From the NCBI RefSeq assembly GCF_003688895.1, contig NZ_REFV01000009.1, positions 62,001 to 126,000 of the forward strand: 64,000 nucleotides of DNA. The letters are read 5' to 3'. Source of the stretch: Dokdonia sinensis (GTDB lineage: Bacteria; Bacteroidota; Bacteroidia; Flavobacteriales; Flavobacteriaceae). Position numbers and translations under genes: made by a program. Positions 1 through 64,000 of the stretch are shown one piece after another. The notes under the pieces are model-generated. The model did not search any database. It was not told the DNA's origin and saw only the letters and a list, made by a program, of their open reading frames with translations. Position 1 is the stretch's first letter. The number at the start of each line of letters is the position of its first letter.

Positions 1-4
1 CATA

Positions 5-517
5 TTAATCTTCTATATGAACGAGAACACCATTGTCCTCTTTTAATTGTTCTTTTTGAGTACGCTTTACTTCGGCCACGCTCAGCACGTGTCGCGAAAG
101 CGGAACCATCTTAAGCAATTGACCCACCAGAAAGTCCTCGCTTTCCTTGGGAAACTCCGCAATTAAATCCCTACCTACGCGATTGTTGTGCAAATCCATC
201 GCCCGTGCCAAATCTGAATTAGGCGAGAAATCCTCGTGCCAATCCGTAATCGTTTTTGCCCAAGCCAGCGACTTATCCAGCGGAAGATTTTTATCGAGAC
301 TACGCCTAACAATCAAAACATTCCAAAGCGCGTGTCGAAAGGCATTTTCAGGCCCATTTTTGTGATGTTTCTTGCCATACAATTCATCACAAGTCGCAAC
401 CGTTTTACGCGTGCCCCTAATTGTAGGCATCACAAACCGAAGGTGCCGAATACACAGCCAAAACAAGCTCCACAGCTGTCTAAAATCCATAGACCTGAGG
501 ACAGCGCGTATTTTCAT
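5..517 (-). CDS. DUF6973-like hypothetical protein
   Basis: A 170-residue protein of unknown function. Its central part carries the run NGPENAFRHALWNVLI followed by WHED and MDLHNNRVGR, a pattern I associate with the DUF6973 family of Bacteroidota; conserved His, Glu and Asn residues suggest a polar active or binding site, but no reaction is known to me. There is no signal peptide. The start ATG overlaps the hemE stop by one base (TAATG), which suggests translational coupling as the last gene of the haem operon. A second possible ATG lies at codon 10. A degenerate copy of the window's palindrome (TCGCGAAAGC) sits near 92-101 and encodes PLSRHVLS near the C terminus. Confidence 0.8.
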   Translation of the reverse strand: MKIRAVLRSMDFRQLWSLFWLCIRHLRFVMPTIRGTRKTVATCDELYGKKHHKNGPENAFRHALWNVLIVRRSLDKNLPLDKSLAWAKTITDWHEDFSPNSDLARAMDLHNNRVGRDLIAEFPKESEDFLVGQLLKMVPLSRHVLSVAEVKRTQKEQLKEDNGVLVHIED

Positions 518-1542
518 TAGGCCTTATATTCCTTAACCGCCTCTATAAACGCTCCTGCATTTTCTATCGGGATATTGGGCAGGATACCGTGACCTAGATT
601 CACGATATATTTATCTTTCCCAAAAGCATTAATCATCTCGTGCACCATTCTTTTGATTTCGCTCGGGGGCGAAAACAATCGAGTCGGGTCAAAATTACCC
701 TGCAACGTGATTCTACTTCCAGTAAGCGCACGTGCAGTTTCTGGCGAGCACGTCCAGTCCACCCCAAGCGCAGAAGCTCCAGACTTAGACATTTCGTCCA
801 GCGCAAACCAGCACCCTTTGCCAAAAGCAATCACAGGACTCTCATCCTTGAGCGCATCAATAATCTGCTGGATGTATTGCCACGAAAACTCTTGATAATC
901 TACAGGCGATAACATCCCACCCCAGCTGTCAAAAACTTGCACCGCATTTACACCAGCAGCTACTTTCTTTTTGAGGTAGGCAATGGTCGTATCCGTAATT
1001 TTTTGAAGTAAAGCGTGCGCCGCGAGGGGTTGCGTGAAGCAAAACTCTTTAGCCTTATCAAAGTTTTTAGAACCCTGCCCTTGCACACAATAGCAAAGTA
1101 TGGTCCAAGGTGAACCCGCAAACCCAATCAACGGAATCTCATCATTGAGTTTTTCCTTCGTCATCTTGATAGCGTCCATTACATAACCTAAGGTCTCATC
1201 GATGTCCGGAACAATCACCTGCTCTACATCCTTTGCCGACCGAATAGGATTAGGCAACCAAGGTCCAAGCCCTGGTTTCATCTCCACCTCAATATTCATC
1301 GCCTGCGGAATCACCAAAATATCCGAAAATAAGATGGCCGCATCCATCCCATATCTTCTTATGGGTTGTACGGTGATTTCACTCGCAAGTTCTGGAGTTT
1401 GACAACGAGTAAAGAAATCATATTTGGCTTTGATCTCCATAAATTCAGGAAGATATCTCCCCGCCTGTCGCATCATCCATACGGGTGGACGGTCTACATT
1501 TTCTCCTTTGAGTGCTCTTAAGAATAGGTCGTTTTTTATCAT
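517..1542 (-). CDS. hemE: Uroporphyrinogen decarboxylase
   Basis: HemE removes four acetate carboxyl groups from uroporphyrinogen III to give coproporphyrinogen III in the cytoplasm. The 341-residue length is normal. The family signature [16 protein letters not shown] lies near residue 18, the substrate-binding Asp region reads [15 protein letters not shown], and [16 protein letters not shown] follows. It lies downstream of hemA, hemC and hemD on the same strand, separated from hemD by a four-helix-bundle cassette (1560-1980), and is coupled to the following DUF6973-like gene. Identification is firm from sequence and context. Confidence 0.97.
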
Positions 1543-1559
1543 AACTTGGCTGTTGGGTA

Positions 1560-1980
1560 TTAGCTTCTAGCTATTAGCTTTTTTGATTTTAGTAATAAGG
1601 CTATTGATCATTTTGGCTTCTTGTATAAGAAGTATTTTGATCTCCTTTGTCTCTTCCTGTGAAAGATATTTTAATTCTTCACAAATTGTTACTTGGGTCT
1701 CAACTTCAAATAATGAACCCATTGCGATTTCTAAAAATCGTTTAAATTCTACGTCACTATTTCGGCTGCAACCTTCAGCGATATTACTAGGGATGGAAAC
1801 AACAGCGCGAGTTATTTGACTTTTAAGACCAAATTTTTCAGTTGTAGGAAGCTTTTGAGCAAGAGCGTAAGTATGCTTTACGATTTGAATTCCATTTTTC
1901 CAGATCTCTAAATTCCTGTAATTTCTCATTACTTAACTTATTTTCTCGCTAATAGCTAACTGCTAATAGCCAGTAGCTAA
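1560..1980. mobile_element. S23/four-helix-bundle cassette with 19-bp terminal inverted repeats
   Basis: The left end reads TTAGCTTCTAGCTATTAGC (1560-1578). The reverse complement of the right end (1962-1980) reads TTAGCTACTGGCTATTAGC, so 17 of 19 bases agree. The right end has a further TAGCTATTAGC copy just inside (about 1949-1959). The only gene inside is the 120-residue S23-like ORF. The right repeat forms the end of hemD (codons for LATGY and the TAG stop), and the left repeat encodes the end of the S23 ORF (KANS plus stop). I see no clear target duplication. That this is a mobile cassette is inferred from the repeats and its position inside the haem operon. Confidence 0.65.
1567..1929 (-). 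CDS. Four-helix-bundle protein (S23/IVP family)
   Basis: A 120-residue cytoplasmic protein of the S23 ribosomal/intervening-sequence family (TIGR02436). Recognisable blocks are NLEIWKNGIQIVKHTYALAQKLP, split here by memory of the family's 'W...a..l...iY..t..fP' start, then SQITRAVVSIPSNIAEGC and the acidic EFKRFLEIAMGSLFEVETQ helix. Relatives are encoded by intervening sequences in 23S rRNA genes of some bacteria and include the Avd accessory proteins of diversity-generating retroelements; here there is neither rRNA nor a reverse transcriptase nearby. The gene sits between hemD and hemE inside 19-bp inverted repeats, which argues for a cassette rather than a haem-pathway role. Its molecular function is unknown. 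Confidence 0.85.
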   Translation of the reverse strand: MRNYRNLEIWKNGIQIVKHTYALAQKLPTTEKFGLKSQITRAVVSIPSNIAEGCSRNSDVEFKRFLEIAMGSLFEVETQVTICEELKYLSQEETKEIKILLIQEAKMINSLITKIKKANS

Positions 1981-3081
1981 ATATTTGACTGCTCTTGCAA
2001 TCGTACTTTCAATCGTCGTCGCATTCGAAACCACGACTGTTTCAAAATGCTTTCTCGCTTCCTTTGCTGTGGTTTCTCCTATGCAAATGGCTACTGCCCT
2101 TCGGCTCCGCTGAGGGCTCGATTTATCCTGAACCCTGAGCGTAGTCGAAGGGTGGTTCGCTTTCGCGAAAGCGGAAACCCCACTCGGACTAAAAAATAAG
2201 ATTCCATCAAATTCCTGCTCAAATCTTTGTTCGTTGAGATGAGTTTCATAAACCACTACTTCGTTACAAATAATTCGAGCTTCTTTTAAAATATCTGGTA
2301 ATTCATCCCTTCGTTGCTTTCCACAGAAATAGGTGAATTGTTCATTTTTAAGGTTTTCTATAATAAACGTAGCAAGTTCTTCTCCATTTCGAGCTGTTTT
2401 TGCCACATTTAGACCACTTTCAACTAAAAGCGTTGAAGTCTTTTCTCCCACGCAATAAAAATTTGCATTCTCAATTCTCAATCCAGAATTCAGAATTGCT
2501 CTGGCTCCGTTTTGACTTGTGATAATCACACTATCAACAAGAGCTGAGAATTTAAACTCCAATGGCGCAATTGTAATCGCATCATATTCCACAAAACTCA
2601 CTTCTGCGTTGAGAAGTAACTCTCGCTGATTGAGTTTGAGTTTTTTTGTGGAAAGTAACCTCACCCCAGCCCTCTCCTTTTGAGGAGAGGGAGTTTTATC
2701 GGCAACTAAAATCAATTTTGGAATTACTTTAAATAGCGTTTTCCTTTCTGAAATATCATTGTAAATTCTTTGCGTGTCATTAATAGCCGTTTCGTTGGAA
2801 TAACGTAAAACTTTATACCCCAAGGCCTGTAAATGAGCATCTCTTAGTTCGTCTTTTTCTTTTTGATAAGGGTCATTGTGATATTTACCGTCTACTTCAA
2901 TAATCAATTTGAGCTCGTATGAGAAAAAGTCAACAATATAATCTTTAATAGGATGCTGACGGCGGAATTTTATACCTTCAAATTTACGATTGCGCAACAA
3001 ATCCCAGAGGTGTTTTTCTGCCTCTGTTTGCTCCTGTCTTAAAGCGCGAGCTGCTCTCATTCTAAATTCCCTTTCTTTCAT
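1963..3081 (-). CDS. hemD: DUF559 endonuclease-like domain fused in frame to uroporphyrinogen-III synthase
   Basis: One open frame holds two unrelated parts. About the first 120 residues are DUF559, a Vsr/restriction-endonuclease-like fold: RRQHPIKDYIVDFFS, then LIIEVDGKYH and the LGYKVLRYSN strand. From about residue 147 (LLSTKKLKLNQRELLLNAEV) it is HemD, which closes hydroxymethylbilane to uroporphyrinogen III; IITSQNGARAIL, YFCGKQRRDELPD and FFSPSGVSAF match that fold. The joint is encoded by a hairpin repeat (TPSPQKERAGVR). That repeat contains a GTG (2662-2664) which could start a free-standing HemD of about 233 residues. An 18-residue insert (PSTTLRVQDKSSPQRSRR) comes from another hairpin, next to the palindrome-encoded AFAKA. 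The C-terminal LATGY and stop come from the S23 cassette repeat. I chose ATG 3079-3081; a GTG at 3094-3096 is also possible. Confidence 0.85.
   Translation of the reverse strand: MKEREFRMRAARALRQEQTEAEKHLWDLLRNRKFEGIKFRRQHPIKDYIVDFFSYELKLIIEVDGKYHNDPYQKEKDELRDAHLQALGYKVLRYSNETAINDTQRIYNDISERKTLFKVIPKLILVADKTPSPQKERAGVRLLSTKKLKLNQRELLLNAEVSFVEYDAITIAPLEFKFSALVDSVIITSQNGARAILNSGLRIENANFYCVGEKTSTLLVESGLNVAKTARNGEELATFIIENLKNEQFTYFCGKQRRDELPDILKEARIICNEVVVYETHLNEQRFEQEFDGILFFSPSGVSAFAKANHPSTTLRVQDKSSPQRSRRAVAICIGETTAKEARKHFETVVVSNATTIESTIARAVKYLATGY
2097..2152. repeat. Imperfect hairpin inserted inside hemD
   Basis: Arms CCCTTCGGCTCCGCTGAGGG (2097-2116) and CCCTGAGCGTAGTCGAAGGG (2133-2152) pair at 17 of 20 positions around a 16-base loop. 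Sequences of this CGACTACGCTCAGGG type recur between genes in many Bacteroidota genomes (recalled, not checked). Here it lies within coding DNA without breaking the frame and abuts a copy of the 14-bp palindrome at 2159-2172. Confidence 0.75.
2159..2172. repeat. Palindrome copy (perfect), in hemD
   Basis: GCTTTCGCGAAAGC with GGA on its + strand right. On the minus strand it encodes SAFAKA in HemD. Confidence 0.95.
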
Positions 3082-3131
3082 TCTCAATACTTTCACTCCC
3101 TTCTCCGGCGAGAGAAGGGCCGGGGATGAGG
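2659..3131. mobile_element. DUF559 cassette bounded by inverted hairpin repeats
   Basis: The left end reads CCTCACCCCAGCCCTCTCC followed by a perfect 9-bp hairpin (2670-2678 with 2683-2691). The right end, read on the minus strand, gives CCTCATCCCCGGCCCTTCTC and also contains a hairpin (3098-3105 with 3112-3119). The two ends therefore form terminal inverted repeats with nested hairpins around the DUF559 reading frame. The right end stops about 12 bases from the hemC stop codon; the left end is translated into the joint with HemD. Mobility is inferred: structure and context suggest a non-transposase element that carries an endonuclease-like protein. Confidence 0.65.
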
Positions 3132-3142
3132 GGATAGCCCTG

Positions 3143-4057
3143 CTATTTTTTCATCTTTTCCTTAATCTCTTTCATCAATTCCCGACCGCCATTGTCTAAA
3201 ACTTCTAGCGCACAATCCGTTCCAAATCCTACAGCGTTTGCTTTTGACACCACACGCTCTATTTCAATTTTCGTTTGCCCGTCTAGCGAGAATAACACGC
3301 CTTGAAATCGTATTTCGTCGTCAAAATCTTCGGCCAAAGCACCTATGGGTGCCGTGCATCCCCCTTCTAAAGTTTTTAAAAATTCACGTTCTATGTGTGT
3401 GCAAAGTGCGGTTGGTTCGTGGTTCAATTTCGCGCAAGCGGTACGGGAAAAATTATCTTCTTCCATTGCCACCACTAACATTGCTCCTTGAGCGGGTGCG
3501 GGAATCATCCAGTCTAAAACTTCGTGGTTGTCTGGTAACACATTGATCCGTTCTAATCCAGCTTTTGCAAAGATGGCACCTGTCCAATCACTAGCTGCTA
3601 ACTTCTGAAGCCTCGTATTTACATTACCGCGTATATCTGTGGTCTGGTGATGTGGGTATCTGTTAAGCCATTGAGCTTGCCGGCGGAGGCTTCCCGTGGC
3701 AATCGTGCAAGGTTTCTTGTAATCAGGATTTTCTTTGTGCACTAGTATATCTTCGGTCGAGGCTCTCTCAAGCACTGCCGCTTGTACGATTCCGAAGGGT
3801 AACGCCGTGGGTACATCTTTCATACTATGCACAGCAATATCTACCGTGCCGTTAATCATAGCTACATCCAGCGTTTTAGTGAAAATACCTGTGATTCCTA
3901 GTTCGTAAAGTGGCTTGTCAAGTATAAGATCTCCCGTAGATTTGACGGGAACGAGTTCCGTTTTATAGCCGCGAGCTTCAAGTTGATTTTGAACCGTTTT
4001 TGCTTGCCAAAGCGCGAGCTCACTGTCTCGCGTCCCGATGCGTATGACTTTAGACAT
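3143..4057 (-). CDS. hemC: Hydroxymethylbilane synthase (porphobilinogen deaminase)
   Basis: HemC joins four porphobilinogen molecules into hydroxymethylbilane in the cytoplasm. The sequence opens KVIRIGTRDSELALWQAKTV, has the substrate-binding run HSMKDVPT and GSLRRQAQWL, and the cofactor cysteine in LEGGCTAPIGA. The length of 304 residues is typical. The ATG at 4055-4057 is preferred over a GTG two codons upstream; either way the start overlaps the end of hemA, which suggests translational coupling. Directly downstream lies the DUF559 cassette that is fused to hemD. Confidence 0.97.
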   Translation of the reverse strand: MSKVIRIGTRDSELALWQAKTVQNQLEARGYKTELVPVKSTGDLILDKPLYELGITGIFTKTLDVAMINGTVDIAVHSMKDVPTALPFGIVQAAVLERASTEDILVHKENPDYKKPCTIATGSLRRQAQWLNRYPHHQTTDIRGNVNTRLQKLAASDWTGAIFAKAGLERINVLPDNHEVLDWMIPAPAQGAMLVVAMEEDNFSRTACAKLNHEPTALCTHIEREFLKTLEGGCTAPIGALAEDFDDEIRFQGVLFSLDGQTKIEIERVVSKANAVGFGTDCALEVLDNGGRELMKEIKEKMKK

Positions 4058-5306
4058 CGTCACTATCTTCTAGTTGGAAAATAGAATTGATAAGGGCTAG
4101 GCTTTCTGCTGTGGACCCATTTGCGTGGCGTAAGTGATGTGCAAACTGATTTGTGATTTTCTGGATAATCTTATCACTCATTGCCTGTGCAGTTGCCTCG
4201 CTAAAGTCTGGCGTTTTCTTTCGCACATTTTCAATTTCGGCTGCCTGGACCTCTTTAAGTTTCACTTTTAAAGCTTTTATAGTAGGTGCAAACTTGCGAG
4301 TTTGTAACCAAGCATTAAATTCGGCGGTGATTTCTGAAATGATACCCTCTGCCTGCGGGATATATCCTTGACGACGTTTGAGTGTAGCATCTGTCATTTG
4401 TGACAATTGGTCTAAATGGACAAGTGTTACATTTTCCAATTCCTTTACATCGTCAGATACATTTTTAGGAATAGATAGATCTAAAATAAGAAGCGGTTTT
4501 TTAGTATAGAGAATTTCCTTATTTATGGTAGGTTTCTGAGCTCCAGTAGCGACTACTAAGATGTCTGATTGTGCAATCTCACTTTCTATATCTGCATAGT
4601 CCTTTACTAGTAAATTAAATTTACCAGCAATCTTTTCTGCTTTTTCTTTTGTTCTGTTAATGAGTGTGATATGCTCATTTTTAGTGTGTTTTACTAGGTT
4701 TTCACAGGTGTTGCGCCCTATTTTTCCTGTTCCAAAAAGCAGGATATTTTTTTCAGAAATGTAAGGCACTCTGGCCATAATGTATTGTACGGCTGCAAAG
4801 CTTACAGATGTCGCTCCGCTAGATATTTCAGTTTCATTTTTTATTCGCTTGCTTGCCTGAATCACAGCATTTACAAGGCGCTCCATAAAAGGATTAATGA
4901 GTTTCAGTTTTTTAGAACGCTTAAAACCAATTTTAAGCTGGCCGATAATCTCAAAATCTCCTAAAATCTGGCTATCAAGACCTGTCCCTACTTTAAATAG
5001 GTGGGCTATGGCATCATCATTTTTATGAAGATATGCGACTTCAAGAAATTCTTCTATAGTTCCTTGAGTATGCTCGCAAAGAATTTTTACTAGCGTCATT
5101 GCATCTGGAGAAAAACCATATAGCTCTGTGCGATTGCAAGTAGAAATAACGATAAGTCCAGAAGCTCCAGCAGCTTTGGCGCTATTAAGGATAGCCTCCT
5201 GCGCATTCTCGTCTATAGCAAAATGGCCACGCGTTGCAGCGTCTGCCTTTTTATAGCTTAAACCTATAGCGTAAAACTTATGATTTTTATTCAATGAGGT
5301 ATGCAT
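4050..5306 (-). CDS. hemA: Glutamyl-tRNA reductase
   Basis: GluTR reduces glutamyl-tRNA to glutamate-1-semialdehyde with NADPH, the first committed step of C5-pathway tetrapyrrole synthesis. The catalytic cysteine is in STCNRTELYG (about residue 57). The NADPH-binding part reads NILLFGTGKIGRNTC, and the C-terminal dimerisation helix contains HHLRHANGST. At 418 residues the length is normal. It is the first gene of the leftward haem operon and is divergent from the AraC-type regulator. A TANNTTTG-like box (TATTTTTG on the minus strand, 5321-5328) precedes it closely. hemL and hemB are not in the window. Confidence 0.97.
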   Translation of the reverse strand: MHTSLNKNHKFYAIGLSYKKADAATRGHFAIDENAQEAILNSAKAAGASGLIVISTCNRTELYGFSPDAMTLVKILCEHTQGTIEEFLEVAYLHKNDDAIAHLFKVGTGLDSQILGDFEIIGQLKIGFKRSKKLKLINPFMERLVNAVIQASKRIKNETEISSGATSVSFAAVQYIMARVPYISEKNILLFGTGKIGRNTCENLVKHTKNEHITLINRTKEKAEKIAGKFNLLVKDYADIESEIAQSDILVVATGAQKPTINKEILYTKKPLLILDLSIPKNVSDDVKELENVTLVHLDQLSQMTDATLKRRQGYIPQAEGIISEITAEFNAWLQTRKFAPTIKALKVKLKEVQAAEIENVRKKTPDFSEATAQAMSDKIIQKITNQFAHHLRHANGSTAESLALINSIFQLEDSDDV

Positions 5307-5320
5307 CTTTTAGAGCATTG

Positions 5321-5328
5321 CAAAAATA
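5321..5328 (-). promoter_or_regulatory. Candidate -7 box of the hemA operon
   Basis: On the minus strand the octamer is TATTTTTG, an exact fit to the Bacteroidota -7 element TANNTTTG, ending about 14 bases before the hemA ATG. I see no good -33 TTG at the usual distance, so this rests on the -7 match and position only. Confidence 0.45.
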
Positions 5329-5405
5329 TCTAGCTAACACTTAAAAAAATAACGCTAGCGGCACGATTTATATCGCGAGATGCAATATATCACGATATTA
5401 CTTCC

Positions 5406-5413
5406 TATTTTTG
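5406..5413 (+). promoter_or_regulatory. Candidate -7 box of the AraC-type regulator
   Basis: TATTTTTG matches TANNTTTG exactly and lies about 83 bases before the chosen ATG at 5497. The leader it would produce contains the 7-1-7 dyad at 5465-5479. Confidence 0.4.
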
Positions 5414-5464
5414 TGTCAATAGCTGATTTTATAGGGGGTAAACGCCCCCAAACCCAATCGCTAA

Positions 5465-5479
5465 TTAGAATCATTCTAA
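5465..5479. promoter_or_regulatory. Fur/PerR-type 7-1-7 inverted repeat
   Basis: TTAGAAT-C-ATTCTAA is a perfect 7-1-7 dyad with the geometry of Fur-family (Fur/PerR) operators such as TTATAATNATTATAA. It lies 17 bases upstream of the regulator's ATG and about 160 bases from hemA, between haem-synthesis genes. PerR control of a hemA operon is known in Bacillus subtilis. Assignment to a Fur-family protein here is inference. Confidence 0.5.
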
Positions 5480-5496
5480 ATAAAAGAAAAGCTAAA

Positions 5497-6390
5497 ATGA
5501 ACCACATATCAGTAAAAAATGTCGCTAAAAGCCTAATAGAAGAAACGCGCATTGAGGATGGTTTTATTGTACTGAGATTTAACAATGAATCTGTTGAAAA
5601 ACAAGGTGTTGTAAGAGATGTGGATAGTAATTTTATTCAATTTCATTTTTGTATTAAAGGGTCGGCGGTATTTAATTTTAATAACGGGGCTTATAAATTG
5701 CCTATTCAGGAAGAAAACTCCCTATTGCTCTACAATCCGCAGCGAGATTTACCTATGAATTTAGAGCTAGCGGGAGAATCGTGGGTGGTAACTTTATTGA
5801 TTTCTATCAAGAAATTTCACAGTCTTTTCTCGCGCGAGGCAAATTATATAAGCTTCTTAAGTGACGAAAACAAGGATAGAAAATACTATAAGGATGGTAG
5901 TATTTCCCCTAGTATGGCCATTGTGCTCAATCAATTAATGAATTATAGCTTACATCCCACGATACAGGAATTGTATTTTAAAGGAAAGAGTTATGAGTTG
6001 TTGAGTCTTTACTTTAACCGTCCTGCAGATGCAGATGTGGAGCAATGTCCTTTCTTAGTAGATGAAGATAATGTCCAAAAAATAAAACGTGCAAAGCAAA
6101 TCATTATCGCACGTATGGCAGAGCCTCCCACACTCGCAGAGCTCTCAAACGAGATAGGTTTATCTCTCAATAAACTCAAAGAGGGTTTTAAACAGATATA
6201 TGGCGACTCCGTTTTCAGCTTCTTGTTTGATTATAAAATGGAAGTGGCGCGACAACTCCTCGAGACGGGTTCGCATAATGTAAATGAGGTTGGTCTTAAA
6301 GTGGGGTATAGCACTGCAAGTCATTTTATTGCAGCATTTAAAAAGAAATTTGGTACCACGCCTAAGAAGTATTTGATGAGCTTGGGATAG
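5497..6390 (+). CDS. AraC-family transcriptional regulator (PchR-like)
   Basis: A 297-residue regulator with a C-terminal AraC double helix-turn-helix (about residues 195-295: PTLAELSNEIGLSLNKLKEGF, then VNEVGLKVGYSTASHFIAAF and KKFGTTPKKYL). The N-terminal part resembles the PchR/siderophore-regulator group, with STMSLHPTIQELYF-type wording (here NYSLHPTIQELYFKGKSYEL). The ATG at 5497 is preferred because the upstream extension would run through a promoter-like box and the 7-1-7 dyad. It lies between hemA (divergent) and hemH (same strand), so a role in iron or haem control is likely but unproven. Confidence 0.88.
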   Translation: MNHISVKNVAKSLIEETRIEDGFIVLRFNNESVEKQGVVRDVDSNFIQFHFCIKGSAVFNFNNGAYKLPIQEENSLLLYNPQRDLPMNLELAGESWVVTLLISIKKFHSLFSREANYISFLSDENKDRKYYKDGSISPSMAIVLNQLMNYSLHPTIQELYFKGKSYELLSLYFNRPADADVEQCPFLVDEDNVQKIKRAKQIIIARMAEPPTLAELSNEIGLSLNKLKEGFKQIYGDSVFSFLFDYKMEVARQLLETGSHNVNEVGLKVGYSTASHFIAAFKKKFGTTPKKYLMSLG

Positions 6391-6481
6391 GGAAATGTAA
6401 AAAAAAGGACCTGCCTCAGGTGTTTGAGTGATTTTATTTTAGAGCGTAGCGATAAAGAATACATTTGTATAGCAAACTACG

Positions 6482-6495
6482 GCTTTCGCGAAAGC
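6482..6495. repeat. Palindrome copy (perfect), intergenic before hemH
   Basis: GCTTTCGCGAAAGC followed by GTAA; 111 bases before the hemH ATG. Confidence 0.95.
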
Positions 6496-6563
6496 GTAAC
6501 CCCTCTTATTTCCCTATCACAAATTCTTATAATTATAGTGACAGCATAATGCCTTGCAAGCCG

Positions 6564-6571
6564 TATTTTTG
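6564..6571 (+). promoter_or_regulatory. Candidate -7 box of hemH
   Basis: TATTTTTG matches TANNTTTG exactly and lies 21 bases before the hemH ATG at 6593. A longer in-frame hemH start upstream (6554) would be cut by this promoter, supporting the shorter start. Confidence 0.45.
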
Positions 6572-6592
6572 TTAAAGAAAAATTGCAAACTA

Positions 6593-7633
6593 ATGAACAA
6601 AGGAGTTTTAATGGTCAATCTAGGTTCGCCAGATAGTACAGACCCAAAAGATGTAAAAAAATACTTGGGTGAGTTCTTAATGGACGAACGCGTTATAGAC
6701 GTACCTTATGCCGCAAGAGCCTTACTGGTAAAAGGAATCATCTTAAATACAAGACCCAAAAAAAGTGCAGAGGCTTACAGTAAAATCTGGTGGGACGAGG
6801 GTTCACCTCTTATTGTTTTATCACAACGCTTACGCGAAAAAGTGCAATCCAAAACTAATCTCCCAGTTGAAATCGCAATGCGTTACGGCTCCCTCTCTAT
6901 AAAAGAAGGGCTTCAAAAATTGCACGACCAGGGCGTAGATGATGTGATGCTATTGCCATTATATCCTCATTATGCAATGGCAACAACAGAAACTATTGTA
7001 GTCCTCGCCGAAGAACTGCGCGCTGAGTTTTTCCCAAAAATGAAGATTACAGATGTAAAACCCTTTTATAACAAACCTGAATACATTAAAGTATTAGGCG
7101 ACTCTATAGCCGAAAGCTTGAAAGGTGTAGATTATGAACACCTGCTGTTTTCCTATCATGGGGTTCCAGAACGTCACATACGAAAAAGTGATGTGACAAA
7201 AGTGCATTGCAAAATAGACGGCTCTTGCTGTTCTTCGCAGAGTGCTGCGCACGAGTTTTGTTACCGCCATCAATGTTATGAAACCACGAGACTTGTTGGG
7301 AATTACTTAGGATTAGAACCACTTACATTTTCTACCTCATTCCAATCGCGTTTAGGATTTGATCCCTGGTTACAACCTTATACTGACCGTACTATAGAGC
7401 GTATGGGAAAAGAAGGGTTTAAGAAGATGGCTATAGCAACACCCGCTTTTGTGTCGGATTGTCTAGAAACACTTGAAGAAATAGCGATGGAGGGTGAAGA
7501 AATCTTTCATGAGGCTGGCGGAAAAGACTTTCATACCATACCGTGTATAAATGATCGTGATGATTGGGCCGCTGTAATAGCTGGCTGGATTAATGATTGG
7601 GGTATTGTAGAATCCGGGAGAGCCTTAGCTTAA
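6593..7633 (+). CDS. hemH: Ferrochelatase
   Basis: HemH inserts Fe(II) into protoporphyrin IX. The protein (346 residues from the ATG at 6593) opens KGVLMVNLGSPDSTDPKDVK. It carries the catalytic histidine in LLFSYHGVPERHI and the conserved Glu region ATPAFVSDCLETLEEI. CKIDGSCC and CYRHQCYETT hold several cysteines, as in other Bacteroidota ferrochelatases. It follows the AraC-type regulator and is divergent from the hemA operon. A degenerate palindrome (GCTTACGCGAAAA, 6838-6850) lies inside. Confidence 0.97.
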   Translation: MNKGVLMVNLGSPDSTDPKDVKKYLGEFLMDERVIDVPYAARALLVKGIILNTRPKKSAEAYSKIWWDEGSPLIVLSQRLREKVQSKTNLPVEIAMRYGSLSIKEGLQKLHDQGVDDVMLLPLYPHYAMATTETIVVLAEELRAEFFPKMKITDVKPFYNKPEYIKVLGDSIAESLKGVDYEHLLFSYHGVPERHIRKSDVTKVHCKIDGSCCSSQSAAHEFCYRHQCYETTRLVGNYLGLEPLTFSTSFQSRLGFDPWLQPYTDRTIERMGKEGFKKMAIATPAFVSDCLETLEEIAMEGEEIFHEAGGKDFHTIPCINDRDDWAAVIAGWINDWGIVESGRALA

Positions 7634-7662
7634 ATTGTCAAAGAAAATTCTAAACTAAAAAC

Positions 7663-9045
7663 TTGTCTAACAAAAACTCAACAGCCCTAGGCACCAAGCC
7701 TATCTCAAAACTCCTCATACAGCAAGCAGTTCCTGCATCTATCGGGATCCTGGTGATGTCTCTTAATATGATTGTGGACACCATTTTTGTAGGAAGATGG
7801 ATAGGGCCTCTTGGCATTAGTGCAATTACCGTTGTAATTCCTGTCACCTTTTTTATTGCGGCTATTGGTCTTGCAGTTGGTATAGGTGGGAGTTCCGTAC
7901 TTTCTCGAGCTTTAGGTTCGGGAGATGATGACAAGGCGTTACGAGTTTTTGGAAATCAGATTACACTTACCTTTCTTATTTCGGGATTACTTGCCATTTT
8001 AGGACTTGTATTTCAAGATACTCTCATTGAATTTTTTGGAGCAGACAACTCTTTTAAAGATATGGCACTTACGTACTATCGTATTGTGCTGTATGGTATC
8101 GTTATGCTGGCCATGTGTATGATGGGAAATAATGTGATACGGGCAGAAGGGAAACCTAAGTTTGCAATGTATGCCATGATTCTTCCAGCAATTGGGAATA
8201 TTGGGATGGATTACCTACTTATTAATGTTTTAGGTTATGGAATGGAAGGTGCCGCGTGGGCCACCTTCATAAGCTACGCTATTTGCTTTGCGTTTATCCT
8301 ATGGTTTTTTGTTTTTAAAAGCGAACTCAGAATCGTGGCGGAGTGTCTCAAACTAAAAAAGAAAGTTGTTTCAGAAATTTCTGGTCTTAGTGCGGTAACG
8401 CTTGCACGTCAGGGCGTTATTTCTATACTTACAATTTTATTAAATAATGTACTTATAAGCTATGGGGATGCGCTGGATGTTGCCACTTACGGTATCATAA
8501 GTAGGATGTTGATGTTTGCTTTGTTTCCTGTAATAGGAGTTACTCAAGGGTTTATGCCTATTGCCAGTTATAATTATGGCGCAAACAAATACGACCGCGT
8601 ACGCGAAACCATAAATACATCTATTCTCTATGCTGGCGGGCTTGCACTCGCAATTTTTATTATTATAATGGTTGTTCCAGATTTCTTTGTCTCTTGGTTT
8701 ATAAGCGACAGTAATGCAAATGCCCAGGCCGTTGCAGATAATAAAATTCTTATGGAACGCACCCCTAATGCTCTGCGATGGGTATTTGCTGCTACGCCAG
8801 TTATCGTGATTCAACTTATAGGTGCGGTTTATTTTCAGGCGATAGGCAAAGCGATACCTGCATTATTACTCAGTCTCACAAAACAGGGTTTTTTCTTAAT
8901 TCCGCTTATTTTGATCCTGCCTAATTTCTTTGGCGTTTGGGGCGTTTGGATTTCCTTCCCTATTGCAGATGTACTTTCGACCCTGGTTACTGGGTACTAC
9001 TTAAGGCGTGATGTTAAGAACAATCTCGTGGTAGGAGAGGAGTAG
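7663..9045 (+). CDS. MATE-family efflux transporter
   Basis: A 460-residue integral membrane protein with about twelve hydrophobic segments. The first reads ASIGILVMSLNMIVDTIFVG, typical of MepA-like MATE exporters, which expel cationic drugs or metabolites using Na+ or H+ gradients. The frame opens with TTG (7663-7665). An in-frame TAA lies four codons upstream and the next ATG falls inside the first membrane helix, so a TTG start is likely. It begins 29 bases after hemH and may be cotranscribed. Substrate cannot be read from sequence. Confidence 0.92.
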   Translation: MSNKNSTALGTKPISKLLIQQAVPASIGILVMSLNMIVDTIFVGRWIGPLGISAITVVIPVTFFIAAIGLAVGIGGSSVLSRALGSGDDDKALRVFGNQITLTFLISGLLAILGLVFQDTLIEFFGADNSFKDMALTYYRIVLYGIVMLAMCMMGNNVIRAEGKPKFAMYAMILPAIGNIGMDYLLINVLGYGMEGAAWATFISYAICFAFILWFFVFKSELRIVAECLKLKKKVVSEISGLSAVTLARQGVISILTILLNNVLISYGDALDVATYGIISRMLMFALFPVIGVTQGFMPIASYNYGANKYDRVRETINTSILYAGGLALAIFIIIMVVPDFFVSWFISDSNANAQAVADNKILMERTPNALRWVFAATPVIVIQLIGAVYFQAIGKAIPALLLSLTKQGFFLIPLILILPNFFGVWGVWISFPIADVLSTLVTGYYLRRDVKNNLVVGEE

Positions 9046-9052
9046 GGGTTAC

Positions 9053-9066
9053 GCTTTCGCGAAAGC
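9053..9066. repeat. Palindrome copy (perfect), intergenic after the MATE gene
   Basis: TAC-GCTTTCGCGAAAGC-GGA, seven bases after the MATE stop codon. Confidence 0.95.
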
Positions 9067-9203
9067 GGATGTATGCATCTTTCCCCCTTAAAACTTTTGT
9101 GTATGCAGTAGCTATAATTTGTACTTTCACGATATGCCACGGACTCTAAATATATTTAGAGACTAAAATGTACAACCGAGGTACATTTCAAAATTTTTAT
9201 AAA

Positions 9204-10346
9204 ATGTATTTAGACTCTAAACTTCCCAACGTAGGTACAACTATTTTTACGGTAATGAGCAAGATGGCGCACGATCACGCAGCTATTAACCTGGCTCAGG
9301 GATTCCCTGGGTTTGCGAGTGACACAAAGTTGCAAAAACTGGTTAGTAAAGCGATGGAGGAAGGGCATAATCAGTATGCACCTATGCAAGGAGTATACAG
9401 CTTACGCAAAAGGATAACAAATAAATTAAACAGTCTTTACGGGAGTGATTACCATCCAGAAACCGATGTTACCGTGACCGCAGGGGCCACTCAGGCGATT
9501 TATACGATAGTTTCTGCATTTATAAGACCAGACGACGAGGTAATTATACTTAAACCCGCTTATGATTGTTATGAGCCAGCCGTACAAGTAAATGGCGGGA
9601 AAGTTGTTCCTATCCAACTTAAAGCTCCAGCCTACAAAGTAGATTGGCTCGCGGTGCAAAACGCCATTACTCCCAAAACTAAGATGCTGTTTATCAATAC
9701 TCCGCATAATCCTACGGGAACTATCCTCGATAAAAAAGATATGCTGGAGTTACAACAAATTCTTGATGGTACCGATATCATTTTAGTAAGCGATGAGGTC
9801 TACCAGCACATCGTATTTGACGGTAAGCAGCACGAGAGTGTGGCGCGCTATCCAGAACTTGTAAGGCGCAGTTTTATAACGGCTTCATTTGGGAAAACTT
9901 TTCATAATACGGGTTGGAAAATGGGATATACCGTCGCACCAAAGGAGCTTATGCAAGAATTCCAGAAAGTACATCAATTCAACGTGTTTTCGGTACATCA
10001 CCCGTCGCAAAAAGCATTTGCCGAATATCTTAGAGAACCTTCCCATTACCTAGGTCTCAATGATTTTTATCAATGTAAGCGAGACGTATTTTTAGAAGCT
10101 GTACAGGGATCAAGGTTTAATGCCACACCTAGCGCAGGAACCTATTTTCAGATGTTGGGTTTTTCTGAAATTACAGACGAGTCAGACACCACTTTTGCGG
10201 AAAGGTTGACTAAAGAATTTAAAGTTGCGAGTATCCCGACGTCAGTTTTTAATCTAAGACAGCAAGATTTTAAGATGCTAAGGTTTTGCTTTGCTAAGGA
10301 TGACGATGTGCTCAGACGGGCAGGAGCGATTTTGTGTGAAATTTAG
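9204..10346 (+). CDS. PLP-dependent aminotransferase, methionine/kynurenine type
   Basis: A fold-type I aminotransferase of 380 residues from the ATG at 9204. INLAQGFPGF, HNQYAPMQGVYSLR, FINTPHNPTGTIL, and the PLP lysine in SFGKTFHNTGWKMGY match the YbdL/KAT-III branch that transfers the amino group of methionine, glutamine or aromatic amino acids to keto acids. In methionine salvage this enzyme works with an omega-amidase; such a gene lies 23 kb away (33454-34233). The track's longer start adds 12 residues that do not resemble the family. Confidence 0.93.
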   Translation: MYLDSKLPNVGTTIFTVMSKMAHDHAAINLAQGFPGFASDTKLQKLVSKAMEEGHNQYAPMQGVYSLRKRITNKLNSLYGSDYHPETDVTVTAGATQAIYTIVSAFIRPDDEVIILKPAYDCYEPAVQVNGGKVVPIQLKAPAYKVDWLAVQNAITPKTKMLFINTPHNPTGTILDKKDMLELQQILDGTDIILVSDEVYQHIVFDGKQHESVARYPELVRRSFITASFGKTFHNTGWKMGYTVAPKELMQEFQKVHQFNVFSVHHPSQKAFAEYLREPSHYLGLNDFYQCKRDVFLEAVQGSRFNATPSAGTYFQMLGFSEITDESDTTFAERLTKEFKVASIPTSVFNLRQQDFKMLRFCFAKDDDVLRRAGAILCEI

Positions 10347-10362
10347 GATCTGATTTCTACGC

Positions 10363-10381
10363 TCCCGAACTAAATTCGGGA
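10363..10381. repeat. TCCCGAA hairpin after the aminotransferase gene
   Basis: TCCCGAA-CTAAA-TTCGGGA is a perfect 7-bp hairpin 17 bases after the stop codon. It lacks a clean U-run, so it may be an intergenic repeat or a weak terminator. Confidence 0.5.
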
Positions 10382-10409
10382 CAAGTTTTTGCGAAATTTT
10401 AGATGCTTT

Positions 10410-10922
10410 CTAGTCATCTAATCGTCTAGCGACCCATCCTCTTACAAGTTCTGCTGTGACTCCAAAGGCTACATGCGCAAGAAACTCATTTGCCTGCAAC
10501 TTGACGGGAATATCTTTAGGAGCTTCTTCAAGGCCCATCAATGGGAGCGAAGTCTCGTGTGTGGCAAGGTAGGCAGTCGTACCAAAAAGAGCACCCTCCA
10601 CTAGATTTGTTTCCGGCCTGTCCTTTTTTGCATATCCTAAACTCGCACCTAGACTTACGCCTATGGGTATGTTAACTAATTGCTCTGCAAGATCCCGATT
10701 AGAAGCGCTTATGGGTTCTCCAGTAAGTTTTTCTGAAATCCCATCTACCAGTTTAAGCTGGGCAGATGTGGTGTCTGGATTTCTAACGGGTAACACTCTT
10801 TCAATCGCAGCTTTTACAATGGTACCTGCTAATCCTCCTAGTACTCCAGAAATAACGCCCCTACTAGCGGTTGATGCCATTGTATCTTTTTCTAACCAGG
10901 TGGAAAGTGCAGTGTTGCTCAT
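10410..10922 (-). CDS. DUF1440 (YagU-like) family protein
   Basis: A 170-residue protein with glycine-rich hydrophobic stretches (VISGVLGGLAGTIVKAAIERVLPVR; IPIGVSLGASLGYA; LVEGALFGTTAYLATHETSLPLMGL), characteristic of the DUF1440/YagU inner-membrane family. The conserved PLMGL followed by FLAHVAFGVTAELVRGWVARRL near the C terminus fits. Function is unknown; E. coli YagU is linked to acid tolerance. It converges with the aminotransferase gene and reads away from the T9SS cargo gene only by a 150-bp gap with a terminator. Confidence 0.75.
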   Translation of the reverse strand: MSNTALSTWLEKDTMASTASRGVISGVLGGLAGTIVKAAIERVLPVRNPDTTSAQLKLVDGISEKLTGEPISASNRDLAEQLVNIPIGVSLGASLGYAKKDRPETNLVEGALFGTTAYLATHETSLPLMGLEEAPKDIPVKLQANEFLAHVAFGVTAELVRGWVARRLDD

Positions 10923-11010
10923 CGTTGTTGTTTTTTATAAAAGTACAAACAGCATTAGAAATGTGGTATGGGATTAACAGATGTTTAATTTTAGTACCAC
11001 AGCAATAATT

Positions 11011-11053
11011 AAAAAAGCCACCAATGTTCTGTAAACATTTTGGGTGGCTTTTT
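11011..11053 (-). terminator. Rho-independent terminator
   Basis: AAAAAAGCCACC and GGTGGCTTTTT form a stem extended by AATGTT/AACATT with a small bulge. It lies downstream of the leftward gene ending at 11077 and has T-runs in both directions. Confidence 0.8.
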
Positions 11054-11076
11054 CTCCCCTTACTTTAGAAAGTTAA

Positions 11077-12609
11077 TTAGTATTTAATAAAACGCTTTGA
11101 CACTTTGCCCTTATTAGTAGTGAGTTGAACAATGTAATTACCGGAAGACAAATCCGAAATATCTATACTGCTTTTTGCACTCGAAAGCATTTGTTTTCCA
11201 AGCATATCTACTATTAAAATCTTCTTTAAAATAATGTTTTCTGGTAAATTGATTGTTAGAAAATTGGATGTGGGATTTGGATATAATTTTATGTCACTAT
11301 GTATTCTAAAATCTGCAATACTCAAAACATCATCAATAAAGAAATAAGCAGAACCTGCATTAGTAATATTTCCTTCACCATTTTCATCTTTGTCATCTTC
11401 TCTTGAGGTAATTAATATTGTTCCTTCTGAAATTCCAGTGCTATAACCGAATAAATCATTTTCGCCACGATCATTAGCAGTAATCTTTTGTGTTTCTTCC
11501 CAGCTATCCCCGTTATTTTTAAAGATATAAACAGATCCGCTATTGGGAATGGTAGCTTCCCCATTTTCGTTAGAATCATTTTGTCTAGCACCTACAATTA
11601 GTGTACTATTTTCTAAACTGATACTACCTCCAAAAAGATCGACTTGTGCTCTTTCTGAAGGCACAACTTTTTGCTTTTCTTCCCAAAGACTATTTGCATT
11701 TTTTTCAAATATATATACAGATCCCGCTGAAGGAATTTCATTTTGTCCGTTTTCGTCATCATCCTCATCTGATGCTCCTACGATTAGATAATCTTCATTA
11801 AGAGCTATGTCAGAACCCAATAGATCACCTAAAGCTCTATCTGAAGTTACTATTTTTTGTGTTTCATTCCATTGACCGCTGTTGTCCTTTTCAAATATAT
11901 AAATGGCTCCCGCTGCTTGGATAGGGTTCTGTCCATTACTATCAAATTCGTGAGAAGGAGCACTTATGGCTATCATATCATCAAAAAAGGCAATTTTTGT
12001 CCCAAAACCATCTACCGGCATAGCATCTGAGGCTATCAGTTTTTGTGTTTCTGTCCAATCTCCATTTTTTTCATAAATATAAACAGCGCCTCTCCTTTCA
12101 TTTTGATCAGATGCGCCTACGGCTACTGTTTCATTATATATTGCTATACTCGTTCCAAATCTTCCGCGACTAGTATCATCTGTGGGTTGAAGTATCGCAG
12201 TTTCTTGCCAAATCTCATTTTCCAGTTCAAATATGTAGGCGCCGCCTTTATTATCATCTTTATTTCTTGCTCCAATTGCGGCAATTGAAGAAGATAGTGC
12301 GATTGCGTGTCCGAAATGACTATTTTCAGCCCTATCTGAGGGAACTATTTTTTGAACCTCTTCCCAATTATCATTTTCAAATTTGAAAAAATATGCGCTC
12401 CCAGCATCGGCAAGAGCATTTTCTTGATTCTCGTCAAAATCATTGAGACTTGCTCCTATTAATCCATATTCCCCATTTATGGAAACTGCTTGACCAAATA
12501 TGTCGTCCTCCATCCTATCTGCCGAAACAGTTTTTTGGGACTGGTAAAACTCTTGAGCTGATACGGTTGTTGAAAACCCAATTAAAATAATAAAAAATAG
12601 ACTTTTCAA
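11077..12609 (-). CDS. FG-GAP-like repeat protein with T9SS sorting domain
   Basis: A secreted 510-residue protein: signal peptide to about residue 18 (SLFFIILIGFSTTVSAQ), then seven or so repeats of about 55-60 residues. Each repeat has the pattern 'VGAS-acidic stretch-GSVYIFEK-W-E-QK-SD', as in FG-GAP/integrin-alpha propellers. Acidic runs (DEDDDENGQNE) suggest calcium binding. The last ~75 residues (LYPNPTSNFLTINLPE ... SSGNYIVQLTTNKGKVSKRFIK) are a type A T9SS sorting domain, so it is exported through the outer membrane. No enzyme motif is visible; an adhesive or structural role is inferred. Confidence 0.88.
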   Translation of the reverse strand: MKSLFFIILIGFSTTVSAQEFYQSQKTVSADRMEDDIFGQAVSINGEYGLIGASLNDFDENQENALADAGSAYFFKFENDNWEEVQKIVPSDRAENSHFGHAIALSSSIAAIGARNKDDNKGGAYIFELENEIWQETAILQPTDDTSRGRFGTSIAIYNETVAVGASDQNERRGAVYIYEKNGDWTETQKLIASDAMPVDGFGTKIAFFDDMIAISAPSHEFDSNGQNPIQAAGAIYIFEKDNSGQWNETQKIVTSDRALGDLLGSDIALNEDYLIVGASDEDDDENGQNEIPSAGSVYIFEKNANSLWEEKQKVVPSERAQVDLFGGSISLENSTLIVGARQNDSNENGEATIPNSGSVYIFKNNGDSWEETQKITANDRGENDLFGYSTGISEGTILITSREDDKDENGEGNITNAGSAYFFIDDVLSIADFRIHSDIKLYPNPTSNFLTINLPENIILKKILIVDMLGKQMLSSAKSSIDISDLSSGNYIVQLTTNKGKVSKRFIKY

Positions 12610-12644
12610 TGTGATTTTATTTAGTGTGAACTCCAGATTAATTT

Positions 12645-13010
12645 TTACTCTTGAATAAATGTTTCCTGACCATTTGTATCTACATAACCATCTGTTCCCA
12701 AGTCATAATTAATGATTAAAAGGTCGTTATTAATTGTAAATGGAACGGTACCAAAATCATCTGTAATCTCACCTAATTTTGTTGAAGATGAAAATATATA
12801 AGTTCCCCTGATTGTTCCTCCAGCTCCAGGTTCTATGTACGTGTAGTTTTGCTCTGAAGTAAATGTAATTGTTCGTTCAGGAATTGTTTCCCCAGTTCCT
12901 ACCCAACTCGTTCCAGATAATACAAAAGTAGACTCATCTGATTCTGAGTCATCGGTACTGCAACTCGTAAGGAATAAAAAAATAGTCGTGATTATTAATA
13001 TGCTTTTCAT
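12645..13010 (-). CDS. Small lipoprotein
   Basis: A 121-residue protein with a lipobox (FLFLTSCSTDD, Cys about residue 17) followed by an acidic Ser/Asp tether (DDSESDES), the usual Bacteroidota surface-export-like arrangement. The rest is beta-rich (WVGTGETIPERTITFTSEQNY ... RGTYIF ... DLLIINYDL), like small lipocalin-type lipoproteins. It follows the FG-GAP gene's upstream end on the same strand with a 35-base gap. Function unknown. Confidence 0.75.
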   Translation of the reverse strand: MKSILIITTIFLFLTSCSTDDSESDESTFVLSGTSWVGTGETIPERTITFTSEQNYTYIEPGAGGTIRGTYIFSSSTKLGEITDDFGTVPFTINNDLLIINYDLGTDGYVDTNGQETFIQE

Positions 13011-13067
13011 TTTGTCTATTTATTAAGTTTTAACCCTTACAAAAAGAAGCCTATAAGGGTTTTATTA

Positions 13068-14006
13068 CTAAAACAAGCTTTTGTAAATGACAGTCTGAGG
13101 TTTACTTTTATAATAAGCGAGTGCAATCTCTTTTGCGTTTGCCATTCTTAGGCGCGCAAGTTCTTTGCGGTCTTTCCTGTAGCGTTCTTGTTGTGCCAGC
13201 TGTTCTCTTTCTTTTTCATCCACCTTCGTGCTTATACTTGCTATTAGGGACTGAGATTTACCATTACAAGATGATGATGGGTCGATTCTCGATAAGTAAG
13301 TGAGAGCACTATTATAATTATTTGCCGCAATGGCCGTTTGTGATTTCTGGATCGTTTCTGCGCATTTTTGATCTTGATATGCAATATAAGCCTCATCAGT
13401 CTTTGCTCTTATTTTCTCATAGCAAGCGCCTACCTCTTTAGGAACGCTGTAGAGTAGTGCAATGGCCTCCCTGTATCGTTTCTGTGTAATTAGTGATGAG
13501 CCATCATTATATATTTGATCGCAGTTTTGGATATAATAGGAAACTATTTTTTCTTTTGCATCATCAAGAAATGCCTTTATGTCGTCATTTCTTGTTTTTA
13601 TACTAGAGATACTTTGGTTTACGGCTTGCTTGCGGTTATAGCCGTCTCCTTTAAGTGACTGGCTATAAATGCTAAAAACTTTCCCCGTTTTCATCTCTTT
13701 GATAAAAAGATTAAACTCCGCATTAACCACGTGTACATTTTTCATCCCCTCAACTACGGTATGGTCGTATATTTCGTATTTGGGATAAATGACAAAGTTG
13801 TTAGTATATCCCTGTCCTGATATACCATAATTGCTCACCATTTTTTGAATTTTGCTCTCCATTTTTGAAATATGCGATGGTTGCAATTGATCAGTATTGT
13901 CTGGTAGCACAACAGACAAGGAGATAGTACTCTCAGATGACTCGGATTGTCCAAAACCTTGGAAAAGGCCAAAAGTAAAACAGAATATATATAAAAGCTT
14001 TTTCAT
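13068..14006 (-). CDS. Secreted hypothetical protein, last gene of a CsgG-like operon
   Basis: A 312-residue protein with a signal peptide (LLYIFCFTFGLFQGFGQ). The first half resembles the flagellar/CsgG-associated 'SHISKMESKIQKMVSNYG' fold with a KTGKVFSIYSQSLKGDG strand, i.e. parts that look like CsgG or LPP20-type assembly factors. The second half has TPR-like helices (KRYREAIALLYSVP; NNYNSALTYLSRI) and ends in a basic coiled coil (RKDRKELARLRMANAKEIA). It starts six bases after the DUF6175 gene. I do not recognise a named family. Confidence 0.7.
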   Translation of the reverse strand: MKKLLYIFCFTFGLFQGFGQSESSESTISLSVVLPDNTDQLQPSHISKMESKIQKMVSNYGISGQGYTNNFVIYPKYEIYDHTVVEGMKNVHVVNAEFNLFIKEMKTGKVFSIYSQSLKGDGYNRKQAVNQSISSIKTRNDDIKAFLDDAKEKIVSYYIQNCDQIYNDGSSLITQKRYREAIALLYSVPKEVGACYEKIRAKTDEAYIAYQDQKCAETIQKSQTAIAANNYNSALTYLSRIDPSSSCNGKSQSLIASISTKVDEKEREQLAQQERYRKDRKELARLRMANAKEIALAYYKSKPQTVIYKSLF

Positions 14007-14012
14007 AAATTT

Positions 14013-14891
14013 TTATTTAATAGTTACATATAGCGTACTGTTCTTATTGTCTATTTGTACGGGGATATCTAGTCTCCCAAAGAATCTATCTATGGTACGC
14101 TCTACAGTTCGAGGCGTGTTATTTTTATTTGTTTTGGGATCTCTAAGAGGATACCTAAATTCTTCTACCACCATTTTAGTGTCTGTGACTGTGGTAATTT
14201 GAGCATAGTTTTTATAAGCTTCTTCGTAAAGCCAGTCTTCAAGTATGTATTTGAGCTTGTCATTTTTGGAAGGAACATTACTGTTCATTGTCCATTCTGA
14301 ATCTTGATCAAAACTGAAGTCTATCTTTACTCGTTTGCCATCTTTTACAATACCATCAAATTTTTCATTCATCGTTTCTAAAAAAGGTTCGATGCAAGAC
14401 TTGATAGCCATATCAGAAAGTTTTCCAATATCTTCTGTGTAAAACTTATTGCTCTCGCAAATTTTACTAGAAAGTGAGTTTCCTGAGTCCGTTTCGTTTG
14501 CCTCTAAAACAATGCGCACAGAATTTCCAGAGCTTGACTTATTGAGCATAAAATCAATCTCTACAACAATGTCTGTTCCAGCATTTTGGAAAATACGATT
14601 TCTAAATTCTGATTGATTGTCCTGTGTAACAGCTTCATCTCTTAAGAGCGCCTTTAATAGTGTTTCAAAGTCTTTTGTGTCATATCCTCTAGCGTCAAAC
14701 CCTTGTTTTACACTTGAGATAGCAACTCTTATTTCTGGGCGCGCGTCAATTATGGTTCGTAGGTCTTCTCCTTCTGATGCTCTAGGGATCACCATAACAC
14801 TAGGTTGAATTGTACGAGTCTCTTGAGCAAACGCTGTCATTGCCGTCATCAAGAATAGGACGATAATACGTGTGTTTATGTTCATTTTCAT
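14013..14891 (-). CDS. DUF6175-family secreted protein
   Basis: A 292-residue protein with an N-terminal signal peptide (IIVLFLMTAMTAFAQ). The segment QPSVMVIPRASEGEDLR, followed by AISSVKQGFDARGYDT and IFQNAGTDIVVEIDF, matches what I know as DUF6175, found beside CsgG-like genes in Bacteroidota. Function is not established. It is eight bases after the lipoprotein gene and six before the next gene, so it belongs to one operon with the CsgG-like protein. Confidence 0.75.
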   Translation of the reverse strand: MKMNINTRIIVLFLMTAMTAFAQETRTIQPSVMVIPRASEGEDLRTIIDARPEIRVAISSVKQGFDARGYDTKDFETLLKALLRDEAVTQDNQSEFRNRIFQNAGTDIVVEIDFMLNKSSSGNSVRIVLEANETDSGNSLSSKICESNKFYTEDIGKLSDMAIKSCIEPFLETMNEKFDGIVKDGKRVKIDFSFDQDSEWTMNSNVPSKNDKLKYILEDWLYEEAYKNYAQITTVTDTKMVVEEFRYPLRDPKTNKNNTPRTVERTIDRFFGRLDIPVQIDNKNSTLYVTIK

Positions 14892-14899
14892 AATTTATT

Positions 14900-15370
14900 T
14901 TAAAGGCCAAAACGTCTTACGATACCTTTGTCCTCAAGGTATTTTTTTAATGTATTTACATTTATGGTCAGATCGACTGTTGTGATATGTGTACCTTTTG
15001 ATTTCTGAAAAGGGGTAGACTGATAGGACGAAGAGATAAATGTGCGCATCGTGTTTCCATAAAATTCATCAAAAAAGGTCGGATGTTTTTTCTCAATGGC
15101 ATTGCGATCTAATCCAATGATGGGATTCCTAAAATTAGAGTTAGGAAAACCTCTGAAAAATAGATTTTCGAACGCTAGTTTCTCTGCTTGATAGAGTGCT
15201 TCATCTTTAGAATTCCCGTATCCTGTGCTGCGTAATGTAGCGGTTTCGTAGCCCTCGTTTGCCACTAAAGCAACTTCTGCCGATGCAAAGTCAAAATCCT
15301 TCTTGGAACCGCAACTTACTGTAAAAAGAGCACACGTCAGGAAGAGTATTATCGTTTTGAGATAGTTCAT
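14900..15370 (-). CDS. Lipoprotein, LPP20-like
   Basis: A 156-residue lipoprotein (lipobox ALFTVSCGSKKD, Cys about residue 20). The core TLRSTGYGNSKDEALYQAEKLAFENLFFRG resembles the short repeats of LPP20/FlgT-type envelope proteins, where an N-terminal strand leads into a 'DAxxxAxxxA' helix. Its start overlaps the stop of the CsgG-like gene by one base (TAATG), indicating coupled translation and probably a shared complex at the outer membrane. Confidence 0.7.
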   Translation of the reverse strand: MNYLKTIILFLTCALFTVSCGSKKDFDFASAEVALVANEGYETATLRSTGYGNSKDEALYQAEKLAFENLFFRGFPNSNFRNPIIGLDRNAIEKKHPTFFDEFYGNTMRTFISSSYQSTPFQKSKGTHITTVDLTINVNTLKKYLEDKGIVRRFGL

Positions 15371-16218
15371 TATAATGTAGATTTACAAATGAGTTTAGCA
15401 TTGGACTTAAATTTTTCAAGAATTGCCTCTCCACCCTTTGTTACTTTGGCCGAAGAAATTTCGGCACCTTCAACTACGTCAATTCTAAATTTGCCTATCT
15501 CAACTTCCCGCTTCGTTTTTTTTCCGCCCACTTCAAGAAAAGTAATTTCGTAAACAATGAATTCATCTTTTTTCTTAGTTCCTGTTTGAGTTCCAACGTT
15601 TACTAGAACGTTTTTAGCTTCGTCTTTTTTAACTTCCTGAATATCAATAATCTGTGTCTCTACGGGGAAATAATCTTGAATAAACTCATCTATATATTTT
15701 TGCATCCTTACAAGCGTGTTGCCAAATGCGGCCTCAGGACTGCTATTGCCGCCCATAGAACTTTTTAAGACACTTCCCATAAAAGAATCCTTAGGTGTTA
15801 TCGTTTTTGAATGAATGACTTGTCCGGTCTCCACATCCAGAACATCAAGGCTAAAAGAAACATTGCATTTATAGTAGGCAGACTTTTCTGTTTGCATAAG
15901 TCTGTTGCTGTAAGAAATAAGTTTGCCAGCGACCAGCTGTTGGGCTCCTTTAGAATTATCTTGAGCAATAACATCTGAGTTCATAAAAGCCTCAGTCTTT
16001 TGAAGTTCTTTTTCTGAGTTAATTTTAGAATAATTACTTCTATCTACAATATCAAAGCGGTTTGTAGCAACAAAAGCTTCTTTTACTTGATCGTAAATCG
16101 CATTTGCTTGCGGACTTAAAGAGGATTGACTTTCGAATGGTAATAGAGCTATAGACGTTTTTTGGCTTAATGCTATTTGAGAGAATATTACAAAGGATAG
16201 CAATAAAATTCTTTTCAT
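15370..16218 (-). CDS. CsgG/HfaB-like outer-membrane assembly protein
   Basis: A 282-residue secreted protein (ATG at 16216-16218 gives the signal peptide ILLLSFVIFSQIALSQ). It follows the CsgG N-domain pattern: TSIALLPFES, a helix, then NRFDIVDRSNYSKINSE, AQQLVAGKLISYSN and SFSLDVLDVETGQVIHSKTI. CsgG proteins form outer-membrane secretion pores for curli; the lipobox is absent here, so a periplasmic or soluble CsgG-domain protein is also possible. It is the first gene of a four-gene leftward operon and lies 100 bases downstream of a LytTR regulator gene that may control it. Confidence 0.75.
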   Translation of the reverse strand: MKRILLLSFVIFSQIALSQKTSIALLPFESQSSLSPQANAIYDQVKEAFVATNRFDIVDRSNYSKINSEKELQKTEAFMNSDVIAQDNSKGAQQLVAGKLISYSNRLMQTEKSAYYKCNVSFSLDVLDVETGQVIHSKTITPKDSFMGSVLKSSMGGNSSPEAAFGNTLVRMQKYIDEFIQDYFPVETQIIDIQEVKKDEAKNVLVNVGTQTGTKKKDEFIVYEITFLEVGGKKTKREVEIGKFRIDVVEGAEISSAKVTKGGEAILEKFKSNAKLICKSTL

Positions 16219-16318
16219 AATCGTATGATTTAGGTTTAATAAAGCCCTAAAAATCATAGATTAAATACTCTCAAAAAACTCCTAGTGAAAAAAGGTTTCT
16301 AGCTAGTGAAAATCTGGA

Positions 16319-17134
16319 TTATCCCAAATACAACGCCTCGATCTTATTGCGCACAGCGTCCTTATAGGTTTCCTTTATAGAGAGCGCCATCCCTGCCACT
16401 GCTAGTCTTGAGCCGTTTATGCGACCTTCTAGTACGTGTGGGTCTAGATTTACGATGTAGCTCTCGTTTATTCGTTCAAACTGCTCTGGGAGTTGTTCCT
16501 GCAGTTTGCGCAATGAAGTTTTGAGGTAATATTCTTTTCCAGTTACTGTCTGGAACCATAGGTAGTTTGCGCGTAGGTTTTCGGTTTCCTTTTTTGGGTT
16601 GTTCTCGTATTTTGATTTTACGGTAAAGAAAGCAATGTCATCGTACAATATAGGTACTCTTGAGATATCCTGATAGCCTTTTTCCTTGAGCTCGTCCAGA
16701 TAGTCTGTAAGGCCCATCACTCCTTTTTTTTCTGTTAGGATTGTGGGGTTTTTTTGCTTTCGCGAAAGCGTGGTATGTATCGCCCTCACCACCTCTTCTA
16801 TATTAAGTTTAGGCTTCGTCTTTACAATAAACTGCTCGTGATTGGTTTGTAAACCTTTAAAAAATGTAGCCGTGTCCGCATACTTAGTCACATAAATAAA
16901 CGGGATATGCATTTTCTCCGAAAGGATTTTTCCCAAATCTAAACCCGACCGTTCTCCTCTAAGATGAACGTCTAGAAGAACAACATCAGGTTTTGTCTTT
17001 TCAATTTCGATCAAGGCCTGAGCCACACTAGGCGTATAATCTGCTACAGAAAAATGTTCTTTGAGCAAGGCTTGAGCGAGTCTGTCATAAAGGACTGCCT
17101 CGTCTTCTACTATGAGGATGTGCGCGTGTTGCAT
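16319..17134 (-). CDS. LytTR-family response regulator
   Basis: A 271-residue two-component regulator. The receiver domain has the acidic pair in LIVEDEAVL, the phospho-acceptor Asp in VVLLDVHLRGE (about residue 55) and the lysine in FIYVTKYAD. The C-terminal LytTR DNA-binding domain runs from about residue 165 (IAFFTVKSKYENN ... YLKTSLRKLQEQLPEQFERINESYIVNL). A palindrome copy at 16756-16769 encodes TLSRKQ in the linker between the domains. It starts two bases after the sensor kinase gene's stop, its likely partner. Confidence 0.93.
   Translation of the reverse strand: MQHAHILIVEDEAVLYDRLAQALLKEHFSVADYTPSVAQALIEIEKTKPDVVLLDVHLRGERSGLDLGKILSEKMHIPFIYVTKYADTATFFKGLQTNHEQFIVKTKPKLNIEEVVRAIHTTLSRKQKNPTILTEKKGVMGLTDYLDELKEKGYQDISRVPILYDDIAFFTVKSKYENNPKKETENLRANYLWFQTVTGKEYYLKTSLRKLQEQLPEQFERINESYIVNLDPHVLEGRINGSRLAVAGMALSIKETYKDAVRNKIEALYLG
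16756..16769. repeat. Palindrome copy (perfect), in the LytTR regulator
   Basis: Read on the minus strand as TLSRKQ in the inter-domain linker; + strand right flank GTGG. Confidence 0.95.
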
Positions 17135-17136
17135 AG

Positions 17137-19113
17137 TTATCTGGGGAATTGAATATCGAGTTGTAGCCCGTTATTATTAGCTAGTTCAAAGGTACCATTG
17201 ATTTGCTGGGAGAGTAGCTTCATAATACGCATCCCAAAGGAAGTATCTTTCTTTAAATCAAAACCGTCTGGCAATCCCGCACCATCATCTTTAAGTGTAA
17301 GATGGTACTGATTATCAACACTTTTTAAATTAATATTTATTTTCCCTCCTCTGTCTGTAAATGCATACTTATAAGAGTTTGTAAGGAACTCATTTATAAT
17401 CAATCCTAAAGGGAATGACTTATCTGGTTCTATCTTTAATCCTTGCCCTATGTTTTTTTCTATAACAACATCAGTGTTTGCAAATGCCTGAGATACATTT
17501 GTACTTAATGTATTTATATATTCTCGCATATCGAGATGGGTGACATCTTTGCTCTCATACAGCTGGTAATGCACTTGGTTTATGCTATCTATCCTGTTTT
17601 GTAGGTCAGTCAGTTTCTCATCTACAGCGGGATCTTCAATATCGTCTTTGGCTACCTGAATAAAGGAGTCTATAATGGCGAGATTATTTTTAACCCTGTG
17701 GTGCAGTTCTTTTTGTAGGTTTTCTATGACGGTGTTTTGCTTTTTTGTTTTCCTGTAGAAAAAAGCAAATATCCCCAGGCCTACTACTGCAGTGCCTAAC
17801 CCTCCTCCTAGTTGCCACTTACGCTTGCTTTCTTGAGCGAGGAGTTCAGCTTGCGCTGCTTTTTCGGCTTTGAGCTGTAGGTTTTCTTTTTCTTTTTTTT
17901 CGGTTTGATAGCGGGTTTCTATTTGCACGACATCGTTATTATATCTTGCTGATTTAATAGAATCCTGATATTTCTTTTGCTTAATCAAAATGTAGAAGGA
18001 TGTTTTGTAATTTCCTTGAGCTTCTGCGAGATTGATATGTGCGTCGTAAAGTTGGGTAATCAAATAACTAGGCCATCTTTCGCGATTAATCGTATCATTA
18101 CTAATGTTTTCCAAAAGAGAGCTTGCAATATTTAGATTGCCAAGCGATGTTTCTGCTTCTGCTAACCCCATAGTTGCTGAATTTACTGCCAAAGTATCTT
18201 GTGTAAGTTGTGCGTAATAAAGCGCCTGCTTAGAAAAGTCTCTGCTTAAAGACGTGTTGCCTTGTTTTAAGTATGTCCAAGATATTTGGTTGCTAAGGTC
18301 GAAGGCCATTAAATTATAACCGGTATTTATAGCGTGATTGAGTGATTCAGTTTGATGATAAAGTGCTTTTTCAAAATTATTAAGGTCCGTGTAAACCCTT
18401 CCTAGGATTCTATCTATTTGAGCTTTTTGAGTAGAGAGATTTTTTTTGATTGCTATATTTAAAGCAGATAAGAGATACGTTTCTGCTTTTTTATAGTCTT
18501 TTCTGTCTATGTAAAGCCAACTTAGACCTTGAGTTGAATTAAGTTCCATCAATAAAGCCTGTTGTGTTTTATGTTTCTTTGACTCTTCAATGGATTTTAA
18601 GTAATAATGAAGAGCGCTCTCTTCATCTTCCAAATTAAAATAGGCGGCGGCAATATTATTATAAAGTACACAAATCAAATCAGAGTCACTTTTGTCATCT
18701 TTTAATGTCTTTAAACCTATGTCGATAGCATTTTGATATTCTCCAGACTCGGTATAAGCAATTGAGAGATAAAGTTGGCTTTTTGTTCTATTCAATGCAG
18801 ATATACCCTCAATACTAGTAGCTTGTCCCGCGTATTTTTTTGCATTTGACATATCGCCTGTCATGCGACAGTAAGAGCTTAGAAATATATAGCCTTCACA
18901 TTCGGAATTTATATCATTTCGTTTTTTTGCTTCATTAATTAATTTGTCAATAAAGGATTTAGAATCATAGATATTGCCTGTGTTAAAAATAGAATCAATT
19001 TTCCTTTTGGAAAATTCTATATCCTTAGCAAGTTGATTATTTTGGCTGAAACCTTTTAAGAATGGAAAAAATGTTAAAGCAAGTACTAAGAAGAAAAACA
19101 AATACTTCTTCAT
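17137..19113 (-). CDS. TPR-containing sensor histidine kinase (HisKA_2 type)
   Basis: A 658-residue membrane sensor. It has a signal peptide (FFFLVLALTFFPFLKGFSQ), periplasmic TPR repeats to about residue 400, a coiled coil, a membrane segment at about 430-452 (LGGGLGTAVVGLGIFAFFY), then a cytoplasmic kinase. The phospho-histidine is in KELHHRVKNNLAI (about residue 468), typical of the HisKA_2/HWE-like group. The ATPase N-box reads LIINEFLTNSYKYAF and the G-box DDGAGLPDG. The signal sensed is unknown. It is paired with the LytTR regulator two bases downstream and may control the CsgG-like operon beyond. Confidence 0.93.
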   Translation of the reverse strand: MKKYLFFFLVLALTFFPFLKGFSQNNQLAKDIEFSKRKIDSIFNTGNIYDSKSFIDKLINEAKKRNDINSECEGYIFLSSYCRMTGDMSNAKKYAGQATSIEGISALNRTKSQLYLSIAYTESGEYQNAIDIGLKTLKDDKSDSDLICVLYNNIAAAYFNLEDEESALHYYLKSIEESKKHKTQQALLMELNSTQGLSWLYIDRKDYKKAETYLLSALNIAIKKNLSTQKAQIDRILGRVYTDLNNFEKALYHQTESLNHAINTGYNLMAFDLSNQISWTYLKQGNTSLSRDFSKQALYYAQLTQDTLAVNSATMGLAEAETSLGNLNIASSLLENISNDTINRERWPSYLITQLYDAHINLAEAQGNYKTSFYILIKQKKYQDSIKSARYNNDVVQIETRYQTEKKEKENLQLKAEKAAQAELLAQESKRKWQLGGGLGTAVVGLGIFAFFYRKTKKQNTVIENLQKELHHRVKNNLAIIDSFIQVAKDDIEDPAVDEKLTDLQNRIDSINQVHYQLYESKDVTHLDMREYINTLSTNVSQAFANTDVVIEKNIGQGLKIEPDKSFPLGLIINEFLTNSYKYAFTDRGGKININLKSVDNQYHLTLKDDGAGLPDGFDLKKDTSFGMRIMKLLSQQINGTFELANNNGLQLDIQFPR

Positions 19114-19251
19114 AATGAGTCGAGGGTTAGTTAGCCACTAAATATAATTGTTAAAATTTTAACAAAAAAAGAAAACTGCGCAAAAACCTTTCATACCCAA
19201 TAAATTAGAGATTTCCACCAGAAATTTCCATATTTTCACTAGTAATGTAAA

Positions 19252-19902
19252 TCACTCATACCACCTTAAAACCCCAAAATCAAACGGCGTCCATAAACTC
19301 CCCTTCATTCCACTTTTTTTGAGACCAGCATTGAGCCAACTGTTACAGGTCCTATAAAACATATAATTTCCGTGTGCTCGGTAAAAGTTGTCCCGGTCTG
19401 CAGTATAGGTGGCACCTTGCACAAGTTGTGTAGTTCCTGTGCTTCTGTCAAAAGTGTTCAGGATGTAAGCGTTTAATTTTTTTAATTGATCATCAGTAAT
19501 TTTTACAGAAATCCAATTACTTCGTGCTGTGCGATAACGCGTCACGTGCATCAAGGTTTTACTTTCTAAAAATGCCGCTCGAAAGGCTACAGAAAATTTT
19601 AAATCTGCCCAAGTAGGGGTGTTGATGTAAAAGTTCTCTTCGCCCCAGCCAAAAGCAAAATAGGCATCTGCGGGATGCATCACCTGACCGTTCAAAATTT
19701 CGGGAGCGATTAATTTCTTGGGGAGCACAAGATCTGCGTGTACACCATTTGTGGTGAGATAGATCGTGTGAGTTTTAGGTCCGATTGATTCTTTTTCGGA
19801 AATGGGGATAACGGTAAAAATTAGCGAGATGAGGATGTACACTAAAGGTAGCGCAATAAGAATGGCAATGACTTTAATAATGACTTTAAGGAGTTTGCGC
19901 AT
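19252..19902 (-). CDS. DUF2459 / TIGR02117 family protein
   Basis: A 216-residue protein with one N-terminal membrane anchor (IIKVIAILIALPLVYILISL). The body opens HTIYLTTNGVHADLVLP and includes YFAFGWGEENFYINTPTW and NYMFYRTCNSWLN, the hallmarks of TIGR02117/DUF2459. The conserved His, Cys and Trp residues suggest a papain-like (NlpC-type) thiol hydrolase fold, but the activity is unknown. The ATG at 19900-19902 is preferred over an upstream TTG. It stands alone between the kinase operon and the divergent ankyrin gene. Confidence 0.8.
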   Translation of the reverse strand: MRKLLKVIIKVIAILIALPLVYILISLIFTVIPISEKESIGPKTHTIYLTTNGVHADLVLPKKLIAPEILNGQVMHPADAYFAFGWGEENFYINTPTWADLKFSVAFRAAFLESKTLMHVTRYRTARSNWISVKITDDQLKKLNAYILNTFDRSTGTTQLVQGATYTADRDNFYRAHGNYMFYRTCNSWLNAGLKKSGMKGSLWTPFDFGVLRWYE

Positions 19903-20081
19903 TGTATTGTTTTCCAAATTGTATTTGTTTAACAGGATCGTAGTATATCACTACAAGTAAAACTAATGATTGTAATCTTGTATCATCTTATTAAACGGGA
20001 TAAAGTAATCTAAAACTGTCCTCGCGCGATATCTTTTTTGTGTTTATCTTTATAGGCTAAGATGTATTGTACGCAACAATT

Positions 20082-20549
20082 ATGAACGATAAACTTTTTG
20101 ACGCCATCCGCAATGGAGATTTAGAGACAATCAAGTCTATTACTACGGCGCATCCAGAGCTTGTAAATATAAAGGATCAACGCGGATCCACACCATTACT
20201 TCTAGCATCCTACTACGGTAATCAAGATATTACAGAAGAATTGCTCAAGCATAATCCAGATATAGATGCCAAGGATGGTTCTGGAAACACAGCACTTATG
20301 GGTGTTTGTTTTAAAGGATATCCAGTCATTGCAAAATTGCTCATAAAGCACGGTGCAGATGTCAATGCAGTAAACCTCAATAACGCCACCGCGCTCATTT
20401 ATGCGGCAACTTTTGCTCAGGCAGAAATTGCTCAACTTCTTGTTAATCAAGGTGCAAATACTTCTCACAAAGACGACAAAGGGAATACCGCCTACGACCA
20501 CGCAAAGATGCAGGGAGCAAAGGACTTAATGGAAATTCTTAAAGAATAA
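20082..20549 (+). CDS. Ankyrin-repeat protein
   Basis: A 155-residue cytoplasmic protein made of about four ankyrin repeats, for example DQRGSTPLLLASYYGNQDITEELLKH split over 'GSTPLLLAS..G', then DGSGNTALMGVCFKGYPVIAKLLIKHGADVNA and NNATALIYAATFAQAEIAQLLVNQGAN. Such proteins mediate protein-protein contacts; bacterial single-domain versions often accompany catalases or act as immunity or chaperone factors, but no partner is adjacent here. Start ATG 20082-20084 is preferred to the TTG five codons upstream. Confidence 0.88.
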   Translation: MNDKLFDAIRNGDLETIKSITTAHPELVNIKDQRGSTPLLLASYYGNQDITEELLKHNPDIDAKDGSGNTALMGVCFKGYPVIAKLLIKHGADVNAVNLNNATALIYAATFAQAEIAQLLVNQGANTSHKDDKGNTAYDHAKMQGAKDLMEILKE

Positions 20550-20596
20550 AGTGGCTATCTAAAAAGAATTCTTACTCTTCTTAAATAGCCACTTTA
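20547..20596. terminator. Bidirectional terminator
   Basis: TAAAGTGGCTAT (20547-20558) and ATAGCCACTTTA (20585-20596) are perfect 12-nt inverted arms that include the ankyrin gene's stop codon. They lie between converging genes, with T-rich tails. Confidence 0.75.
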
Positions 20597-20615
20597 ATAA
20601 TACAAAGCTATACTC

Positions 20616-21068
20616 TTAATAATGTACGGAAAATTCACCGTCACTCAGGGTGGCGCTACTTCCTGAAGTGAGTACAGGTTTGGTCTTGAAGTCAAAACGT
20701 CCTGCAATGTATTTTTTGTCCTTATTGTGTTCGGTGATGACAAGTGTTCCCTCTGTTGCAATTCCTGCGTCTTCATCCGTTTTTTGATACTTGCCTTGTA
20801 CAGGAAGTTCATATGTATATGCTCCCGTAGCTATATCTTGAGGTAAAAACAGCTGAATATCCTCACCATCTCCCTGTGCACCTGTGAGTAATAACGTCTT
20901 AGTAATGGGAGATATAAATCCCGATGCAAACTTTGCTTCATATGATGTTCCATTTACAGATGCTGTAAAGGTGTTTTTCATTAGTGTGGGAGCTTTCTTG
21001 TCATTGCCACAACTCAATAGGAAGAGGATCAGTAGACCTACCATTCCTAGGTTAAATATTGTTTTCAT
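20616..21068 (-). CDS. Lipoprotein (DUF6252-like)
   Basis: A 150-residue lipoprotein from the ATG at 21066-21068, with lipobox ILFLLSCGNDKK. The mature part starts FTASVNGTSYEAKFASG and ends in beta strands (GRFDFKTKPV ... DGEFSVHY), the layout of DUF6252-type Bacteroidota lipoproteins. It is the last gene of the leftward operon that begins with the OmpA-like gene at 26225. An in-frame upstream ATG (21087-21089) would overlap the previous gene. Function unknown. Confidence 0.7.
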   Translation of the reverse strand: MKTIFNLGMVGLLILFLLSCGNDKKAPTLMKNTFTASVNGTSYEAKFASGFISPITKTLLLTGAQGDGEDIQLFLPQDIATGAYTYELPVQGKYQKTDEDAGIATEGTLVITEHNKDKKYIAGRFDFKTKPVLTSGSSATLSDGEFSVHY

Positions 21069-21079
21069 TGTTTTTATGT

Positions 21080-21655
21080 TTAAATCCATACGATAAGGTT
21101 TACCTCCTGAATCTCACCCGAAACTCCTAATGGTATAGCTTTAAGCTTAATGGAGTATTTCCCTTTATCTAATTTACCAGGATATGCACCATTTGTAAGC
21201 GGGTCGCCTTGTGCATAAGTGAGCAAAGAAATGATGTCAAAGGTTTCCACAGGCTCCAGCATTTCTCCAGGAAAGAACGGCATAGGTTGACGTTTTACCG
21301 AGCGTATCAATTTTCCGTTGCGGTAGAGTTCTGTTACAAATTCAAAAAGTACGATACCGCGCTCCTGCTCATCACGAGGAATCCCAAACCCTTCAAAATT
21401 AAAATTGATAGGATATTTCCCCATTTTAAAATCTTTAAAGAGGTCAACCGCATTGCCATTCTTGAGCTTGATTTCTAGCGACGATTTGTTTTTAATAAGC
21501 ATTTTCCCGTTTACAGATGCTTTTTTCTGCAACACGTTTACTGGTTTTACAGTTTCTATTCTTGGTTTAACCATATTGGTATTTGGTTTAAGTTGCGCTT
21601 TCGCGAAAGCGGATACTAAAATCATTGCTGTAAGTACTATTGTTTTTTTCATCAT
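21080..21655 (-). CDS. Secreted hypothetical protein; palindrome forms its signal-cleavage site
   Basis: A 191-residue exported protein. The signal peptide (TIVLTAMILVSAFAKAQLK) ends in AFAKA, encoded exactly by the GCTTTCGCGAAAGC palindrome at 21597-21610, which gives an A-K-A signal-peptidase I site. The mature part is beta-rich (INFNFEGFGIPRDEQERGIVLFEFV ... KGKYSIKLKAIPLG) and is not a family I recognise. It is gene five of a six-gene leftward operon of exported proteins. Confidence 0.7.
   Translation of the reverse strand: MMKKTIVLTAMILVSAFAKAQLKPNTNMVKPRIETVKPVNVLQKKASVNGKMLIKNKSSLEIKLKNGNAVDLFKDFKMGKYPINFNFEGFGIPRDEQERGIVLFEFVTELYRNGKLIRSVKRQPMPFFPGEMLEPVETFDIISLLTYAQGDPLTNGAYPGKLDKGKYSIKLKAIPLGVSGEIQEVNLIVWI
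21597..21610. repeat. Palindrome copy (perfect), at a signal-peptidase site
   Basis: Minus-strand reading SAFAKA at the end of the signal peptide of the 21080-21655 protein; + strand right flank GGA. Confidence 0.95.
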
Positions 21656-21690
21656 TTATTTTTTAAAAATTAATATTTAGATTTCAGAGA

Positions 21691-22338
21691 TTATTCGACC
21701 CAGATTTTGTCAATGGCATAATTAAGTCCTGTCGAAGGATAACCGTAAAATTCGAACTTGATTCCGTCTACGTCAGACATTTCAAACTTTCCGGGACTGC
21801 CGTCACTAGGTTGTTTTTTAGTAAAATGGCTCAGTTCCATAGTGATTACTTTACCCTTATGATGCCCAGCATCGTTTATAGATCCGTGAAAAGGAGTTAA
21901 ATCTTTTCCGTTACCGCGCCAAAAGGCTCTGTTAGGACCATTAGTCCACATATTGAGATAGACCCGTGCAAAGTTGGATTTCCCTTTAAAAGAAATGTTG
22001 ACGGTTTTATATTTAGATAAGTCCATATTGAGCGCATCTTTACGCATCCCACCATAGGATACCGTCATCGAACTTGCAGTGCCAAAACCGGTACTGCTTA
22101 TGAGCAATCCATCTTTTATCTGGAACTGAAACAGCTGGTCATACGGATTCTCTCCCACGTTATACAGTATTGTGCGCTTGTTGCCTATGATGGTTTTTCC
22201 CTCCCGTTCTATCTTCTCTTTAGAAGCCTTTTTTGTGGTAAATAATGCAACTTCTCCGGTTGAGAAATCATCCCAAAGGATTTGTGCATTTGTTAGACAG
22301 CTCAGTAACAAACAGCTTAGTATGATTAGATTTTTCAT
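21691..22338 (-). CDS. Secreted galactose-binding-like (CBM11-like) protein
   Basis: A 215-residue protein with a signal peptide (LIILSCLLLSCLTNAQ). The mature part opens ILWDDFSTGE and contains LDLSKYKTVNISFKGKS-like and VDGIKFEFYGYPSTGLNYAIDKIWVE-like strands, the jelly-roll layout of CBM11/galactose-binding domains that bind sugars or calcium. No catalytic domain is present. It starts three bases after the upstream repeat-protein gene in the same operon. The assignment is by pattern and moderately secure. Confidence 0.65.
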   Translation of the reverse strand: MKNLIILSCLLLSCLTNAQILWDDFSTGEVALFTTKKASKEKIEREGKTIIGNKRTILYNVGENPYDQLFQFQIKDGLLISSTGFGTASSMTVSYGGMRKDALNMDLSKYKTVNISFKGKSNFARVYLNMWTNGPNRAFWRGNGKDLTPFHGSINDAGHHKGKVITMELSHFTKKQPSDGSPGKFEMSDVDGIKFEFYGYPSTGLNYAIDKIWVE

Positions 22339-22341
22339 ATT

Positions 22342-23607
22342 TTATTCTTTTACGAGTTCTAGAGTGTAGTGGTAACCGTAGCGCAGATCCCCGCTATCCA
22401 GTAAAATGTCACCATAGCCTCTTGCATACCTGTTGCCTCCCACCGTTTCTAACCAGAAGGTGTCATCTGTGTTGGGAATTCTTCTTCGGTTACTTGTATT
22501 CGGTACTATGGGATAATCATTAGCCTGCGTTGTGCCACTTAAAAATTTGAGTATTTCTTTTAAGTTAATCTTGCGCTCTGCATATTCATTATTCGGAATT
22601 CCCCAAACCCCAAATCGCACTTTTCCATAATCTTGGACATTAAATGTATTTGTAAAAGAAGCGTTGTGGTCTATATTCTGAAGGGATTGAGCGATGTGAA
22701 AGACAATAGACGTTTGAGGGCGCTCTACTTCTCCTACGCTCCACTTGCGTTTTGCACCATCGTAAATTACGCTTGTTCTTTTTTCTGAAGCATCTTTAGA
22801 GGGTACTGCCCTATTATTTATAGTCATTGTGGAGGATATTCCTACTTCTTGCATATCACCATCTCCTATATCATTAGAGCGATTAAATTTTATGCTGTTG
22901 AGGGTGTTCTTGAGGAGGAAGGCTTTTTTTGTCCCAGAGGCCACGGCATTACCAGTACTCGAAGTATTCAAAACTCGAGTCCCGTTCCAACTGCCCGTGT
23001 TTGTGTTATTGTACCTTCCTTTAAATTCATTATTTGAGATAAAGTTCATTGAGAAATCCTCTACCTTTGCACCCTCTTTTGTAGTGTAGTTACCCGTGAG
23101 TTTGCTATACGTTACATCATACTTTCCCCATATCATTCCACCATTATTGCCATAGTGACCGGCCACTATTCCCGTAGGACTGTGCACAAAATAGATGTTT
23201 TGAAAATTGGTCTTCCAGTCGCCTTCTAGGTAATGCTGTTTCATATCGGCTATTTTTGTACCGTTCCATTTTCCTTGCGATGATGAGCCTTTCCACCTCC
23301 AGGCCCCATTAAACCCTTGGCTGGTTTTTGTAAATTGAAATTCTCCTTCGTTTCCATTATTGTAAAAAATGCCACGTATTACATTACCAGAATTTTGTGT
23401 AGATCTTATGGCGCCTACTTTTCCGTAAGTGCCTACGACATAATTTCCTTTTTGGTGTAAGATAATATCTCCATGATTTGTTCGGTAGGTTCCTGTCCAA
23501 TCTACCGCAGGAGTTTCGGTCTTATTATTTTGTGTTATTGGTTCTGAGTACGCTTTCGCGAAAGCGGAAACAAAAACCAGTATCGTTAGTATGATATATT
23601 TTCTCAT
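22342..23607 (-). CDS. Secreted repeat protein, paralogue A
   Basis: A 421-residue exported protein. The signal peptide (IILTILVFVSAFAKAYS) ends in AFAKA encoded by the palindrome at 23552-23565. Two copies of a ~75-residue beta module follow: WTGTYRTNHGDIILHQKG ... GAWRWKGSSSQGKWNG, then LEGDWKTNFQNIYFVHS ... GRYNNTNTGSWNG. The C-terminal ~180 residues (ILKFLSGTTQANDYPIV ... RRIPNTDDTFWLETVGG) are shared with the next protein. The 'TGxW/GxW' ends suggest a sugar- or surface-binding beta structure. Family not recognised. Confidence 0.7.
   Translation of the reverse strand: MRKYIILTILVFVSAFAKAYSEPITQNNKTETPAVDWTGTYRTNHGDIILHQKGNYVVGTYGKVGAIRSTQNSGNVIRGIFYNNGNEGEFQFTKTSQGFNGAWRWKGSSSQGKWNGTKIADMKQHYLEGDWKTNFQNIYFVHSPTGIVAGHYGNNGGMIWGKYDVTYSKLTGNYTTKEGAKVEDFSMNFISNNEFKGRYNNTNTGSWNGTRVLNTSSTGNAVASGTKKAFLLKNTLNSIKFNRSNDIGDGDMQEVGISSTMTINNRAVPSKDASEKRTSVIYDGAKRKWSVGEVERPQTSIVFHIAQSLQNIDHNASFTNTFNVQDYGKVRFGVWGIPNNEYAERKINLKEILKFLSGTTQANDYPIVPNTSNRRRIPNTDDTFWLETVGGNRYARGYGDILLDSGDLRYGYHYTLELVKE
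23552..23565. repeat. Palindrome copy (perfect), at a second signal-peptidase site
   Basis: Minus-strand reading SAFAKA at the end of the signal peptide of paralogue A; + strand right flank GGA. Confidence 0.95.
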
Positions 23608-23619
23608 TGTCGTTATATT

Positions 23620-24834
23620 TTAATTTAGGACTTCAATCTTGTAGAAGTATCCCCATTTGTAATTGTTTGAAAATTGAGCAAAACCATAACCTCGTACGGT
23701 TCTGTTGTAGGCGATGTTTGGGTAGGGTTGTTCTACCCAGAAGGTGTGATCACTCCCAGGGATGCGCATCCTGCCATCTGGCCCGTTCTGGAAGCTGTTC
23801 TTGTGGATGTCTGCATTTAAAAAGCGTATAATATCATCCAGATTTATGGTCGCCGAAACTAGATTTTCTTGTGCATTGCTTACCTGATAGGTTCTGGAAG
23901 AAATAAGATTGAGTCTTAAATCGAGCTCGCTGTAAAATTTACCCGTTTTTGAATTGTAAAAAACATCAAAATTGAATGTTTGATTGATAGGATATTCCTT
24001 GTTCTTCTCCCATTTCTTGTTATTTACATTGTACAATGTCTTTACATATTGATTACTGAACTGATCTCTTACGATAGCTTCAAGATTTGCGCTCGCTTTT
24101 ACCTCATTACCGCGACCACTCTCGTAGTTTTTGATTTTTTCTAATGTAAATCGCACCTTCTTAAGTTCTGGGAAGATGCCTTTGAGCTCTCGGTCTTTTC
24201 CGTCTAGAAAAATCGTCCCGTGCATACCACCATGTAATCGTACGCTTATTTTCTTGTGGGAAGGGCTATTAATATTTTCGTCTAGACCTATTTTCCCATT
24301 AAAATGTACAATCCCGCTTGCATCCATATAATTGTCACCGTAGACATAGTACACTTTACCTGAGTTTGCATACAAGAATCCAGCGGTTTTGCCATATTGG
24401 GCATCCATAAGCTCGAGTTTCCCGTGATTTGTAAAGAAGGTTCTGGTAAGGGTTCTAGAGTTTACAGGCAATGGGTTCTTGAAGTTTCCGTTCCACGTGC
24501 CTCTCCAGTAATTTTTATTAGGATCAGAGGTCCATCTCCAGTTTCCTTTCCAAGAGCGGTTGGATTGTGGCATAAAGGATACAATCCCCTTGGTATTTTG
24601 ATTTGTAAACATTCCTGTGTATTGCGTGCCACGACCACTTATTGTAAACGAAGAAAGCAAGATGTGACCCCTCTGGTTATAAATACCTATGGCCTTTCCT
24701 CCATTCTGACTGTGCATAATATGTACATCTCCGTGTCCAGTATCGTATATCGCAGAACTTAATTTTTTTCCAGTATTAGCTCTTACTGTCGTTATGGTGC
24801 ATATTGTAACTAGTAGCAGTATGAGTGTTCTCAT
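23620..24834 (-). CDS. Secreted repeat protein, paralogue B
   Basis: A 404-residue exported protein (signal LILLLVTICTITTVRA) and a divergent paralogue of the following gene. It has two beta modules (GDVHIMHSQNGGKAIGIYNQ ... GNWRWTSDPNKNYWRGTWNG; then FFTNHGKLELMDAQYGK ...). Its C-terminal domain ends DIIRFLNADIHKN ... RMRIPGSDHTFWVEQPY ... GYGFAQFSNNYKWGYFYKIEVL, parallel to paralogue A. It lies 12 bases upstream of paralogue A and 26 bases after the OmpA-like gene. Tandem duplication is the simplest explanation; function is unknown. Confidence 0.7.
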   Translation of the reverse strand: MRTLILLLVTICTITTVRANTGKKLSSAIYDTGHGDVHIMHSQNGGKAIGIYNQRGHILLSSFTISGRGTQYTGMFTNQNTKGIVSFMPQSNRSWKGNWRWTSDPNKNYWRGTWNGNFKNPLPVNSRTLTRTFFTNHGKLELMDAQYGKTAGFLYANSGKVYYVYGDNYMDASGIVHFNGKIGLDENINSPSHKKISVRLHGGMHGTIFLDGKDRELKGIFPELKKVRFTLEKIKNYESGRGNEVKASANLEAIVRDQFSNQYVKTLYNVNNKKWEKNKEYPINQTFNFDVFYNSKTGKFYSELDLRLNLISSRTYQVSNAQENLVSATINLDDIIRFLNADIHKNSFQNGPDGRMRIPGSDHTFWVEQPYPNIAYNRTVRGYGFAQFSNNYKWGYFYKIEVLN

Positions 24835-24860
24835 AGTTTCTAAATTTTAAGTTATTGTGA

Positions 24861-26225
24861 TTATATTTTTTTGATTTCAACACGGCGATTTTTTGCCTTT
24901 GCTACAGTGGTATTTTCTGTGGACAGGGGCATTGTAGCTCCTTTTCCTATCGTTGTGATGCGAGAGGCATCTATACCAAATTCACTTTGAAGCGCTGTTT
25001 GTACGGCCTGAGCACGTTCTTGAGATAATGGAATATTTATGCTATCGTCTCCGTCGCTATCTGTATGTCCTATGACTTCATAATATGCAGTAGCGTTAGA
25101 TTGCATTGCCTGGGCAATAAGTTTGAGAGTGGCATAAGAAGAAGGCTTAATTTGAGCCGATCCTGTCTCAAAAGTGATCCCGTGTGCTTGGTAAGAGCCA
25201 TTGTCAAAAAGGCGCTCACTCGTTTCTACGCCGGTAGCAAACTTGAAGTTGCTTATAAAAAAGTGGTCATTTGCAGTACTTATCTCACTTTCTAAACGTA
25301 GTGTAGAGAATACTGTTTCTGGCTCCACCGCGCGAGGAATGTCCAGCACCTTGTCTTCGTTTACATACACTTTCATACGCGTTCCTTTTTTTAAGATGGC
25401 AATGTGTATCGGAGTTCCGATGCTTCCTTTTTTAGAGAATTCAATATGTGGCTTGTACCCGGTGAGTCCCATCCCTTTTTTTAGCGTTTTCTTCTCTATG
25501 CTAACACCGCCGCCGCTTCCGCTGCCATTTGCGATTTTGATAGCGGTATATTCCTTACCACTCTTGTGCTTGTTGAGGTACATATTGGGATTTTCCAGCG
25601 AGGAAAAAAGGACATACAAGTGTCGCTTAAAGGCAAAGGTGTCCGGATTATAATCTCTCATAATGTCAAACTCTAGCGTAAAATCTTCTGGAAGTTCTCC
25701 TGGCAACTCATTAAAAACATAGCTACCTATTCCTTGTCCTATGCGCATCCAGTTACCAGGAACTGCATTTACGGTAACAACCTCTGCACTTAAATTTGTG
25801 TTCCACTTCTGAGGGAGATCGCCTACGACATCTGCGGTAAAGTCTTCGTAGGCCACAAGGGTCTCTCCAGGCACAAAATCATATTTAGTATATGCTTCAA
25901 AAGAGGTGCTAGGCGTATCACTCATTTCCTGATCCATAGGAGCTGTTTCCTCCCATTGCACACCATCCATCGAGTCAGAAAATGTGCCATTAGACATCGG
26001 ATCTTCTACGGGATACGTATCCATCTCGTCCTGAGGTTGGGTTTGCTCATCTTCTCCCAGATCGAGCATTTTGTCTATTTGCTTATCTGCTTTTTCTTCG
26101 AGCTTTTTTGTGGTTTTATCCAGTTTTTTCTCAAGCTTCTTCGTGAGCTTTTTTAAGAACTGTGCTTCTGCTTGTCCTGAAAAAGCAAGGAAGCATATCA
26201 ATACTAATAATGGTAAGCGTTTCAT
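24861..26225 (-). CDS. OmpA-family outer-membrane protein
   Basis: A 454-residue envelope protein, first gene of the operon. It has a signal peptide (LPLLVLICFLAFSGQAEAQ), a lysine-rich coiled coil (KLTKKLEKKLDKTTKKLEE) and an acidic linker. A concanavalin-like middle part follows (EDFTADVVGDLPQKW ... YVLFSSLENPNMYLN ... FFISNFKFATG). The C-terminal OmpA peptidoglycan-binding domain has YYEVIGHTDSDGDDSINIPLSQERAQAV and ITTIGKGATMPLS ... AKNRRVEIK. It is divergent from the sigma-factor gene across an 86-bp gap with an inverted GTTAAC repeat. Confidence 0.88.
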   Translation of the reverse strand: MKRLPLLVLICFLAFSGQAEAQFLKKLTKKLEKKLDKTTKKLEEKADKQIDKMLDLGEDEQTQPQDEMDTYPVEDPMSNGTFSDSMDGVQWEETAPMDQEMSDTPSTSFEAYTKYDFVPGETLVAYEDFTADVVGDLPQKWNTNLSAEVVTVNAVPGNWMRIGQGIGSYVFNELPGELPEDFTLEFDIMRDYNPDTFAFKRHLYVLFSSLENPNMYLNKHKSGKEYTAIKIANGSGSGGGVSIEKKTLKKGMGLTGYKPHIEFSKKGSIGTPIHIAILKKGTRMKVYVNEDKVLDIPRAVEPETVFSTLRLESEISTANDHFFISNFKFATGVETSERLFDNGSYQAHGITFETGSAQIKPSSYATLKLIAQAMQSNATAYYEVIGHTDSDGDDSINIPLSQERAQAVQTALQSEFGIDASRITTIGKGATMPLSTENTTVAKAKNRRVEIKKI

Positions 26226-26268
26226 ATCTTTTGGTTTTAAGATTCACTCCTTTATGCAGGATTTAAGG

Positions 26269-26323
26269 AAAGGTTAACACGCATTTTTAATTTTGTATTT
26301 TTAAGGAGAGAATGTTAACCTTT
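26269..26323. promoter_or_regulatory. Inverted repeat across the OmpA/sigma-factor divergent promoter
   Basis: AAAGGTTAAC (26269-26278) and GTTAACCTTT (26314-26323) are perfect 10-bp inverted copies, 35 bases apart, with the candidate -7 box of the sigma gene between them. The right arm overlaps the first possible sigma ATG. An operator for the divergent pair is inferred. Confidence 0.45.
26288..26295 (+). promoter_or_regulatory. Candidate -7 box of the sigma-factor gene
   Basis: TAATTTTG fits TANNTTTG exactly, 17 bases before the first ATG (26312) and 47 before the second (26342). Confidence 0.4.
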
Positions 26324-26890
26324 TATGACCAATCATCATTAATGACAAAGGAACCCGCTATAAGAGATTTAAAATCAGGCGATGCTCAGGCATATAAGGG
26401 GATTTATGATGGATATCGAGAAGCTTTTTTTGCTTTCGCGAAAGCGTACAATCTACCGCAGGAAGATCTGGTAGATATATATCAAGATAGTGTGCTTAAA
26501 TTATACGAGAATGTGATGTCACGCAAGGTGACTGAATTCTCGAGCACCATCAAAACATATCTTTTTAGTATCGGGAAGTTTAAAATTTATGAGACGCTAC
26601 GCGCCAGGAAAAAGATGATGCCTGCTGGCGAATTAGAATTAGAAGATCAAAACATAGAAACCGCCGAACTCGAAGAAAACGGATTAACACCTAGGCAGGA
26701 ACAATTAAAGGTTCAGTTTAAAAAACTGGGAGAGCGGTGCCGGCATATTTTAGAACTGTTTTACCTAAAAGGCCTTCGAATCGCCGAAATTAAAGAAGCT
26801 GAGGGTTATGAAAATGAAAATACCGTAAAGGCCACAAAATCACGTTGCCTCAAACAATTAAAACAACTGATGTCCCCTAAAAATGACTAA
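26312..26890 (+). CDS. RNA polymerase sigma-70 family (ECF-like) factor
   Basis: A 192-residue sigma factor. Region 2 runs through FFAFAKAYNLPQEDLVDIYQDSVLKLYENV and TIKTYLFSIGKFKIYE. Region 4 is the helix-turn-helix KLGERCRHILELFYLKGLRIAEIKEAEGYENENTVKATKSRCLKQL. The palindrome at 26432-26445 encodes AFAKA within region 2. A second ATG at 26342 is plausible because the first overlaps an inverted repeat. The stop overlaps the next gene by eight bases, so sigma and the anti-sigma-like protein are translationally coupled, the usual ECF pair arrangement. Confidence 0.9.
   Translation: MLTFYDQSSLMTKEPAIRDLKSGDAQAYKGIYDGYREAFFAFAKAYNLPQEDLVDIYQDSVLKLYENVMSRKVTEFSSTIKTYLFSIGKFKIYETLRARKKMMPAGELELEDQNIETAELEENGLTPRQEQLKVQFKKLGERCRHILELFYLKGLRIAEIKEAEGYENENTVKATKSRCLKQLKQLMSPKND
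26432..26445. repeat. Palindrome copy (perfect), in the sigma factor
   Basis: Plus-strand reading AFAKAY in sigma region 2; right flank GTAC. Confidence 0.95.
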
Positions 26891-27611
26891 CGAAACCCTC
26901 ATAGAAAAGTATTTTACCGCGGGTCTTACTCCAGAGGAGCAAGCACTTTTCAATAGTCGCTTGACTCAAGATCCAGAGTTTGCTGCACGATTTGAGCTCG
27001 AGAAGGATCTGCGCGCTGTGCTTATAGATAAAGGAAAAGAAGACTTGAAAACTCAATTCCAAATCTTGGAAGACCAGAGGTACAATTCTGACTCTACAAT
27101 AGAAAAGAGCAGCTTCCTAAAATATGCCGTCGCGGCTTGCATCATCATAGGTACAACCTTGCTGGCAGTAAACTTTTTTAAGCCATCACTTTCAAACGAA
27201 GAGCTATTTGCTCAAAATTTCCAGCCTTATTCTAATATCATAGCTCCTGTAGAGCGCGGAGAAACCCCAGATGATCTTTTAGGAAAGTCTTTTGCTCTTT
27301 ATGAACAAGGCAATTATGAAGAAGCCCAACGCAAGTTTCAAGAATTGTATGATGCCTCTGGTGACCGTTACCTGCTATTTTATCGCGCAAATGCACTTCT
27401 AGCCCTTGATAGGAGTGCTGATGCGATTGAGGTTTTCAAGTCTCACCAAGAAACAACTGATAATTTTTTGGGAAAATCCAAGTGGTACCTCGCTCTTTCT
27501 TACCTTAAAAATAACGATAGCCAAAAAGCCATTGAACTTTTAAAAGAAATCAAACAAACAAAAACATACAATCACGAGAGGGTTGATGCTATAGTTGATG
27601 AGTTAGAGTGA
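26883..27611 (+). CDS. Membrane-anchored anti-sigma-like protein with periplasmic TPR
   Basis: A 242-residue protein. The cytoplasmic N terminus (IEKYFTAGLTPEEQALFNSRL then DPEFAARFELEKDLR) resembles the start of Bacteroidota anti-sigma factors that lack a zinc motif. One membrane segment spans about residues 79-99 (KYAVAACIIIGTTLLAVNFF). The periplasmic part has TPR helices (GKSFALYEQGNYEEAQRKF; WYLALSYLKNNDSQKAIELL). It overlaps the sigma gene by eight bases and converges on the CHAT protease gene with a 23-bp overlap of the coding ends. Anti-sigma function is inferred. Confidence 0.75.
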   Translation: MTNETLIEKYFTAGLTPEEQALFNSRLTQDPEFAARFELEKDLRAVLIDKGKEDLKTQFQILEDQRYNSDSTIEKSSFLKYAVAACIIIGTTLLAVNFFKPSLSNEELFAQNFQPYSNIIAPVERGETPDDLLGKSFALYEQGNYEEAQRKFQELYDASGDRYLLFYRANALLALDRSADAIEVFKSHQETTDNFLGKSKWYLALSYLKNNDSQKAIELLKEIKQTKTYNHERVDAIVDELE

Positions 27612-30603
27612 GTTTTTTACGCTTTTGCGAAAGCATAATTATAAAGATAAGTATTGCCATCGCTACCCCAGCTAGAAGATACCAGCCCCACGCTACGGGT
27701 ACCTCTAAAGGTCTGGCATCACCACTAAGCGTAAATCCAGCCCAATAATACGGATGCCTTAGGGCTGAATCTTTTGTGCTGGATAAATAATCCAGTTTTG
27801 CTTGTTGTAGTGCCTTTGCTTTAGGCATCCCATTTATAAGATGTTTATAGAAGGCGCTCATAATAGTTTTAGTGGTTTTGTCGCTTACTTGCCAGAGTGT
27901 TGTGATAGTGCTTTGGGTGCCAGCGTATGTAAAGGCTCTAGATAAACTTTGAAGGTCTTCCCCTTCTTTTTTTACACCGATTCCAGTATTACAAGCACTT
28001 AAAACAACAAGGTTTGCAGGGATACTTAAGGCATAGATTTCGTTAAAATTGAGACGCTTATCGTGAGTAAAAAGTATAGAAGAGTTGTTATCTTCCTTGT
28101 CGCTGGCTATTGCGTGAGCTGCCATATGGATTATATCATAATTAGAAGAATTTTCAATAAACTTTTGTTTTGAAGCCTTATCTGCAAGGTATAGATCGCC
28201 TTTAGTGATTTCGGCAATTTGCAAACTCTCTTCCCGAGCAAAAGGAAGTTCGAAAAGCCCATTTCTCTTGAGCTCTAAGATATCCTGGTCATCTTTAAAA
28301 CTTTCCTGATACTCCGGTGAGAAAATTGCAGTACCTCTCTCAAGGCTTGAGTTTCCCTCTAGTTGCGATTGTAGTAGGGGTAAGGAAAAAGCAACCGAGG
28401 TATTGTATTTTTCTAGAAGGAATGCTCCAGTTTTATCTATTAGGGCATCAAAGGGGACAAACGTTAATTCGTTTTTTGTAATAAAAATTAACCTTGATTT
28501 ATTTTTGTCGTTTAGAATGTTTGAGAATGGTTCAATAAGTAAATGATATAAATCTTTTGCGGCACTATCTGCATTTACGTTTCTGCTCAAAATTGCATTG
28601 CGGTGCTCAGAAATTTTATCGCTTAGTTGCTTTCTACTTCCGATTGATTTAAAAACAATTTGATTATTAGTAATTGCAACTGCAAATGCGTCATCCGTAC
28701 CTAATACAAATCTTATGTAAACCTCACTCTCATTTATCTTCTCTTGAAACTTGCTAATATCCCATTTGTCTAAATGCATTGGGTTTTTAGTTATTGTTTC
28801 TCTCTGAATAATATTTGAAATACTATCAACAGAGCTTCGTATAGAACTGGTAGCGTATCCTGATATTTTAACTTGAGAAGCGAGCACATCATTTTTAATA
28901 TTTATAATATCGAGGAGAACGGCAAAGTCACCTCCAATTTGTTCATTCTTTTTTCTTTTGGCATTAAAGGTTTTGAGAAGATGTTGTGACAGGTTATTTT
29001 CTATTAGAGAAAAAATATTTTCCTTGGGTTTAATATTGTCAATATCCTCTAGTAAGTATTGATTAATCTGAGTACTAATTTCTTCTAGCTTTGGGTTGTA
29101 AATTTCTTGATTATAAAAGGCATTAAACTTTTGTGCAGTAATTATGGCTAAATCTGTTTTTCTATTCAAATGAAAATCCTTGCCACTCGCTTCAAATAGT
29201 CTTTTGTAACTAGCTACGAGGTCAATTAGAACGCTCAACGTTTCTACAGAATTCTCTGGATTAAAGTCGGCTATTGTTAATCTGTCTTTGCCTACTTCTT
29301 CACTTTTAATAAGCTTATTTAAAGCCTTACTTAAATGTTCTTCATAAGACTTATTGTCGCCAGTTATCAGGGCGCTTTCTGCTTTTAAATTTTCCACTCT
29401 TGCTTGAAATGGTTGAAAATAGTTAGCCCCCAGAATTTGGATATCTTCAAAATCTAGGGCCATATTTTTGTAATCTTGATTCTCAAAATGATTGCGACCC
29501 ATCATAAATTTTGTAACACTATAATTATGTATGCAATCATTACCATTCATTTCAGAAGCATAGATAGGCAGGTGTTTGAGATTTTCTTCGAGCTCCCAAA
29601 CCATTTCCATTTTAAGAACGGCAAGGTAAAATGGCTCTAAAAAGTAGCAGTCCGATGTTTTCATCTGGTACCGGATTTCTTTCATTTCTTCAAATAATTC
29701 TTTAGACGCTGCTACATCTCCCTTATGAGCATAATATCTTAATTGGGGTAGAAGCGTATATAGAACAGCTTGAAGTCGAGCATTAATTTTGTCATCAGGT
29801 AGATGGCCAGCAACAAGATTATCTGAGGTTAGCCATTGTGATTTATTGTCATTTAAGATATCAAGGGTTTCCTTAGCACTTATGAAGTCACCGTACTGTA
29901 TATATTCATTTACAAGATTCCCTAACTTATGAATCATAGCTCCAGGGTCACTATTAGCATTATTGAGTCCGAATGACACCCCTTGCTTATAATAATCTAG
30001 CGCTTTATCAGTAATGCCAAGGTCACCATAGGAAGAACCCAGAAAGTTATATAAGTCAGAAACTGTGGTAGAATCTATAGGTTTATTTTTAAACGCTGTT
30101 TCAATACCTCTGGAAGCATAAAATGCAGATTTATAGTATTCTCTAAAGTGATTTTTGAGATAGGTAAGATCAGTTAGCACAGAGACGATGTTGGTGCCTT
30201 TGGCATTTTGAGATTCAAGAATTTGTAAGAGTTCCTGTGCCACAGTAACAGAAAAATCCAGACCTTTAATTTCACTACCTGCAACGTAATAATTACCTGT
30301 TGCATAAGTTAGAAACTCAAGATCTGTAGTGTTACTCTGTAGTAGATGCCTGTCGTTCCAAACAGAATCTAAGAATTCCACCCCTTTTTCTATTTCATTA
30401 TTTTGTACAGCCTTCATACCTTTTGCGGCCCAAAATCTTTGCCTGTGGAGATTCTTATTAATTTTGATGGTGTTGATGGCTTTATCAAAATCGTTTGCTT
30501 GGAAAATCAGAGAGTCTATGGAGCGTGAGATTTGATCCTGACTTTGAGCCATCAGAAAAAGGGGGAAGAAAATAAACACAAGGCAAAATCGAAATATCTT
30601 CAT
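27589..30603 (-). CDS. Membrane-anchored TPR-CHAT cysteine protease
   Basis: A 1004-residue protein with a signal peptide (FCLVFIFFPLFLMAQ), a long helical TPR region (to about residue 640), a CHAT (caspase-HetF-associated) peptidase domain and a C-terminal membrane segment (about 973-990) followed by KRKK. The catalytic dyad appears intact: His in IIHMAAHA (about 830) and Cys in VVLSACNTG (about 871). Signal peptide plus tail anchor place TPR and protease in the periplasm. Its gene end overlaps that of the anti-sigma-like protein, whose TPR is also periplasmic. CHAT proteases are known in caspase-like signalling and as Csx29 of type III-E CRISPR; no CRISPR is present here. A degenerate palindrome (27621-27634) encodes LSQKR at the membrane exit. 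Confidence 0.9.
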   Translation of the reverse strand: MKIFRFCLVFIFFPLFLMAQSQDQISRSIDSLIFQANDFDKAINTIKINKNLHRQRFWAAKGMKAVQNNEIEKGVEFLDSVWNDRHLLQSNTTDLEFLTYATGNYYVAGSEIKGLDFSVTVAQELLQILESQNAKGTNIVSVLTDLTYLKNHFREYYKSAFYASRGIETAFKNKPIDSTTVSDLYNFLGSSYGDLGITDKALDYYKQGVSFGLNNANSDPGAMIHKLGNLVNEYIQYGDFISAKETLDILNDNKSQWLTSDNLVAGHLPDDKINARLQAVLYTLLPQLRYYAHKGDVAASKELFEEMKEIRYQMKTSDCYFLEPFYLAVLKMEMVWELEENLKHLPIYASEMNGNDCIHNYSVTKFMMGRNHFENQDYKNMALDFEDIQILGANYFQPFQARVENLKAESALITGDNKSYEEHLSKALNKLIKSEEVGKDRLTIADFNPENSVETLSVLIDLVASYKRLFEASGKDFHLNRKTDLAIITAQKFNAFYNQEIYNPKLEEISTQINQYLLEDIDNIKPKENIFSLIENNLSQHLLKTFNAKRKKNEQIGGDFAVLLDIINIKNDVLASQVKISGYATSSIRSSVDSISNIIQRETITKNPMHLDKWDISKFQEKINESEVYIRFVLGTDDAFAVAITNNQIVFKSIGSRKQLSDKISEHRNAILSRNVNADSAAKDLYHLLIEPFSNILNDKNKSRLIFITKNELTFVPFDALIDKTGAFLLEKYNTSVAFSLPLLQSQLEGNSSLERGTAIFSPEYQESFKDDQDILELKRNGLFELPFAREESLQIAEITKGDLYLADKASKQKFIENSSNYDIIHMAAHAIASDKEDNNSSILFTHDKRLNFNEIYALSIPANLVVLSACNTGIGVKKEGEDLQSLSRAFTYAGTQSTITTLWQVSDKTTKTIMSAFYKHLINGMPKAKALQQAKLDYLSSTKDSALRHPYYWAGFTLSGDARPLEVPVAWGWYLLAGVAMAILIFIIMLSQKRKKLTLTHQL
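27621..27634. repeat. Palindrome copy (one mismatch), in the CHAT protease
   Basis: GCTTTTGCGAAAGC. Minus-strand reading LSQKR at the cytoplasmic end of the tail anchor. Confidence 0.8.
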
Positions 30604-30648
30604 TGAAAAAGACTTTTAGGTTCTAGTAAAATTATGAAATTCAAACAA

Positions 30649-31341
30649 TTACCTAAACAAATGCTTAACTTTTAATCTCCTGTCAGAATTTAGTTTATGA
30701 ACCACTTTTATAAATGCCAGTGCCGTAATAAGGGCATCTCCTGCTGAGGTATGCCTGTCGTGTAAAGGAATTTTTAACGCCTCTGCAAGCTCGTCGAGAG
30801 AATATCTTTTTTCTTGTAAAGGATGATTTACGGGGTGAACAAGGCGTTTATACAGTATTTCAGTATCCAACACTCTGTTTTTGAGCTTACCTAATCCGTT
30901 TCTTTTAAGAGACTGGTTTATGACCGCAACATCAAACCCTACGTGATGCCCTACAAGTATATCAGTTCCAATAAAGTCTAGACATTGCCCTATTGCATCT
31001 TGCTCATTTACCTTTTCATAATTACCTTGTTTAAGTATTCCGTGTATGGCAGCGCTTTCTGGATTGTAAACGTCCTGTTTAAGATATAATTCCAAGCTAT
31101 CTGTAACTGAAACAGCATTATCTATAACAGCAACACCTCCTAAGGATAGAATACGATCCTTTTTGTAGTCTAGGCCTGTGGTTTCTGTGTCAAAAACAAC
31201 AAAACGTGTTTGAGCTAGCGTTTTTGCGTCCAGCGTATTCCCAAGAAAACCTGCACGACTTTTTTCTTCGGCAAAGGCTTCGATATATTTTTTCCAGAAG
31301 GCAGGATATTTTTTAGTTGTAGTTTTTGAAAATAAACCCAT
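30649..31341 (-). CDS. DnaQ-like 3'-5' exonuclease
   Basis: A 230-residue DEDDh exonuclease related to the DNA polymerase III epsilon subunit. The ExoI motif is VVFDTETTGLDYKKDRIL, ExoII lies in DILVGHHVGFDVAVIN, and ExoIII is in HDRHTSAGDALITALAF. The first ~45 residues (KKYPAFWKKYIEAFAEEKSRAG) are an extension common in Bacteroidota versions. It abuts the upstream CBS/nucleotidyltransferase gene with no gap (TAG directly before ATG), a pairing also seen in other bacteria. It may trim DNA, RNA or nucleotide signals; the substrate is not evident. Confidence 0.9.
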   Translation of the reverse strand: MGLFSKTTTKKYPAFWKKYIEAFAEEKSRAGFLGNTLDAKTLAQTRFVVFDTETTGLDYKKDRILSLGGVAVIDNAVSVTDSLELYLKQDVYNPESAAIHGILKQGNYEKVNEQDAIGQCLDFIGTDILVGHHVGFDVAVINQSLKRNGLGKLKNRVLDTEILYKRLVHPVNHPLQEKRYSLDELAEALKIPLHDRHTSAGDALITALAFIKVVHKLNSDRRLKVKHLFR

Positions 31342-33252
31342 CTAACTCAAATTTTGGGTCTGAAAACGAATACGGAGCACCTCTTGTAAATCCCTTAACG
31401 GTTTAAAGCAGCGCTTGAGTTTGAGCTTTTCGGATTTTGATAAATCAGATAGATTGATAAAGCGACCACTATTGTCATTTTTTAACCCTTGCTTTACGCG
31501 AAATTTTAATAACGCCTTAAACGCATAAGCACAACTTTCATAAAGCTCTTTATTCTCGGGCTCTAGTTGTGACAATCTTTCAAAACGCTGTGCGGTATTA
31601 TTTACATCTCTTATGTGATGATATAACGCTAATACGCGAGCTCCAGATATAAGCGGTGCCATCGCTCTGTTTTTAATGTCAAATTCATCTTTATGCTCCC
31701 CATCAGATTCCACTAAAAAATTACGGAAGAAACTCACCGGCGGCGGATTTTTAAGTGCATCCTTTGCCATAAATCTAAAGAAAACAGAGGAAGTTGTAAG
31801 CTGACTATATATATGAGTCGTAAGCTCATCTAATAAAAGATTAGAACCATACACAGGACGATAATCAAAGAAAATCCCAGAAAGCAACATACTCTGTGGC
31901 GTAGGATTCATTATCCAACTGCTAAATTGTACTTGCCACTCTTCTAACGACAGACAATATAGCGGATTGCTACCCATCATATCTGCAGGACAATAAGCGT
32001 ATCCTATTTTGTGTAACCGTTTATTCATCCTATTTGCAAGGCGGATAAAGTACGATTTAGTAGCCTCACTCTCATCATCTGGCATATTTTCATATAAGAG
32101 TGCATTATCTTGATCTGTATAAAGCAACTGTTCATTGCGACCCTGGCTACCTAGGGCAAGCCAAACAAAATCTACAGGTGGATCACTTTCCATCTTACGT
32201 AACGAAAGCTCCATCGTGCGGTGCAGTAACGCGTCTTTAAGCTCAGAAAATATATTGAGAATATGAGATAGAGGTAAGTTCTGGTCTAGGTAGCGTTGTA
32301 ATAATACCATCGCCTTTTGCCAGGCCGCACGTAGGATTTTAGTTTTTGGAGCGCGTTTTATTTCTTTAATCAATTCTGCAGGACTGTTACCAAAGGCGAC
32401 TACAATATCGTGTTTACTAAGCACTCCTATCACTTTACTCTCAGAAGTGCCATCTTCTGTAATAATGAGGTGACTTATTCCATTTTTGAGTAGGATTAAT
32501 TGCGCTTGCCCCACGGTTACATCTGGTGGAGCACAAATTACAGGTTGCGCCATGATTTCTTGCACGGCCGTTCCTTCTCGCAAGATGTCATTTGCCACCG
32601 CATTGCGCAATTCTCGATTGGTAAGTACACCTAGTGGTTTCTTATCATTGCACACGACAAGACATCCTATTTTATGTTCCTGCATTAGTTTTGCTCCTTC
32701 TTTTACTAAATTTTCAGGAGAGCAAGAAATAATTTTTGTGCTGTATTTTGCTTTTTCTATGCCCAGTAAATCTGTATTGCGATCGGGCTCATAGGTGTTC
32801 AGCAAGTCACCGCTATGCTGCAGGGTATATGGGTCTTTTATATTTGATGCATAAATAGCAATGAGGTAGTTTGAGATGGCTTTGTTCGCTTTCGCGAAAG
32901 CGGAAAAATCCCCCATAGGCAGCGTGTACAAAATTGTTTCCTCATTTGCCGTGGCCGTTGTGCGGTACGTGTTACCTGAAGTCACCTTTAGACCAAAGAG
33001 GTCACCCTCATCACAGATATCAACCACTTTAATGATATCGCCCGAAGGCCTAGTAATCTTAACGGCACCTTGCTGAACAATATAAAAATGGTCTTGATAA
33101 CTCTGATCGCGCTCAAAGACAATCTGGTCTTTGTCCAGATACACTACCTTAGCTTTGGTACAAATTGTTATAAGGTCATCCTTAGCCATAAAACTAAACG
33201 GAGGAAACTGCTTTAAGAAATCATAAATACGCCTGGCGATGGTGTTTTGCAT
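31342..33252 (-). CDS. cNMP-binding/CBS/DUF294 nucleotidyltransferase-like protein
   Basis: A 636-residue cytoplasmic protein. It has an N-terminal cyclic-nucleotide-binding fold (about residues 15-130, with DQSYQDHFYIVQQGAVKITRP split around the family's jelly roll) and two CBS domains (about 165-290: LMQEHKIGCLVVCNDKKPLGVLTNREL; LLKNGISHLIITED). Then comes a DUF294 putative nucleotidyltransferase with the GSQGR motif (WLALGSQGRNEQLLYTDQDNALL), and DUF294_C. It resembles GlnD-like regulators. The palindrome at 32888-32901 encodes SAFAKANKA in the first domain. The DnaQ gene follows directly, implying joint action. Confidence 0.9.
   Translation of the reverse strand: MQNTIARRIYDFLKQFPPFSFMAKDDLITICTKAKVVYLDKDQIVFERDQSYQDHFYIVQQGAVKITRPSGDIIKVVDICDEGDLFGLKVTSGNTYRTTATANEETILYTLPMGDFSAFAKANKAISNYLIAIYASNIKDPYTLQHSGDLLNTYEPDRNTDLLGIEKAKYSTKIISCSPENLVKEGAKLMQEHKIGCLVVCNDKKPLGVLTNRELRNAVANDILREGTAVQEIMAQPVICAPPDVTVGQAQLILLKNGISHLIITEDGTSESKVIGVLSKHDIVVAFGNSPAELIKEIKRAPKTKILRAAWQKAMVLLQRYLDQNLPLSHILNIFSELKDALLHRTMELSLRKMESDPPVDFVWLALGSQGRNEQLLYTDQDNALLYENMPDDESEATKSYFIRLANRMNKRLHKIGYAYCPADMMGSNPLYCLSLEEWQVQFSSWIMNPTPQSMLLSGIFFDYRPVYGSNLLLDELTTHIYSQLTTSSVFFRFMAKDALKNPPPVSFFRNFLVESDGEHKDEFDIKNRAMAPLISGARVLALYHHIRDVNNTAQRFERLSQLEPENKELYESCAYAFKALLKFRVKQGLKNDNSGRFINLSDLSKSEKLKLKRCFKPLRDLQEVLRIRFQTQNLS
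32888..32901. repeat. Palindrome copy (perfect), in the cNMP/CBS protein
   Basis: Minus-strand reading SAFAKA; + strand right flank GGA. Confidence 0.95.
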
Positions 33253-33453
33253 AAGAAATGGTGACTGCCTTAATTGTTGTCAAAGATATAAAGATAGTGC
33301 TATTACAAGTTTGAGGATTTTTACACTTTGGCTGGAATATTAAAGAGCAATCTAATACCAGAATAGTGACTATAAAGGAAATGTGAGTAGAATGTATAAC
33401 TGTATCCTTACTACTAATTCTAGACTACCAACTTTTCCTCTTATCTTTAGAGT

Positions 33454-34233
33454 ATGAAGAAAAATAAATTAAATGTTGCCCTCATACAGGCAGATCTCAT
33501 TTGGGAAGATGCTGTAAAAAATAGAGCCTATTTTGATAAATTATTGTCAGCTGTTCCGTCAGAAACTGACATTGTTGTTCTCCCCGAGATGTTTACCACG
33601 GGCTTCTCGATGAATCCCTCACCTCTCGCCGAAACAATGGATGGAGCAACCGTACGATGGTTAAAGAAAAATGCGGAGCGGTCAGATATTGCAATATGCG
33701 GGAGCATTATCATTCAAGAAAATGACAAATTTTACAACCGTTTTCTATTTGTCCAACCCAGTGGAAAAGTAACAAGTTATGACAAACGTCACACTTTTAA
33801 TATGGCCGGTGAAGGTAAAAAATACGCAGCTGGAAAAAAACGAGTTTACATCAGTTATCTTGGGTGGAAAATCTTCCCACAAATATGCTACGACCTAAGG
33901 TTTCCTGTATTCTCGAGAAACACAACAGACTATGACCTGATCATCTATGTAGCAAACTGGCCCAAAACCAGAATCGCTGCTTGGGATACGCTTTTAAAGT
34001 CGCGAGCTATTGAAAACATGAGCTATAGCATAGGAGTAAATCGTGTGGGAACAGATGGCAATGACCTAGAATATATAGGCCACTCTGGAGTTTATAATGT
34101 TTTGGGTGAGGAGTGCGCTTTCGCGAAAGCGGAAGAAAAACTAATCACAGCCACGCTTTCTAAATCTCACATTGCCGAGACGAGAAAGAAACTTCCGTTT
34201 CTAGAAGACAAAGATCAATTTCAACTCTTTTAA
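33454..34233 (+). CDS. Nitrilase-superfamily omega-amidase (YafV-like)
   Basis: A 259-residue carbon-nitrogen hydrolase. The Glu-Lys-Cys catalytic set is present: Glu45 in VVLPEMFTTGF, Lys111 in YDKRHTFNMAGE, Cys145 in FPQICYDLRFPVF. YafV/omega-amidase removes ammonia from alpha-ketoglutaramate or its methionine-salvage analogue, after the aminotransferase at 9204-10346. The palindrome at 34117-34130 encodes CAFAKAEE near the C terminus, in an exposed loop position by homology. The stop overlaps the convergent lipoprotein gene by four bases. Confidence 0.93.
   Translation: MKKNKLNVALIQADLIWEDAVKNRAYFDKLLSAVPSETDIVVLPEMFTTGFSMNPSPLAETMDGATVRWLKKNAERSDIAICGSIIIQENDKFYNRFLFVQPSGKVTSYDKRHTFNMAGEGKKYAAGKKRVYISYLGWKIFPQICYDLRFPVFSRNTTDYDLIIYVANWPKTRIAAWDTLLKSRAIENMSYSIGVNRVGTDGNDLEYIGHSGVYNVLGEECAFAKAEEKLITATLSKSHIAETRKKLPFLEDKDQFQLF
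34117..34130. repeat. Palindrome copy (perfect), in the omega-amidase
   Basis: Plus-strand reading CAFAKAEE; right flank GGA even though the gene runs the other way from most GGA-type coding copies. Confidence 0.95.
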
Positions 34234-35846
34234 TCCTTTAACTGAAATGTCTCTCGTGGCAACCAGCCAGCATTTACTTCAATCTCTTTGGGATAATAGA
34301 TGACGCGCTCTGCTTGTCTTTGTTCTAGATAGCTTCCAGGGTCGTAAATGCCGTTTTTGTTTGCATCCTCTATAAGTCTTATGAAGTAATTGCCTGGACT
34401 CAAGGTTTCAAACTTGAATACATTACCTTCATTTGCTATTACTTGTTTTGAGACTTCTCCTTTTCCATCTATCAGTTGGATGATATATGGATAGCGCTTT
34501 GCATTTACAAGTGTTAGTTCTATATCGCCATAATCGGAAAATTCTTTAGTTCTAACTTTATAGCGCAGTGTATCATTTCGAGCACCCAGGTAAGGCGTTA
34601 TGGCATCGGGTAAGACTGTTATTTCGTAAGTTGTGACCTCTTTGGTGTCAAAACGTATGTCAAAAGAGCTTTTACGAAGGTTTATATCTGTAGTAAATGG
34701 TACTGGAATTGAGTCGCCCGTAACCGAGATAAGACTATCATTTATGGAGGTCACAGGAACACTACTAGTTACCTTAAAAGGGTTCTTTAGTGTTAATGTT
34801 CCTCTAGATTCTGGAGTAAAGAAAAGAGAGTCGGGTTTAAGATCGCGCAGTTTTGCGATGGTAGTGTCTACATAATTCTCGCCTCTTATTTCGAGCCACA
34901 GCGAGTCTGTCTCGACATTAGGTTTGTACCAATAATTAAGAGTATCATTCTTTCTTTCAGTAATTAAGGATTCAAAATCTGCGGGCACAGAAGAAAGCAC
35001 ATTGACTCTGAGACTGTCTGCATTACCTTGAAAACCAAAAGAGAGGCGTTGCTTTGCCGCGTGTCTGGGCCTACTTGTTTTAAGCGTGGCTTCTTCTTTA
35101 AAAAGTGTGAGCACATAAGAAGTATCTTTCGGAACATCTATAAAACCTTCCAGGAAACCTATTTTATCCTTTTTAGACTGATAAGTGAAGTTTGCATCTT
35201 CATCTTTCATCGCAACGAGTTTGTAACTTCCTTCCTTGAGATTGCTAATTTCAAAAGTGGTAAGACTATCTAGTGTATTAGTCACGTAACGAGGTCTGTC
35301 TTTATAAACGATAGAGTCGTTATAGGTGCTGTCTGCCTCATAAAGCATTACAGTAACAAAATTATCTGGAGCGCGTAAGAGCGCATCTTTTATCTCGCCA
35401 CGTACGGTAAGACTATCTATGTAATCTCCAGTAGACATAATATATTTAAAGTAGGAATATGGATTTTCCTCATTATTATCTACCACGCTCTGGCCAAAAT
35501 TAAATACATAGGTTGTATTGGGTTGCAACGTATCTTTAATTTCGATAGAAATATACTTAGAAGCAGATCCTTGTGGAGAAATTAATGTGTTTTCTAGGGG
35601 AGGAGACACTATAAGTTGCCTCTGATAATCTTTAAGCTTAATGTATTCGTCAAAATAAATTCGAATTTCCTCTCCATCAAAATTAGTGGTATAATTAGGA
35701 GGTACAGCCTTTACAAAAACAGGAGGAATACTATCCATAGGACCACCAGAAATTCTACCCTGCTTTGCACAGGTAATCATCGTAAGTGCGAGACAGCATA
35801 TCGCAGAGATTCTTAGTAAAAGATTACGGAGTAAATTAGTTTTCAA
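34230..35846 (-). CDS. Ig-like (Big_5/SbsA-type) lipoprotein
   Basis: A 538-residue lipoprotein. The lipobox lies in LALTMITCAKQGRISGGPMDSIPP, a start conserved across Bacteroidota homologues. Big_5/SbsA-type Ig domain follows (PPNYTTNFDGEEIRIYFDEYIKL ... NTTYVFNFGQSVVDNNEENP), then a series of beta domains and a C-terminal PNGIYDPGSYLEQRQAE-type prealbumin-like segment (NGIYDPGSYLE). It is probably outer-membrane attached; function unknown. comF lies upstream on the same strand, a neighbour often seen with this family. Confidence 0.85.
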   Translation of the reverse strand: MKTNLLRNLLLRISAICCLALTMITCAKQGRISGGPMDSIPPVFVKAVPPNYTTNFDGEEIRIYFDEYIKLKDYQRQLIVSPPLENTLISPQGSASKYISIEIKDTLQPNTTYVFNFGQSVVDNNEENPYSYFKYIMSTGDYIDSLTVRGEIKDALLRAPDNFVTVMLYEADSTYNDSIVYKDRPRYVTNTLDSLTTFEISNLKEGSYKLVAMKDEDANFTYQSKKDKIGFLEGFIDVPKDTSYVLTLFKEEATLKTSRPRHAAKQRLSFGFQGNADSLRVNVLSSVPADFESLITERKNDTLNYWYKPNVETDSLWLEIRGENYVDTTIAKLRDLKPDSLFFTPESRGTLTLKNPFKVTSSVPVTSINDSLISVTGDSIPVPFTTDINLRKSSFDIRFDTKEVTTYEITVLPDAITPYLGARNDTLRYKVRTKEFSDYGDIELTLVNAKRYPYIIQLIDGKGEVSKQVIANEGNVFKFETLSPGNYFIRLIEDANKNGIYDPGSYLEQRQAERVIYYPKEIEVNAGWLPRETFQLKD

Positions 35847-35897
35847 AAGCTATTATATAAGGTGCAAAGAAACAGTTTTTTTGAGTAACGTTTGTTA

Positions 35898-36578
35898 CTA
35901 TCGTGCAATTGCCATCGTTGCAATACTTAACGTAATTTTAGGGATCTTGAGAAGCTCAATGCCGCAAGCCTCTATCGTAGCGCCAGTTGTAATGATGTCA
36001 TCTACGAGTAAGATGTGTTTTCCTGCTAAGCGTTGCGTTTCGGTTATGGAGAATGCATTTAAGACTTCGTCACTTCTTGTAAATCGACCTTTAAAAACCT
36101 GTGTTTGAGTGTTTTTTGACTTGACTAATACGGTGTCGTTATATTGTGCGTTGAGGTGTGTTGATAACGCTTTTGCAAAAGCCGAAACCTGATTGTAGCC
36201 ACGTTTCTTCATTTTTTTAGGATGTAGAGGTACGGGTATTACAACGTCTATCTTTTTATATTCTGGTAGCGTTGCCAGAGAAGTTCCGAGCCATTCTCCT
36301 AATACCTGTCCTATATGCTCTTTTCCCTTGTACTTTAATCCGTGCATTAATTTCTGGATAGGTCCTTTCTTCTCAAAATAGAATAAGGACGTGGCTAATT
36401 GTAAGTTAAGACGGCCATAAAATACTTTTTTGATAGTCGCATCGTTATACAGGTGCAAATTTGTTTCGGGTACTTGGTGGCGGCAGGAAGTACACAGGAA
36501 TTTTTCTCCAGAGCGCAAAGGTATCTCGCACGCGGTACAATAGTCTGGGAATAACAAAGTTCTTACCGATGTAAACAT
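35898..36578 (-). CDS. comF: ComF-family phosphoribosyltransferase-like protein
   Basis: A 226-residue protein needed for natural transformation in other bacteria. It has an N-terminal zinc-ribbon (CTACEIP ... CTSCRHQ) and a C-terminal phosphoribosyltransferase fold with IPVPLHPKKMKKRGYNQ and HILLVDDIITTGATI. The ATG at 36576-36578 is preferred over a TTG upstream. A relaxed palindrome (GCTTTTGCAAAAGC, 36169-36182) encodes SAFAKAL after GYNQV, where the family naturally has a similar sequence, so this copy may be coincidental. Only comF of the competence genes is in the window. Confidence 0.92.
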   Translation of the reverse strand: MFTSVRTLLFPDYCTACEIPLRSGEKFLCTSCRHQVPETNLHLYNDATIKKVFYGRLNLQLATSLFYFEKKGPIQKLMHGLKYKGKEHIGQVLGEWLGTSLATLPEYKKIDVVIPVPLHPKKMKKRGYNQVSAFAKALSTHLNAQYNDTVLVKSKNTQTQVFKGRFTRSDEVLNAFSITETQRLAGKHILLVDDIITTGATIEACGIELLKIPKITLSIATMAIAR

Positions 36579-36623
36579 CAGATTATTTTTTAAATTGCTC
36601 AACTTTAAAGCAGTTCACACTCC

Positions 36624-37505
36624 ATGAGTACTAAAAGTACCGACACCACACTCCGATTTCTCGTAATTGCACTAGCCATACTTCTGGTTAGTTTGGGAAT
36701 TTACACTTTTAAATTTTATAATGAGGTACAAGAGAATGAAGCTCAGCTTTTAAAAGAAAAAGCTCTTATCATAGAGGAGCTGGACGAAGAGATTGAGCGT
36801 TATAATTTAATTCTAAAAGAGAATACAGCAATTACTGCACAACTGGAAACCGCAAAGACAGAGATTCTCTCACTCCAGAAGCAATTGGAAGGTCAGGAAG
36901 TAACCCGAGATTTAGTGCAAAGATATCAGTTGGAACTGCGCAAGCTACGCCGCGAGCGCGAGGTTTTCTTTACTCAAAATGATAGCCTACTTAGGGAGAC
37001 GCAACGGCTTTCAGAATTACAACAGCGTACTCAGGAAGCGCTAGATCGCGCAACGAGACAGCAAGATTCTATCATTGTAGAAAATAAAACGTTAAACATA
37101 AAGGTAGGTAAGGGAGAATTAGTCACCGCGGGAAGCTTTTCTGCTCGAGGGGTTATACAGCGTAATAATGGAAGGTTTACCACTACAGCGCGAGCTAAGA
37201 GAACAGAGATGATTCAGGTAAATTATCAGGTAAACGAGAACAAGCTCATAGCTCAAAGAGATCTGGTGTTTTACACTCAGGTCAAAGGGCCTAATGGTCA
37301 AGTGATAGGTACTCCGAGAGAAATTGCAAGTCCTGACGGCACCATTATAAAATATAATAATCGCATTATTATTCCTTATAAAAACGAAACGTATAAAATA
37401 AGTGAGCTCATTTTGGGTCGTGGCGATTTTGACGAAGGCACATATACAATAACCGTTTTCCACAATACACGAGAAGTGCTCTCAGGTGCTTTGAACTTAA
37501 AATAA
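36624..37505 (+). CDS. Coiled-coil membrane-anchored hypothetical protein
   Basis: A 293-residue protein with one N-terminal membrane segment (FLVIALAILLVSLGIYTFKF), a long coiled coil (about residues 35-155: NEAQLLKEKALIIEELDEEIE ... LRREREVFFTQNDSLLRET) and a C-terminal beta domain (QVNYQVNENKLIAQRDLVFYTQV ... ITVFHNTREVLSGALNLK). It is divergent from comF across a 45-bp gap and upstream of glyS. Similar genes are common beside comF in flavobacteria. Function is unknown. Confidence 0.8.
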   Translation: MSTKSTDTTLRFLVIALAILLVSLGIYTFKFYNEVQENEAQLLKEKALIIEELDEEIERYNLILKENTAITAQLETAKTEILSLQKQLEGQEVTRDLVQRYQLELRKLRREREVFFTQNDSLLRETQRLSELQQRTQEALDRATRQQDSIIVENKTLNIKVGKGELVTAGSFSARGVIQRNNGRFTTTARAKRTEMIQVNYQVNENKLIAQRDLVFYTQVKGPNGQVIGTPREIASPDGTIIKYNNRIIIPYKNETYKISELILGRGDFDEGTYTITVFHNTREVLSGALNLK

Positions 37506-37540
37506 CCGCCTGTCCATACGTACTAATTAGAACGGATTGC

Positions 37541-37548
37541 TATTTTTG
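37541..37548 (+). promoter_or_regulatory. Candidate -7 box of glyS
   Basis: TATTTTTG matches TANNTTTG exactly, 69 bases before the glyS ATG. A palindrome copy (37578-37591) lies between it and the start, so it would be transcribed in the leader. Confidence 0.4.
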
Positions 37549-37577
37549 TCGCTAGACAAGTTTATATGGGTTATTAC

Positions 37578-37591
37578 GCTTTCGCGAAAGC
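37578..37591. repeat. Palindrome copy (perfect), glyS leader
   Basis: TTAC-GCTTTCGCGAAAGC-GTAA, a symmetric copy between the glyS promoter-like box and ATG. Confidence 0.95.
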
Positions 37592-37616
37592 GTAACCATC
37601 CACACAAAAAGTGATT

Positions 37617-39155
37617 ATGAGCAATACAGAAGACCAGTTTAAAAAAGTAATTTCCCACGCCAAAGAGTACGGTTATATTTTTGGGAGTAGTGAGATCTAT
37701 GATGGGTTGAGTGCTGTTTACGACTACGGTCAGAACGGCGCCGAACTTAAAAAGAACATCCGCGATTACTGGTGGAAGGCGATGGTACAAATGCACGAGA
37801 ACATAGTTGGAATAGATGCGGCCATTTTTATGCACCCGACTACTTGGAAAGCTTCTGGTCACGTAGATGCGTTTTCTGATCCACTTATAGATAATAAAGA
37901 TTCTAAAAAGCGCTACCGAGCAGATGTCCTCATAGAGGATTATGCAGAAAAATTAAATATAAAGGCAGAGAAGGAGATTGCCAAAGCTGCAAAGCGTTTT
38001 GGCGAGAGCTTTGATCGTGAACAATATGAAGCGACAAACCCGCGAGTTATGGGGTATCGTGAGAAACAAAAAAGTGCCACAGCGAGACTTGCAAAATATC
38101 TGGATGCAGATGATCTTGCTGCTGTAAAAGCCCTCATAGAAGAATTAGAAATAGGATGTCCAGAATCTGGCTCTAAAAATTGGACAGATGTACGTCAGTT
38201 TAATTTAATGTTTGGAACAAAACTAGGTGCGAGTGCAGAGACGGCAACAGATTTATTTTTACGTCCAGAAACAGCGCAAGGTATTTTTGTAAACTTTCTA
38301 AACGTACAAAAAACGGGAAGAATGAAAATCCCTTTCGGAATAGCTCAAACAGGAAAAGCTTTTAGAAACGAGATTGTTGCACGCCAGTTTATATTCCGTA
38401 TGCGAGAATTTGAACAGATGGAGATGCAGTTTTTTGTGCGCCCTGGTGAAGAGATGAAGTGGTATGAGCATTGGAAAGAAGAACGTCTTAACTGGCACAA
38501 ATCGCTAGGGTTAGGTGAGGAGAATTACCGTTTTCACGATCACGAGAAGCTTGCGCACTACGCAAATGCTGCAGCAGATATTGAGTTTAATTTTCCATTT
38601 GGCTTTAAGGAACTGGAAGGAATACACTCAAGAACAGATTTTGATTTAAAAGCTCACGAGCAGTATTCTGGAAAGAAATTACAATTCTTTGACCCAGAAC
38701 TTGGAGAAAATTATACACCTTACGTAGTAGAGACATCTATTGGTCTTGATCGTATGTTCTTAGCTGTTTTCTCATCAGCCCTACAAGAAGAAGAGTTGGA
38801 AAATGGAACTTCCAGAACGGTTCTTAAACTGCCTTCCGTACTCGCACCCGTTAAAGCAGCAATATTACCACTTGTTAAGAAAGACGGACTTCCAGAGGTT
38901 GCCCTGAAGATTATGGATGATTTAAAGTATGATTTTAATATTATATATGATGAAAAAGATGCTGTAGGTCGCCGTTACAGAAGGCAGGATGCTGCTGGAA
39001 CTCCATTTTGTGTCACCGTAGATCACGATACCCTAGATGATGATTCTGTAACTATAAGACATCGTGATACTATGGAACAGAAGCGCGTAGCAATAAAAGA
39101 TTTAAAGGAGATAATAGGTAGTGCGGTTAGTTTTAAGACGTGGATATCTAAATAA
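37617..39155 (+). CDS. glyS: Glycine--tRNA ligase
   Basis: A class II synthetase that charges tRNA-Gly. The 512-residue protein (ATG at 37617; a GTG lies two codons earlier) is the eukaryotic/archaeal-like alpha2 type. It has GYIFGSSEIYDGLSAVYDYG at the start, the motif 2 region RNEIVARQFIFRMREFEQMEMQFF, motif 3 in SIGLDRMFLAVF, and an anticodon-binding domain from about residue 400 (KAAILPLVKKDGLPEVA). The length and motif order are normal. Confidence 0.97.
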   Translation: MSNTEDQFKKVISHAKEYGYIFGSSEIYDGLSAVYDYGQNGAELKKNIRDYWWKAMVQMHENIVGIDAAIFMHPTTWKASGHVDAFSDPLIDNKDSKKRYRADVLIEDYAEKLNIKAEKEIAKAAKRFGESFDREQYEATNPRVMGYREKQKSATARLAKYLDADDLAAVKALIEELEIGCPESGSKNWTDVRQFNLMFGTKLGASAETATDLFLRPETAQGIFVNFLNVQKTGRMKIPFGIAQTGKAFRNEIVARQFIFRMREFEQMEMQFFVRPGEEMKWYEHWKEERLNWHKSLGLGEENYRFHDHEKLAHYANAAADIEFNFPFGFKELEGIHSRTDFDLKAHEQYSGKKLQFFDPELGENYTPYVVETSIGLDRMFLAVFSSALQEEELENGTSRTVLKLPSVLAPVKAAILPLVKKDGLPEVALKIMDDLKYDFNIIYDEKDAVGRRYRRQDAAGTPFCVTVDHDTLDDDSVTIRHRDTMEQKRVAIKDLKEIIGSAVSFKTWISK

Positions 39156-39174
39156 ATACCGTGCTCGCATTGTT

Positions 39175-39202
39175 AAAACGCTCCTTTAATGGAGCGTTTT
39201 TT
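39175..39202 (+). terminator. Terminator after glyS
   Basis: AAAACGCTCC and GGAGCGTTTT are perfect 10-nt arms around TTTAAT, followed by T residues, 19 bases after the glyS stop. Confidence 0.85.
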
Positions 39203-39274
39203 ATTTGATTTGCTAGTATTTGCGTATTTTGTGATGCAATTACTAAAAACTACAATCTTTTAAAAACTACTTGA

Positions 39275-40906
39275 ATGAAAAAATTACTCTTTATCTTTTC
39301 TTTTGTGACGGCAATTGCTGTTTATGCACAAGAGCCCGACTTAAATTTTATAGAAGGAGAAGTCTTGGTGGCTATAGATTCTCCTCTTGCCGATTATGGC
39401 GTTGAAGATCTTATGAATGATACTTCTAGGATTCAATTTAATTACTCAAAACAACTGTCAAAGACATTGAATATTTGGCAATTAAAGTTTGACATTTCCA
39501 ATGGAATAGACGAAACCTACGTCATCAATCAATTGATGAAAAATCCATTAGTTAAGTACGCACAGAAAAATCATATAGTAAAATCAAGATCTACTGTACC
39601 TGATGATCCACTTTTTGCACAACAATGGCAATATCTTCAAGATAGTGATGGTGATATAGATGCAGATCTTGCTTGGGATATTACTACTGGCGGTACAACT
39701 GTAGATGGACACACTATCGTAAGTGCAGTAGCAGATGGTGGTTATCAATTAAATCATCCAGATATGGTAGATCGTTTTTGGGTAAACGAAGCTGAAATTG
39801 AGGATAATGGAATTGACGATGATGAGAATGGATTTATAGATGACGTAAATGGATGGAATGCTAACAATAACACAGATAATTTACCTGTAGATTCACACGG
39901 AACTGCAGTTGCTGGGATTATAGGGGCTAATGGGAACAACGGTATAGGAGTTACTGGAGTAAATTGGGATGCAAAGATTATGGCAACCCTTAGTTCAGGT
40001 AATGAAGCCATCGTTGTAGAGTCTTATGATTATGCACTTCAGAACAGATTAAAATTTAATGAGACTAATGGTGAAGAAGGAGCTTTTGTCGTTGTGACAA
40101 ACTCTTCTTTTGGTATTGATTTCGGAGACCCAGCAGATTTTCCACTTTGGTGTGATATGTTTGATACTTTAGGTCAAGCTGGCATTTTGAGTTGCGGGGC
40201 GACGATTAATGGAAACCAAAATGTCGACGTAGTAGGAGATGTTCCTACAGCCTGTCCTAGTGATTATCTAATAAGTGTGACGAATACTAATAGGCAAGAT
40301 CGCAAGGTTGTAAGTGCTGGCTTTGGTGCAGAAACTATCGATCTCGGAGCACCGGGTCAGGGAACTTTTACTATAACCTCTGGGAGTTCTTATTCAGCCT
40401 TTGGGGGTACTTCTGGGGCTACTCCTCACGTTGCGGGGACAGTTGCGCTTTTATATTCTGCGCCTTATGAGGCCTTTATGGAAATGGCTCTGGCCGAGCC
40501 TGCAGAGACGGCATTATTAATAAAAGAATATATCCTTAATGGTGTAGACCCAAATGAAACTCTTGAAGGAATTACCGTCACGGGAGGAAGATTAAATGCA
40601 AACAATAGTTTGCAATTGTTAAGAAGTGATTTTGATCCATTAAGTGTTGATGAAGCTAGAGTACAAGGTGTTAGTATATATCCTAACCCAACAACTAACG
40701 TACTTAATATCTCAATAAAGGATGGTTCAACTTGGGAAACAGCTACAATTTACGGTGTGGATGGTCGACGCTTAAAAGAGGTAAAGAACACAGGAAATTC
40801 CCAAATAAGCACAGCATTTTTAACGCCTGGGACTTACATTCTTAAAGTCGCTAGTAATTCAAGTGAATCAGGAAAAACGTTATCTCGATTATTCATAAAA
40901 AACTAA
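39275..40906 (+). CDS. Subtilisin-like (S8) protease with T9SS sorting domain
   Basis: A secreted 543-residue serine protease: signal peptide (LLFIFSFVTAIAVYAQ), a propeptide-like region, then the S8 catalytic domain. The triad is Asp154 (AVADGGYQLNHPDM), His208 (DSHGTAVAGIIGA) and Ser380 (GGTSGATPHVAG). The last ~75 residues (IYPNPTTNVLNISIKD ... LTPGTYILKVASNS ... SRLFIKN) are a type A T9SS domain, so it is exported to the surface or medium. The proline-rich DPLFAQQWQY run marks the start of the mature enzyme. It stands between two terminators and is likely a single-gene unit. Confidence 0.95.
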   Translation: MKKLLFIFSFVTAIAVYAQEPDLNFIEGEVLVAIDSPLADYGVEDLMNDTSRIQFNYSKQLSKTLNIWQLKFDISNGIDETYVINQLMKNPLVKYAQKNHIVKSRSTVPDDPLFAQQWQYLQDSDGDIDADLAWDITTGGTTVDGHTIVSAVADGGYQLNHPDMVDRFWVNEAEIEDNGIDDDENGFIDDVNGWNANNNTDNLPVDSHGTAVAGIIGANGNNGIGVTGVNWDAKIMATLSSGNEAIVVESYDYALQNRLKFNETNGEEGAFVVVTNSSFGIDFGDPADFPLWCDMFDTLGQAGILSCGATINGNQNVDVVGDVPTACPSDYLISVTNTNRQDRKVVSAGFGAETIDLGAPGQGTFTITSGSSYSAFGGTSGATPHVAGTVALLYSAPYEAFMEMALAEPAETALLIKEYILNGVDPNETLEGITVTGGRLNANNSLQLLRSDFDPLSVDEARVQGVSIYPNPTTNVLNISIKDGSTWETATIYGVDGRRLKEVKNTGNSQISTAFLTPGTYILKVASNSSESGKTLSRLFIKN

Positions 40907-40983
40907 TTTAAGTAATTCTGAATACGAGGCGCCGAAGCCTTTGAAATTCTGATAATCAATATATTAACATTTTGGAATCGATT

Positions 40984-41010
40984 AAAACGCCCTCCTAGGG
41001 CGTTTTTTTT
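40984..41010 (+). terminator. Terminator after the subtilase gene
   Basis: AAAACGCCC and GGGCGTTTT form a perfect 9-bp stem with loop TCCTA and an eight-T tail, 78 bases after the stop codon. Confidence 0.85.
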
Positions 41011-41080
41011 ATATCTTTAACATAAAGTTTAATATTTTTATAGACTTGATTAAATTGAATCCTAACAAAAAAACTACAAA

Positions 41081-43321
41081 ATGTTAAAAGTTACAAAAAT
41101 CCTAGCCGTAACACTTCTTGCTTTAGGAGGAACAGCGATGGCTCAAGAAAGAGGAACAGCAGGTCCTGGAAGCGCAGGAATGTTATCTAATCCAGTAAGT
41201 GTTCCAAGTATTGCAGAGCAAGCTAGAACTGGTAAATTAATCTTTGCTGATGACAGTAGACCATCTGGAGCACGTCCTAAGAAGAGAGTAGGCCCAAACT
41301 TACCAATAGGCAAAGGAAGCAAAAGTGCCGATTTAGCACTTCAAAAAAATTCAGCTACAAGAGCTGGAAGAGCTCCTAGTTTAGTGTTTGATGCAGATGA
41401 GCAAACATCGGCTGGGGTAACAGACCCTACAGGAGCCGTAGGTCCAGACCACTTTATTGGTGCGTGGAATTCTGCTTTTAGAATATTTGATAAGGAAGGA
41501 AATCCACTTACAAATGAAATGTCTTTGGGTTCTCTTTTTGCTGGTAATACATTAGGTGATCCTATTGTGTTTTTTGATCCATATCTGGACAATGAGCCTG
41601 GAGAACCTAGGGGACGGTTTGTTATAACTGAATTCGACAGTTCTCCAAACGGCATAAATATAGCAGTATGTAAAGGACCAGACCCAGTTAACGATGGATG
41701 GTGGGTTTATACTACAGGTTTTGAAACTGGTGGATCTGGCACAAATAGTCCAACTTTTCCAGATTATACTAAATTTTCAGTTTGGGCCGATGCCTACTAC
41801 GTTACAGCTAACATAAGTAACACTCCTGGAAGTCCTAATAATTCAGACAAAGTCTTCGCTTTAGAGAGAGAGAAAATGGCCAATGGAGAAGAGGCTCAGT
41901 TTGTTGGATTTCCACTTCCTGGAAAATCTACGGCAAACTTTTTTAGCCCGCAAGGTTTTACATCTACCGGGGGATCTGAATCTGAGCCAGGAAACTTTTC
42001 TGTAGTTTATTTACAAGATGACGCGTTTAACGGAATAAATGATGATCACTTAAAAGTTTGGACCTTTAATGTAGATTGGGAAGACACTTCTAATTCAACT
42101 GTTTCAGATCCAGCGCAAATTATTGAAACTGAAGATTTCATAAGCGTTTTTGATGGAGGAAGTTTTTCAAATCTTCGACAGCCTAATGGTGTTTCAATTG
42201 ATGCTTTAGCATTTACCATTATGAATCAAGCTCACGTCAGAAAATTCGACGGGTACAATTCAGCTATTTTTAACTTTGTTGTAGATACTGACCCAGGTGC
42301 GGGAAATGCAAATGAACTTGCTGGAGTTCGTTGGTATGAATTAAGACAAACCGCTCAAGGTGAGCCTTGGGAAATTTTTCAGGAAGGTACGTACACAGCT
42401 CCAGATGGTCGACACGCTTTTTCTGCAAGTATGGCGATGGATATTTATGGGAACATAGGGATGGCATATTCCTCAGTAAGTGATACGGAGAGTTTATCTA
42501 TCCGTTATACAGGAAGGCTTAATGGAGATCCGTCTGGAGAGATGACCATAGAAGAAGAGCTGATAGGACAATCAACTCGAGACGCATCATCCAATCGAGT
42601 TGCTGATTACGTACATTTATCAATCGATCCAAAGGATGATTTGACTTTTTGGCATATTGCTGAATATTATAATCCCAATAAGCGGAATGTAGTTGGTGTT
42701 TTCGATCACGCTCAGCCCACAGCAAATGATGTTGCCATAATTGACACAACTCCCAATTCAGGCGTTTTGGATGGTCCTCAGACTATTTCTGTAACTATTC
42801 AAAATTATGGTACAGAAGCTCAATCTAATATTCCAGTAAGCTATCAAATCAATGGAGGTGACCTTGTCGAAGAGGAATGGTCTGGAACATTGGCGCCCGG
42901 TGAAGTAGTGATTTATGATTTTGAAGAGCAGGGTGAATTTTCACCTAATGGTGCTCTTTCTAGAATAGAAACTAGGACCAATCTTGCAAATGATAACGTT
43001 CCATTTAATGATATATATGGTGAGAATGTTAAAAATGATGCAGTATTGTCGCTCGATGATTTATTTATAAATAATGCGGAGCTTAATATATCTTCGACTG
43101 ATAATAATCATTTTGACGTTTTGGTGAGATCAAATTATTCTGAACTATTACAGATTACAGTCTATGATTTAAATGGAAGGCTCTTAATGTCTAATTTTAT
43201 GCCTAATAATGGTAATAAATTTACTTATCAGTTGGATATGTCATACGCAGCGTCTGGAGTATATCTTGTAAAAGTAGGAGAAAAAGACTTTGAAAAAACC
43301 TCGAAGATCTTAGTTAAATAA
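41081..43321 (+). CDS. Secreted T9SS cargo protein
   Basis: A 746-residue exported protein: signal peptide (KILAVTLLALGGTAMAQ), a large beta-rich middle, and a C-terminal T9SS type A-like sorting domain (LLQITVYDLNGRLLMSN ... AASGVYLVKVGEKDFEKTSKILVK). A CARDB-like segment (DTTPNSGVLDGPQTISVTIQNYG) precedes the tail. The N-terminal half (TDPTGAVGPDHFIGAWNSAFRIFDKEGN) resembles secreted beta-propeller proteins, but I recognise no catalytic residues. It sits between two terminators, likely alone. Confidence 0.85.
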   Translation: MLKVTKILAVTLLALGGTAMAQERGTAGPGSAGMLSNPVSVPSIAEQARTGKLIFADDSRPSGARPKKRVGPNLPIGKGSKSADLALQKNSATRAGRAPSLVFDADEQTSAGVTDPTGAVGPDHFIGAWNSAFRIFDKEGNPLTNEMSLGSLFAGNTLGDPIVFFDPYLDNEPGEPRGRFVITEFDSSPNGINIAVCKGPDPVNDGWWVYTTGFETGGSGTNSPTFPDYTKFSVWADAYYVTANISNTPGSPNNSDKVFALEREKMANGEEAQFVGFPLPGKSTANFFSPQGFTSTGGSESEPGNFSVVYLQDDAFNGINDDHLKVWTFNVDWEDTSNSTVSDPAQIIETEDFISVFDGGSFSNLRQPNGVSIDALAFTIMNQAHVRKFDGYNSAIFNFVVDTDPGAGNANELAGVRWYELRQTAQGEPWEIFQEGTYTAPDGRHAFSASMAMDIYGNIGMAYSSVSDTESLSIRYTGRLNGDPSGEMTIEEELIGQSTRDASSNRVADYVHLSIDPKDDLTFWHIAEYYNPNKRNVVGVFDHAQPTANDVAIIDTTPNSGVLDGPQTISVTIQNYGTEAQSNIPVSYQINGGDLVEEEWSGTLAPGEVVIYDFEEQGEFSPNGALSRIETRTNLANDNVPFNDIYGENVKNDAVLSLDDLFINNAELNISSTDNNHFDVLVRSNYSELLQITVYDLNGRLLMSNFMPNNGNKFTYQLDMSYAASGVYLVKVGEKDFEKTSKILVK

Positions 43322-43340
43322 TTGGAATACTATCTAATAT

Positions 43341-43379
43341 AAAAATGGCTGCCGTTTTTGAACGGCAGCCATTTTTTTT
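43341..43379. terminator. Strong bidirectional terminator
   Basis: AAAAATGGCTGCCGTT and AACGGCAGCCATTTTT are perfect 16-nt arms with loop TTTG, between converging genes. Confidence 0.92.
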
Positions 43380-43393
43380 AGCAAAAGTGTAGT

Positions 43394-43774
43394 TTACATT
43401 GCCTTAATTTTAATAATACGTATTGGGTTTGCTTTCTCACAGCGGTTCATCATTCGAAGTGCTGCAAAAGTAAACTCAACTTTCATCCCGTCCTTTTGGA
43501 AGCTTTTATCTATGTTTTGAGGATCTAACATACGTCCGTCATCGGTCTTTATAACATACTCGCAATCTCCTTCCTTATCTGAATATACAATGCTTCCCAG
43601 AGTTGTGTTGTCATCTATTCCTACTCCATATTGAACTTCTTTATTACTTTCTGTAGTAGTCATTGTTTCCTTTTCGTTAGTTGTTTGATGAGTCGCTGTT
43701 TCCGAACATTTACAAGCTCCCAAAGTCAAAAATACTGCAGCCAGAATGCTAAGGGTTATAATTGATTTTTTCAT
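43394..43774 (-). CDS. Small lipoprotein, hypothetical
   Basis: A 126-residue lipoprotein (lipobox VFLTLGACKCSE) with a Thr/Glu-rich linker (THQTTNEKETMTTTESN) and a compact C-terminal domain (EGDCEYVIKTDDGRMLDPQ ... KVEFTFAALRMMNRCEKANPIRI) holding two cysteines that could pair. No known family recognised. It lies 63 bases downstream of the large envelope-protein gene on the same strand and could be cotranscribed. Confidence 0.72.
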   Translation of the reverse strand: MKKSIITLSILAAVFLTLGACKCSETATHQTTNEKETMTTTESNKEVQYGVGIDDNTTLGSIVYSDKEGDCEYVIKTDDGRMLDPQNIDKSFQKDGMKVEFTFAALRMMNRCEKANPIRIIKIKAM

Positions 43775-43837
43775 AAGTATGGTTTTTAGGTTGTCTGGGT
43801 TTTACAATGGCTTTATCGTTAAAGGTCGTAATAAATT

Positions 43838-46800
43838 TTAAAAGAACGCCTTTAACTGAACATTCCCCGTATGTATTGTACTTGAGTTCTCACTCTTCCT
43901 GCCAAAATACGATACATTTAAATCAAGAAACTTCGTTAGTCTTTTCTGCGCAATAAGGTTCCACGTAAAATTTGTTCCTGGTTGTAGGCCTTCTAAAATT
44001 TGATAAGCTACGGGAGAAAATGGACTTCCCTCAAAAGTGTTGTCTATATACTTCGCTTCTCCAGTTAACGATAACTTCTCTGCATCTGCAAAGGCAAAAG
44101 CGATGCCAAGATTATTTTGTTGCAACTCCTCTAGTTCCCCAATCCTATTCTCTTTGTTCTTAAACTCGTAAAAAGCCGTGATTCTGGACTGCTTCCCAAA
44201 GAGATAAGAAATCTTAGGATTTACTCCATAAGTGTCGAGCTTATAGTTACGAGAAACAAAATTTTCAGCAAAGCTTTCATTCGTTCCCAGCTCGTTCTGA
44301 ACATTAAACAGCCAACTCTCCTTAATCTTATGCAAGAAATTGAGTTGATGACTGGTCAGATCATTCTCTTGTAACCCTGTAGAAAGTAGGTTTTTTGCTT
44401 GGGTCGAAACATAGGTATATGAAGTTGTATATCGTTGTTTTCCGCGATTGAAGAAAAGCGTATTTCTAAAATTTATGGACGCGCCTATCTCATCTTCATC
44501 GTCATTAAAAGGATTAATACTAAAGGATTCTCCATCTCGCAACGTACGTTTATCCAAAATATAACTCGTCTGATTATAAAACAGCGAAAGAAATTTTTTC
44601 AACCCCTTTTGTCCAGACCATTGTTGCGGGTTTAAAGTCAACTGCTGGCTCAACCTGTTTTGGTGCGTTTTTACAAAAATCTGATTGGGCAGTAGCACTC
44701 TTATGAAATCTGCCTCATCCTGAAACTGGGCAATTTCAAACTCCTCCAGTTGTTGCACACCATCATCATTATAATCATTCCACGTATGCGTGCCCTGACC
44801 TTCATCTACCGCGACAAATGTAAATTCCTGTTGGGGTTGGGTACCGCTATTGGTTTCAAAAACCGTGTTCCAGCGTATGATATCGTTTGCAAACCGTTGA
44901 TCGTAAAGCAATCTAGAATTGAGCGAATTCTCATTCGGTCGATTGTCTTCAAATTTTAATGTTCTATAATTAGCAAACAGCGAAAGGCTCGTTTTTTCAT
45001 TTTTGATGAGTTGTGACTTGAGGAAATACGTATTGGACGATGTCACGGGTACGATGCGGTTGTTGCGTATACTATCGCTTTCGCGAAAGCGGACCCCCAC
45101 CTCCACAAACACCTTAGTACTGTCACCCACACCCACAAAACCTTCATACTCCTCAAATCGCTGACTATCTGGCGTCAAAGAATCATTGCTCTTTATGAGC
45201 CGTTCATTGTCCTCCGCCTGAAATTTCCCGCCTACCCAAGCCTTTTTCAACCCATATATCACCGAACTGTAGATGCGAGAAAAATCGGAACGCGCATTAG
45301 TAGCGGTACTTTTTAGGGTGCTTCCCAGCAGTTGTGCCCGGATTTTTTCAGTATTGAGGTTTGCATTTATGGTATGGCGCTTACCGTTATAAAAATCTTG
45401 AAAATCTAAATTTTGATACTGGTAAACCGCATTTCCCTTACGATGATTAAAGCGCAGTCCAGAAGTCAAGAAACTCTGGTCGCCCAGCAACGTTCCATTT
45501 GCGTTAGAGAGTGAAGTGTCTAGATTCCAGTCCCGGTTGAACTCAACATTGTAAAGCCCTTCTATATTTACAAATTCCTCCTGTATGTAATCGTAGTTTG
45601 TAAAACCCGTTAGCCTGCTTGTGCTGTCTTGCGTAAAAATGCGCTGCTCTGCTTCTAGGTGTCCAGCAAAACCATCATTATCATTATCGTCAAGGTCTGA
45701 AAAAAGGTTAACGTCGTTTTTACTTCCTGAGGCTTCAAATTTTATATTCGTTTTTTCATTTGGTGTGTATTTCCCATTCACAACGGCAAGTTGCAGTAGG
45801 GTAGGAGCAAAGAGTTGTACTTGTGGGGCATAGTTTCCTTGAGGAACGCCATTTACAGGAGCCACATACTCAAACGTGCGTTGCAAGGTCGTGGTCGTAC
45901 TAATGATGTAGTCTCCCTGATTATCACCTACGAGACTAAAACGTACAGTAAACAGTTCCTCATCTGGGTCCGTGCTAAACTCAAAGACCTCTACGCCATT
46001 TACTATGGTCTTGCGATATAATACTTTGTTTTCAGAAAAAGTGTCTTCTATGGCACTTGGAGCGATTGCTTCGTCCATATTATCTCCCGCGAGTTGAAGC
46101 ACATCTACTTGTTCTTCGCTTAAATTTTGTTGCAATGGCTGATTCTTAAGGTCGGATTCAGAATAAACGTGAGCCCCTATTTGAAATTTATCGGTTTCCG
46201 TAAAACTTCCTCCCCCGTAGGCCACAAAACGAGTATACCTACGCTCAGAAAATTGAAATTCTACCTGTATACGCATTTCGCTCGTGATGGGGTAGGTGGA
46301 GTTAAACCGTATTTCGCCCGCATTATAATCGATGATATAATCTTCGGTTTCTCCACGTTCTAGCAGGATGCCGTTTACGTACACACGCTCGCTTCCTGAG
46401 ATGACCAGTACAAAAAGTTCGCCGTTAGGTCCTGTAAGCTTATAAGGTCCCTGATTTCCTTCCTGACCCACAAAATTACTTTGGGTAAACACACCGCGCA
46501 CTAACGCTCCAGTAGCAAAGAGATTCGTCTTGCCGTTCTCAGAATGATTGAGATCTCCAGAAAGGGAAAGGCCTTGGATTTTCTTTGTAAAACTCCCGAA
46601 GTATGAATCATTATTCACCAGATTGATATCTCCCGCACGTATGTTCCAGTTGTCCGAAAATAGCTCGATAAAGATTTGGTCAAATTCATCCAGATTTTGA
46701 GAATAGCCACCCTCTTGTTGCGGGATGTTGGAGTCCTGCAACGACGCTCTGAGTGTGACTTTATCATTCAGCTTTCCGCTTATCTGGAGATCGAGTTCAG

Positions 46801-47260
46801 AGTTTAAAGTGCTGTTTTGATTGTTTCCCACGGTGACGCCACGCACGATACTTCCGCTGGTATTTAGGCCTTCAAACGGGGTAAATGTGGGACTGTTTTG
46901 AGCACCATTTATGCTGTACAATCTGTTTCGGATACCTTTGTTCTGGACGATGCGGTCACGGCTGTAAAAGGCATACTCACGAGTCAGAAAATCGGGATAG
47001 ACGGTGTATTGAAAAAGGAGCGTGTCTGGGGTTTCAGATGTTTTCGCTTTAAGCTTAAAAATACTACGTGCATAATCTATGGTGTACCGACTACTATCGA
47101 TAAGGGTACTGTCTGTTGCGCTTACGCGAAAACGTGCTGGATTGATAGAAACCGAATCCAAAACCACAGAATCTCGTACGACCACTTTCTTAGTACGCAC
47201 TTCCTGAGCCGAAAGTACCGTAGTAAAAAGAATGAAAAGTAGGATAAAACCGTAGCGCAT
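43838..47260 (-). CDS. Large outer-membrane protein, probable beta-barrel
   Basis: A 1140-residue exported protein (signal FILLFILFTTVLSAQ). The N-terminal ~330 residues are beta-sandwich-like (GSIVRGVTVGNNQNSTLNSELDLQISG; GPYKLTGPNGELFVLVISGSERVYVNG). The remaining ~800 residues alternate short beta strands with charged loops and end LDLNVSYFGRKSENSS ... GNVQLKAFF, with the terminal Phe typical of outer-membrane barrels. No TonB box or plug was found. The palindrome at 45077-45090 encodes VRFRESDS, a different frame from most copies. It is a conserved flavobacterial hypothetical as far as I recall; function unknown. Confidence 0.8.
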   Translation of the reverse strand: MRYGFILLFILFTTVLSAQEVRTKKVVVRDSVVLDSVSINPARFRVSATDSTLIDSSRYTIDYARSIFKLKAKTSETPDTLLFQYTVYPDFLTREYAFYSRDRIVQNKGIRNRLYSINGAQNSPTFTPFEGLNTSGSIVRGVTVGNNQNSTLNSELDLQISGKLNDKVTLRASLQDSNIPQQEGGYSQNLDEFDQIFIELFSDNWNIRAGDINLVNNDSYFGSFTKKIQGLSLSGDLNHSENGKTNLFATGALVRGVFTQSNFVGQEGNQGPYKLTGPNGELFVLVISGSERVYVNGILLERGETEDYIIDYNAGEIRFNSTYPITSEMRIQVEFQFSERRYTRFVAYGGGSFTETDKFQIGAHVYSESDLKNQPLQQNLSEEQVDVLQLAGDNMDEAIAPSAIEDTFSENKVLYRKTIVNGVEVFEFSTDPDEELFTVRFSLVGDNQGDYIISTTTTLQRTFEYVAPVNGVPQGNYAPQVQLFAPTLLQLAVVNGKYTPNEKTNIKFEASGSKNDVNLFSDLDDNDNDGFAGHLEAEQRIFTQDSTSRLTGFTNYDYIQEEFVNIEGLYNVEFNRDWNLDTSLSNANGTLLGDQSFLTSGLRFNHRKGNAVYQYQNLDFQDFYNGKRHTINANLNTEKIRAQLLGSTLKSTATNARSDFSRIYSSVIYGLKKAWVGGKFQAEDNERLIKSNDSLTPDSQRFEEYEGFVGVGDSTKVFVEVGVRFRESDSIRNNRIVPVTSSNTYFLKSQLIKNEKTSLSLFANYRTLKFEDNRPNENSLNSRLLYDQRFANDIIRWNTVFETNSGTQPQQEFTFVAVDEGQGTHTWNDYNDDGVQQLEEFEIAQFQDEADFIRVLLPNQIFVKTHQNRLSQQLTLNPQQWSGQKGLKKFLSLFYNQTSYILDKRTLRDGESFSINPFNDDEDEIGASINFRNTLFFNRGKQRYTTSYTYVSTQAKNLLSTGLQENDLTSHQLNFLHKIKESWLFNVQNELGTNESFAENFVSRNYKLDTYGVNPKISYLFGKQSRITAFYEFKNKENRIGELEELQQNNLGIAFAFADAEKLSLTGEAKYIDNTFEGSPFSPVAYQILEGLQPGTNFTWNLIAQKRLTKFLDLNVSYFGRKSENSSTIHTGNVQLKAFF
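45077..45090. repeat. Palindrome copy (perfect), in the 1140-residue protein
   Basis: Minus-strand reading RFRES, the third possible frame; + strand right flank GGA. Confidence 0.95.
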
Positions 47261-47398
47261 TACCTGTAAAACTCGCAGTTGAGAATATTATTTTAAGGAG
47301 CTAAAGGTATGTTTTTCCGTTCTAAAACTTTAAGCTTGCTTTAACGCCTTTGGGAAGTCGAATTTCTATTTTAGCACATTAAAGTAAATTGGACGCTT

Positions 47399-48169
47399 AT
47401 GAAAATCATTTCTTACAATGTAAACGGCATACGCGCGGCGATGCGCAAAGGTTTTATAGACTGGCTACAACAGGCAGATCCAGACGTCATCTGCATACAG
47501 GAAACTAAAGCTACCCCAGAACAAGTAGATACAGAAGCTATTGAGGCTGCTGGTTATAAGCATTACTGGTTTAGCGCACAAAAGAAAGGATATAGCGGGG
47601 TTGCCATTTTTACAAAATTGGAGCCAAAAAATGTGGTTTACGGGACTGGAATAGACTCCATGGATTTTGAGGGTCGTAACATCCGACTGGATTTTGAAGA
47701 TGTTTCGGTAATGAGTTTGTACTTGCCTTCGGGGACCAATATTGCAAGGCTGGAACATAAACTAGAATATATGGCGATGTTTAAAGCGTATGTAGATGAA
47801 CTAAAAAAAGAGGTGCCTAACCTTGTCATCTGTGGTGATTACAATATCTGTCACGAGGCCATTGACATACACGATCCTATTAGGAATAAAAATACAAGTG
47901 GCTTCTTACCCGTGGAGCGCGAGTGGATAGGAGACTTTATAGACAGTGGCTTTGTAGATTCCTTCCGCCATCTCAATAAAGACCCACATAATTATACCTG
48001 GTGGAGTTATCGGGCAAATTCACGAGCAAACAATAAGGGCTGGCGCATAGATTATAATATGGTAAGCGAACCTCTAAAAGAAAATATAGAAAGAGCCGTT
48101 ATACTTTCAGATGCAATGCATAGCGACCATTGCCCACTTATGGTAAAATTAAATCTCAGCAATGGCTGA
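47399..48169 (+). CDS. xth: Exodeoxyribonuclease III (AP endonuclease)
   Basis: A 256-residue Mg-dependent AP endonuclease/3' exonuclease of base-excision repair. All family motifs are visible: SYNVNGIRAAMRKGF, DVICIQETKA, VAIFTKLEP, CGDYNICHEAIDIHDP, RIDYNMVS and the catalytic DHCPL near the C terminus (HSDHCPLMVKL). It is divergent from the large envelope-protein gene and followed after 30 bases by an OmpA-like lipoprotein gene. Length and motifs are normal. Confidence 0.96.
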   Translation: MKIISYNVNGIRAAMRKGFIDWLQQADPDVICIQETKATPEQVDTEAIEAAGYKHYWFSAQKKGYSGVAIFTKLEPKNVVYGTGIDSMDFEGRNIRLDFEDVSVMSLYLPSGTNIARLEHKLEYMAMFKAYVDELKKEVPNLVICGDYNICHEAIDIHDPIRNKNTSGFLPVEREWIGDFIDSGFVDSFRHLNKDPHNYTWWSYRANSRANNKGWRIDYNMVSEPLKENIERAVILSDAMHSDHCPLMVKLNLSNG

Positions 48170-48199
48170 GATCTCAAGAACGAATAAATTATTTTGAAA

Positions 48200-49183
48200 A
48201 TGATCAAAAAAGCCCTCATCCTATTAGTTGCAGGAGTCCTGATGACTTCCTGCGTATCTTCAAAAGTGTACAAAGACCTAGAAGGGAAGTACAACAGGCT
48301 CCGCAAGGAAAATAGAACCTTGGAAACAGACCTTTCGGTAGCGCAAAAGGAACTTAAAAAATTGAGAAGTGACTATAGCGCTACAGAGGAGGCTCTAGAG
48401 GCTGCAATGCAACGGTATGATGAGCGTAATAGGGAGTACGCTTCCGCGAAAGCGAACTTAGAAAACTTACAAGCTTCCTACGATGCATTAGAAAAGAACA
48501 GTAGCGCCAGTATCGCCGAAAACTCCAAGAAAAACCGCGAACTCCTCGCCGAACTGGAACAAAAACAAAAAGATCTCGCCGAAAAAACAGCGGCCCTAGA
48601 TACCGAGCGTCGCAGACTAGAGAGCCTACAAAATGACCTCGCAGACCGTTCTGCCAGAATAGACGAACTCGAAGGATTGATCGCAGCCAAAGACGCAAAA
48701 ATGCGCAACCTTAAAGACGCTATCTCAAAAGCCCTAACAGACTTTGAAGGAAAGGGCCTCACCGTCGAGCAACGCAATGGTAAGGTTTATGTTTCTTTAG
48801 AAAACAAGCTTTTATTTGACTCTGGAAGTTGGAACGTAGGAGCAAATGGAAAGAAAGCCGTAAAACAATTAGGAAGTGTCCTCGCCCAAAATCCAGAAAT
48901 CGCTGTTCTCATCGAAGGACATACAGATGACGTGCCTTACGGCGGTGGTGGCAACCTACAAGGCAACTGGGATCTTTCGGCGAAGCGTGCTACTTCTATT
49001 GTAAATATCTTACGAGAAAATCCGTCTATAGACCCAAAAAACCTTACCGCTGCCGGTCGTGGAGAATATGCACCTGTTGCTCCTAATGATACCCCGGCAA
49101 ACAAAGCAAAAAATAGAAGAATTGAAGTAATCTTAACACCTAAGCTAGATGAGGTAACCGCCTTGCTGGAGGATGTAGATTAG
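48200..49183 (+). CDS. OmpA-family lipoprotein with coiled coil
   Basis: A 327-residue outer-membrane lipoprotein: lipobox (LVAGVLMTSCVSS), a long coiled coil (about residues 30-170: LRKENRTLETDLSVAQKELKKL ...), and a C-terminal OmpA domain (LLFDSGSWNVGANGKKAV; VLIEGHTDDVPYGGG; LSAKRATSIVNIL; ANKAKNRRIEVILTP) that grips peptidoglycan. Coding sequence at 48440-48453 is a one-mismatch palindrome (GCTTCCGCGAAAGC) giving ASAKA. The ATG at 48200 is used; the frame also opens with TTG two codons earlier. Confidence 0.93.
   Translation: MIKKALILLVAGVLMTSCVSSKVYKDLEGKYNRLRKENRTLETDLSVAQKELKKLRSDYSATEEALEAAMQRYDERNREYASAKANLENLQASYDALEKNSSASIAENSKKNRELLAELEQKQKDLAEKTAALDTERRRLESLQNDLADRSARIDELEGLIAAKDAKMRNLKDAISKALTDFEGKGLTVEQRNGKVYVSLENKLLFDSGSWNVGANGKKAVKQLGSVLAQNPEIAVLIEGHTDDVPYGGGGNLQGNWDLSAKRATSIVNILRENPSIDPKNLTAAGRGEYAPVAPNDTPANKAKNRRIEVILTPKLDEVTALLEDVD
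48440..48453. repeat. Palindrome copy (one mismatch), in the OmpA lipoprotein
   Basis: GCTTCCGCGAAAGC. Plus-strand reading ASAKA in the coiled coil. Confidence 0.75.
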
Positions 49184-49204
49184 ATAATTGAATTAATAAC
49201 GGCT

Positions 49205-49232
49205 CCCCACCCACTGTTCGGGAGGGGTGGGG
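49205..49232. repeat. GC-rich hairpin (CCCCACCC/GGGGTGGGG)
   Basis: CCCCACCC (49205-49212) pairs with GGGGTGGG within 49224-49232, about 20 bases after the OmpA-lipoprotein stop. It could be a terminator but has only three Ts after it. It resembles the GC-rich repeats at the ends of the DUF559 cassette. Confidence 0.5.
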
Positions 49233-49270
49233 TGTTTCCTCATTTTAAGTCATAACTATAATAACAAAAG

Positions 49271-49290
49271 ATTCCCGCCTTCGTGGGAAT
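49271..49290. repeat. ATTCCCGC hairpin
   Basis: ATTCCCGCCTTCGTGGGAAT folds on itself (ATTCCC/GGGAAT with a G-T pair and CTTC loop), 14 bases before the aldo-keto reductase ATG. It is a short intergenic repeat type common in bacterial genomes. Confidence 0.55.
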
Positions 49291-49304
49291 GAAAAAATCA
49301 CTAA

Positions 49305-50339
49305 ATGCGATACACAACACTACCCACTACAGACATCAAAGTCTCAAAAATATGCCTAGGCTCAATGACTTGGGGCGAACAAAACACGGAGGCCGAAGGT
49401 CACGCGCAATTAGATTTTGCTCTGGATAATGGTGTCAACTTCATTGACACGGCAGAGATGTACAGCGTCCCGGGAAATGCAAAAACGCAGGGAAGCACAG
49501 AAACCATCATCGGAAACTGGTTTGCCAAAAATGGTAATCGTGATAAAGTGGTACTTGCTTCTAAGGTGACGGGACCTAGTCCTACATTTACCCACATAAG
49601 AGAAAATCTAGGTTTCTCAAAAGAGGCGATAGATGATGCACTACACAAAAGCTTAAAACGACTACAAACAGATTATCTAGACTTATACCAATTGCATTGG
49701 CCAGAGCGTAATACGAATTTCTTTGGACAACGAGGATATACCCACAAACCAGATGAGCAATGGGAAGATAATATTGCTACTATTCTAGAGAGATTGAACG
49801 AGCATATCAAAGCTGGTAAAATCCGTCACATTGGGTTGTCTAATGAGTCGCCTTTTGGTGTGATGCGCTTTATGGAAGAAGCCCGTAAAGGCGCTCCTAG
49901 AATGCTTACGGTACAAAACCCTTATAATCTATTGAACAGAAAAGATGAAGTAGGACTTACCGAAGTACTGCAGCGGGAAGATGTGGGTCACTTGCCATAT
50001 TCACCACTCGGGTTTGGCCAACTCACAGGAAAGTACCTGGATGGTTATCCTAAGGATGCACGTGTAACGCTCTTTCCTAACTATAACCGCTATCACAGCG
50101 ATAATGGTTTTGAAGCAACAAGGCGCTACAAAAAGATAGCAGATGATCACGGCTTGAGCCTTACTCAAATGGCACTCGCCTTTGTAAACGATAGAACTTT
50201 TGTGACCTCAAACATCATAGGAGCAACCTCCCTAGCGCAACTTGAAGAGAATATAAATAGTATAAACGTGACGCTTTCTAAGGAAGTGTTAGAAGCGATT
50301 GATAAGGTGCACGGGGATATTCCTAATCCTGCGCCTTGA
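49305..50339 (+). CDS. Aldo/keto reductase (Tas-like)
   Basis: A 344-residue NADP(H)-dependent reductase of the Tas/AKR family. Conserved pieces: LGSMTWGEQNTEAEGHAQLDFALDNGVNFIDTAEMYSVP (split here by the catalytic Asp and Tyr), the catalytic Lys in VVLASKVTGP, His in LYQLHWPERN and the NADPH pocket NIIGATSLAQLEENI. The substrate is not evident; family members act on aldehydes and sugars. It follows the OmpA lipoprotein after two hairpin repeats. Confidence 0.94.
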   Translation: MRYTTLPTTDIKVSKICLGSMTWGEQNTEAEGHAQLDFALDNGVNFIDTAEMYSVPGNAKTQGSTETIIGNWFAKNGNRDKVVLASKVTGPSPTFTHIRENLGFSKEAIDDALHKSLKRLQTDYLDLYQLHWPERNTNFFGQRGYTHKPDEQWEDNIATILERLNEHIKAGKIRHIGLSNESPFGVMRFMEEARKGAPRMLTVQNPYNLLNRKDEVGLTEVLQREDVGHLPYSPLGFGQLTGKYLDGYPKDARVTLFPNYNRYHSDNGFEATRRYKKIADDHGLSLTQMALAFVNDRTFVTSNIIGATSLAQLEENINSINVTLSKEVLEAIDKVHGDIPNPAP

Positions 50340-50367
50340 TTTGGAGAGGAGTTATTTTAATTTTTAC

Positions 50368-50381
50368 ACTTTCGCGAAAGC
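50368..50381. repeat. Palindrome copy (one mismatch), between convergent genes
   Basis: ACTTTCGCGAAAGC between the aldo-keto reductase and acyl-CoA dehydrogenase ends. Confidence 0.8.
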
Positions 50382-50402
50382 GAAAATCTAATATTCACAC
50401 CA

Positions 50403-51767
50403 TCAACTCACAAAAGCACTGTACCCCGTAATCGCTCTTCCCACGATAAGCGTATTAATCTCTTTTGTTCCTTCGTACGAATAAATAGCTTCGGCATCTG
50501 CCACAAAACGTGCGACATTGTATTCTAGGAGGATACCGTTACCACCCATCACCTCGCGCGCCCGACTTACTACGTCACGGGTGCGCATACTGCAAAAGAC
50601 TTTGGCCAGAGAGGCGTGCTCATCTGTAAGCAGTTCTTGATCCTGTAATTCCGAAAGACGGAAACATAATGTTTGCATCGCAGTAAGATTAGAAAGCATT
50701 TCGACCAAGTGATTTTGAATGAGTTGGAAGGAAGCAATAGGACGACCAAACTGCTCTCGCTTCTTTGTGTATTTAAGTGCATTCTCATAAGCACCTCTTG
50801 CACATCCTACCGCTTGCCAGGCCACGGCTGCACGGGTCATTTTTAACACTGCAGCGGTGTCTTTAAAGGAGTTTGCGTTCTGAAGGCGGTCACTTTCTGG
50901 GATGCGACAGTTATCGAGAGTGATCTCTGCGTTTTGAACGGTGCGTAGCGCCATTTTGTTTTCCATCTTGGTCGCTGTAAAGCCTTCGGTCTCCTTGCGT
51001 ACCAAGAATCCTTTTACCTGATTAGAATCCTCATCTCTTGCCCAGATAATCACCACATCTGCAAAAGTGGCGTTGCCTATCCATTTTTTATTTCCGTTGA
51101 GGATCCAGGTGTCTCCATCTTGCTTGCAAGTGGTTCCTAGTCCACCTGCGGCGCCAGAGCCCACTTCTGGTTCGGTGAGTCCAAAGGCTCCTATCCTTTC
51201 CATACGTTGCATTTTAGGGAGCCATTCTTGTTTCTGTTCCTCACTGCCACATAAATAAATGGATCCCATCGCAAGACCACTGTGCACGCCAAAGAAAGTA
51301 GAAAGCGAAACATCTACCCGCGCAAGTTCCATCGCCATAATACCTTCCATTAAAAAAGTCTCTCCAGGACAACCGTAACCTTTATAGGCAAGTCCTGCTA
51401 TATTGAGCTTTGCCATTTTCGGGATGATGTGATGCGGGAACTCTGCACGGTTCCAGAAGTCGTTTGCAATAGGTTGTATCTCATCCTCCATAAAGTTGCG
51501 CACTTTTATCTGAATCTTGCGTTGTTCTGGAGTGAGCTGTAAGGCGAGGTCATAAAAGTCTCCATCAATGGGAGGAAGCTTATGTTGCCCTTTCTTGCCC
51601 TGACTCTTAAGCATTTTCATCAGGCCCTTGAGTTGGCGATCATCGAGTTCGCCTACGGCGGCCATTACTTCGGGGAGATCTATTTTCTTAGAAATTTTTG
51701 CAATAGCATCGAGGTCGACTTCTTTCATTAAAGCAAACGTCTGCTTGACCTTTGAGAATATGGACAT
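50403..51767 (-). CDS. Acyl-CoA dehydrogenase (glutaryl-CoA dehydrogenase-like)
   Basis: A 454-residue flavoprotein. After an ~80-residue N-terminal extension come the domain blocks IGAFGLTEPEVGSGAAG and TWILNGNKKWIGNATFADVVIIWARD, the helix VGCARGAYENALKYTKKREQFGRPIASFQLIQNHL split by the R-x-Q-F-G-x-P motif, and the C-terminal catalytic segment AIYSYEGTKEINTLIVGRAITG, whose Glu and RAITG ending resemble glutaryl-CoA dehydrogenase. It oxidises an acyl-CoA and passes electrons to ETF. The exact substrate is uncertain. Confidence 0.92.
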   Translation of the reverse strand: MSIFSKVKQTFALMKEVDLDAIAKISKKIDLPEVMAAVGELDDRQLKGLMKMLKSQGKKGQHKLPPIDGDFYDLALQLTPEQRKIQIKVRNFMEDEIQPIANDFWNRAEFPHHIIPKMAKLNIAGLAYKGYGCPGETFLMEGIMAMELARVDVSLSTFFGVHSGLAMGSIYLCGSEEQKQEWLPKMQRMERIGAFGLTEPEVGSGAAGGLGTTCKQDGDTWILNGNKKWIGNATFADVVIIWARDEDSNQVKGFLVRKETEGFTATKMENKMALRTVQNAEITLDNCRIPESDRLQNANSFKDTAAVLKMTRAAVAWQAVGCARGAYENALKYTKKREQFGRPIASFQLIQNHLVEMLSNLTAMQTLCFRLSELQDQELLTDEHASLAKVFCSMRTRDVVSRAREVMGGNGILLEYNVARFVADAEAIYSYEGTKEINTLIVGRAITGYSAFVS

Positions 51768-52525
51768 AGTAATTAAGGATTGATTTCCTTAAAGATAGCA
51801 CAATCCCGATGTTGGATTTTAAAAAGAAACGTTAATTAAGCGATATAAAATTTAATGAGGATAGAATGATAAAGGTTCCTAGGGGATCTCTTATTCTAGC
51901 CTGAAACTATGTTATGATTCAGTATGTGGTCCGGGACAAGTGATACGATACATTTATTAGCGTTTACTCGATTTTTATACTTAGAAATAGAAAGAAATTA
52001 TACTAATGGATACAGATTTTTGCGCCTGAAAAATCTTTAGATAGTTCCTTTTTACGCTTTCGCGAAAGCGGAATCCCAATACACACAAACTGAGGCATTA
52101 TTATTAAAATCCCTAGCGTAAACTTGCCTTGCTGCGTGTTGCGTGATCAGATAGGTAGCCTTAACCGCTTATCGCGGTTCAAGAGTATTTTCAGAAGAGC
52201 CGTAGTGGTCAAAGAAAATAAGAATAGAGCACATTTTTAAATATAAATGTTGATGTATTGCGTTTCGCCAAACAAATTTTAAAACTAAAGTCAAACCTGG
52301 GAATCAACATGAGTCGTACGGCGATGTGCTTTATTGAAAGTAAGAAGCTGAAAAGTCAAAATACGTAATGCGTTATAAATTAGCGTTTTGTTAAAATGCT
52401 ATAAGAAAATTCTTTCAAAAAAGGAGTGTATGTTCCCTGTTTTCCTCTGAATAACGTTCACTTTGTCCGAATTTTACACTTGGATTTAGGACATAAGGGT
52501 TTTTTTTGTCGACGAAATACAAGTT
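51768..52525. other. 758-bp intergenic region without a recognised gene
   Basis: No ORF of note and no tRNA-like or known RNA fold recognised by eye. It holds one palindrome copy (52056-52069) and a small perfect hairpin (AACCGC-TTATC-GCGGTT, 52163-52179). The last ~120 bases are AT-rich and likely contain the promoter of the AraC-type gene at 52526. It is the longest gene-free stretch in the window and could hide a small RNA. Confidence 0.6.
52056..52069. repeat. Palindrome copy (perfect), in the long intergenic gap
   Basis: TAC-GCTTTCGCGAAAGC-GGAA, in the 758-bp gene-free region. Confidence 0.95.
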
Positions 52526-53341
52526 ATGCAGTTTTTACACGACCCAAATTTTTCACATTCTTTTTTTCTTGATGTAACAAGAATTGATTATCAACAGGAT
52601 ATGCCTGCCCAAGTCATTAATGATTATGGGTACAGTTATATTATGTTCAGGTACGGTACTATAGATGCTTTTGACCACAATGGAGCACAAGTTGCGGTTC
52701 CTGAAAAGTTTATCAAAGGAACAGGAGATTTTTTTACGGTCAAAGCCTATAAAGAAGCCACGTGGATCTCTATCGAACTGCCTAACCATATTCTTCATTC
52801 CATCACTAAAATACACGGTGTTAAAAATCGAAACAAACTCATTGATCTTTCACTCTATGTAGATGATGATACGCTAGATAGTTTATATCATAAACTTGCC
52901 ACTGCGATGACGATAGAAGATATTACAATTATTACAGATCATCATTTGAGGTCTTATTATAAAGAATGGAGTGTGTTGTATCCCTCTGTAGAAATTGTAA
53001 ATCACATCTTCCATAAGAAAGGTAAAGTCACCGTAAGCGAGCTTGCTGATAGATTTCCCTATTCTGAGCGTACCTTAGGTAGAATGTTTTTAAAAGAGGT
53101 AGGAGCACCTCCCCAGCGATTTGCAAACCTCGTCAGATTCAATAATGCGATACGAGCATTAGAAACTCAAGAGAATGAGTCGCTACAATCTATACTTGAG
53201 AAATTTGACTACTACGATCAATCTCATTTTGAGAAAGATTTTAAAAAATTTCTTGGTCAAAATATAAAGGAGTACAAAAATGAGTTCAACCCTTTGCTGT
53301 CTAATGCGCTAGCTAGAAAATATGTGAAGCTGGATCTATAG
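52526..53341 (+). CDS. AraC-family transcriptional regulator
   Basis: A 271-residue regulator. The N-terminal part (YGYSYIMFRYGTIDAFDHNG) resembles DUF6597-type sensor regions. The C-terminal AraC domain (about residues 160-255) has KVTVSELADRFPYSERTLGRMF and LQSILEKFDYYDQSHFEKDFKKFLG. The ligand is unknown. It sits after a 758-bp gap and 54 bases before the large lectin-containing adhesin gene on the same strand, which it may regulate. Confidence 0.88.
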   Translation: MQFLHDPNFSHSFFLDVTRIDYQQDMPAQVINDYGYSYIMFRYGTIDAFDHNGAQVAVPEKFIKGTGDFFTVKAYKEATWISIELPNHILHSITKIHGVKNRNKLIDLSLYVDDDTLDSLYHKLATAMTIEDITIITDHHLRSYYKEWSVLYPSVEIVNHIFHKKGKVTVSELADRFPYSERTLGRMFLKEVGAPPQRFANLVRFNNAIRALETQENESLQSILEKFDYYDQSHFEKDFKKFLGQNIKEYKNEFNPLLSNALARKYVKLDL

Positions 53342-53395
53342 AAGAAATCTTTTTTAACGCAAATATTTTATAAACTAAACTTAATAAACTGCAAC

Positions 53396-56182
53396 ATGAA
53401 AAAACTTACATTTTATTTTACTGCTTTGTTATGGTGTGCTTTAATTGGCGTACTGAGCGCTCAGGACACAATGCGTGCCCCAGCTACGACGATGTGCCCT
53501 GCTGATATCGTACAGGCGGTTCCTGCAGGTGCTTGCGAGGCGACAGTAACTTACAGCTCAACACTCAATGCAAATGAAACTTATGAATTTACAGGAGCGA
53601 TAGAAACATTTACAGTTCCTGTAGGAGTAACCTCTATTAACATTTCAGTCTCTGGAGCTCAAGGTGGGGCTAGTGCAGGAGCTTCTGGGGGGCTAGGAGC
53701 AGTCGCTAGTGGAGACTTTACGGTAACTCCTGGGCAAGAAATACAACTCTTAGTGGGAGAAAAAGGAACAGATGATTCTGGTGGCGCCGGTGGTGGTGGT
53801 GGTGGTTCATTTGCGATTTTAGGAAATGATGTTGCCACAGGAACTTTGCTCATTGCCGCAGGCGGTGGAGGTGGAAGAGGTGCAGCCTTTTTTGGGTCTC
53901 AAGCTCCTGGAGGGCCTGGAGGGACTGGTCAAGCTACTGAGAATGGAGGAGGCGCTATAGGTGGTGCTTGTAATGCTTGTTCTGGAACAGCAGGAAATAT
54001 GGGTAATGGAGGTACAGCTGCTTCTGGCTTTGGAGGAAGCGCAGGAGGCGCAGGTGCAGGTTTCCTAACAGATGGAGCTAACGCTAATGGTCCTGGTGCT
54101 TTGACCTCTGGAGGCCAGGCCATTGTAAGTGGCGGAGCTGGCGGTACTGCTATCGGTATCCCTGGAGGTTTCGGTGGTGGAGGTGCTGGAGGTGCGACAT
54201 CTGCCGGTGGTGGCGGTGGTGGCGGTGGCTACAGCGGTGGTGCAAGTGGCGGTCAAGGCGGTGTTGTAGGAAGCGGCGGCGGTGGCGGTGGTTCCTTAAA
54301 TACTGGAACAAATGCCGTGGTTACAGGGGGTACCAATTCTGGAAATGGTGTTATTACCATCTCATATACTATAGACGCAACTCTTACAGCTGGACTCGCT
54401 AGTGGAAGTGCATATCCAATAGGAACAACAGAAAATACGCTGTCTTTTATTGATGGTGGTGGGAACACCGTTTCCTGCAACTTCAATGTAATGATAGAGG
54501 ATAATGAGGATCCTGTGCTTATGGTTCCAGCAGACATTGCTCAGGATACTGACGCGGGTGTATGTGGTGCTGTTGTAAACTATACTATTACTACTTCAGA
54601 TAATTGTGATTTTGCCCCAGAAACGGTAGCAGGTTTCTCTTTATTAGGAACCTTTAATGAGAAAACGTATTTCTTATCAGATGTAGCAATGGGACCTGGG
54701 GCTATTTATAGTGATGCAGCCACAAATGGATATGAACTTGTTTCTATTACTAGCGCTGCAGAGAATGCTTTTGTTCGCTTAGAAGCAAATGCTGCAGGGG
54801 CAACGGGAGATTTAACCATAGGATTTAACGATCTTGATGTAGAAGGAACCTTTGTATGGCAAAATGGAGATCCGGTAACGTATACGAACTGGAATAGCGG
54901 AGAGCCAAATAATCAAGGCGACGAAGATTATGTAACCATGCAACCCTCAGGTCGCTGGGCAGATTTTCCTAACATCGGGGGAAATAGATATATTATCCAG
55001 TTTGACGGAAGCTTAGAGCAGACTGCTGGTCTGGCATCTGGCGAAGTATTTCCTGTGGGAACGACCACAAATACGTATGTACTAACGGATGCCTTTGGGA
55101 ACTCGGTGACAGAATCATTTGATGTTGTGGTTACGGACAATGAAAACCCCGACGCTCAATGCGTAGCAGATTTTACCGTGCAACTCGACGCAAATGGTCA
55201 AGCAACCATCACCGCGGCAGATATTGATAACGGATCTACCGATGCCTGTGGGATTGCAAGTACAAGCGTAGATGTCACAGACTTTGATTGCTCAAATGTG
55301 GGTGCAAATGTAGTTACACTTACCGTTACAGATAACAACGGAAACACTAGTACGTGCACGACTACAGTAACAGTCGAAGATACGACGGGAGTCGTAGTAG
55401 TATCTGGTCCAGTAGATATTTTTACGGGTACAGGACCTAATGATGATGCTTGTTCAACTGTTGTTAATTATGACCCCGTGACTATAGATAGCTTTGTGCT
55501 TGATAATAATTGTGGAGATAGTACAACCTTTGCTGTGTCTCAAACAGGTGGTCTAGGAAGTGGGTCTGTTTTTCCTGTAGGTACGACTACAGAAACGTAC
55601 ACTATTGTAGATAATAATGGTAACGAGACAGAGTATTCATTTGAAATCACCATATCAGATACTACAAATCCTGTAATCGATTGTCCCGAAGATATCATCG
55701 TTTCGGAGGATGAAAACGACCTGTATGTCATTTTGGATTACACCACGGGCGCTAGTGATAATTGTTCTACAGGAGATGACCTCACAATCACACAAACTCC
55801 AGTTGCAGGCACATCTGTAGGTGTTGGAGTGACAACCGTAACTGTCGAGGCTACTGATCTTGTTGGAAATACAACGACTTGCTCATTTGATATTACAGTA
55901 GACAGTACACTCGGGATAGATGAAGACGAATCGACTTTAGGCGATATTGAAATCTATCCTAATCCTACTTCAAATACTATAAATGTCGAAATTGGGTCTC
56001 AAGGAGTCGAAAAAATAGTGCTTTTTGATATAAAGGGGAGAAAGTTGAAAGAGTTTGAGATTGCAAACTCAGGACAATTTACCACACAGATAGATCTAGG
56101 TGACTTTGCAGAAGGGGTGTATTTACTTCAGTTCATTAAAAACAAGGAACAAGTCACAAAAAGAATCATAAAGAGAAATTAG
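53396..56182 (+). CDS. Glycine-rich adhesin with C-type lectin domain and T9SS tail
   Basis: A 928-residue secreted protein: signal peptide (FYFTALLWCALIGVLSAQ), an 'MCPADIVQAVPAGACEATVTY' HYR-like start, then a very glycine-rich domain at about residues 85-310 (GGGGGSF, GGAGG, GGGGGYSGG). Next come HYR-type repeats and a C-type lectin domain at about 415-540 (VTYTNWNSGEPNNQGDEDY ... WADFPNIGGNRYIIQF). Further HYR modules (FTVQLDANGQATITAADIDNGS ...; VDIFTGTG ...) lead to a type A T9SS tail (IYPNPTSNTINVEIG ... GVYLLQFIKNKEQVTKRIIKRN). Surface adhesion is inferred. Its tail modules recur in the gene at 61822. Confidence 0.9.
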   Translation: MKKLTFYFTALLWCALIGVLSAQDTMRAPATTMCPADIVQAVPAGACEATVTYSSTLNANETYEFTGAIETFTVPVGVTSINISVSGAQGGASAGASGGLGAVASGDFTVTPGQEIQLLVGEKGTDDSGGAGGGGGGSFAILGNDVATGTLLIAAGGGGGRGAAFFGSQAPGGPGGTGQATENGGGAIGGACNACSGTAGNMGNGGTAASGFGGSAGGAGAGFLTDGANANGPGALTSGGQAIVSGGAGGTAIGIPGGFGGGGAGGATSAGGGGGGGGYSGGASGGQGGVVGSGGGGGGSLNTGTNAVVTGGTNSGNGVITISYTIDATLTAGLASGSAYPIGTTENTLSFIDGGGNTVSCNFNVMIEDNEDPVLMVPADIAQDTDAGVCGAVVNYTITTSDNCDFAPETVAGFSLLGTFNEKTYFLSDVAMGPGAIYSDAATNGYELVSITSAAENAFVRLEANAAGATGDLTIGFNDLDVEGTFVWQNGDPVTYTNWNSGEPNNQGDEDYVTMQPSGRWADFPNIGGNRYIIQFDGSLEQTAGLASGEVFPVGTTTNTYVLTDAFGNSVTESFDVVVTDNENPDAQCVADFTVQLDANGQATITAADIDNGSTDACGIASTSVDVTDFDCSNVGANVVTLTVTDNNGNTSTCTTTVTVEDTTGVVVVSGPVDIFTGTGPNDDACSTVVNYDPVTIDSFVLDNNCGDSTTFAVSQTGGLGSGSVFPVGTTTETYTIVDNNGNETEYSFEITISDTTNPVIDCPEDIIVSEDENDLYVILDYTTGASDNCSTGDDLTITQTPVAGTSVGVGVTTVTVEATDLVGNTTTCSFDITVDSTLGIDEDESTLGDIEIYPNPTSNTINVEIGSQGVEKIVLFDIKGRKLKEFEIANSGQFTTQIDLGDFAEGVYLLQFIKNKEQVTKRIIKRN

Positions 56183-56201
56183 TAAAATAAGGAGATTGTT
56201 T

Positions 56202-56235
56202 AAAAGGGGGTCACGAGAGTGGCTCCTTTTTTTTT
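56202..56235 (+). terminator. Terminator after the lectin adhesin
   Basis: AAAAGGGGGTCAC pairs imperfectly with GTGGCTCCTTTT around GAGA, followed by a nine-T run, 20 bases after the stop codon. Confidence 0.75.
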
Positions 56236-56260
56236 AAGAAAAATGAATTAAAGGGTTTAC

Positions 56261-56274
56261 GCTTTCGCGAAAGC
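56261..56274. repeat. Palindrome copy (perfect), between adhesin and radA
   Basis: TTAC-GCTTTCGCGAAAGC-ATAA, downstream of the terminator of the lectin adhesin. Confidence 0.95.
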
Positions 56275-56397
56275 ATAATTAAGGAAATGAACAAGGCATA
56301 AAACCGATAACTTGTGTTTGTCTTTCGGTTTCTAGGGGCTAAGTAAGAATCTAAATGTTTTAAAAAGAAAGTGACACTTGCTTCGTGTAGAACAAAC

Positions 56398-57768
56398 TTA
56401 TCCAAAAAGGTGTCGCACGACATCGTGCACCTTTGCTACTTTAATAATGTTGATGTGATATTTCTGATCAGGAATCTTACAATATTTTGAGATCACAATA
56501 CTGCCAAAACCTAGTTTCTCTGCCTCAAGGATACGTTGCTCTACACGATTTACGGGGCGAACTTCTCCTGCAAGGCCTATCTCTGCCGCAAAGCACATGG
56601 ATTTATCTACAGAAATATCAACGTTTGAAGACAAAACTGCGGCGACCACAGCTAGGTCTATAGCAGGATCATCTACAGAGATTCCTCCAGTGACATTGAG
56701 GAAGACGTCTTTTGCCCCAAGTTTAAAACCTGCGCGCTTCTCAAGAACGGCAAGGAGCATATTGAGTCGTTTTGCATTGTATCCTGTCGAGCTACGCTGT
56801 GGCGTTCCGTAAACTGCGGTACTCACAAGTGCCTGGAGCTCAATCATAAGCGGTCGCATCCCTTCCATTGTGGTGGCGATGGCAGTACCGCTCAAGTCTT
56901 CGTCGTTTTTTGAGATGAGGATTTCGCTCGGGTTTGATACTTCGCGCAAGCCACTACCTTGCATCTCGTATATTCCGAGTTCGCTGGTGCTCCCAAAACG
57001 GTTTTTGTGCGCACGTAGAATGCGGTACACGTGATTGCGGTCGCCTTCAAATTGCAGTACGGTATCCACCATATGCTCGAGAATTTTAGGCCCAGCAATA
57101 TTCCCATCTTTCGTAATATGACCTATAAGGATGACGGGTGTTGACGTCTCCTTAGCAAAACGGATGAGCTCTGAGGTAGTTTCCCGGATTTGAGAAATAC
57201 TTCCCGCAGTGCTTTCTATATGGTCAGAATGCAAGGTCTGTATAGAGTCTATGATGACAATGTCGGGTTGCATCTCCTCAATGTGCCTAAAGATGTTTTG
57301 TGTTTTGGTCTCCGTAAGTATATAACATTGATCACTTTCTGGGTTGATGCGCTCTGCCCGCATCTTTATTTGTTGCTGGCTTTCTTCTCCAGATACATAT
57401 AGCGTTTTGTAGGGAAGTGCAAGTGAAATTTGAAGTAGCAAGGTGCTTTTTCCTATTCCTGGTTCTCCGCCCAGAAGCGTAAGTGACCCAGGAACTAGCC
57501 CTCCACCTAGCACACGATTTAGTTCACCGTTTTTTGTGTTCATTCGCGCCTCGGAGGCGGTGGAGATATCGGCAATTTTAAGGGGCTTGCTGGTTCTTGT
57601 GAGTCCAGAGACCTTCGAGGACTCGCTTTTCCAGTCTTTCTTATCGGCTTTTTGAACGACTTCCTCTACAATGGTGTTCCATTGTTTACAGGCGTGGCAT
57701 TGTCCTGCCCACTTAGCGTGTTGTGTGCCACAGTTTTGACAGAAGAAGGTAGTTTTAATTTTAGCCAT
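56398..57768 (-). CDS. radA: DNA repair protein RadA
   Basis: RadA (Sms) is a RecA-like ATPase that drives branch migration in recombination. The 456-residue protein from the ATG at 57766-57768 has the N-terminal zinc finger (CQNCGTQHAKWAGQCHAC), Walker A (GGEPGIGKSTLL), the KNRFG motif (HKNRFGSTSELGIYEM) and a C-terminal Lon-protease-like domain (DVFLNVTGGISVDDPAIDLAV). A longer start would add 19 non-conserved residues. It converges with the lectin gene across a palindrome copy (56261-56274). Confidence 0.96.
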   Translation of the reverse strand: MAKIKTTFFCQNCGTQHAKWAGQCHACKQWNTIVEEVVQKADKKDWKSESSKVSGLTRTSKPLKIADISTASEARMNTKNGELNRVLGGGLVPGSLTLLGGEPGIGKSTLLLQISLALPYKTLYVSGEESQQQIKMRAERINPESDQCYILTETKTQNIFRHIEEMQPDIVIIDSIQTLHSDHIESTAGSISQIRETTSELIRFAKETSTPVILIGHITKDGNIAGPKILEHMVDTVLQFEGDRNHVYRILRAHKNRFGSTSELGIYEMQGSGLREVSNPSEILISKNDEDLSGTAIATTMEGMRPLMIELQALVSTAVYGTPQRSSTGYNAKRLNMLLAVLEKRAGFKLGAKDVFLNVTGGISVDDPAIDLAVVAAVLSSNVDISVDKSMCFAAEIGLAGEVRPVNRVEQRILEAEKLGFGSIVISKYCKIPDQKYHINIIKVAKVHDVVRHLFG

Positions 57769-58071
57769 TTCATCTAGTTTATGAGCAATGTGTGTAGGGA
57801 AACACGGTAATGGTTTTAAAACCAAAAAATTATAAAAACGTTATATCTGTTGCTTCTTTATTATGCCCGAGAAGTAAAAGTATTCAATTGGGGGATTGGA
57901 TACAAGAGAAAGAGGACTTGCGTACGAACTCCTCTTTTTTGATTTGTGATTTTTACGCTTTCGCGAAAGCGGACATCAAAATAATTACACATAACTTACA
58001 CGAGTAATGCTAATGATAATAGTACAGTCACTTCAAGTATTTTTTTTTGAAATGAATTATATTTAACGCAG
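57769..58071. other. 303-bp intergenic region with one palindrome copy
   Basis: It separates radA from the divergent sensor kinase and holds a perfect palindrome at 57957-57970. A 65-codon frame (57810-58007) runs through it and reads YAFAKAD at the palindrome, but has no other sign of being a gene. AT-rich sequence just before 58072 should hold the kinase promoter. Confidence 0.6.
57957..57970. repeat. Palindrome copy (perfect), between radA and the propeller kinase
   Basis: TTAC-GCTTTCGCGAAAGC-GGAC, 102 bases before the kinase ATG. Confidence 0.95.
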
Positions 58072-60930
58072 ATGAAAATTAGGTTGCTATTTTTTCTTGT
58101 GTTTTTATATTGTTGTCCCGCAATTGCACAGCAATATCTTTTTAAGCAATACACAAAAGAGGAAGGTCTTTCTAATAATGAGGTCTACGATCTTATTCAA
58201 GCAAGAGATGGAATTATCTGGGCGGCAACCTATGGAGGCGTCAGTGCCTTTGACGGCTCCTCGTTTAAAAACTACACAACAGAGGATGGACTCGCCTCAG
58301 ATTTTGCTTTTTCTGTTTTTGAGGACTCTAAGGGGCGCATCTGGGTAGGCACGCTGAGTAAAGGGATCAGTATCATTAAAGATGGAAAGGTTACATCTCC
58401 TAGTGACATCGATTATTTTAATTATGGAACGGTTACGGAGTTCTTTGAGCACGATGATGGAAGCATTTACATTTTTGCAAATCGGGGTGTCATCAAATAT
58501 CAAGATGGGATGTTCATCCCGATTATCGAAGCAACCGAAATTATTCAGGACGGAATCTACGTTCAAGATGTAGTTCTTCTCAACGATCACACCTTTGCAA
58601 TGGCTTCTACCCGTAGGGGTGTTATATTATTTAATACCCTTACGTGTGAGTTGGATTATATAAATGAAGATAGTCACAAGATTAATAATCTTTGTTTTAG
58701 CGTGCATCTAGACGATGACGGTGCTTTATGGATAGGGAGCTATGGAGCATTGTATAAACTAAAAGATGATAAGAAAGAAACTTATGTGCCAGATTGGAAT
58801 GACTTCAACAGCAATAAAATCTGGCGAATTCTAGAAGATAATGGTCGCTTGTACCTAGCAACAGAGGGTAATGGTTTACTCCTTTTTGACAAAAAAACAG
58901 AACAGTTTAAAATCTTAGATGACCAGAGAGGTTTTCCTAATAAATATGCCTATTCTCTTATTAAGGATAGAGAGGATAATTTCTGGTTTGCCACGTATCG
59001 CGGTGGGCTGGTAAAGTTTAGGGATACATCTTTTACTTTTTATGATGCAAGTCAGGGACTTCCAGAGGGAGCTGTAAAAAGCGTCGTAAGCTGGAATGAA
59101 GACTGGGCTGTAAGCACCGAAAATGGAGTCGCAATTTTTGAAGAAGGTCGGGTCGTAGATACTTTAATGAAAGGTATCTCTACAGGTATGCTTAATGTTT
59201 CTAATTCAAAAGAATTGCTGGTTTCAGGAAATGACACTTACGCATTCCAAGATCGTTATTCAAAAGAGTTTGTAGTAGAGGGAGCACATAGTTATGTAAT
59301 TAAAAATGATGCGAAACTTGTTATCTCTAGTTCATCGCAAATCCATTTTATGACAGACGGTAGCAGTGTAACGATTCCCGCCCGAAAAGCTGCAGCCATT
59401 GTACCTATAGGAGACCGCTATCTAAGCGCATCACAATTTGGTATGTTCCAGTTGCATAACAATGTAGAAGACAGTATTCCTGGGTTGCATCAAAAATACC
59501 ACGAGGCCTTTTATACGTTAGATATACTAAATGCAAATACCGCAGTAACTGCAAATAATAAAAATTTGTATTTCATCACGCTAGAAAACAGCAACTTTAA
59601 AAATAGAATCTTTCCGCTAGATGCGCTAAATATTCGAGATGATGTAACCGCTTTACGTGTAGCCGGAGACGACCTATGGTTGGCTTCAAAAAAGGGCCTC
59701 AGTAAACTTGCGGTGAGTCCCTTGCTTCAAAAAGACAGCATAGTGATGCAGCATTACACAAATACCTTTGGATTTCCTACCCAAGCCATATTGGAAAATC
59801 AAATAGCTGTCAGTAAAGACGGTACAGTAGCTTTTGCCACAAAAGAAGGTGTCGGATTTTTTTCTGAAGATAATTTTGTGAGCAATACACAACCGCCACA
59901 ACTTAAATTAAAGAACATACTTCTTTTTGCCGAAAAACTAGATGAAGCAACCTTCTTAAAAGGTGATAAGCTGGTACTACCTTACACAAAAAACTACCTC
60001 ACTTTTAACATGCAAGCCGTCACGTTTACCTCGCCAGAGACCGTGAACTACAGCTATAGGTTGCGAGGCTTACGAGATAGTGATACTTGGTCCAGTCCTT
60101 CCCAAAAAAAGGATATCGTTTTTTCCTACCTTCCTCCAGGGGATTATGTCTTTGAGTTTACAGCAGATAATGGTAATGGCGTCTGGCAACCAGACGCATT
60201 TACATATCCGTTTACAATTTCGGTTCCATTCTGGCGTACCATTTGGTTTTGGTCTATTTTAGGATTTACAGCAGTGGCACTGGGGTTTATTTTGCTTTCG
60301 CGAAAGAATCTCCTCGCAAGAAAACGTCAAGAACGAGTCACTCAGGACATCATAAACGCTCAAGAAGAAGAACGGTCTCGTGTTGCTAGAGAACTGCACG
60401 ATAGCGTAGGTCAAAAGCTAATGATGCTCACGCGTAAGGTGAAGTATCTCAAAAACCCAGAAGCCGAAGCTCTTGCGGGAAGCACTCTCAGTGAACTCAG
60501 GTCTATTTCTAGGGGCTTACACCCAGCTGTTCTGGAACGATTAGGATTCACAGCTGCCTTAGAAGCATTGCTTGAAGAGGTAGATGAACAAACAGATACC
60601 TTCATATCCTCAGAGATTGAAAACATAGATGCTTATGTCTCACAAAATGCTGGATTGCATATGTATCGTGTTTTTCAGGAACTACTATCTAATATGATAA
60701 AACACGCTCAGGCTCCTGCAGCTAGAGTTGAGGTTTCAAAAGAAGGACAGACCCTTCGGCTCTATTTAAAAGATAACGGTAAAGGATTTAACTATCATGA
60801 AAAACTAAAAACCACAAAGAGTCTCGGGATGAAGTCCATTTTAGAACGTTGTAAGATTATTAACGCAAGATTGGAGGTGAATTCTCAAATAGGGCAAGGG
60901 ACTACATATATTCTAATCGTCCCTATATAG
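58072..60930 (+). CDS. Beta-propeller sensor histidine kinase (HisKA_3 type)
   Basis: A 952-residue hybrid-style sensor: signal peptide (LLFFLVFLYCCPAIAQ), about twelve Reg_prop propeller strands in the first ~590 residues (IIWAATYGGVSAFDGSSFKNY; GRIWVGTLSKGISIIKDG), a Y_Y_Y domain (NYSYRLRGLRDSDTWSS ... PGDYVFEFTADNGNGVW), a membrane segment (about 728-748), then a HisKA_3 kinase with phospho-His in SRVARELHDSVGQKLMM (about 775) and ATPase box FQELLSNMIKHAQA. The palindrome variant at 60294-60307 encodes LSRKN exactly at the end of the membrane helix. The NarL-type regulator at 61020 is its likely partner. Confidence 0.94.
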   Translation: MKIRLLFFLVFLYCCPAIAQQYLFKQYTKEEGLSNNEVYDLIQARDGIIWAATYGGVSAFDGSSFKNYTTEDGLASDFAFSVFEDSKGRIWVGTLSKGISIIKDGKVTSPSDIDYFNYGTVTEFFEHDDGSIYIFANRGVIKYQDGMFIPIIEATEIIQDGIYVQDVVLLNDHTFAMASTRRGVILFNTLTCELDYINEDSHKINNLCFSVHLDDDGALWIGSYGALYKLKDDKKETYVPDWNDFNSNKIWRILEDNGRLYLATEGNGLLLFDKKTEQFKILDDQRGFPNKYAYSLIKDREDNFWFATYRGGLVKFRDTSFTFYDASQGLPEGAVKSVVSWNEDWAVSTENGVAIFEEGRVVDTLMKGISTGMLNVSNSKELLVSGNDTYAFQDRYSKEFVVEGAHSYVIKNDAKLVISSSSQIHFMTDGSSVTIPARKAAAIVPIGDRYLSASQFGMFQLHNNVEDSIPGLHQKYHEAFYTLDILNANTAVTANNKNLYFITLENSNFKNRIFPLDALNIRDDVTALRVAGDDLWLASKKGLSKLAVSPLLQKDSIVMQHYTNTFGFPTQAILENQIAVSKDGTVAFATKEGVGFFSEDNFVSNTQPPQLKLKNILLFAEKLDEATFLKGDKLVLPYTKNYLTFNMQAVTFTSPETVNYSYRLRGLRDSDTWSSPSQKKDIVFSYLPPGDYVFEFTADNGNGVWQPDAFTYPFTISVPFWRTIWFWSILGFTAVALGFILLSRKNLLARKRQERVTQDIINAQEEERSRVARELHDSVGQKLMMLTRKVKYLKNPEAEALAGSTLSELRSISRGLHPAVLERLGFTAALEALLEEVDEQTDTFISSEIENIDAYVSQNAGLHMYRVFQELLSNMIKHAQAPAARVEVSKEGQTLRLYLKDNGKGFNYHEKLKTTKSLGMKSILERCKIINARLEVNSQIGQGTTYILIVPI
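60294..60307. repeat. Palindrome copy (one mismatch), in the propeller kinase
   Basis: GCTTTCGCGAAAGA. Plus-strand reading LLSRKN right after the transmembrane helix. Confidence 0.8.
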
Positions 60931-60931
60931 T

Positions 60932-60973
60932 CTACGTATCCTACGTAATATCTGTTATAAGTACGTAGGTTAC
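60932..60973. repeat. TACGTA-containing inverted repeat upstream of the response regulator
   Basis: GTATCCTACGTA (60936-60947) and TACGTAGGTTAC (60962-60973) pair at 11 of 12 positions. The core CCTACGTA/TACGTAGG is perfect. It lies 47-88 bases before the NarL-type ATG. A related sequence recurs at 61686-61723. Confidence 0.5.
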
Positions 60974-61019
60974 GAAGGAAAAAAGTAACTTATATTCGTA
61001 ACACAGGAAGTATATAGTA

Positions 61020-61670
61020 ATGTTCAACAAATCTCAAATATCAATTGTAGTGGCAGACGACCATCCCATTATGCGCAAGGGCTTGAGTCAAGAATTACAA
61101 GAGGCCGGCTATGATCTCGTTGCGATAGCAGAGAATGGAGCTCTTGCCCTAGAGGCAATTGTAAACCATAAACCCACTATTGCTTTACTCGATATTGAAA
61201 TGCCGTTGCTTACAGGATTTGAAGTGATAAAGCGAAGCCGCAAAGAGAGTCCAGTCACAAAGTTCATTGCAATGACTTATCACAAGGAAAAGGGCTTTGT
61301 TGTTCAAGCAAAAAATCTAAAAGTAGACGGATATATGCTCAAAGAAGACGGGATTGATGAGATTGAGAGATGCATAGAAGCCGTACTTAACAACAAAACT
61401 TATTATAGTAAGTCCTTTGATGCAGGATTTGAAAAAATTGTACAGGATGAACTTAAGAAAATCACCTTACTGACACCTTCAGAACGGACTATCATACGCC
61501 TCGTGGCACAGCAAAAAACTTCAACAGAAATAGGGGAACTACTCTTAATTTCTCCTAGAACAGTACAAAAGCATCGCACTAATATTATTGCAAAACTAGA
61601 CCTTGCATCAGGAACAGATGCGTTATCTCAATGGGTGCTAGAGCATAAGGAGCTGGTGAATACGCTTTAA
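61020..61670 (+). CDS. NarL/LuxR-family response regulator
   Basis: A 216-residue two-component regulator. The receiver has VVADDHPIMRKG, the phospho-acceptor Asp58 in IALLDIEMPLLTGFE, and Thr/Lys positions in FIAMTYHKEKG and GYMLKEDG. The LuxR helix-turn-helix near residues 145-205 reads LTPSERTIIRLVAQQKTSTEIGELLLISPRTVQKHRTNI. It lies 89 bases downstream of the propeller sensor kinase, its probable partner. TACGTA repeats flank the gene and could be its binding sites. Confidence 0.94.
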   Translation: MFNKSQISIVVADDHPIMRKGLSQELQEAGYDLVAIAENGALALEAIVNHKPTIALLDIEMPLLTGFEVIKRSRKESPVTKFIAMTYHKEKGFVVQAKNLKVDGYMLKEDGIDEIERCIEAVLNNKTYYSKSFDAGFEKIVQDELKKITLLTPSERTIIRLVAQQKTSTEIGELLLISPRTVQKHRTNIIAKLDLASGTDALSQWVLEHKELVNTL

Positions 61671-61685
61671 ATGCGTTTCGTTTTA

Positions 61686-61723
61686 TATACGTACCCTACG
61701 CAGTATCTGCGCGCACTACGTAT
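61686..61723. repeat. TACGTA-containing inverted repeat between regulator and PKD adhesin
   Basis: ATACGTA (61686-61692) and TACGTAT (61717-61723) are perfect inverted copies. The sequence TACGTACCCTACGCAGTATC closely matches TACGTATCCTACGTAATATC of the repeat at 60932. It lies 100-136 bases before the PKD adhesin ATG. Confidence 0.45.
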
Positions 61724-61821
61724 TTTCAAATTTTAATATTGAGATTATATTGCAACTATCTTAACGGGGGTCTCAGAATAAGAATGATAAAGCCACTTAA
61801 ACTTTATCAAATTATCTAATT

Positions 61822-64000
61822 ATGAAAATACAATTACAAATCCTTTTCTTTTGCTTGTTAGGTAATTTAGTAGTGGCTCAAAACACCACGGACTTAGGTG
61901 TGATAAATACAAGTCCTCCATTTACAAATGCTACAGGCGATAACACCAGCTCAGGTAATAATTATCCAGAACGAGATGGCAATGATGTCTATTATTCTTT
62001 CACCACAGATCGAGGATTATCTCTTAATATCTCTTTTATATCCCCGACGAGTTTAAATCAAAGTAATACAAGTTTTATTTTATTAGATGCTAATGGTGAC
62101 GAGGTACCTAAGGTTGGAGCATTTGGTCGCAGTAATTTTAATAATCTTCCGACAGGTAATTACACATTAATTGTGGACGCTGATGCAGGAAATACAGGGT
62201 CATTTTCTTTTGTTTTTAGGCCTCTCGGAGCAGATTTTACTGCCGCTCCCACTATGGGTAACGCGTTACCTCTTGTTGTATTCTTTATAGATGAATCTAC
62301 ATTTCCAGATACCTGGTCTTGGAATTTTGGAGATGGGACAACATCAATACTTCAGGATCCAATACATGCTTACACTACAACTGGAGCTTTTGATGTGAGG
62401 TTAACAGTTTCTGACACTATCTTTGGTACCACAAATACGCGGGTTGTTTCTGAGCTCGTTAAGATATCCATACCGACCGCAAATTTTACAGGCAACGGAA
62501 CTGCAATTCCCGTTGCAGGATGTAATCCGCTCAATGTTAATTATGAAGATACCTCTGTAGAGAATGGCGCACCCATTGTGAGCTGGGATTGGGATTTTGG
62601 AGATGGAAACACATCCTCTCTTCAGAATCCAAATCATCAATATAATACGGGAGGTATGTATGAAGTAAGCTTAACGGTAACTGACGATTTTGGAAATACA
62701 AGTACAGAAGTAAAGTCTAATTTTGTACAAGTAATGGGGCCTAGTGCAAATTTCAGTACTACTGATACTACTGCAGGATGCTTGCCACTAACAATCAATT
62801 TTCAAGATGACTCTACATCTATGAGTCCTATTACCCAATGGTTTTGGGATTTTGGAGATGGTAATACTTCATCACAACAGAATCCGATGCATATGTACAG
62901 CACATCTGGAATCTATGATGTTAGCTTCCAAGTTACAGACGTTAACGGTTGTTCAAACACCATTATTGAGACTGCTTTTATCGATACTCTAGACAATGAG
63001 TCCCCAGTTGCAAATTGCGTTACGCCTTTCACCTTAAATCTAGATTCGAATGGCCAGGCCAGTATCACAGTAGCAGATATTGATAATAGCTCTACAGATA
63101 ATTGCTCAATTGATATGATGACCATTGATATGATGAATTTTGATTGCAGTAATTTAGGAACCAATACTGTTACTTTAACAGTCACAGATACTGCTGGTAA
63201 TGTAGGTACGTGCAGTACTACAGTAACTATTCAAGATAATGTGGCTCCTACAGCAAGTTGCGTCACACCTTTCACCGTACAGCTAGATGCCTTGGGAATG
63301 GCGAGCATCACCATGGACGATGTGAATAATGGAAGCACAGACGCCTGTGGCATCGCCTCGACCAGTATTGATGTAACAGAGTTCACTTGTGCAGATGTGG
63401 GAACTCCCGTAACGGTTACGCTAACAGTCACCGACAATAATATGAATACAGCTACTTGTACCACTACAGTAACTGTACTAGACAATGAACTCCCAGTTGC
63501 AACTTGTGTCTCGCCTTTCATCCTGAATTTAGATGCAAACGGTCAAGTCAGTATTTCGGTTACTGATATAGATAATGGATCTACAGACAACTGTGGCATT
63601 GATACTATGATGGTTGATGTGATGGATTTTGATTGTACGAATCTGGGAGATAATACAGTGACCTTAACCGTAATAGACGTTGCTGGGAACGTGGCTACTT
63701 GTTCAACGGTAGTAACCGTTCAGGATATAGAGGGCGTAACTGTTTCTAGCGGTCCCGTAGATATTTTTACGGGAACTGGTGCTGGAGATTCTGATTGTGG
63801 GGCTATTGTAAATTATGGTCCTATTACTATCGAAAGCTTTGTGATTTCGGATAATTGCGGGGACGCCTCTAGCACGACTGTATCGTTTACAAATGGTTTA
63901 GGATCTGGAGCATTTTTCCCAGTAGGCACGTCTGTAGAAGAATATACACTTATAGACTCAAATGGAAATGAAACCCAGTATACATTTGACATCATAATAA
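61822..64000 (+). CDS. PKD/HYR adhesin, 3' end outside the window
   Basis: An exported protein of at least 726 residues whose frame is open to the window end. The signal peptide (LQILFFCLLGNLVVAQ) precedes a beta domain (DGNDVYYSFTTDRGLSLNIS), three PKD domains with WNFGDG/WDFGDG motifs (about residues 135-385), and HYR-type repeats of about 80 residues (FTLNLDSNGQASITVADIDN; FTVQLDALGMASITMDDVNN; FILNLDANGQVSISVTDIDN). The end matches the VDIFTGTG module of the lectin adhesin at 53396. A T9SS tail is expected but lies outside. It follows the two-component pair and may be regulated by it. Confidence 0.9.
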   Translation, partial: MKIQLQILFFCLLGNLVVAQNTTDLGVINTSPPFTNATGDNTSSGNNYPERDGNDVYYSFTTDRGLSLNISFISPTSLNQSNTSFILLDANGDEVPKVGAFGRSNFNNLPTGNYTLIVDADAGNTGSFSFVFRPLGADFTAAPTMGNALPLVVFFIDESTFPDTWSWNFGDGTTSILQDPIHAYTTTGAFDVRLTVSDTIFGTTNTRVVSELVKISIPTANFTGNGTAIPVAGCNPLNVNYEDTSVENGAPIVSWDWDFGDGNTSSLQNPNHQYNTGGMYEVSLTVTDDFGNTSTEVKSNFVQVMGPSANFSTTDTTAGCLPLTINFQDDSTSMSPITQWFWDFGDGNTSSQQNPMHMYSTSGIYDVSFQVTDVNGCSNTIIETAFIDTLDNESPVANCVTPFTLNLDSNGQASITVADIDNSSTDNCSIDMMTIDMMNFDCSNLGTNTVTLTVTDTAGNVGTCSTTVTIQDNVAPTASCVTPFTVQLDALGMASITMDDVNNGSTDACGIASTSIDVTEFTCADVGTPVTVTLTVTDNNMNTATCTTTVTVLDNELPVATCVSPFILNLDANGQVSISVTDIDNGSTDNCGIDTMMVDVMDFDCTNLGDNTVTLTVIDVAGNVATCSTVVTVQDIEGVTVSSGPVDIFTGTGAGDSDCGAIVNYGPITIESFVISDNCGDASSTTVSFTNGLGSGAFFPVGTSVEEYTLIDSNGNETQYTFDIII

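Follow-up and report, generated by a model that had tools for sequence, protein, structure and literature searches.

Why should one long, exact palindrome recur through the genes and gaps of a flavobacterial chromosome, and what might read it? The question is raised by a 64-kb stretch of Dokdonia sinensis DNA (64,000 nucleotides; hereafter the window), in which the original prediction counted 14 perfect and 4 one-mismatch copies of a 14-bp palindrome, all 18 of which are present where it placed them. Its estimate that such a motif would arise far less than once by chance agrees with 100 dinucleotide shuffles of the window, which gave a mean of 0.01 matches (maximum 1) with up to one mismatch allowed. 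The count over the whole genome and its relatives that it proposed gives 857 perfect copies in the genome's own 3,647,482 bases (3.65 Mb), where the reversed pattern (the motif read backwards) has none, and 369-905 copies in each of the 18 genomes of the window's genus (g1) that were searched, this one and 17 others. The motif is present in 199 exact, 37 one-mismatch and 56 two-mismatch copies in 864 kb of genus DNA, made up of the window, 400 kb of contig C1 and 20 samples of the relative G008; about 60 half-site-shuffled palindromes, counted on part of the 864 kb and then scaled, lead one to expect 0.0, 0.05 and 1.6. A palindromic 12-mer occurring at least 3 times, at least 400 bp apart, is found in 36 of 40 genus windows and in none of 80 loci of relatives (5-21 kb), whereas some non-palindromic 12-mer of that frequency is present in 46 of the 80 relatives' loci. 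An effect of codon usage or base composition, the outcome against which the prediction had set a shuffled-sequence test, is ruled out by the dinucleotide shuffles, the shuffled palindromes and the use of all three reading frames as well as gaps. The signal is thus chromosome-wide, and the suggested likeness in density to uptake or HIP-type motifs is supported. One-armed half-sites, G-poor arms of about 19 bp, even spacing, restriction to three genera and copies in phage contigs go beyond what had been predicted.

Anatomy of the site and its copies in the window

The palindrome consists of two half-sites, TTTCGCGAAAGCG, which overlap in opposite orientation and each of which carries a G-poor arm of about 19 bp. 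The core, TTTCGCGAAA, occurs at 258 sites in the 864 kb, 199 of them two-armed (77%), 59 one-armed (23%) and none armless. An arm begins with GC, continues with mostly G, then with a preference for T and A, and stays poor in G to about position +19. Symmetrised flanks of 104 sites in genome G000 have C at -1 in 88%, A at -2 in 51% and T at -3 in 79%, giving an extended consensus of TAC-GCTTTCGCGAAAGC-GTA; in the same genome C is scarce over some 20 bp on the strand 5' of the motif and approaches its background level by about 30 bp. The same flank bias is seen in G008 and in g11, and weakly in g210 (24 sites), g11 and g210 being the two other genera dense in the motif. Between +4 and +19, G content is 6.4% at two-armed sites, while one-armed sites have 8.3% on the intact side and 13.2% on the lost side, where the deficit is weaker yet present; between +23 and +32 it is 14-18%. 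Sites between ORFs show the effect, as do coding sites in the two commoner frames.

Extended leftward from GCGAAAGC on each strand, the sequence is nearly fixed (C in 469 of 490, then T in 463 of 469, T in 460 of 463 and T in 457 of 460), which makes the unit an oriented half-site TTTCGCGAAAGCG together with about 19 bp, the palindrome being two such units overlapped. The mini-hairpin GCGAAAGC within each half-site, which we take to be very stable, was rejected as an explanation because it does not account for the kept upstream TTTC. Complementarity between the two arms of one site shows no excess over an independent-position prediction, so each arm is seemingly read alone rather than as part of a longer hairpin. 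G is avoided over many successive positions of one strand, which is odd for a plain double-strand binder.

The copies in the window are as follows; a strand is assigned to the one-armed sites only.

2159..2172, two-armed site inside the DUF559-HemD ORF
6482..6495, two-armed site between ORFs
9053..9066, two-armed site between ORFs, with a stop codon 7 bp before
16756..16769, two-armed site inside a response-regulator ORF
21597..21610, two-armed site in a 191-aa ORF, 45 nt past the start codon
23552..23565, two-armed site in a 421-aa ORF, 42 nt past the start codon
26432..26445, two-armed site inside a 192-aa ORF (sigma-70 region 2 match, below cut-off)
27621..27634, degenerate copy, core C changed to T, GCTTTTGCGAAAGC
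32888..32901, two-armed site inside a cNMP-binding/CBS/DUF294 ORF
34117..34130, two-armed site inside a carbon-nitrogen hydrolase ORF
37578..37591, two-armed site; the glycine--tRNA ligase ORF begins 19 bp further on
45077..45090, two-armed site inside a 1140-aa ORF with no Pfam match
48440..48453, degenerate copy, core changed, GCTTCCGCGAAAGC
50368..50381, plus strand, one-armed site ACTTTCGCGAAAGC, right arm intact
52056..52069, two-armed site between divergent ORFs
56261..56274, two-armed site adjoining radA, in a doubtful 71-aa ORF
57957..57970, two-armed site adjoining radA, in a doubtful 66-aa ORF
60294..60307, minus strand, one-armed site, TCTTTCGCGAAAGC on that strand

The four one-mismatch copies are thus of two kinds, those at 50368 and 60294 being one-armed sites with the 10-bp core intact and those at 27621 and 48440 having the core itself changed. 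Eight of the 14 perfect copies lie in ORFs of at least 100 aa, two in small ORFs of doubtful coding status (66 and 71 aa), and four between ORFs, the ORFs being a mechanical longest-ORF choice made independently of any annotation; the earlier figure of about nine perfect copies in genes was a fair one. Two of the ORFs are unusual in themselves. That at 1963-3096 (minus strand) joins DUF559 (endonuclease-like, residues 14-117) to uroporphyrinogen-III synthase HemD (residues 174-366) in a single frame, and is either an unusual fusion or a case of a missed start; the 1140-aa ORF at 43838-47260 (minus strand) has a single NCBIfam match, weak and below cut-off.

Conservation, placement and spacing

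Sites in the radA region are kept between species to a degree that surrounding DNA is not. Between G006 and G008 (88% DNA identity) 20 of 20 are identical, when control 14-mers are identical in 33%; the figures are 19 of 21 (controls 31%) for G008 and G009 (88%), 18 of 20 (52%) for G006 and G009 (93%), 18 of 20 (8%) for G008 and G016 (79%), 15 of 17 (5%) for G006 and G016 (76%) and 12 of 14 (7%) for G009 and G016 (76%). Conservation falls against the distant G004 (about 73% identity), where from 5 of 10 to 8 of 12 are identical, and each pairing of a relative with the window offers 3 alignable sites, 1-2 of them identical. Over 220 kb of a three-species alignment, 42 of 47 alignable sites are identical in all. 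Five radA-region pairs yield 18 non-identical site alignments, among which sites recur between pairs; the counterpart is a one-armed site in 4 of the 18, and 14 are free of gaps within the 14 columns, which speaks against insertion as a unit.

Arms show no letter-by-letter conservation between species. Among polarised changes, G is lost in the arms at the usual rate (9 of 182, against 105 of 2034 outside) and gained less often (18 of about 2,240, against 108 of about 8,840 outside), and an unpolarised count shows no consistent deficit of changes to G in arms; taken together, these comparisons provide weak evidence that G may be selected against there. A reading of the arm composition as a mutation scar of single-strand exposure is unsupported, G losses being at the usual rate and G gains fewer.

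Placement is permissive. ORFs of 60 aa or longer hold 70 of 104 sites, 67 of which are in ORFs of roughly 100 aa upwards; the remaining 34 stand between ORFs, an enrichment in the inter-ORF DNA that makes up about 7.5% of the total (P 6e-14, on the mechanical longest-ORF set). Coding sites fall 41, 10 and 19 in the three frames, the one that reads Ala-Phe-Ala-Lys-Ala being favoured; 17 of 67 are within 150 nt of an ORF start (9.2 expected, P 0.007) and 8 of 67 within 150 nt of a stop. An intrinsic or other transcription terminator is rejected because most sites are in ORFs and the 3' arm is A/C-rich, with no T run, which bears out the earlier remark that the motif is not just a terminator. A mobile repeat of the REP or MITE type is likewise rejected, as there are no shared flanks, flank composition is at background past about 30 bp, differing sites in related species are for the most part free of gaps and about two thirds of sites lie in ORFs.

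The sites are remarkably even in their spacing. On contig C1, none of 99 gaps between two-armed sites is under 500 bp (10.8 expected) and 2 are under 1 kb (20.3 expected), with a coefficient of variation of 0.65; when one-armed sites are added, 400 kb of the same contig has 116 gaps with a mean of 3427 bp and a coefficient of variation of 0.58, 3 of them under 1 kb (29.4 expected) and 1 under 500 bp. Mean gaps in the window and in 80-100 kb of each of five relatives are 2.9-3.9 kb, with coefficients of variation of 0.48-0.57, and 20 samples of 20 kb taken round the chromosome of G008 (one contig) hold 1-7 sites each, with a variance of 2.6 against a mean of 4.75. The evenness was measured within the window's genus, and almost every stretch of about 3-4 kb of the genus DNA sampled holds a site. 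One-armed sites fall where two-armed ones are far apart: there are none in the 59 kb of two-armed gaps shorter than 3 kb, 5 in 155 kb of gaps of 3-6 kb, 11 in 118 kb of gaps of 6-9 kb and 10 in 63 kb of gaps above 9 kb. They are never closer than 1.2 kb to a two-armed site, when 42% of random places lie within 1 kb of one. Because they fill gaps, one-armed sites look like working substitutes, and coverage is seemingly the property under selection.

Distribution among genomes and in mobile DNA

Matches of any kind were found in 20 of the 59 relatives covered by the search that gave the genus counts, and at least one in 80 of 397 genomes of a Flavobacteriaceae sample, where the motif is dense only in g1 (857 and 903 copies), g11 (578, 664 and 609) and g210 (408), the next-highest counts being 19, 17 and 16. 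Sites of g11 have clear arms, those of g210 weak ones. A phylum sample of 395 genomes searched for the 13-mer TTTCGCGAAAGCG has a match in 76 and no further dense genome. RadA of g11 is 72% identical to that of the window, below several motif-less genera (up to 79%), so that the distribution is patchy, perhaps through transfer, separate gain or loss. The copies in G116 and G326 (g96) and in G091 (g71), 16, 19 and 17 in number, are above chance and may represent islands or the remnants of a lost system. A lone copy lies about 1.5 kb from radA in eight Flavobacterium-type loci (L053, L054, L059-L062, L065 and L067); these copies are armless, scoring -8.5 to -13.3 under an arm model built on the genus sites (median of those sites 7.9, 99% of random places below 3.7), and are probably a coding coincidence fixed by conservation of the protein.

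Clustered copies in eight low-count genomes led to 18 island stretches, most of them mutually homologous, L146 and L157 being the exceptions. L141-L145, L147, L149-L152, L155, L156 and L158 are homologous stretches across several Flavobacteriaceae genera, and the motif stands at common positions in them, for example as a pair 933 bp apart. The sole annotated island, L141, encodes among 10 proteins efflux pumps, P-type ATPases, a multicopper oxidase and an ArsP-type permease. Island sites score above 5 under the arm model in 20 of 36 cases, and the islands plausibly came from motif-bearing genera. The motif may thus tag DNA that has moved out of those genera, such as metal-efflux islands.

At least 120 stretches of IMG/VR matched; among the 133 matches listed most are chance-like and 9 score above 5. 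Ten phage records of 12-40 kb, reported out of 12 loci, hold 2-5 sites each and 37 in a total of 260 kb, a density that comes, as for the islands, from a biased sample, the sequences having been found through the motif. Eight of the 20 phage-contig proteins scanned have no PHROG; matches among the others are to a tape measure protein and an integrase (L235), a baseplate hub (L239), a head maturation protease (L252) and Mu-like transposition proteins (L275). L243 and L253 carry several spaced-out sites and no named phage gene among the proteins scanned.

Candidate readers and comparison with known systems

Proteins that might read the motif were surveyed in 32 genomes, 14 dense bearers (10 of g1, 3 of g11 and 1 of g210) and 18 others. 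The pilus or type II secretion-type ATPase PF00437 is over cut-off in 7, namely 4 of 10 g1, 1 of 3 g11, none of the one g210 and 2 non-bearers, which is evidence against type IV pili as a required machine. The original prediction took comF as a hint of DNA uptake; a ComF-like ORF does lie at 35898-36602, but it says little, and PF00437 is below cut-off in 6 of 10 g1. Its suggestion of a methylase is unsupported for the two families searched, the C5 methyltransferase PF00145 being over cut-off in 17 of 32 genomes and missing at that level from 6 of 10 g1, G281 and G230, and PF01555 over cut-off in 6 of 32 (G027 and G230 among them) and in none of the 10 g1. ParB has a single match in 9 of 10 g1, in each of the 4 remaining bearers and in 12 of the 18 non-dense genomes, and two in G011; a Noc-like second paralogue was not found in 9 of 10 g1 with the ParB profile. 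An AddB-like PDDEXK protein, named from its size and domain, occurs in all 32 genomes. Its tree of 30 rows, from which G027 and G281 were left out, groups g1 in one clade (100/100) and places G433 and G230 (one g11 and one g210) outside that clade on weakly supported branches, G433 being a long row. The tree lends no support to AddAB as the reader. A hunt for a reader by unusual similarity between genera, over a small part of each genome, met only housekeeping-type genes among the 10 annotated.

Without a dedicated reader it is difficult to account for an invariant core of 12-14 bp, arms and coverage-like spacing, all in three separated genera. We favour, at somewhat less than an even chance, a dimeric DNA-binding protein dedicated to the motif, to which the cell's own DNA must offer a site every 3-4 kb or so. 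The 14-mer would then be the visible centre of a site of about 52 bp for one symmetric protein, a dimer of which would bind the core and at least one arm; a bound site per 3-4 kb would matter to intracellular DNA, in packing, segregation or the marking of self, and selection would keep about one site per interval, with resident mobile DNA acquiring sites in turn. A role inside the cell is preferred because close pairs are scarce, the PF00437 ATPase is below cut-off in most bearers tested and sites occur in phages. Against such a binder, no candidate binding protein was found among the genes examined, ParB being single in 9 of 10 g1, and we know of no bacterial architectural protein that works through some 850 exact palindromes at even intervals. 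Uptake sequences, too, are reported to be strongly conserved, with a spacing that matches recombination tracts (PMC2397512), and to that extent these features count against the binder. The fuller proposal, that the chromosome and its resident phages are ruled into intervals of about 3-4 kb by a long exact two-armed palindrome with a putative protein reader, is offered as a tentative possibility that we think rather less probable than the binder as such.

The main rival, to which we give roughly one chance in four or a little better, is a DNA-uptake signal for self-recognition, in which a putative surface receptor would prefer the site and transformation and recombination would spread and even out the copies. 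The style is that of known uptake sequences, a long exact core with flanking tracts of unusual composition, such tracts being described for them (PMC7811141), as are overlapping inverted pairs for USS; strict conservation, with spacing matched to conversion length, is described for DUS (PMC2397512). The enrichment between ORFs and near protein N-termini and the rarity of insertions among interspecies differences fit as well. However, the motif is mostly palindromic, PF00437 is below cut-off in most bearers, and 1 of 116 gaps is under 500 bp when 23% of USS have a neighbour at most 100 bp away (PMC7811141); phage contigs and islands hold several sites each, where DUS distributions in mobile elements are atypical (PMC7371117). 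The literature match for "Dokdonia" with "natural transformation" is, by its title, on another subject. A Chi-like site, at which the AddAB helicase-nuclease would stop degrading and recombination would start, is unlikely. It would make sense of the one-strand composition of the arms, the usefulness of sites to phage DNA and the AddB-like protein in all genomes; RecA would load preferentially on a GT-rich strand such as that 5' of the motif, and the density of Chi resembles that of the motif. Yet 12-14 fixed base pairs are long for Chi, the AddB of one g11 and one g210 genome falls outside the genus clade, and there is no clear replichore bias in G008, whose origin was placed from the GC skew of samples alone: T-type one-armed sites (T at the lost position; 87 forward and 88 reverse, of which 81 and 19 are listed) split 51 to 36 between the two replichores in the forward set (P 0.13), with the 6 unlisted forward sites taken to lie after the last listed one. 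Between 0 and 790 kb, G008 has 20 plus and 19 minus one-armed sites, and 30 sampled ones lean the other way (right arm 5 plus and 13 minus, left 7 plus and 5 minus). Some other role in the cell, as sites for a topoisomerase or replication protein or as a defence licence that spares site-bearing DNA, seems to us no more probable than a Chi-like one; sites in phage contigs and islands and even coverage speak for it, and against it stands the want of anything direct, with no candidate gene in the small part searched. Least probable is a HIP1-like palindrome made and kept by a DNA methyltransferase and repair, a methyltransferase role having been proposed for HIP1 (PMC4390886). A highly iterated palindrome in genes and gaps is what it would produce, but a methyltransferase would not be expected to give rise to arms of about 19 bp, one-armed sites or even spacing, and neither family searched is consistently present in bearers.

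Long exact motifs as dense as this are rare, and DUS, USS and Chi each revealed a core process. The open-licence literature yielded no publication on the 14-mer itself, those with TTTCGCGAAA being on other subjects by title, and, again by title, no such signal in Bacteroidota. Should it prove an uptake signal, it would be to our knowledge the first for its phylum; should it be architectural, the densest sequence-coded lattice that we know of. If the fuller proposal of a ruled chromosome holds, three separated genera of one family would share a discrete sequence-coded architectural or self-marking lattice. The evenly spaced copies in the bearers, together with those in some phages, point to a putative protein for which the cell's own DNA must provide handles throughout its length, and the unusual architecture and very even coverage would offer a ready assay for a putative DNA-reading machine.

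Set beside known systems, the motif is like DUS of Neisseriaceae and USS of Pasteurellaceae in its hundreds to thousands of exact copies, permissive placement, flanking tracts, strong conservation and overlapping inverted pairs, and the genome-wide over-representation and positional conservation by which those are recognised are both found here; it differs in being mostly palindromic, with close pairs scarce, in occurring in phage contigs and islands and in Bacteroidota, and in the PF00437 ATPase being below cut-off in most bearers tested. Like cyanobacterial HIP1 (GCGATCGC), it is a palindrome repeated very many times, in gaps as in genes, and is patchy in its occurrence among relatives, but it is 14-20 bp long, with arms of about 19 bp, one-armed forms and even spacing, and has no consistent PF00145 or PF01555 methyltransferase. 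Like Chi (AddAB/RecBCD), it has a GT-rich strand beside it and is possibly useful to resident DNA; unlike Chi, it is palindromic, far longer and of no clear replication polarity. Its half-site spacing differs from that of parS and Noc sites. A likeness to parS, Noc sites, matS and archaeal SegB sites may nevertheless be drawn, by analogy, in the dimer-type palindrome, its occurrence also within genes and a long-range function; the difference is that there are some 850 evenly spaced copies here, not tens (SegB has 46 motif sites, PMC12284271). The precedents of similar copy number are uptake sequences, HIP1 and Chi.
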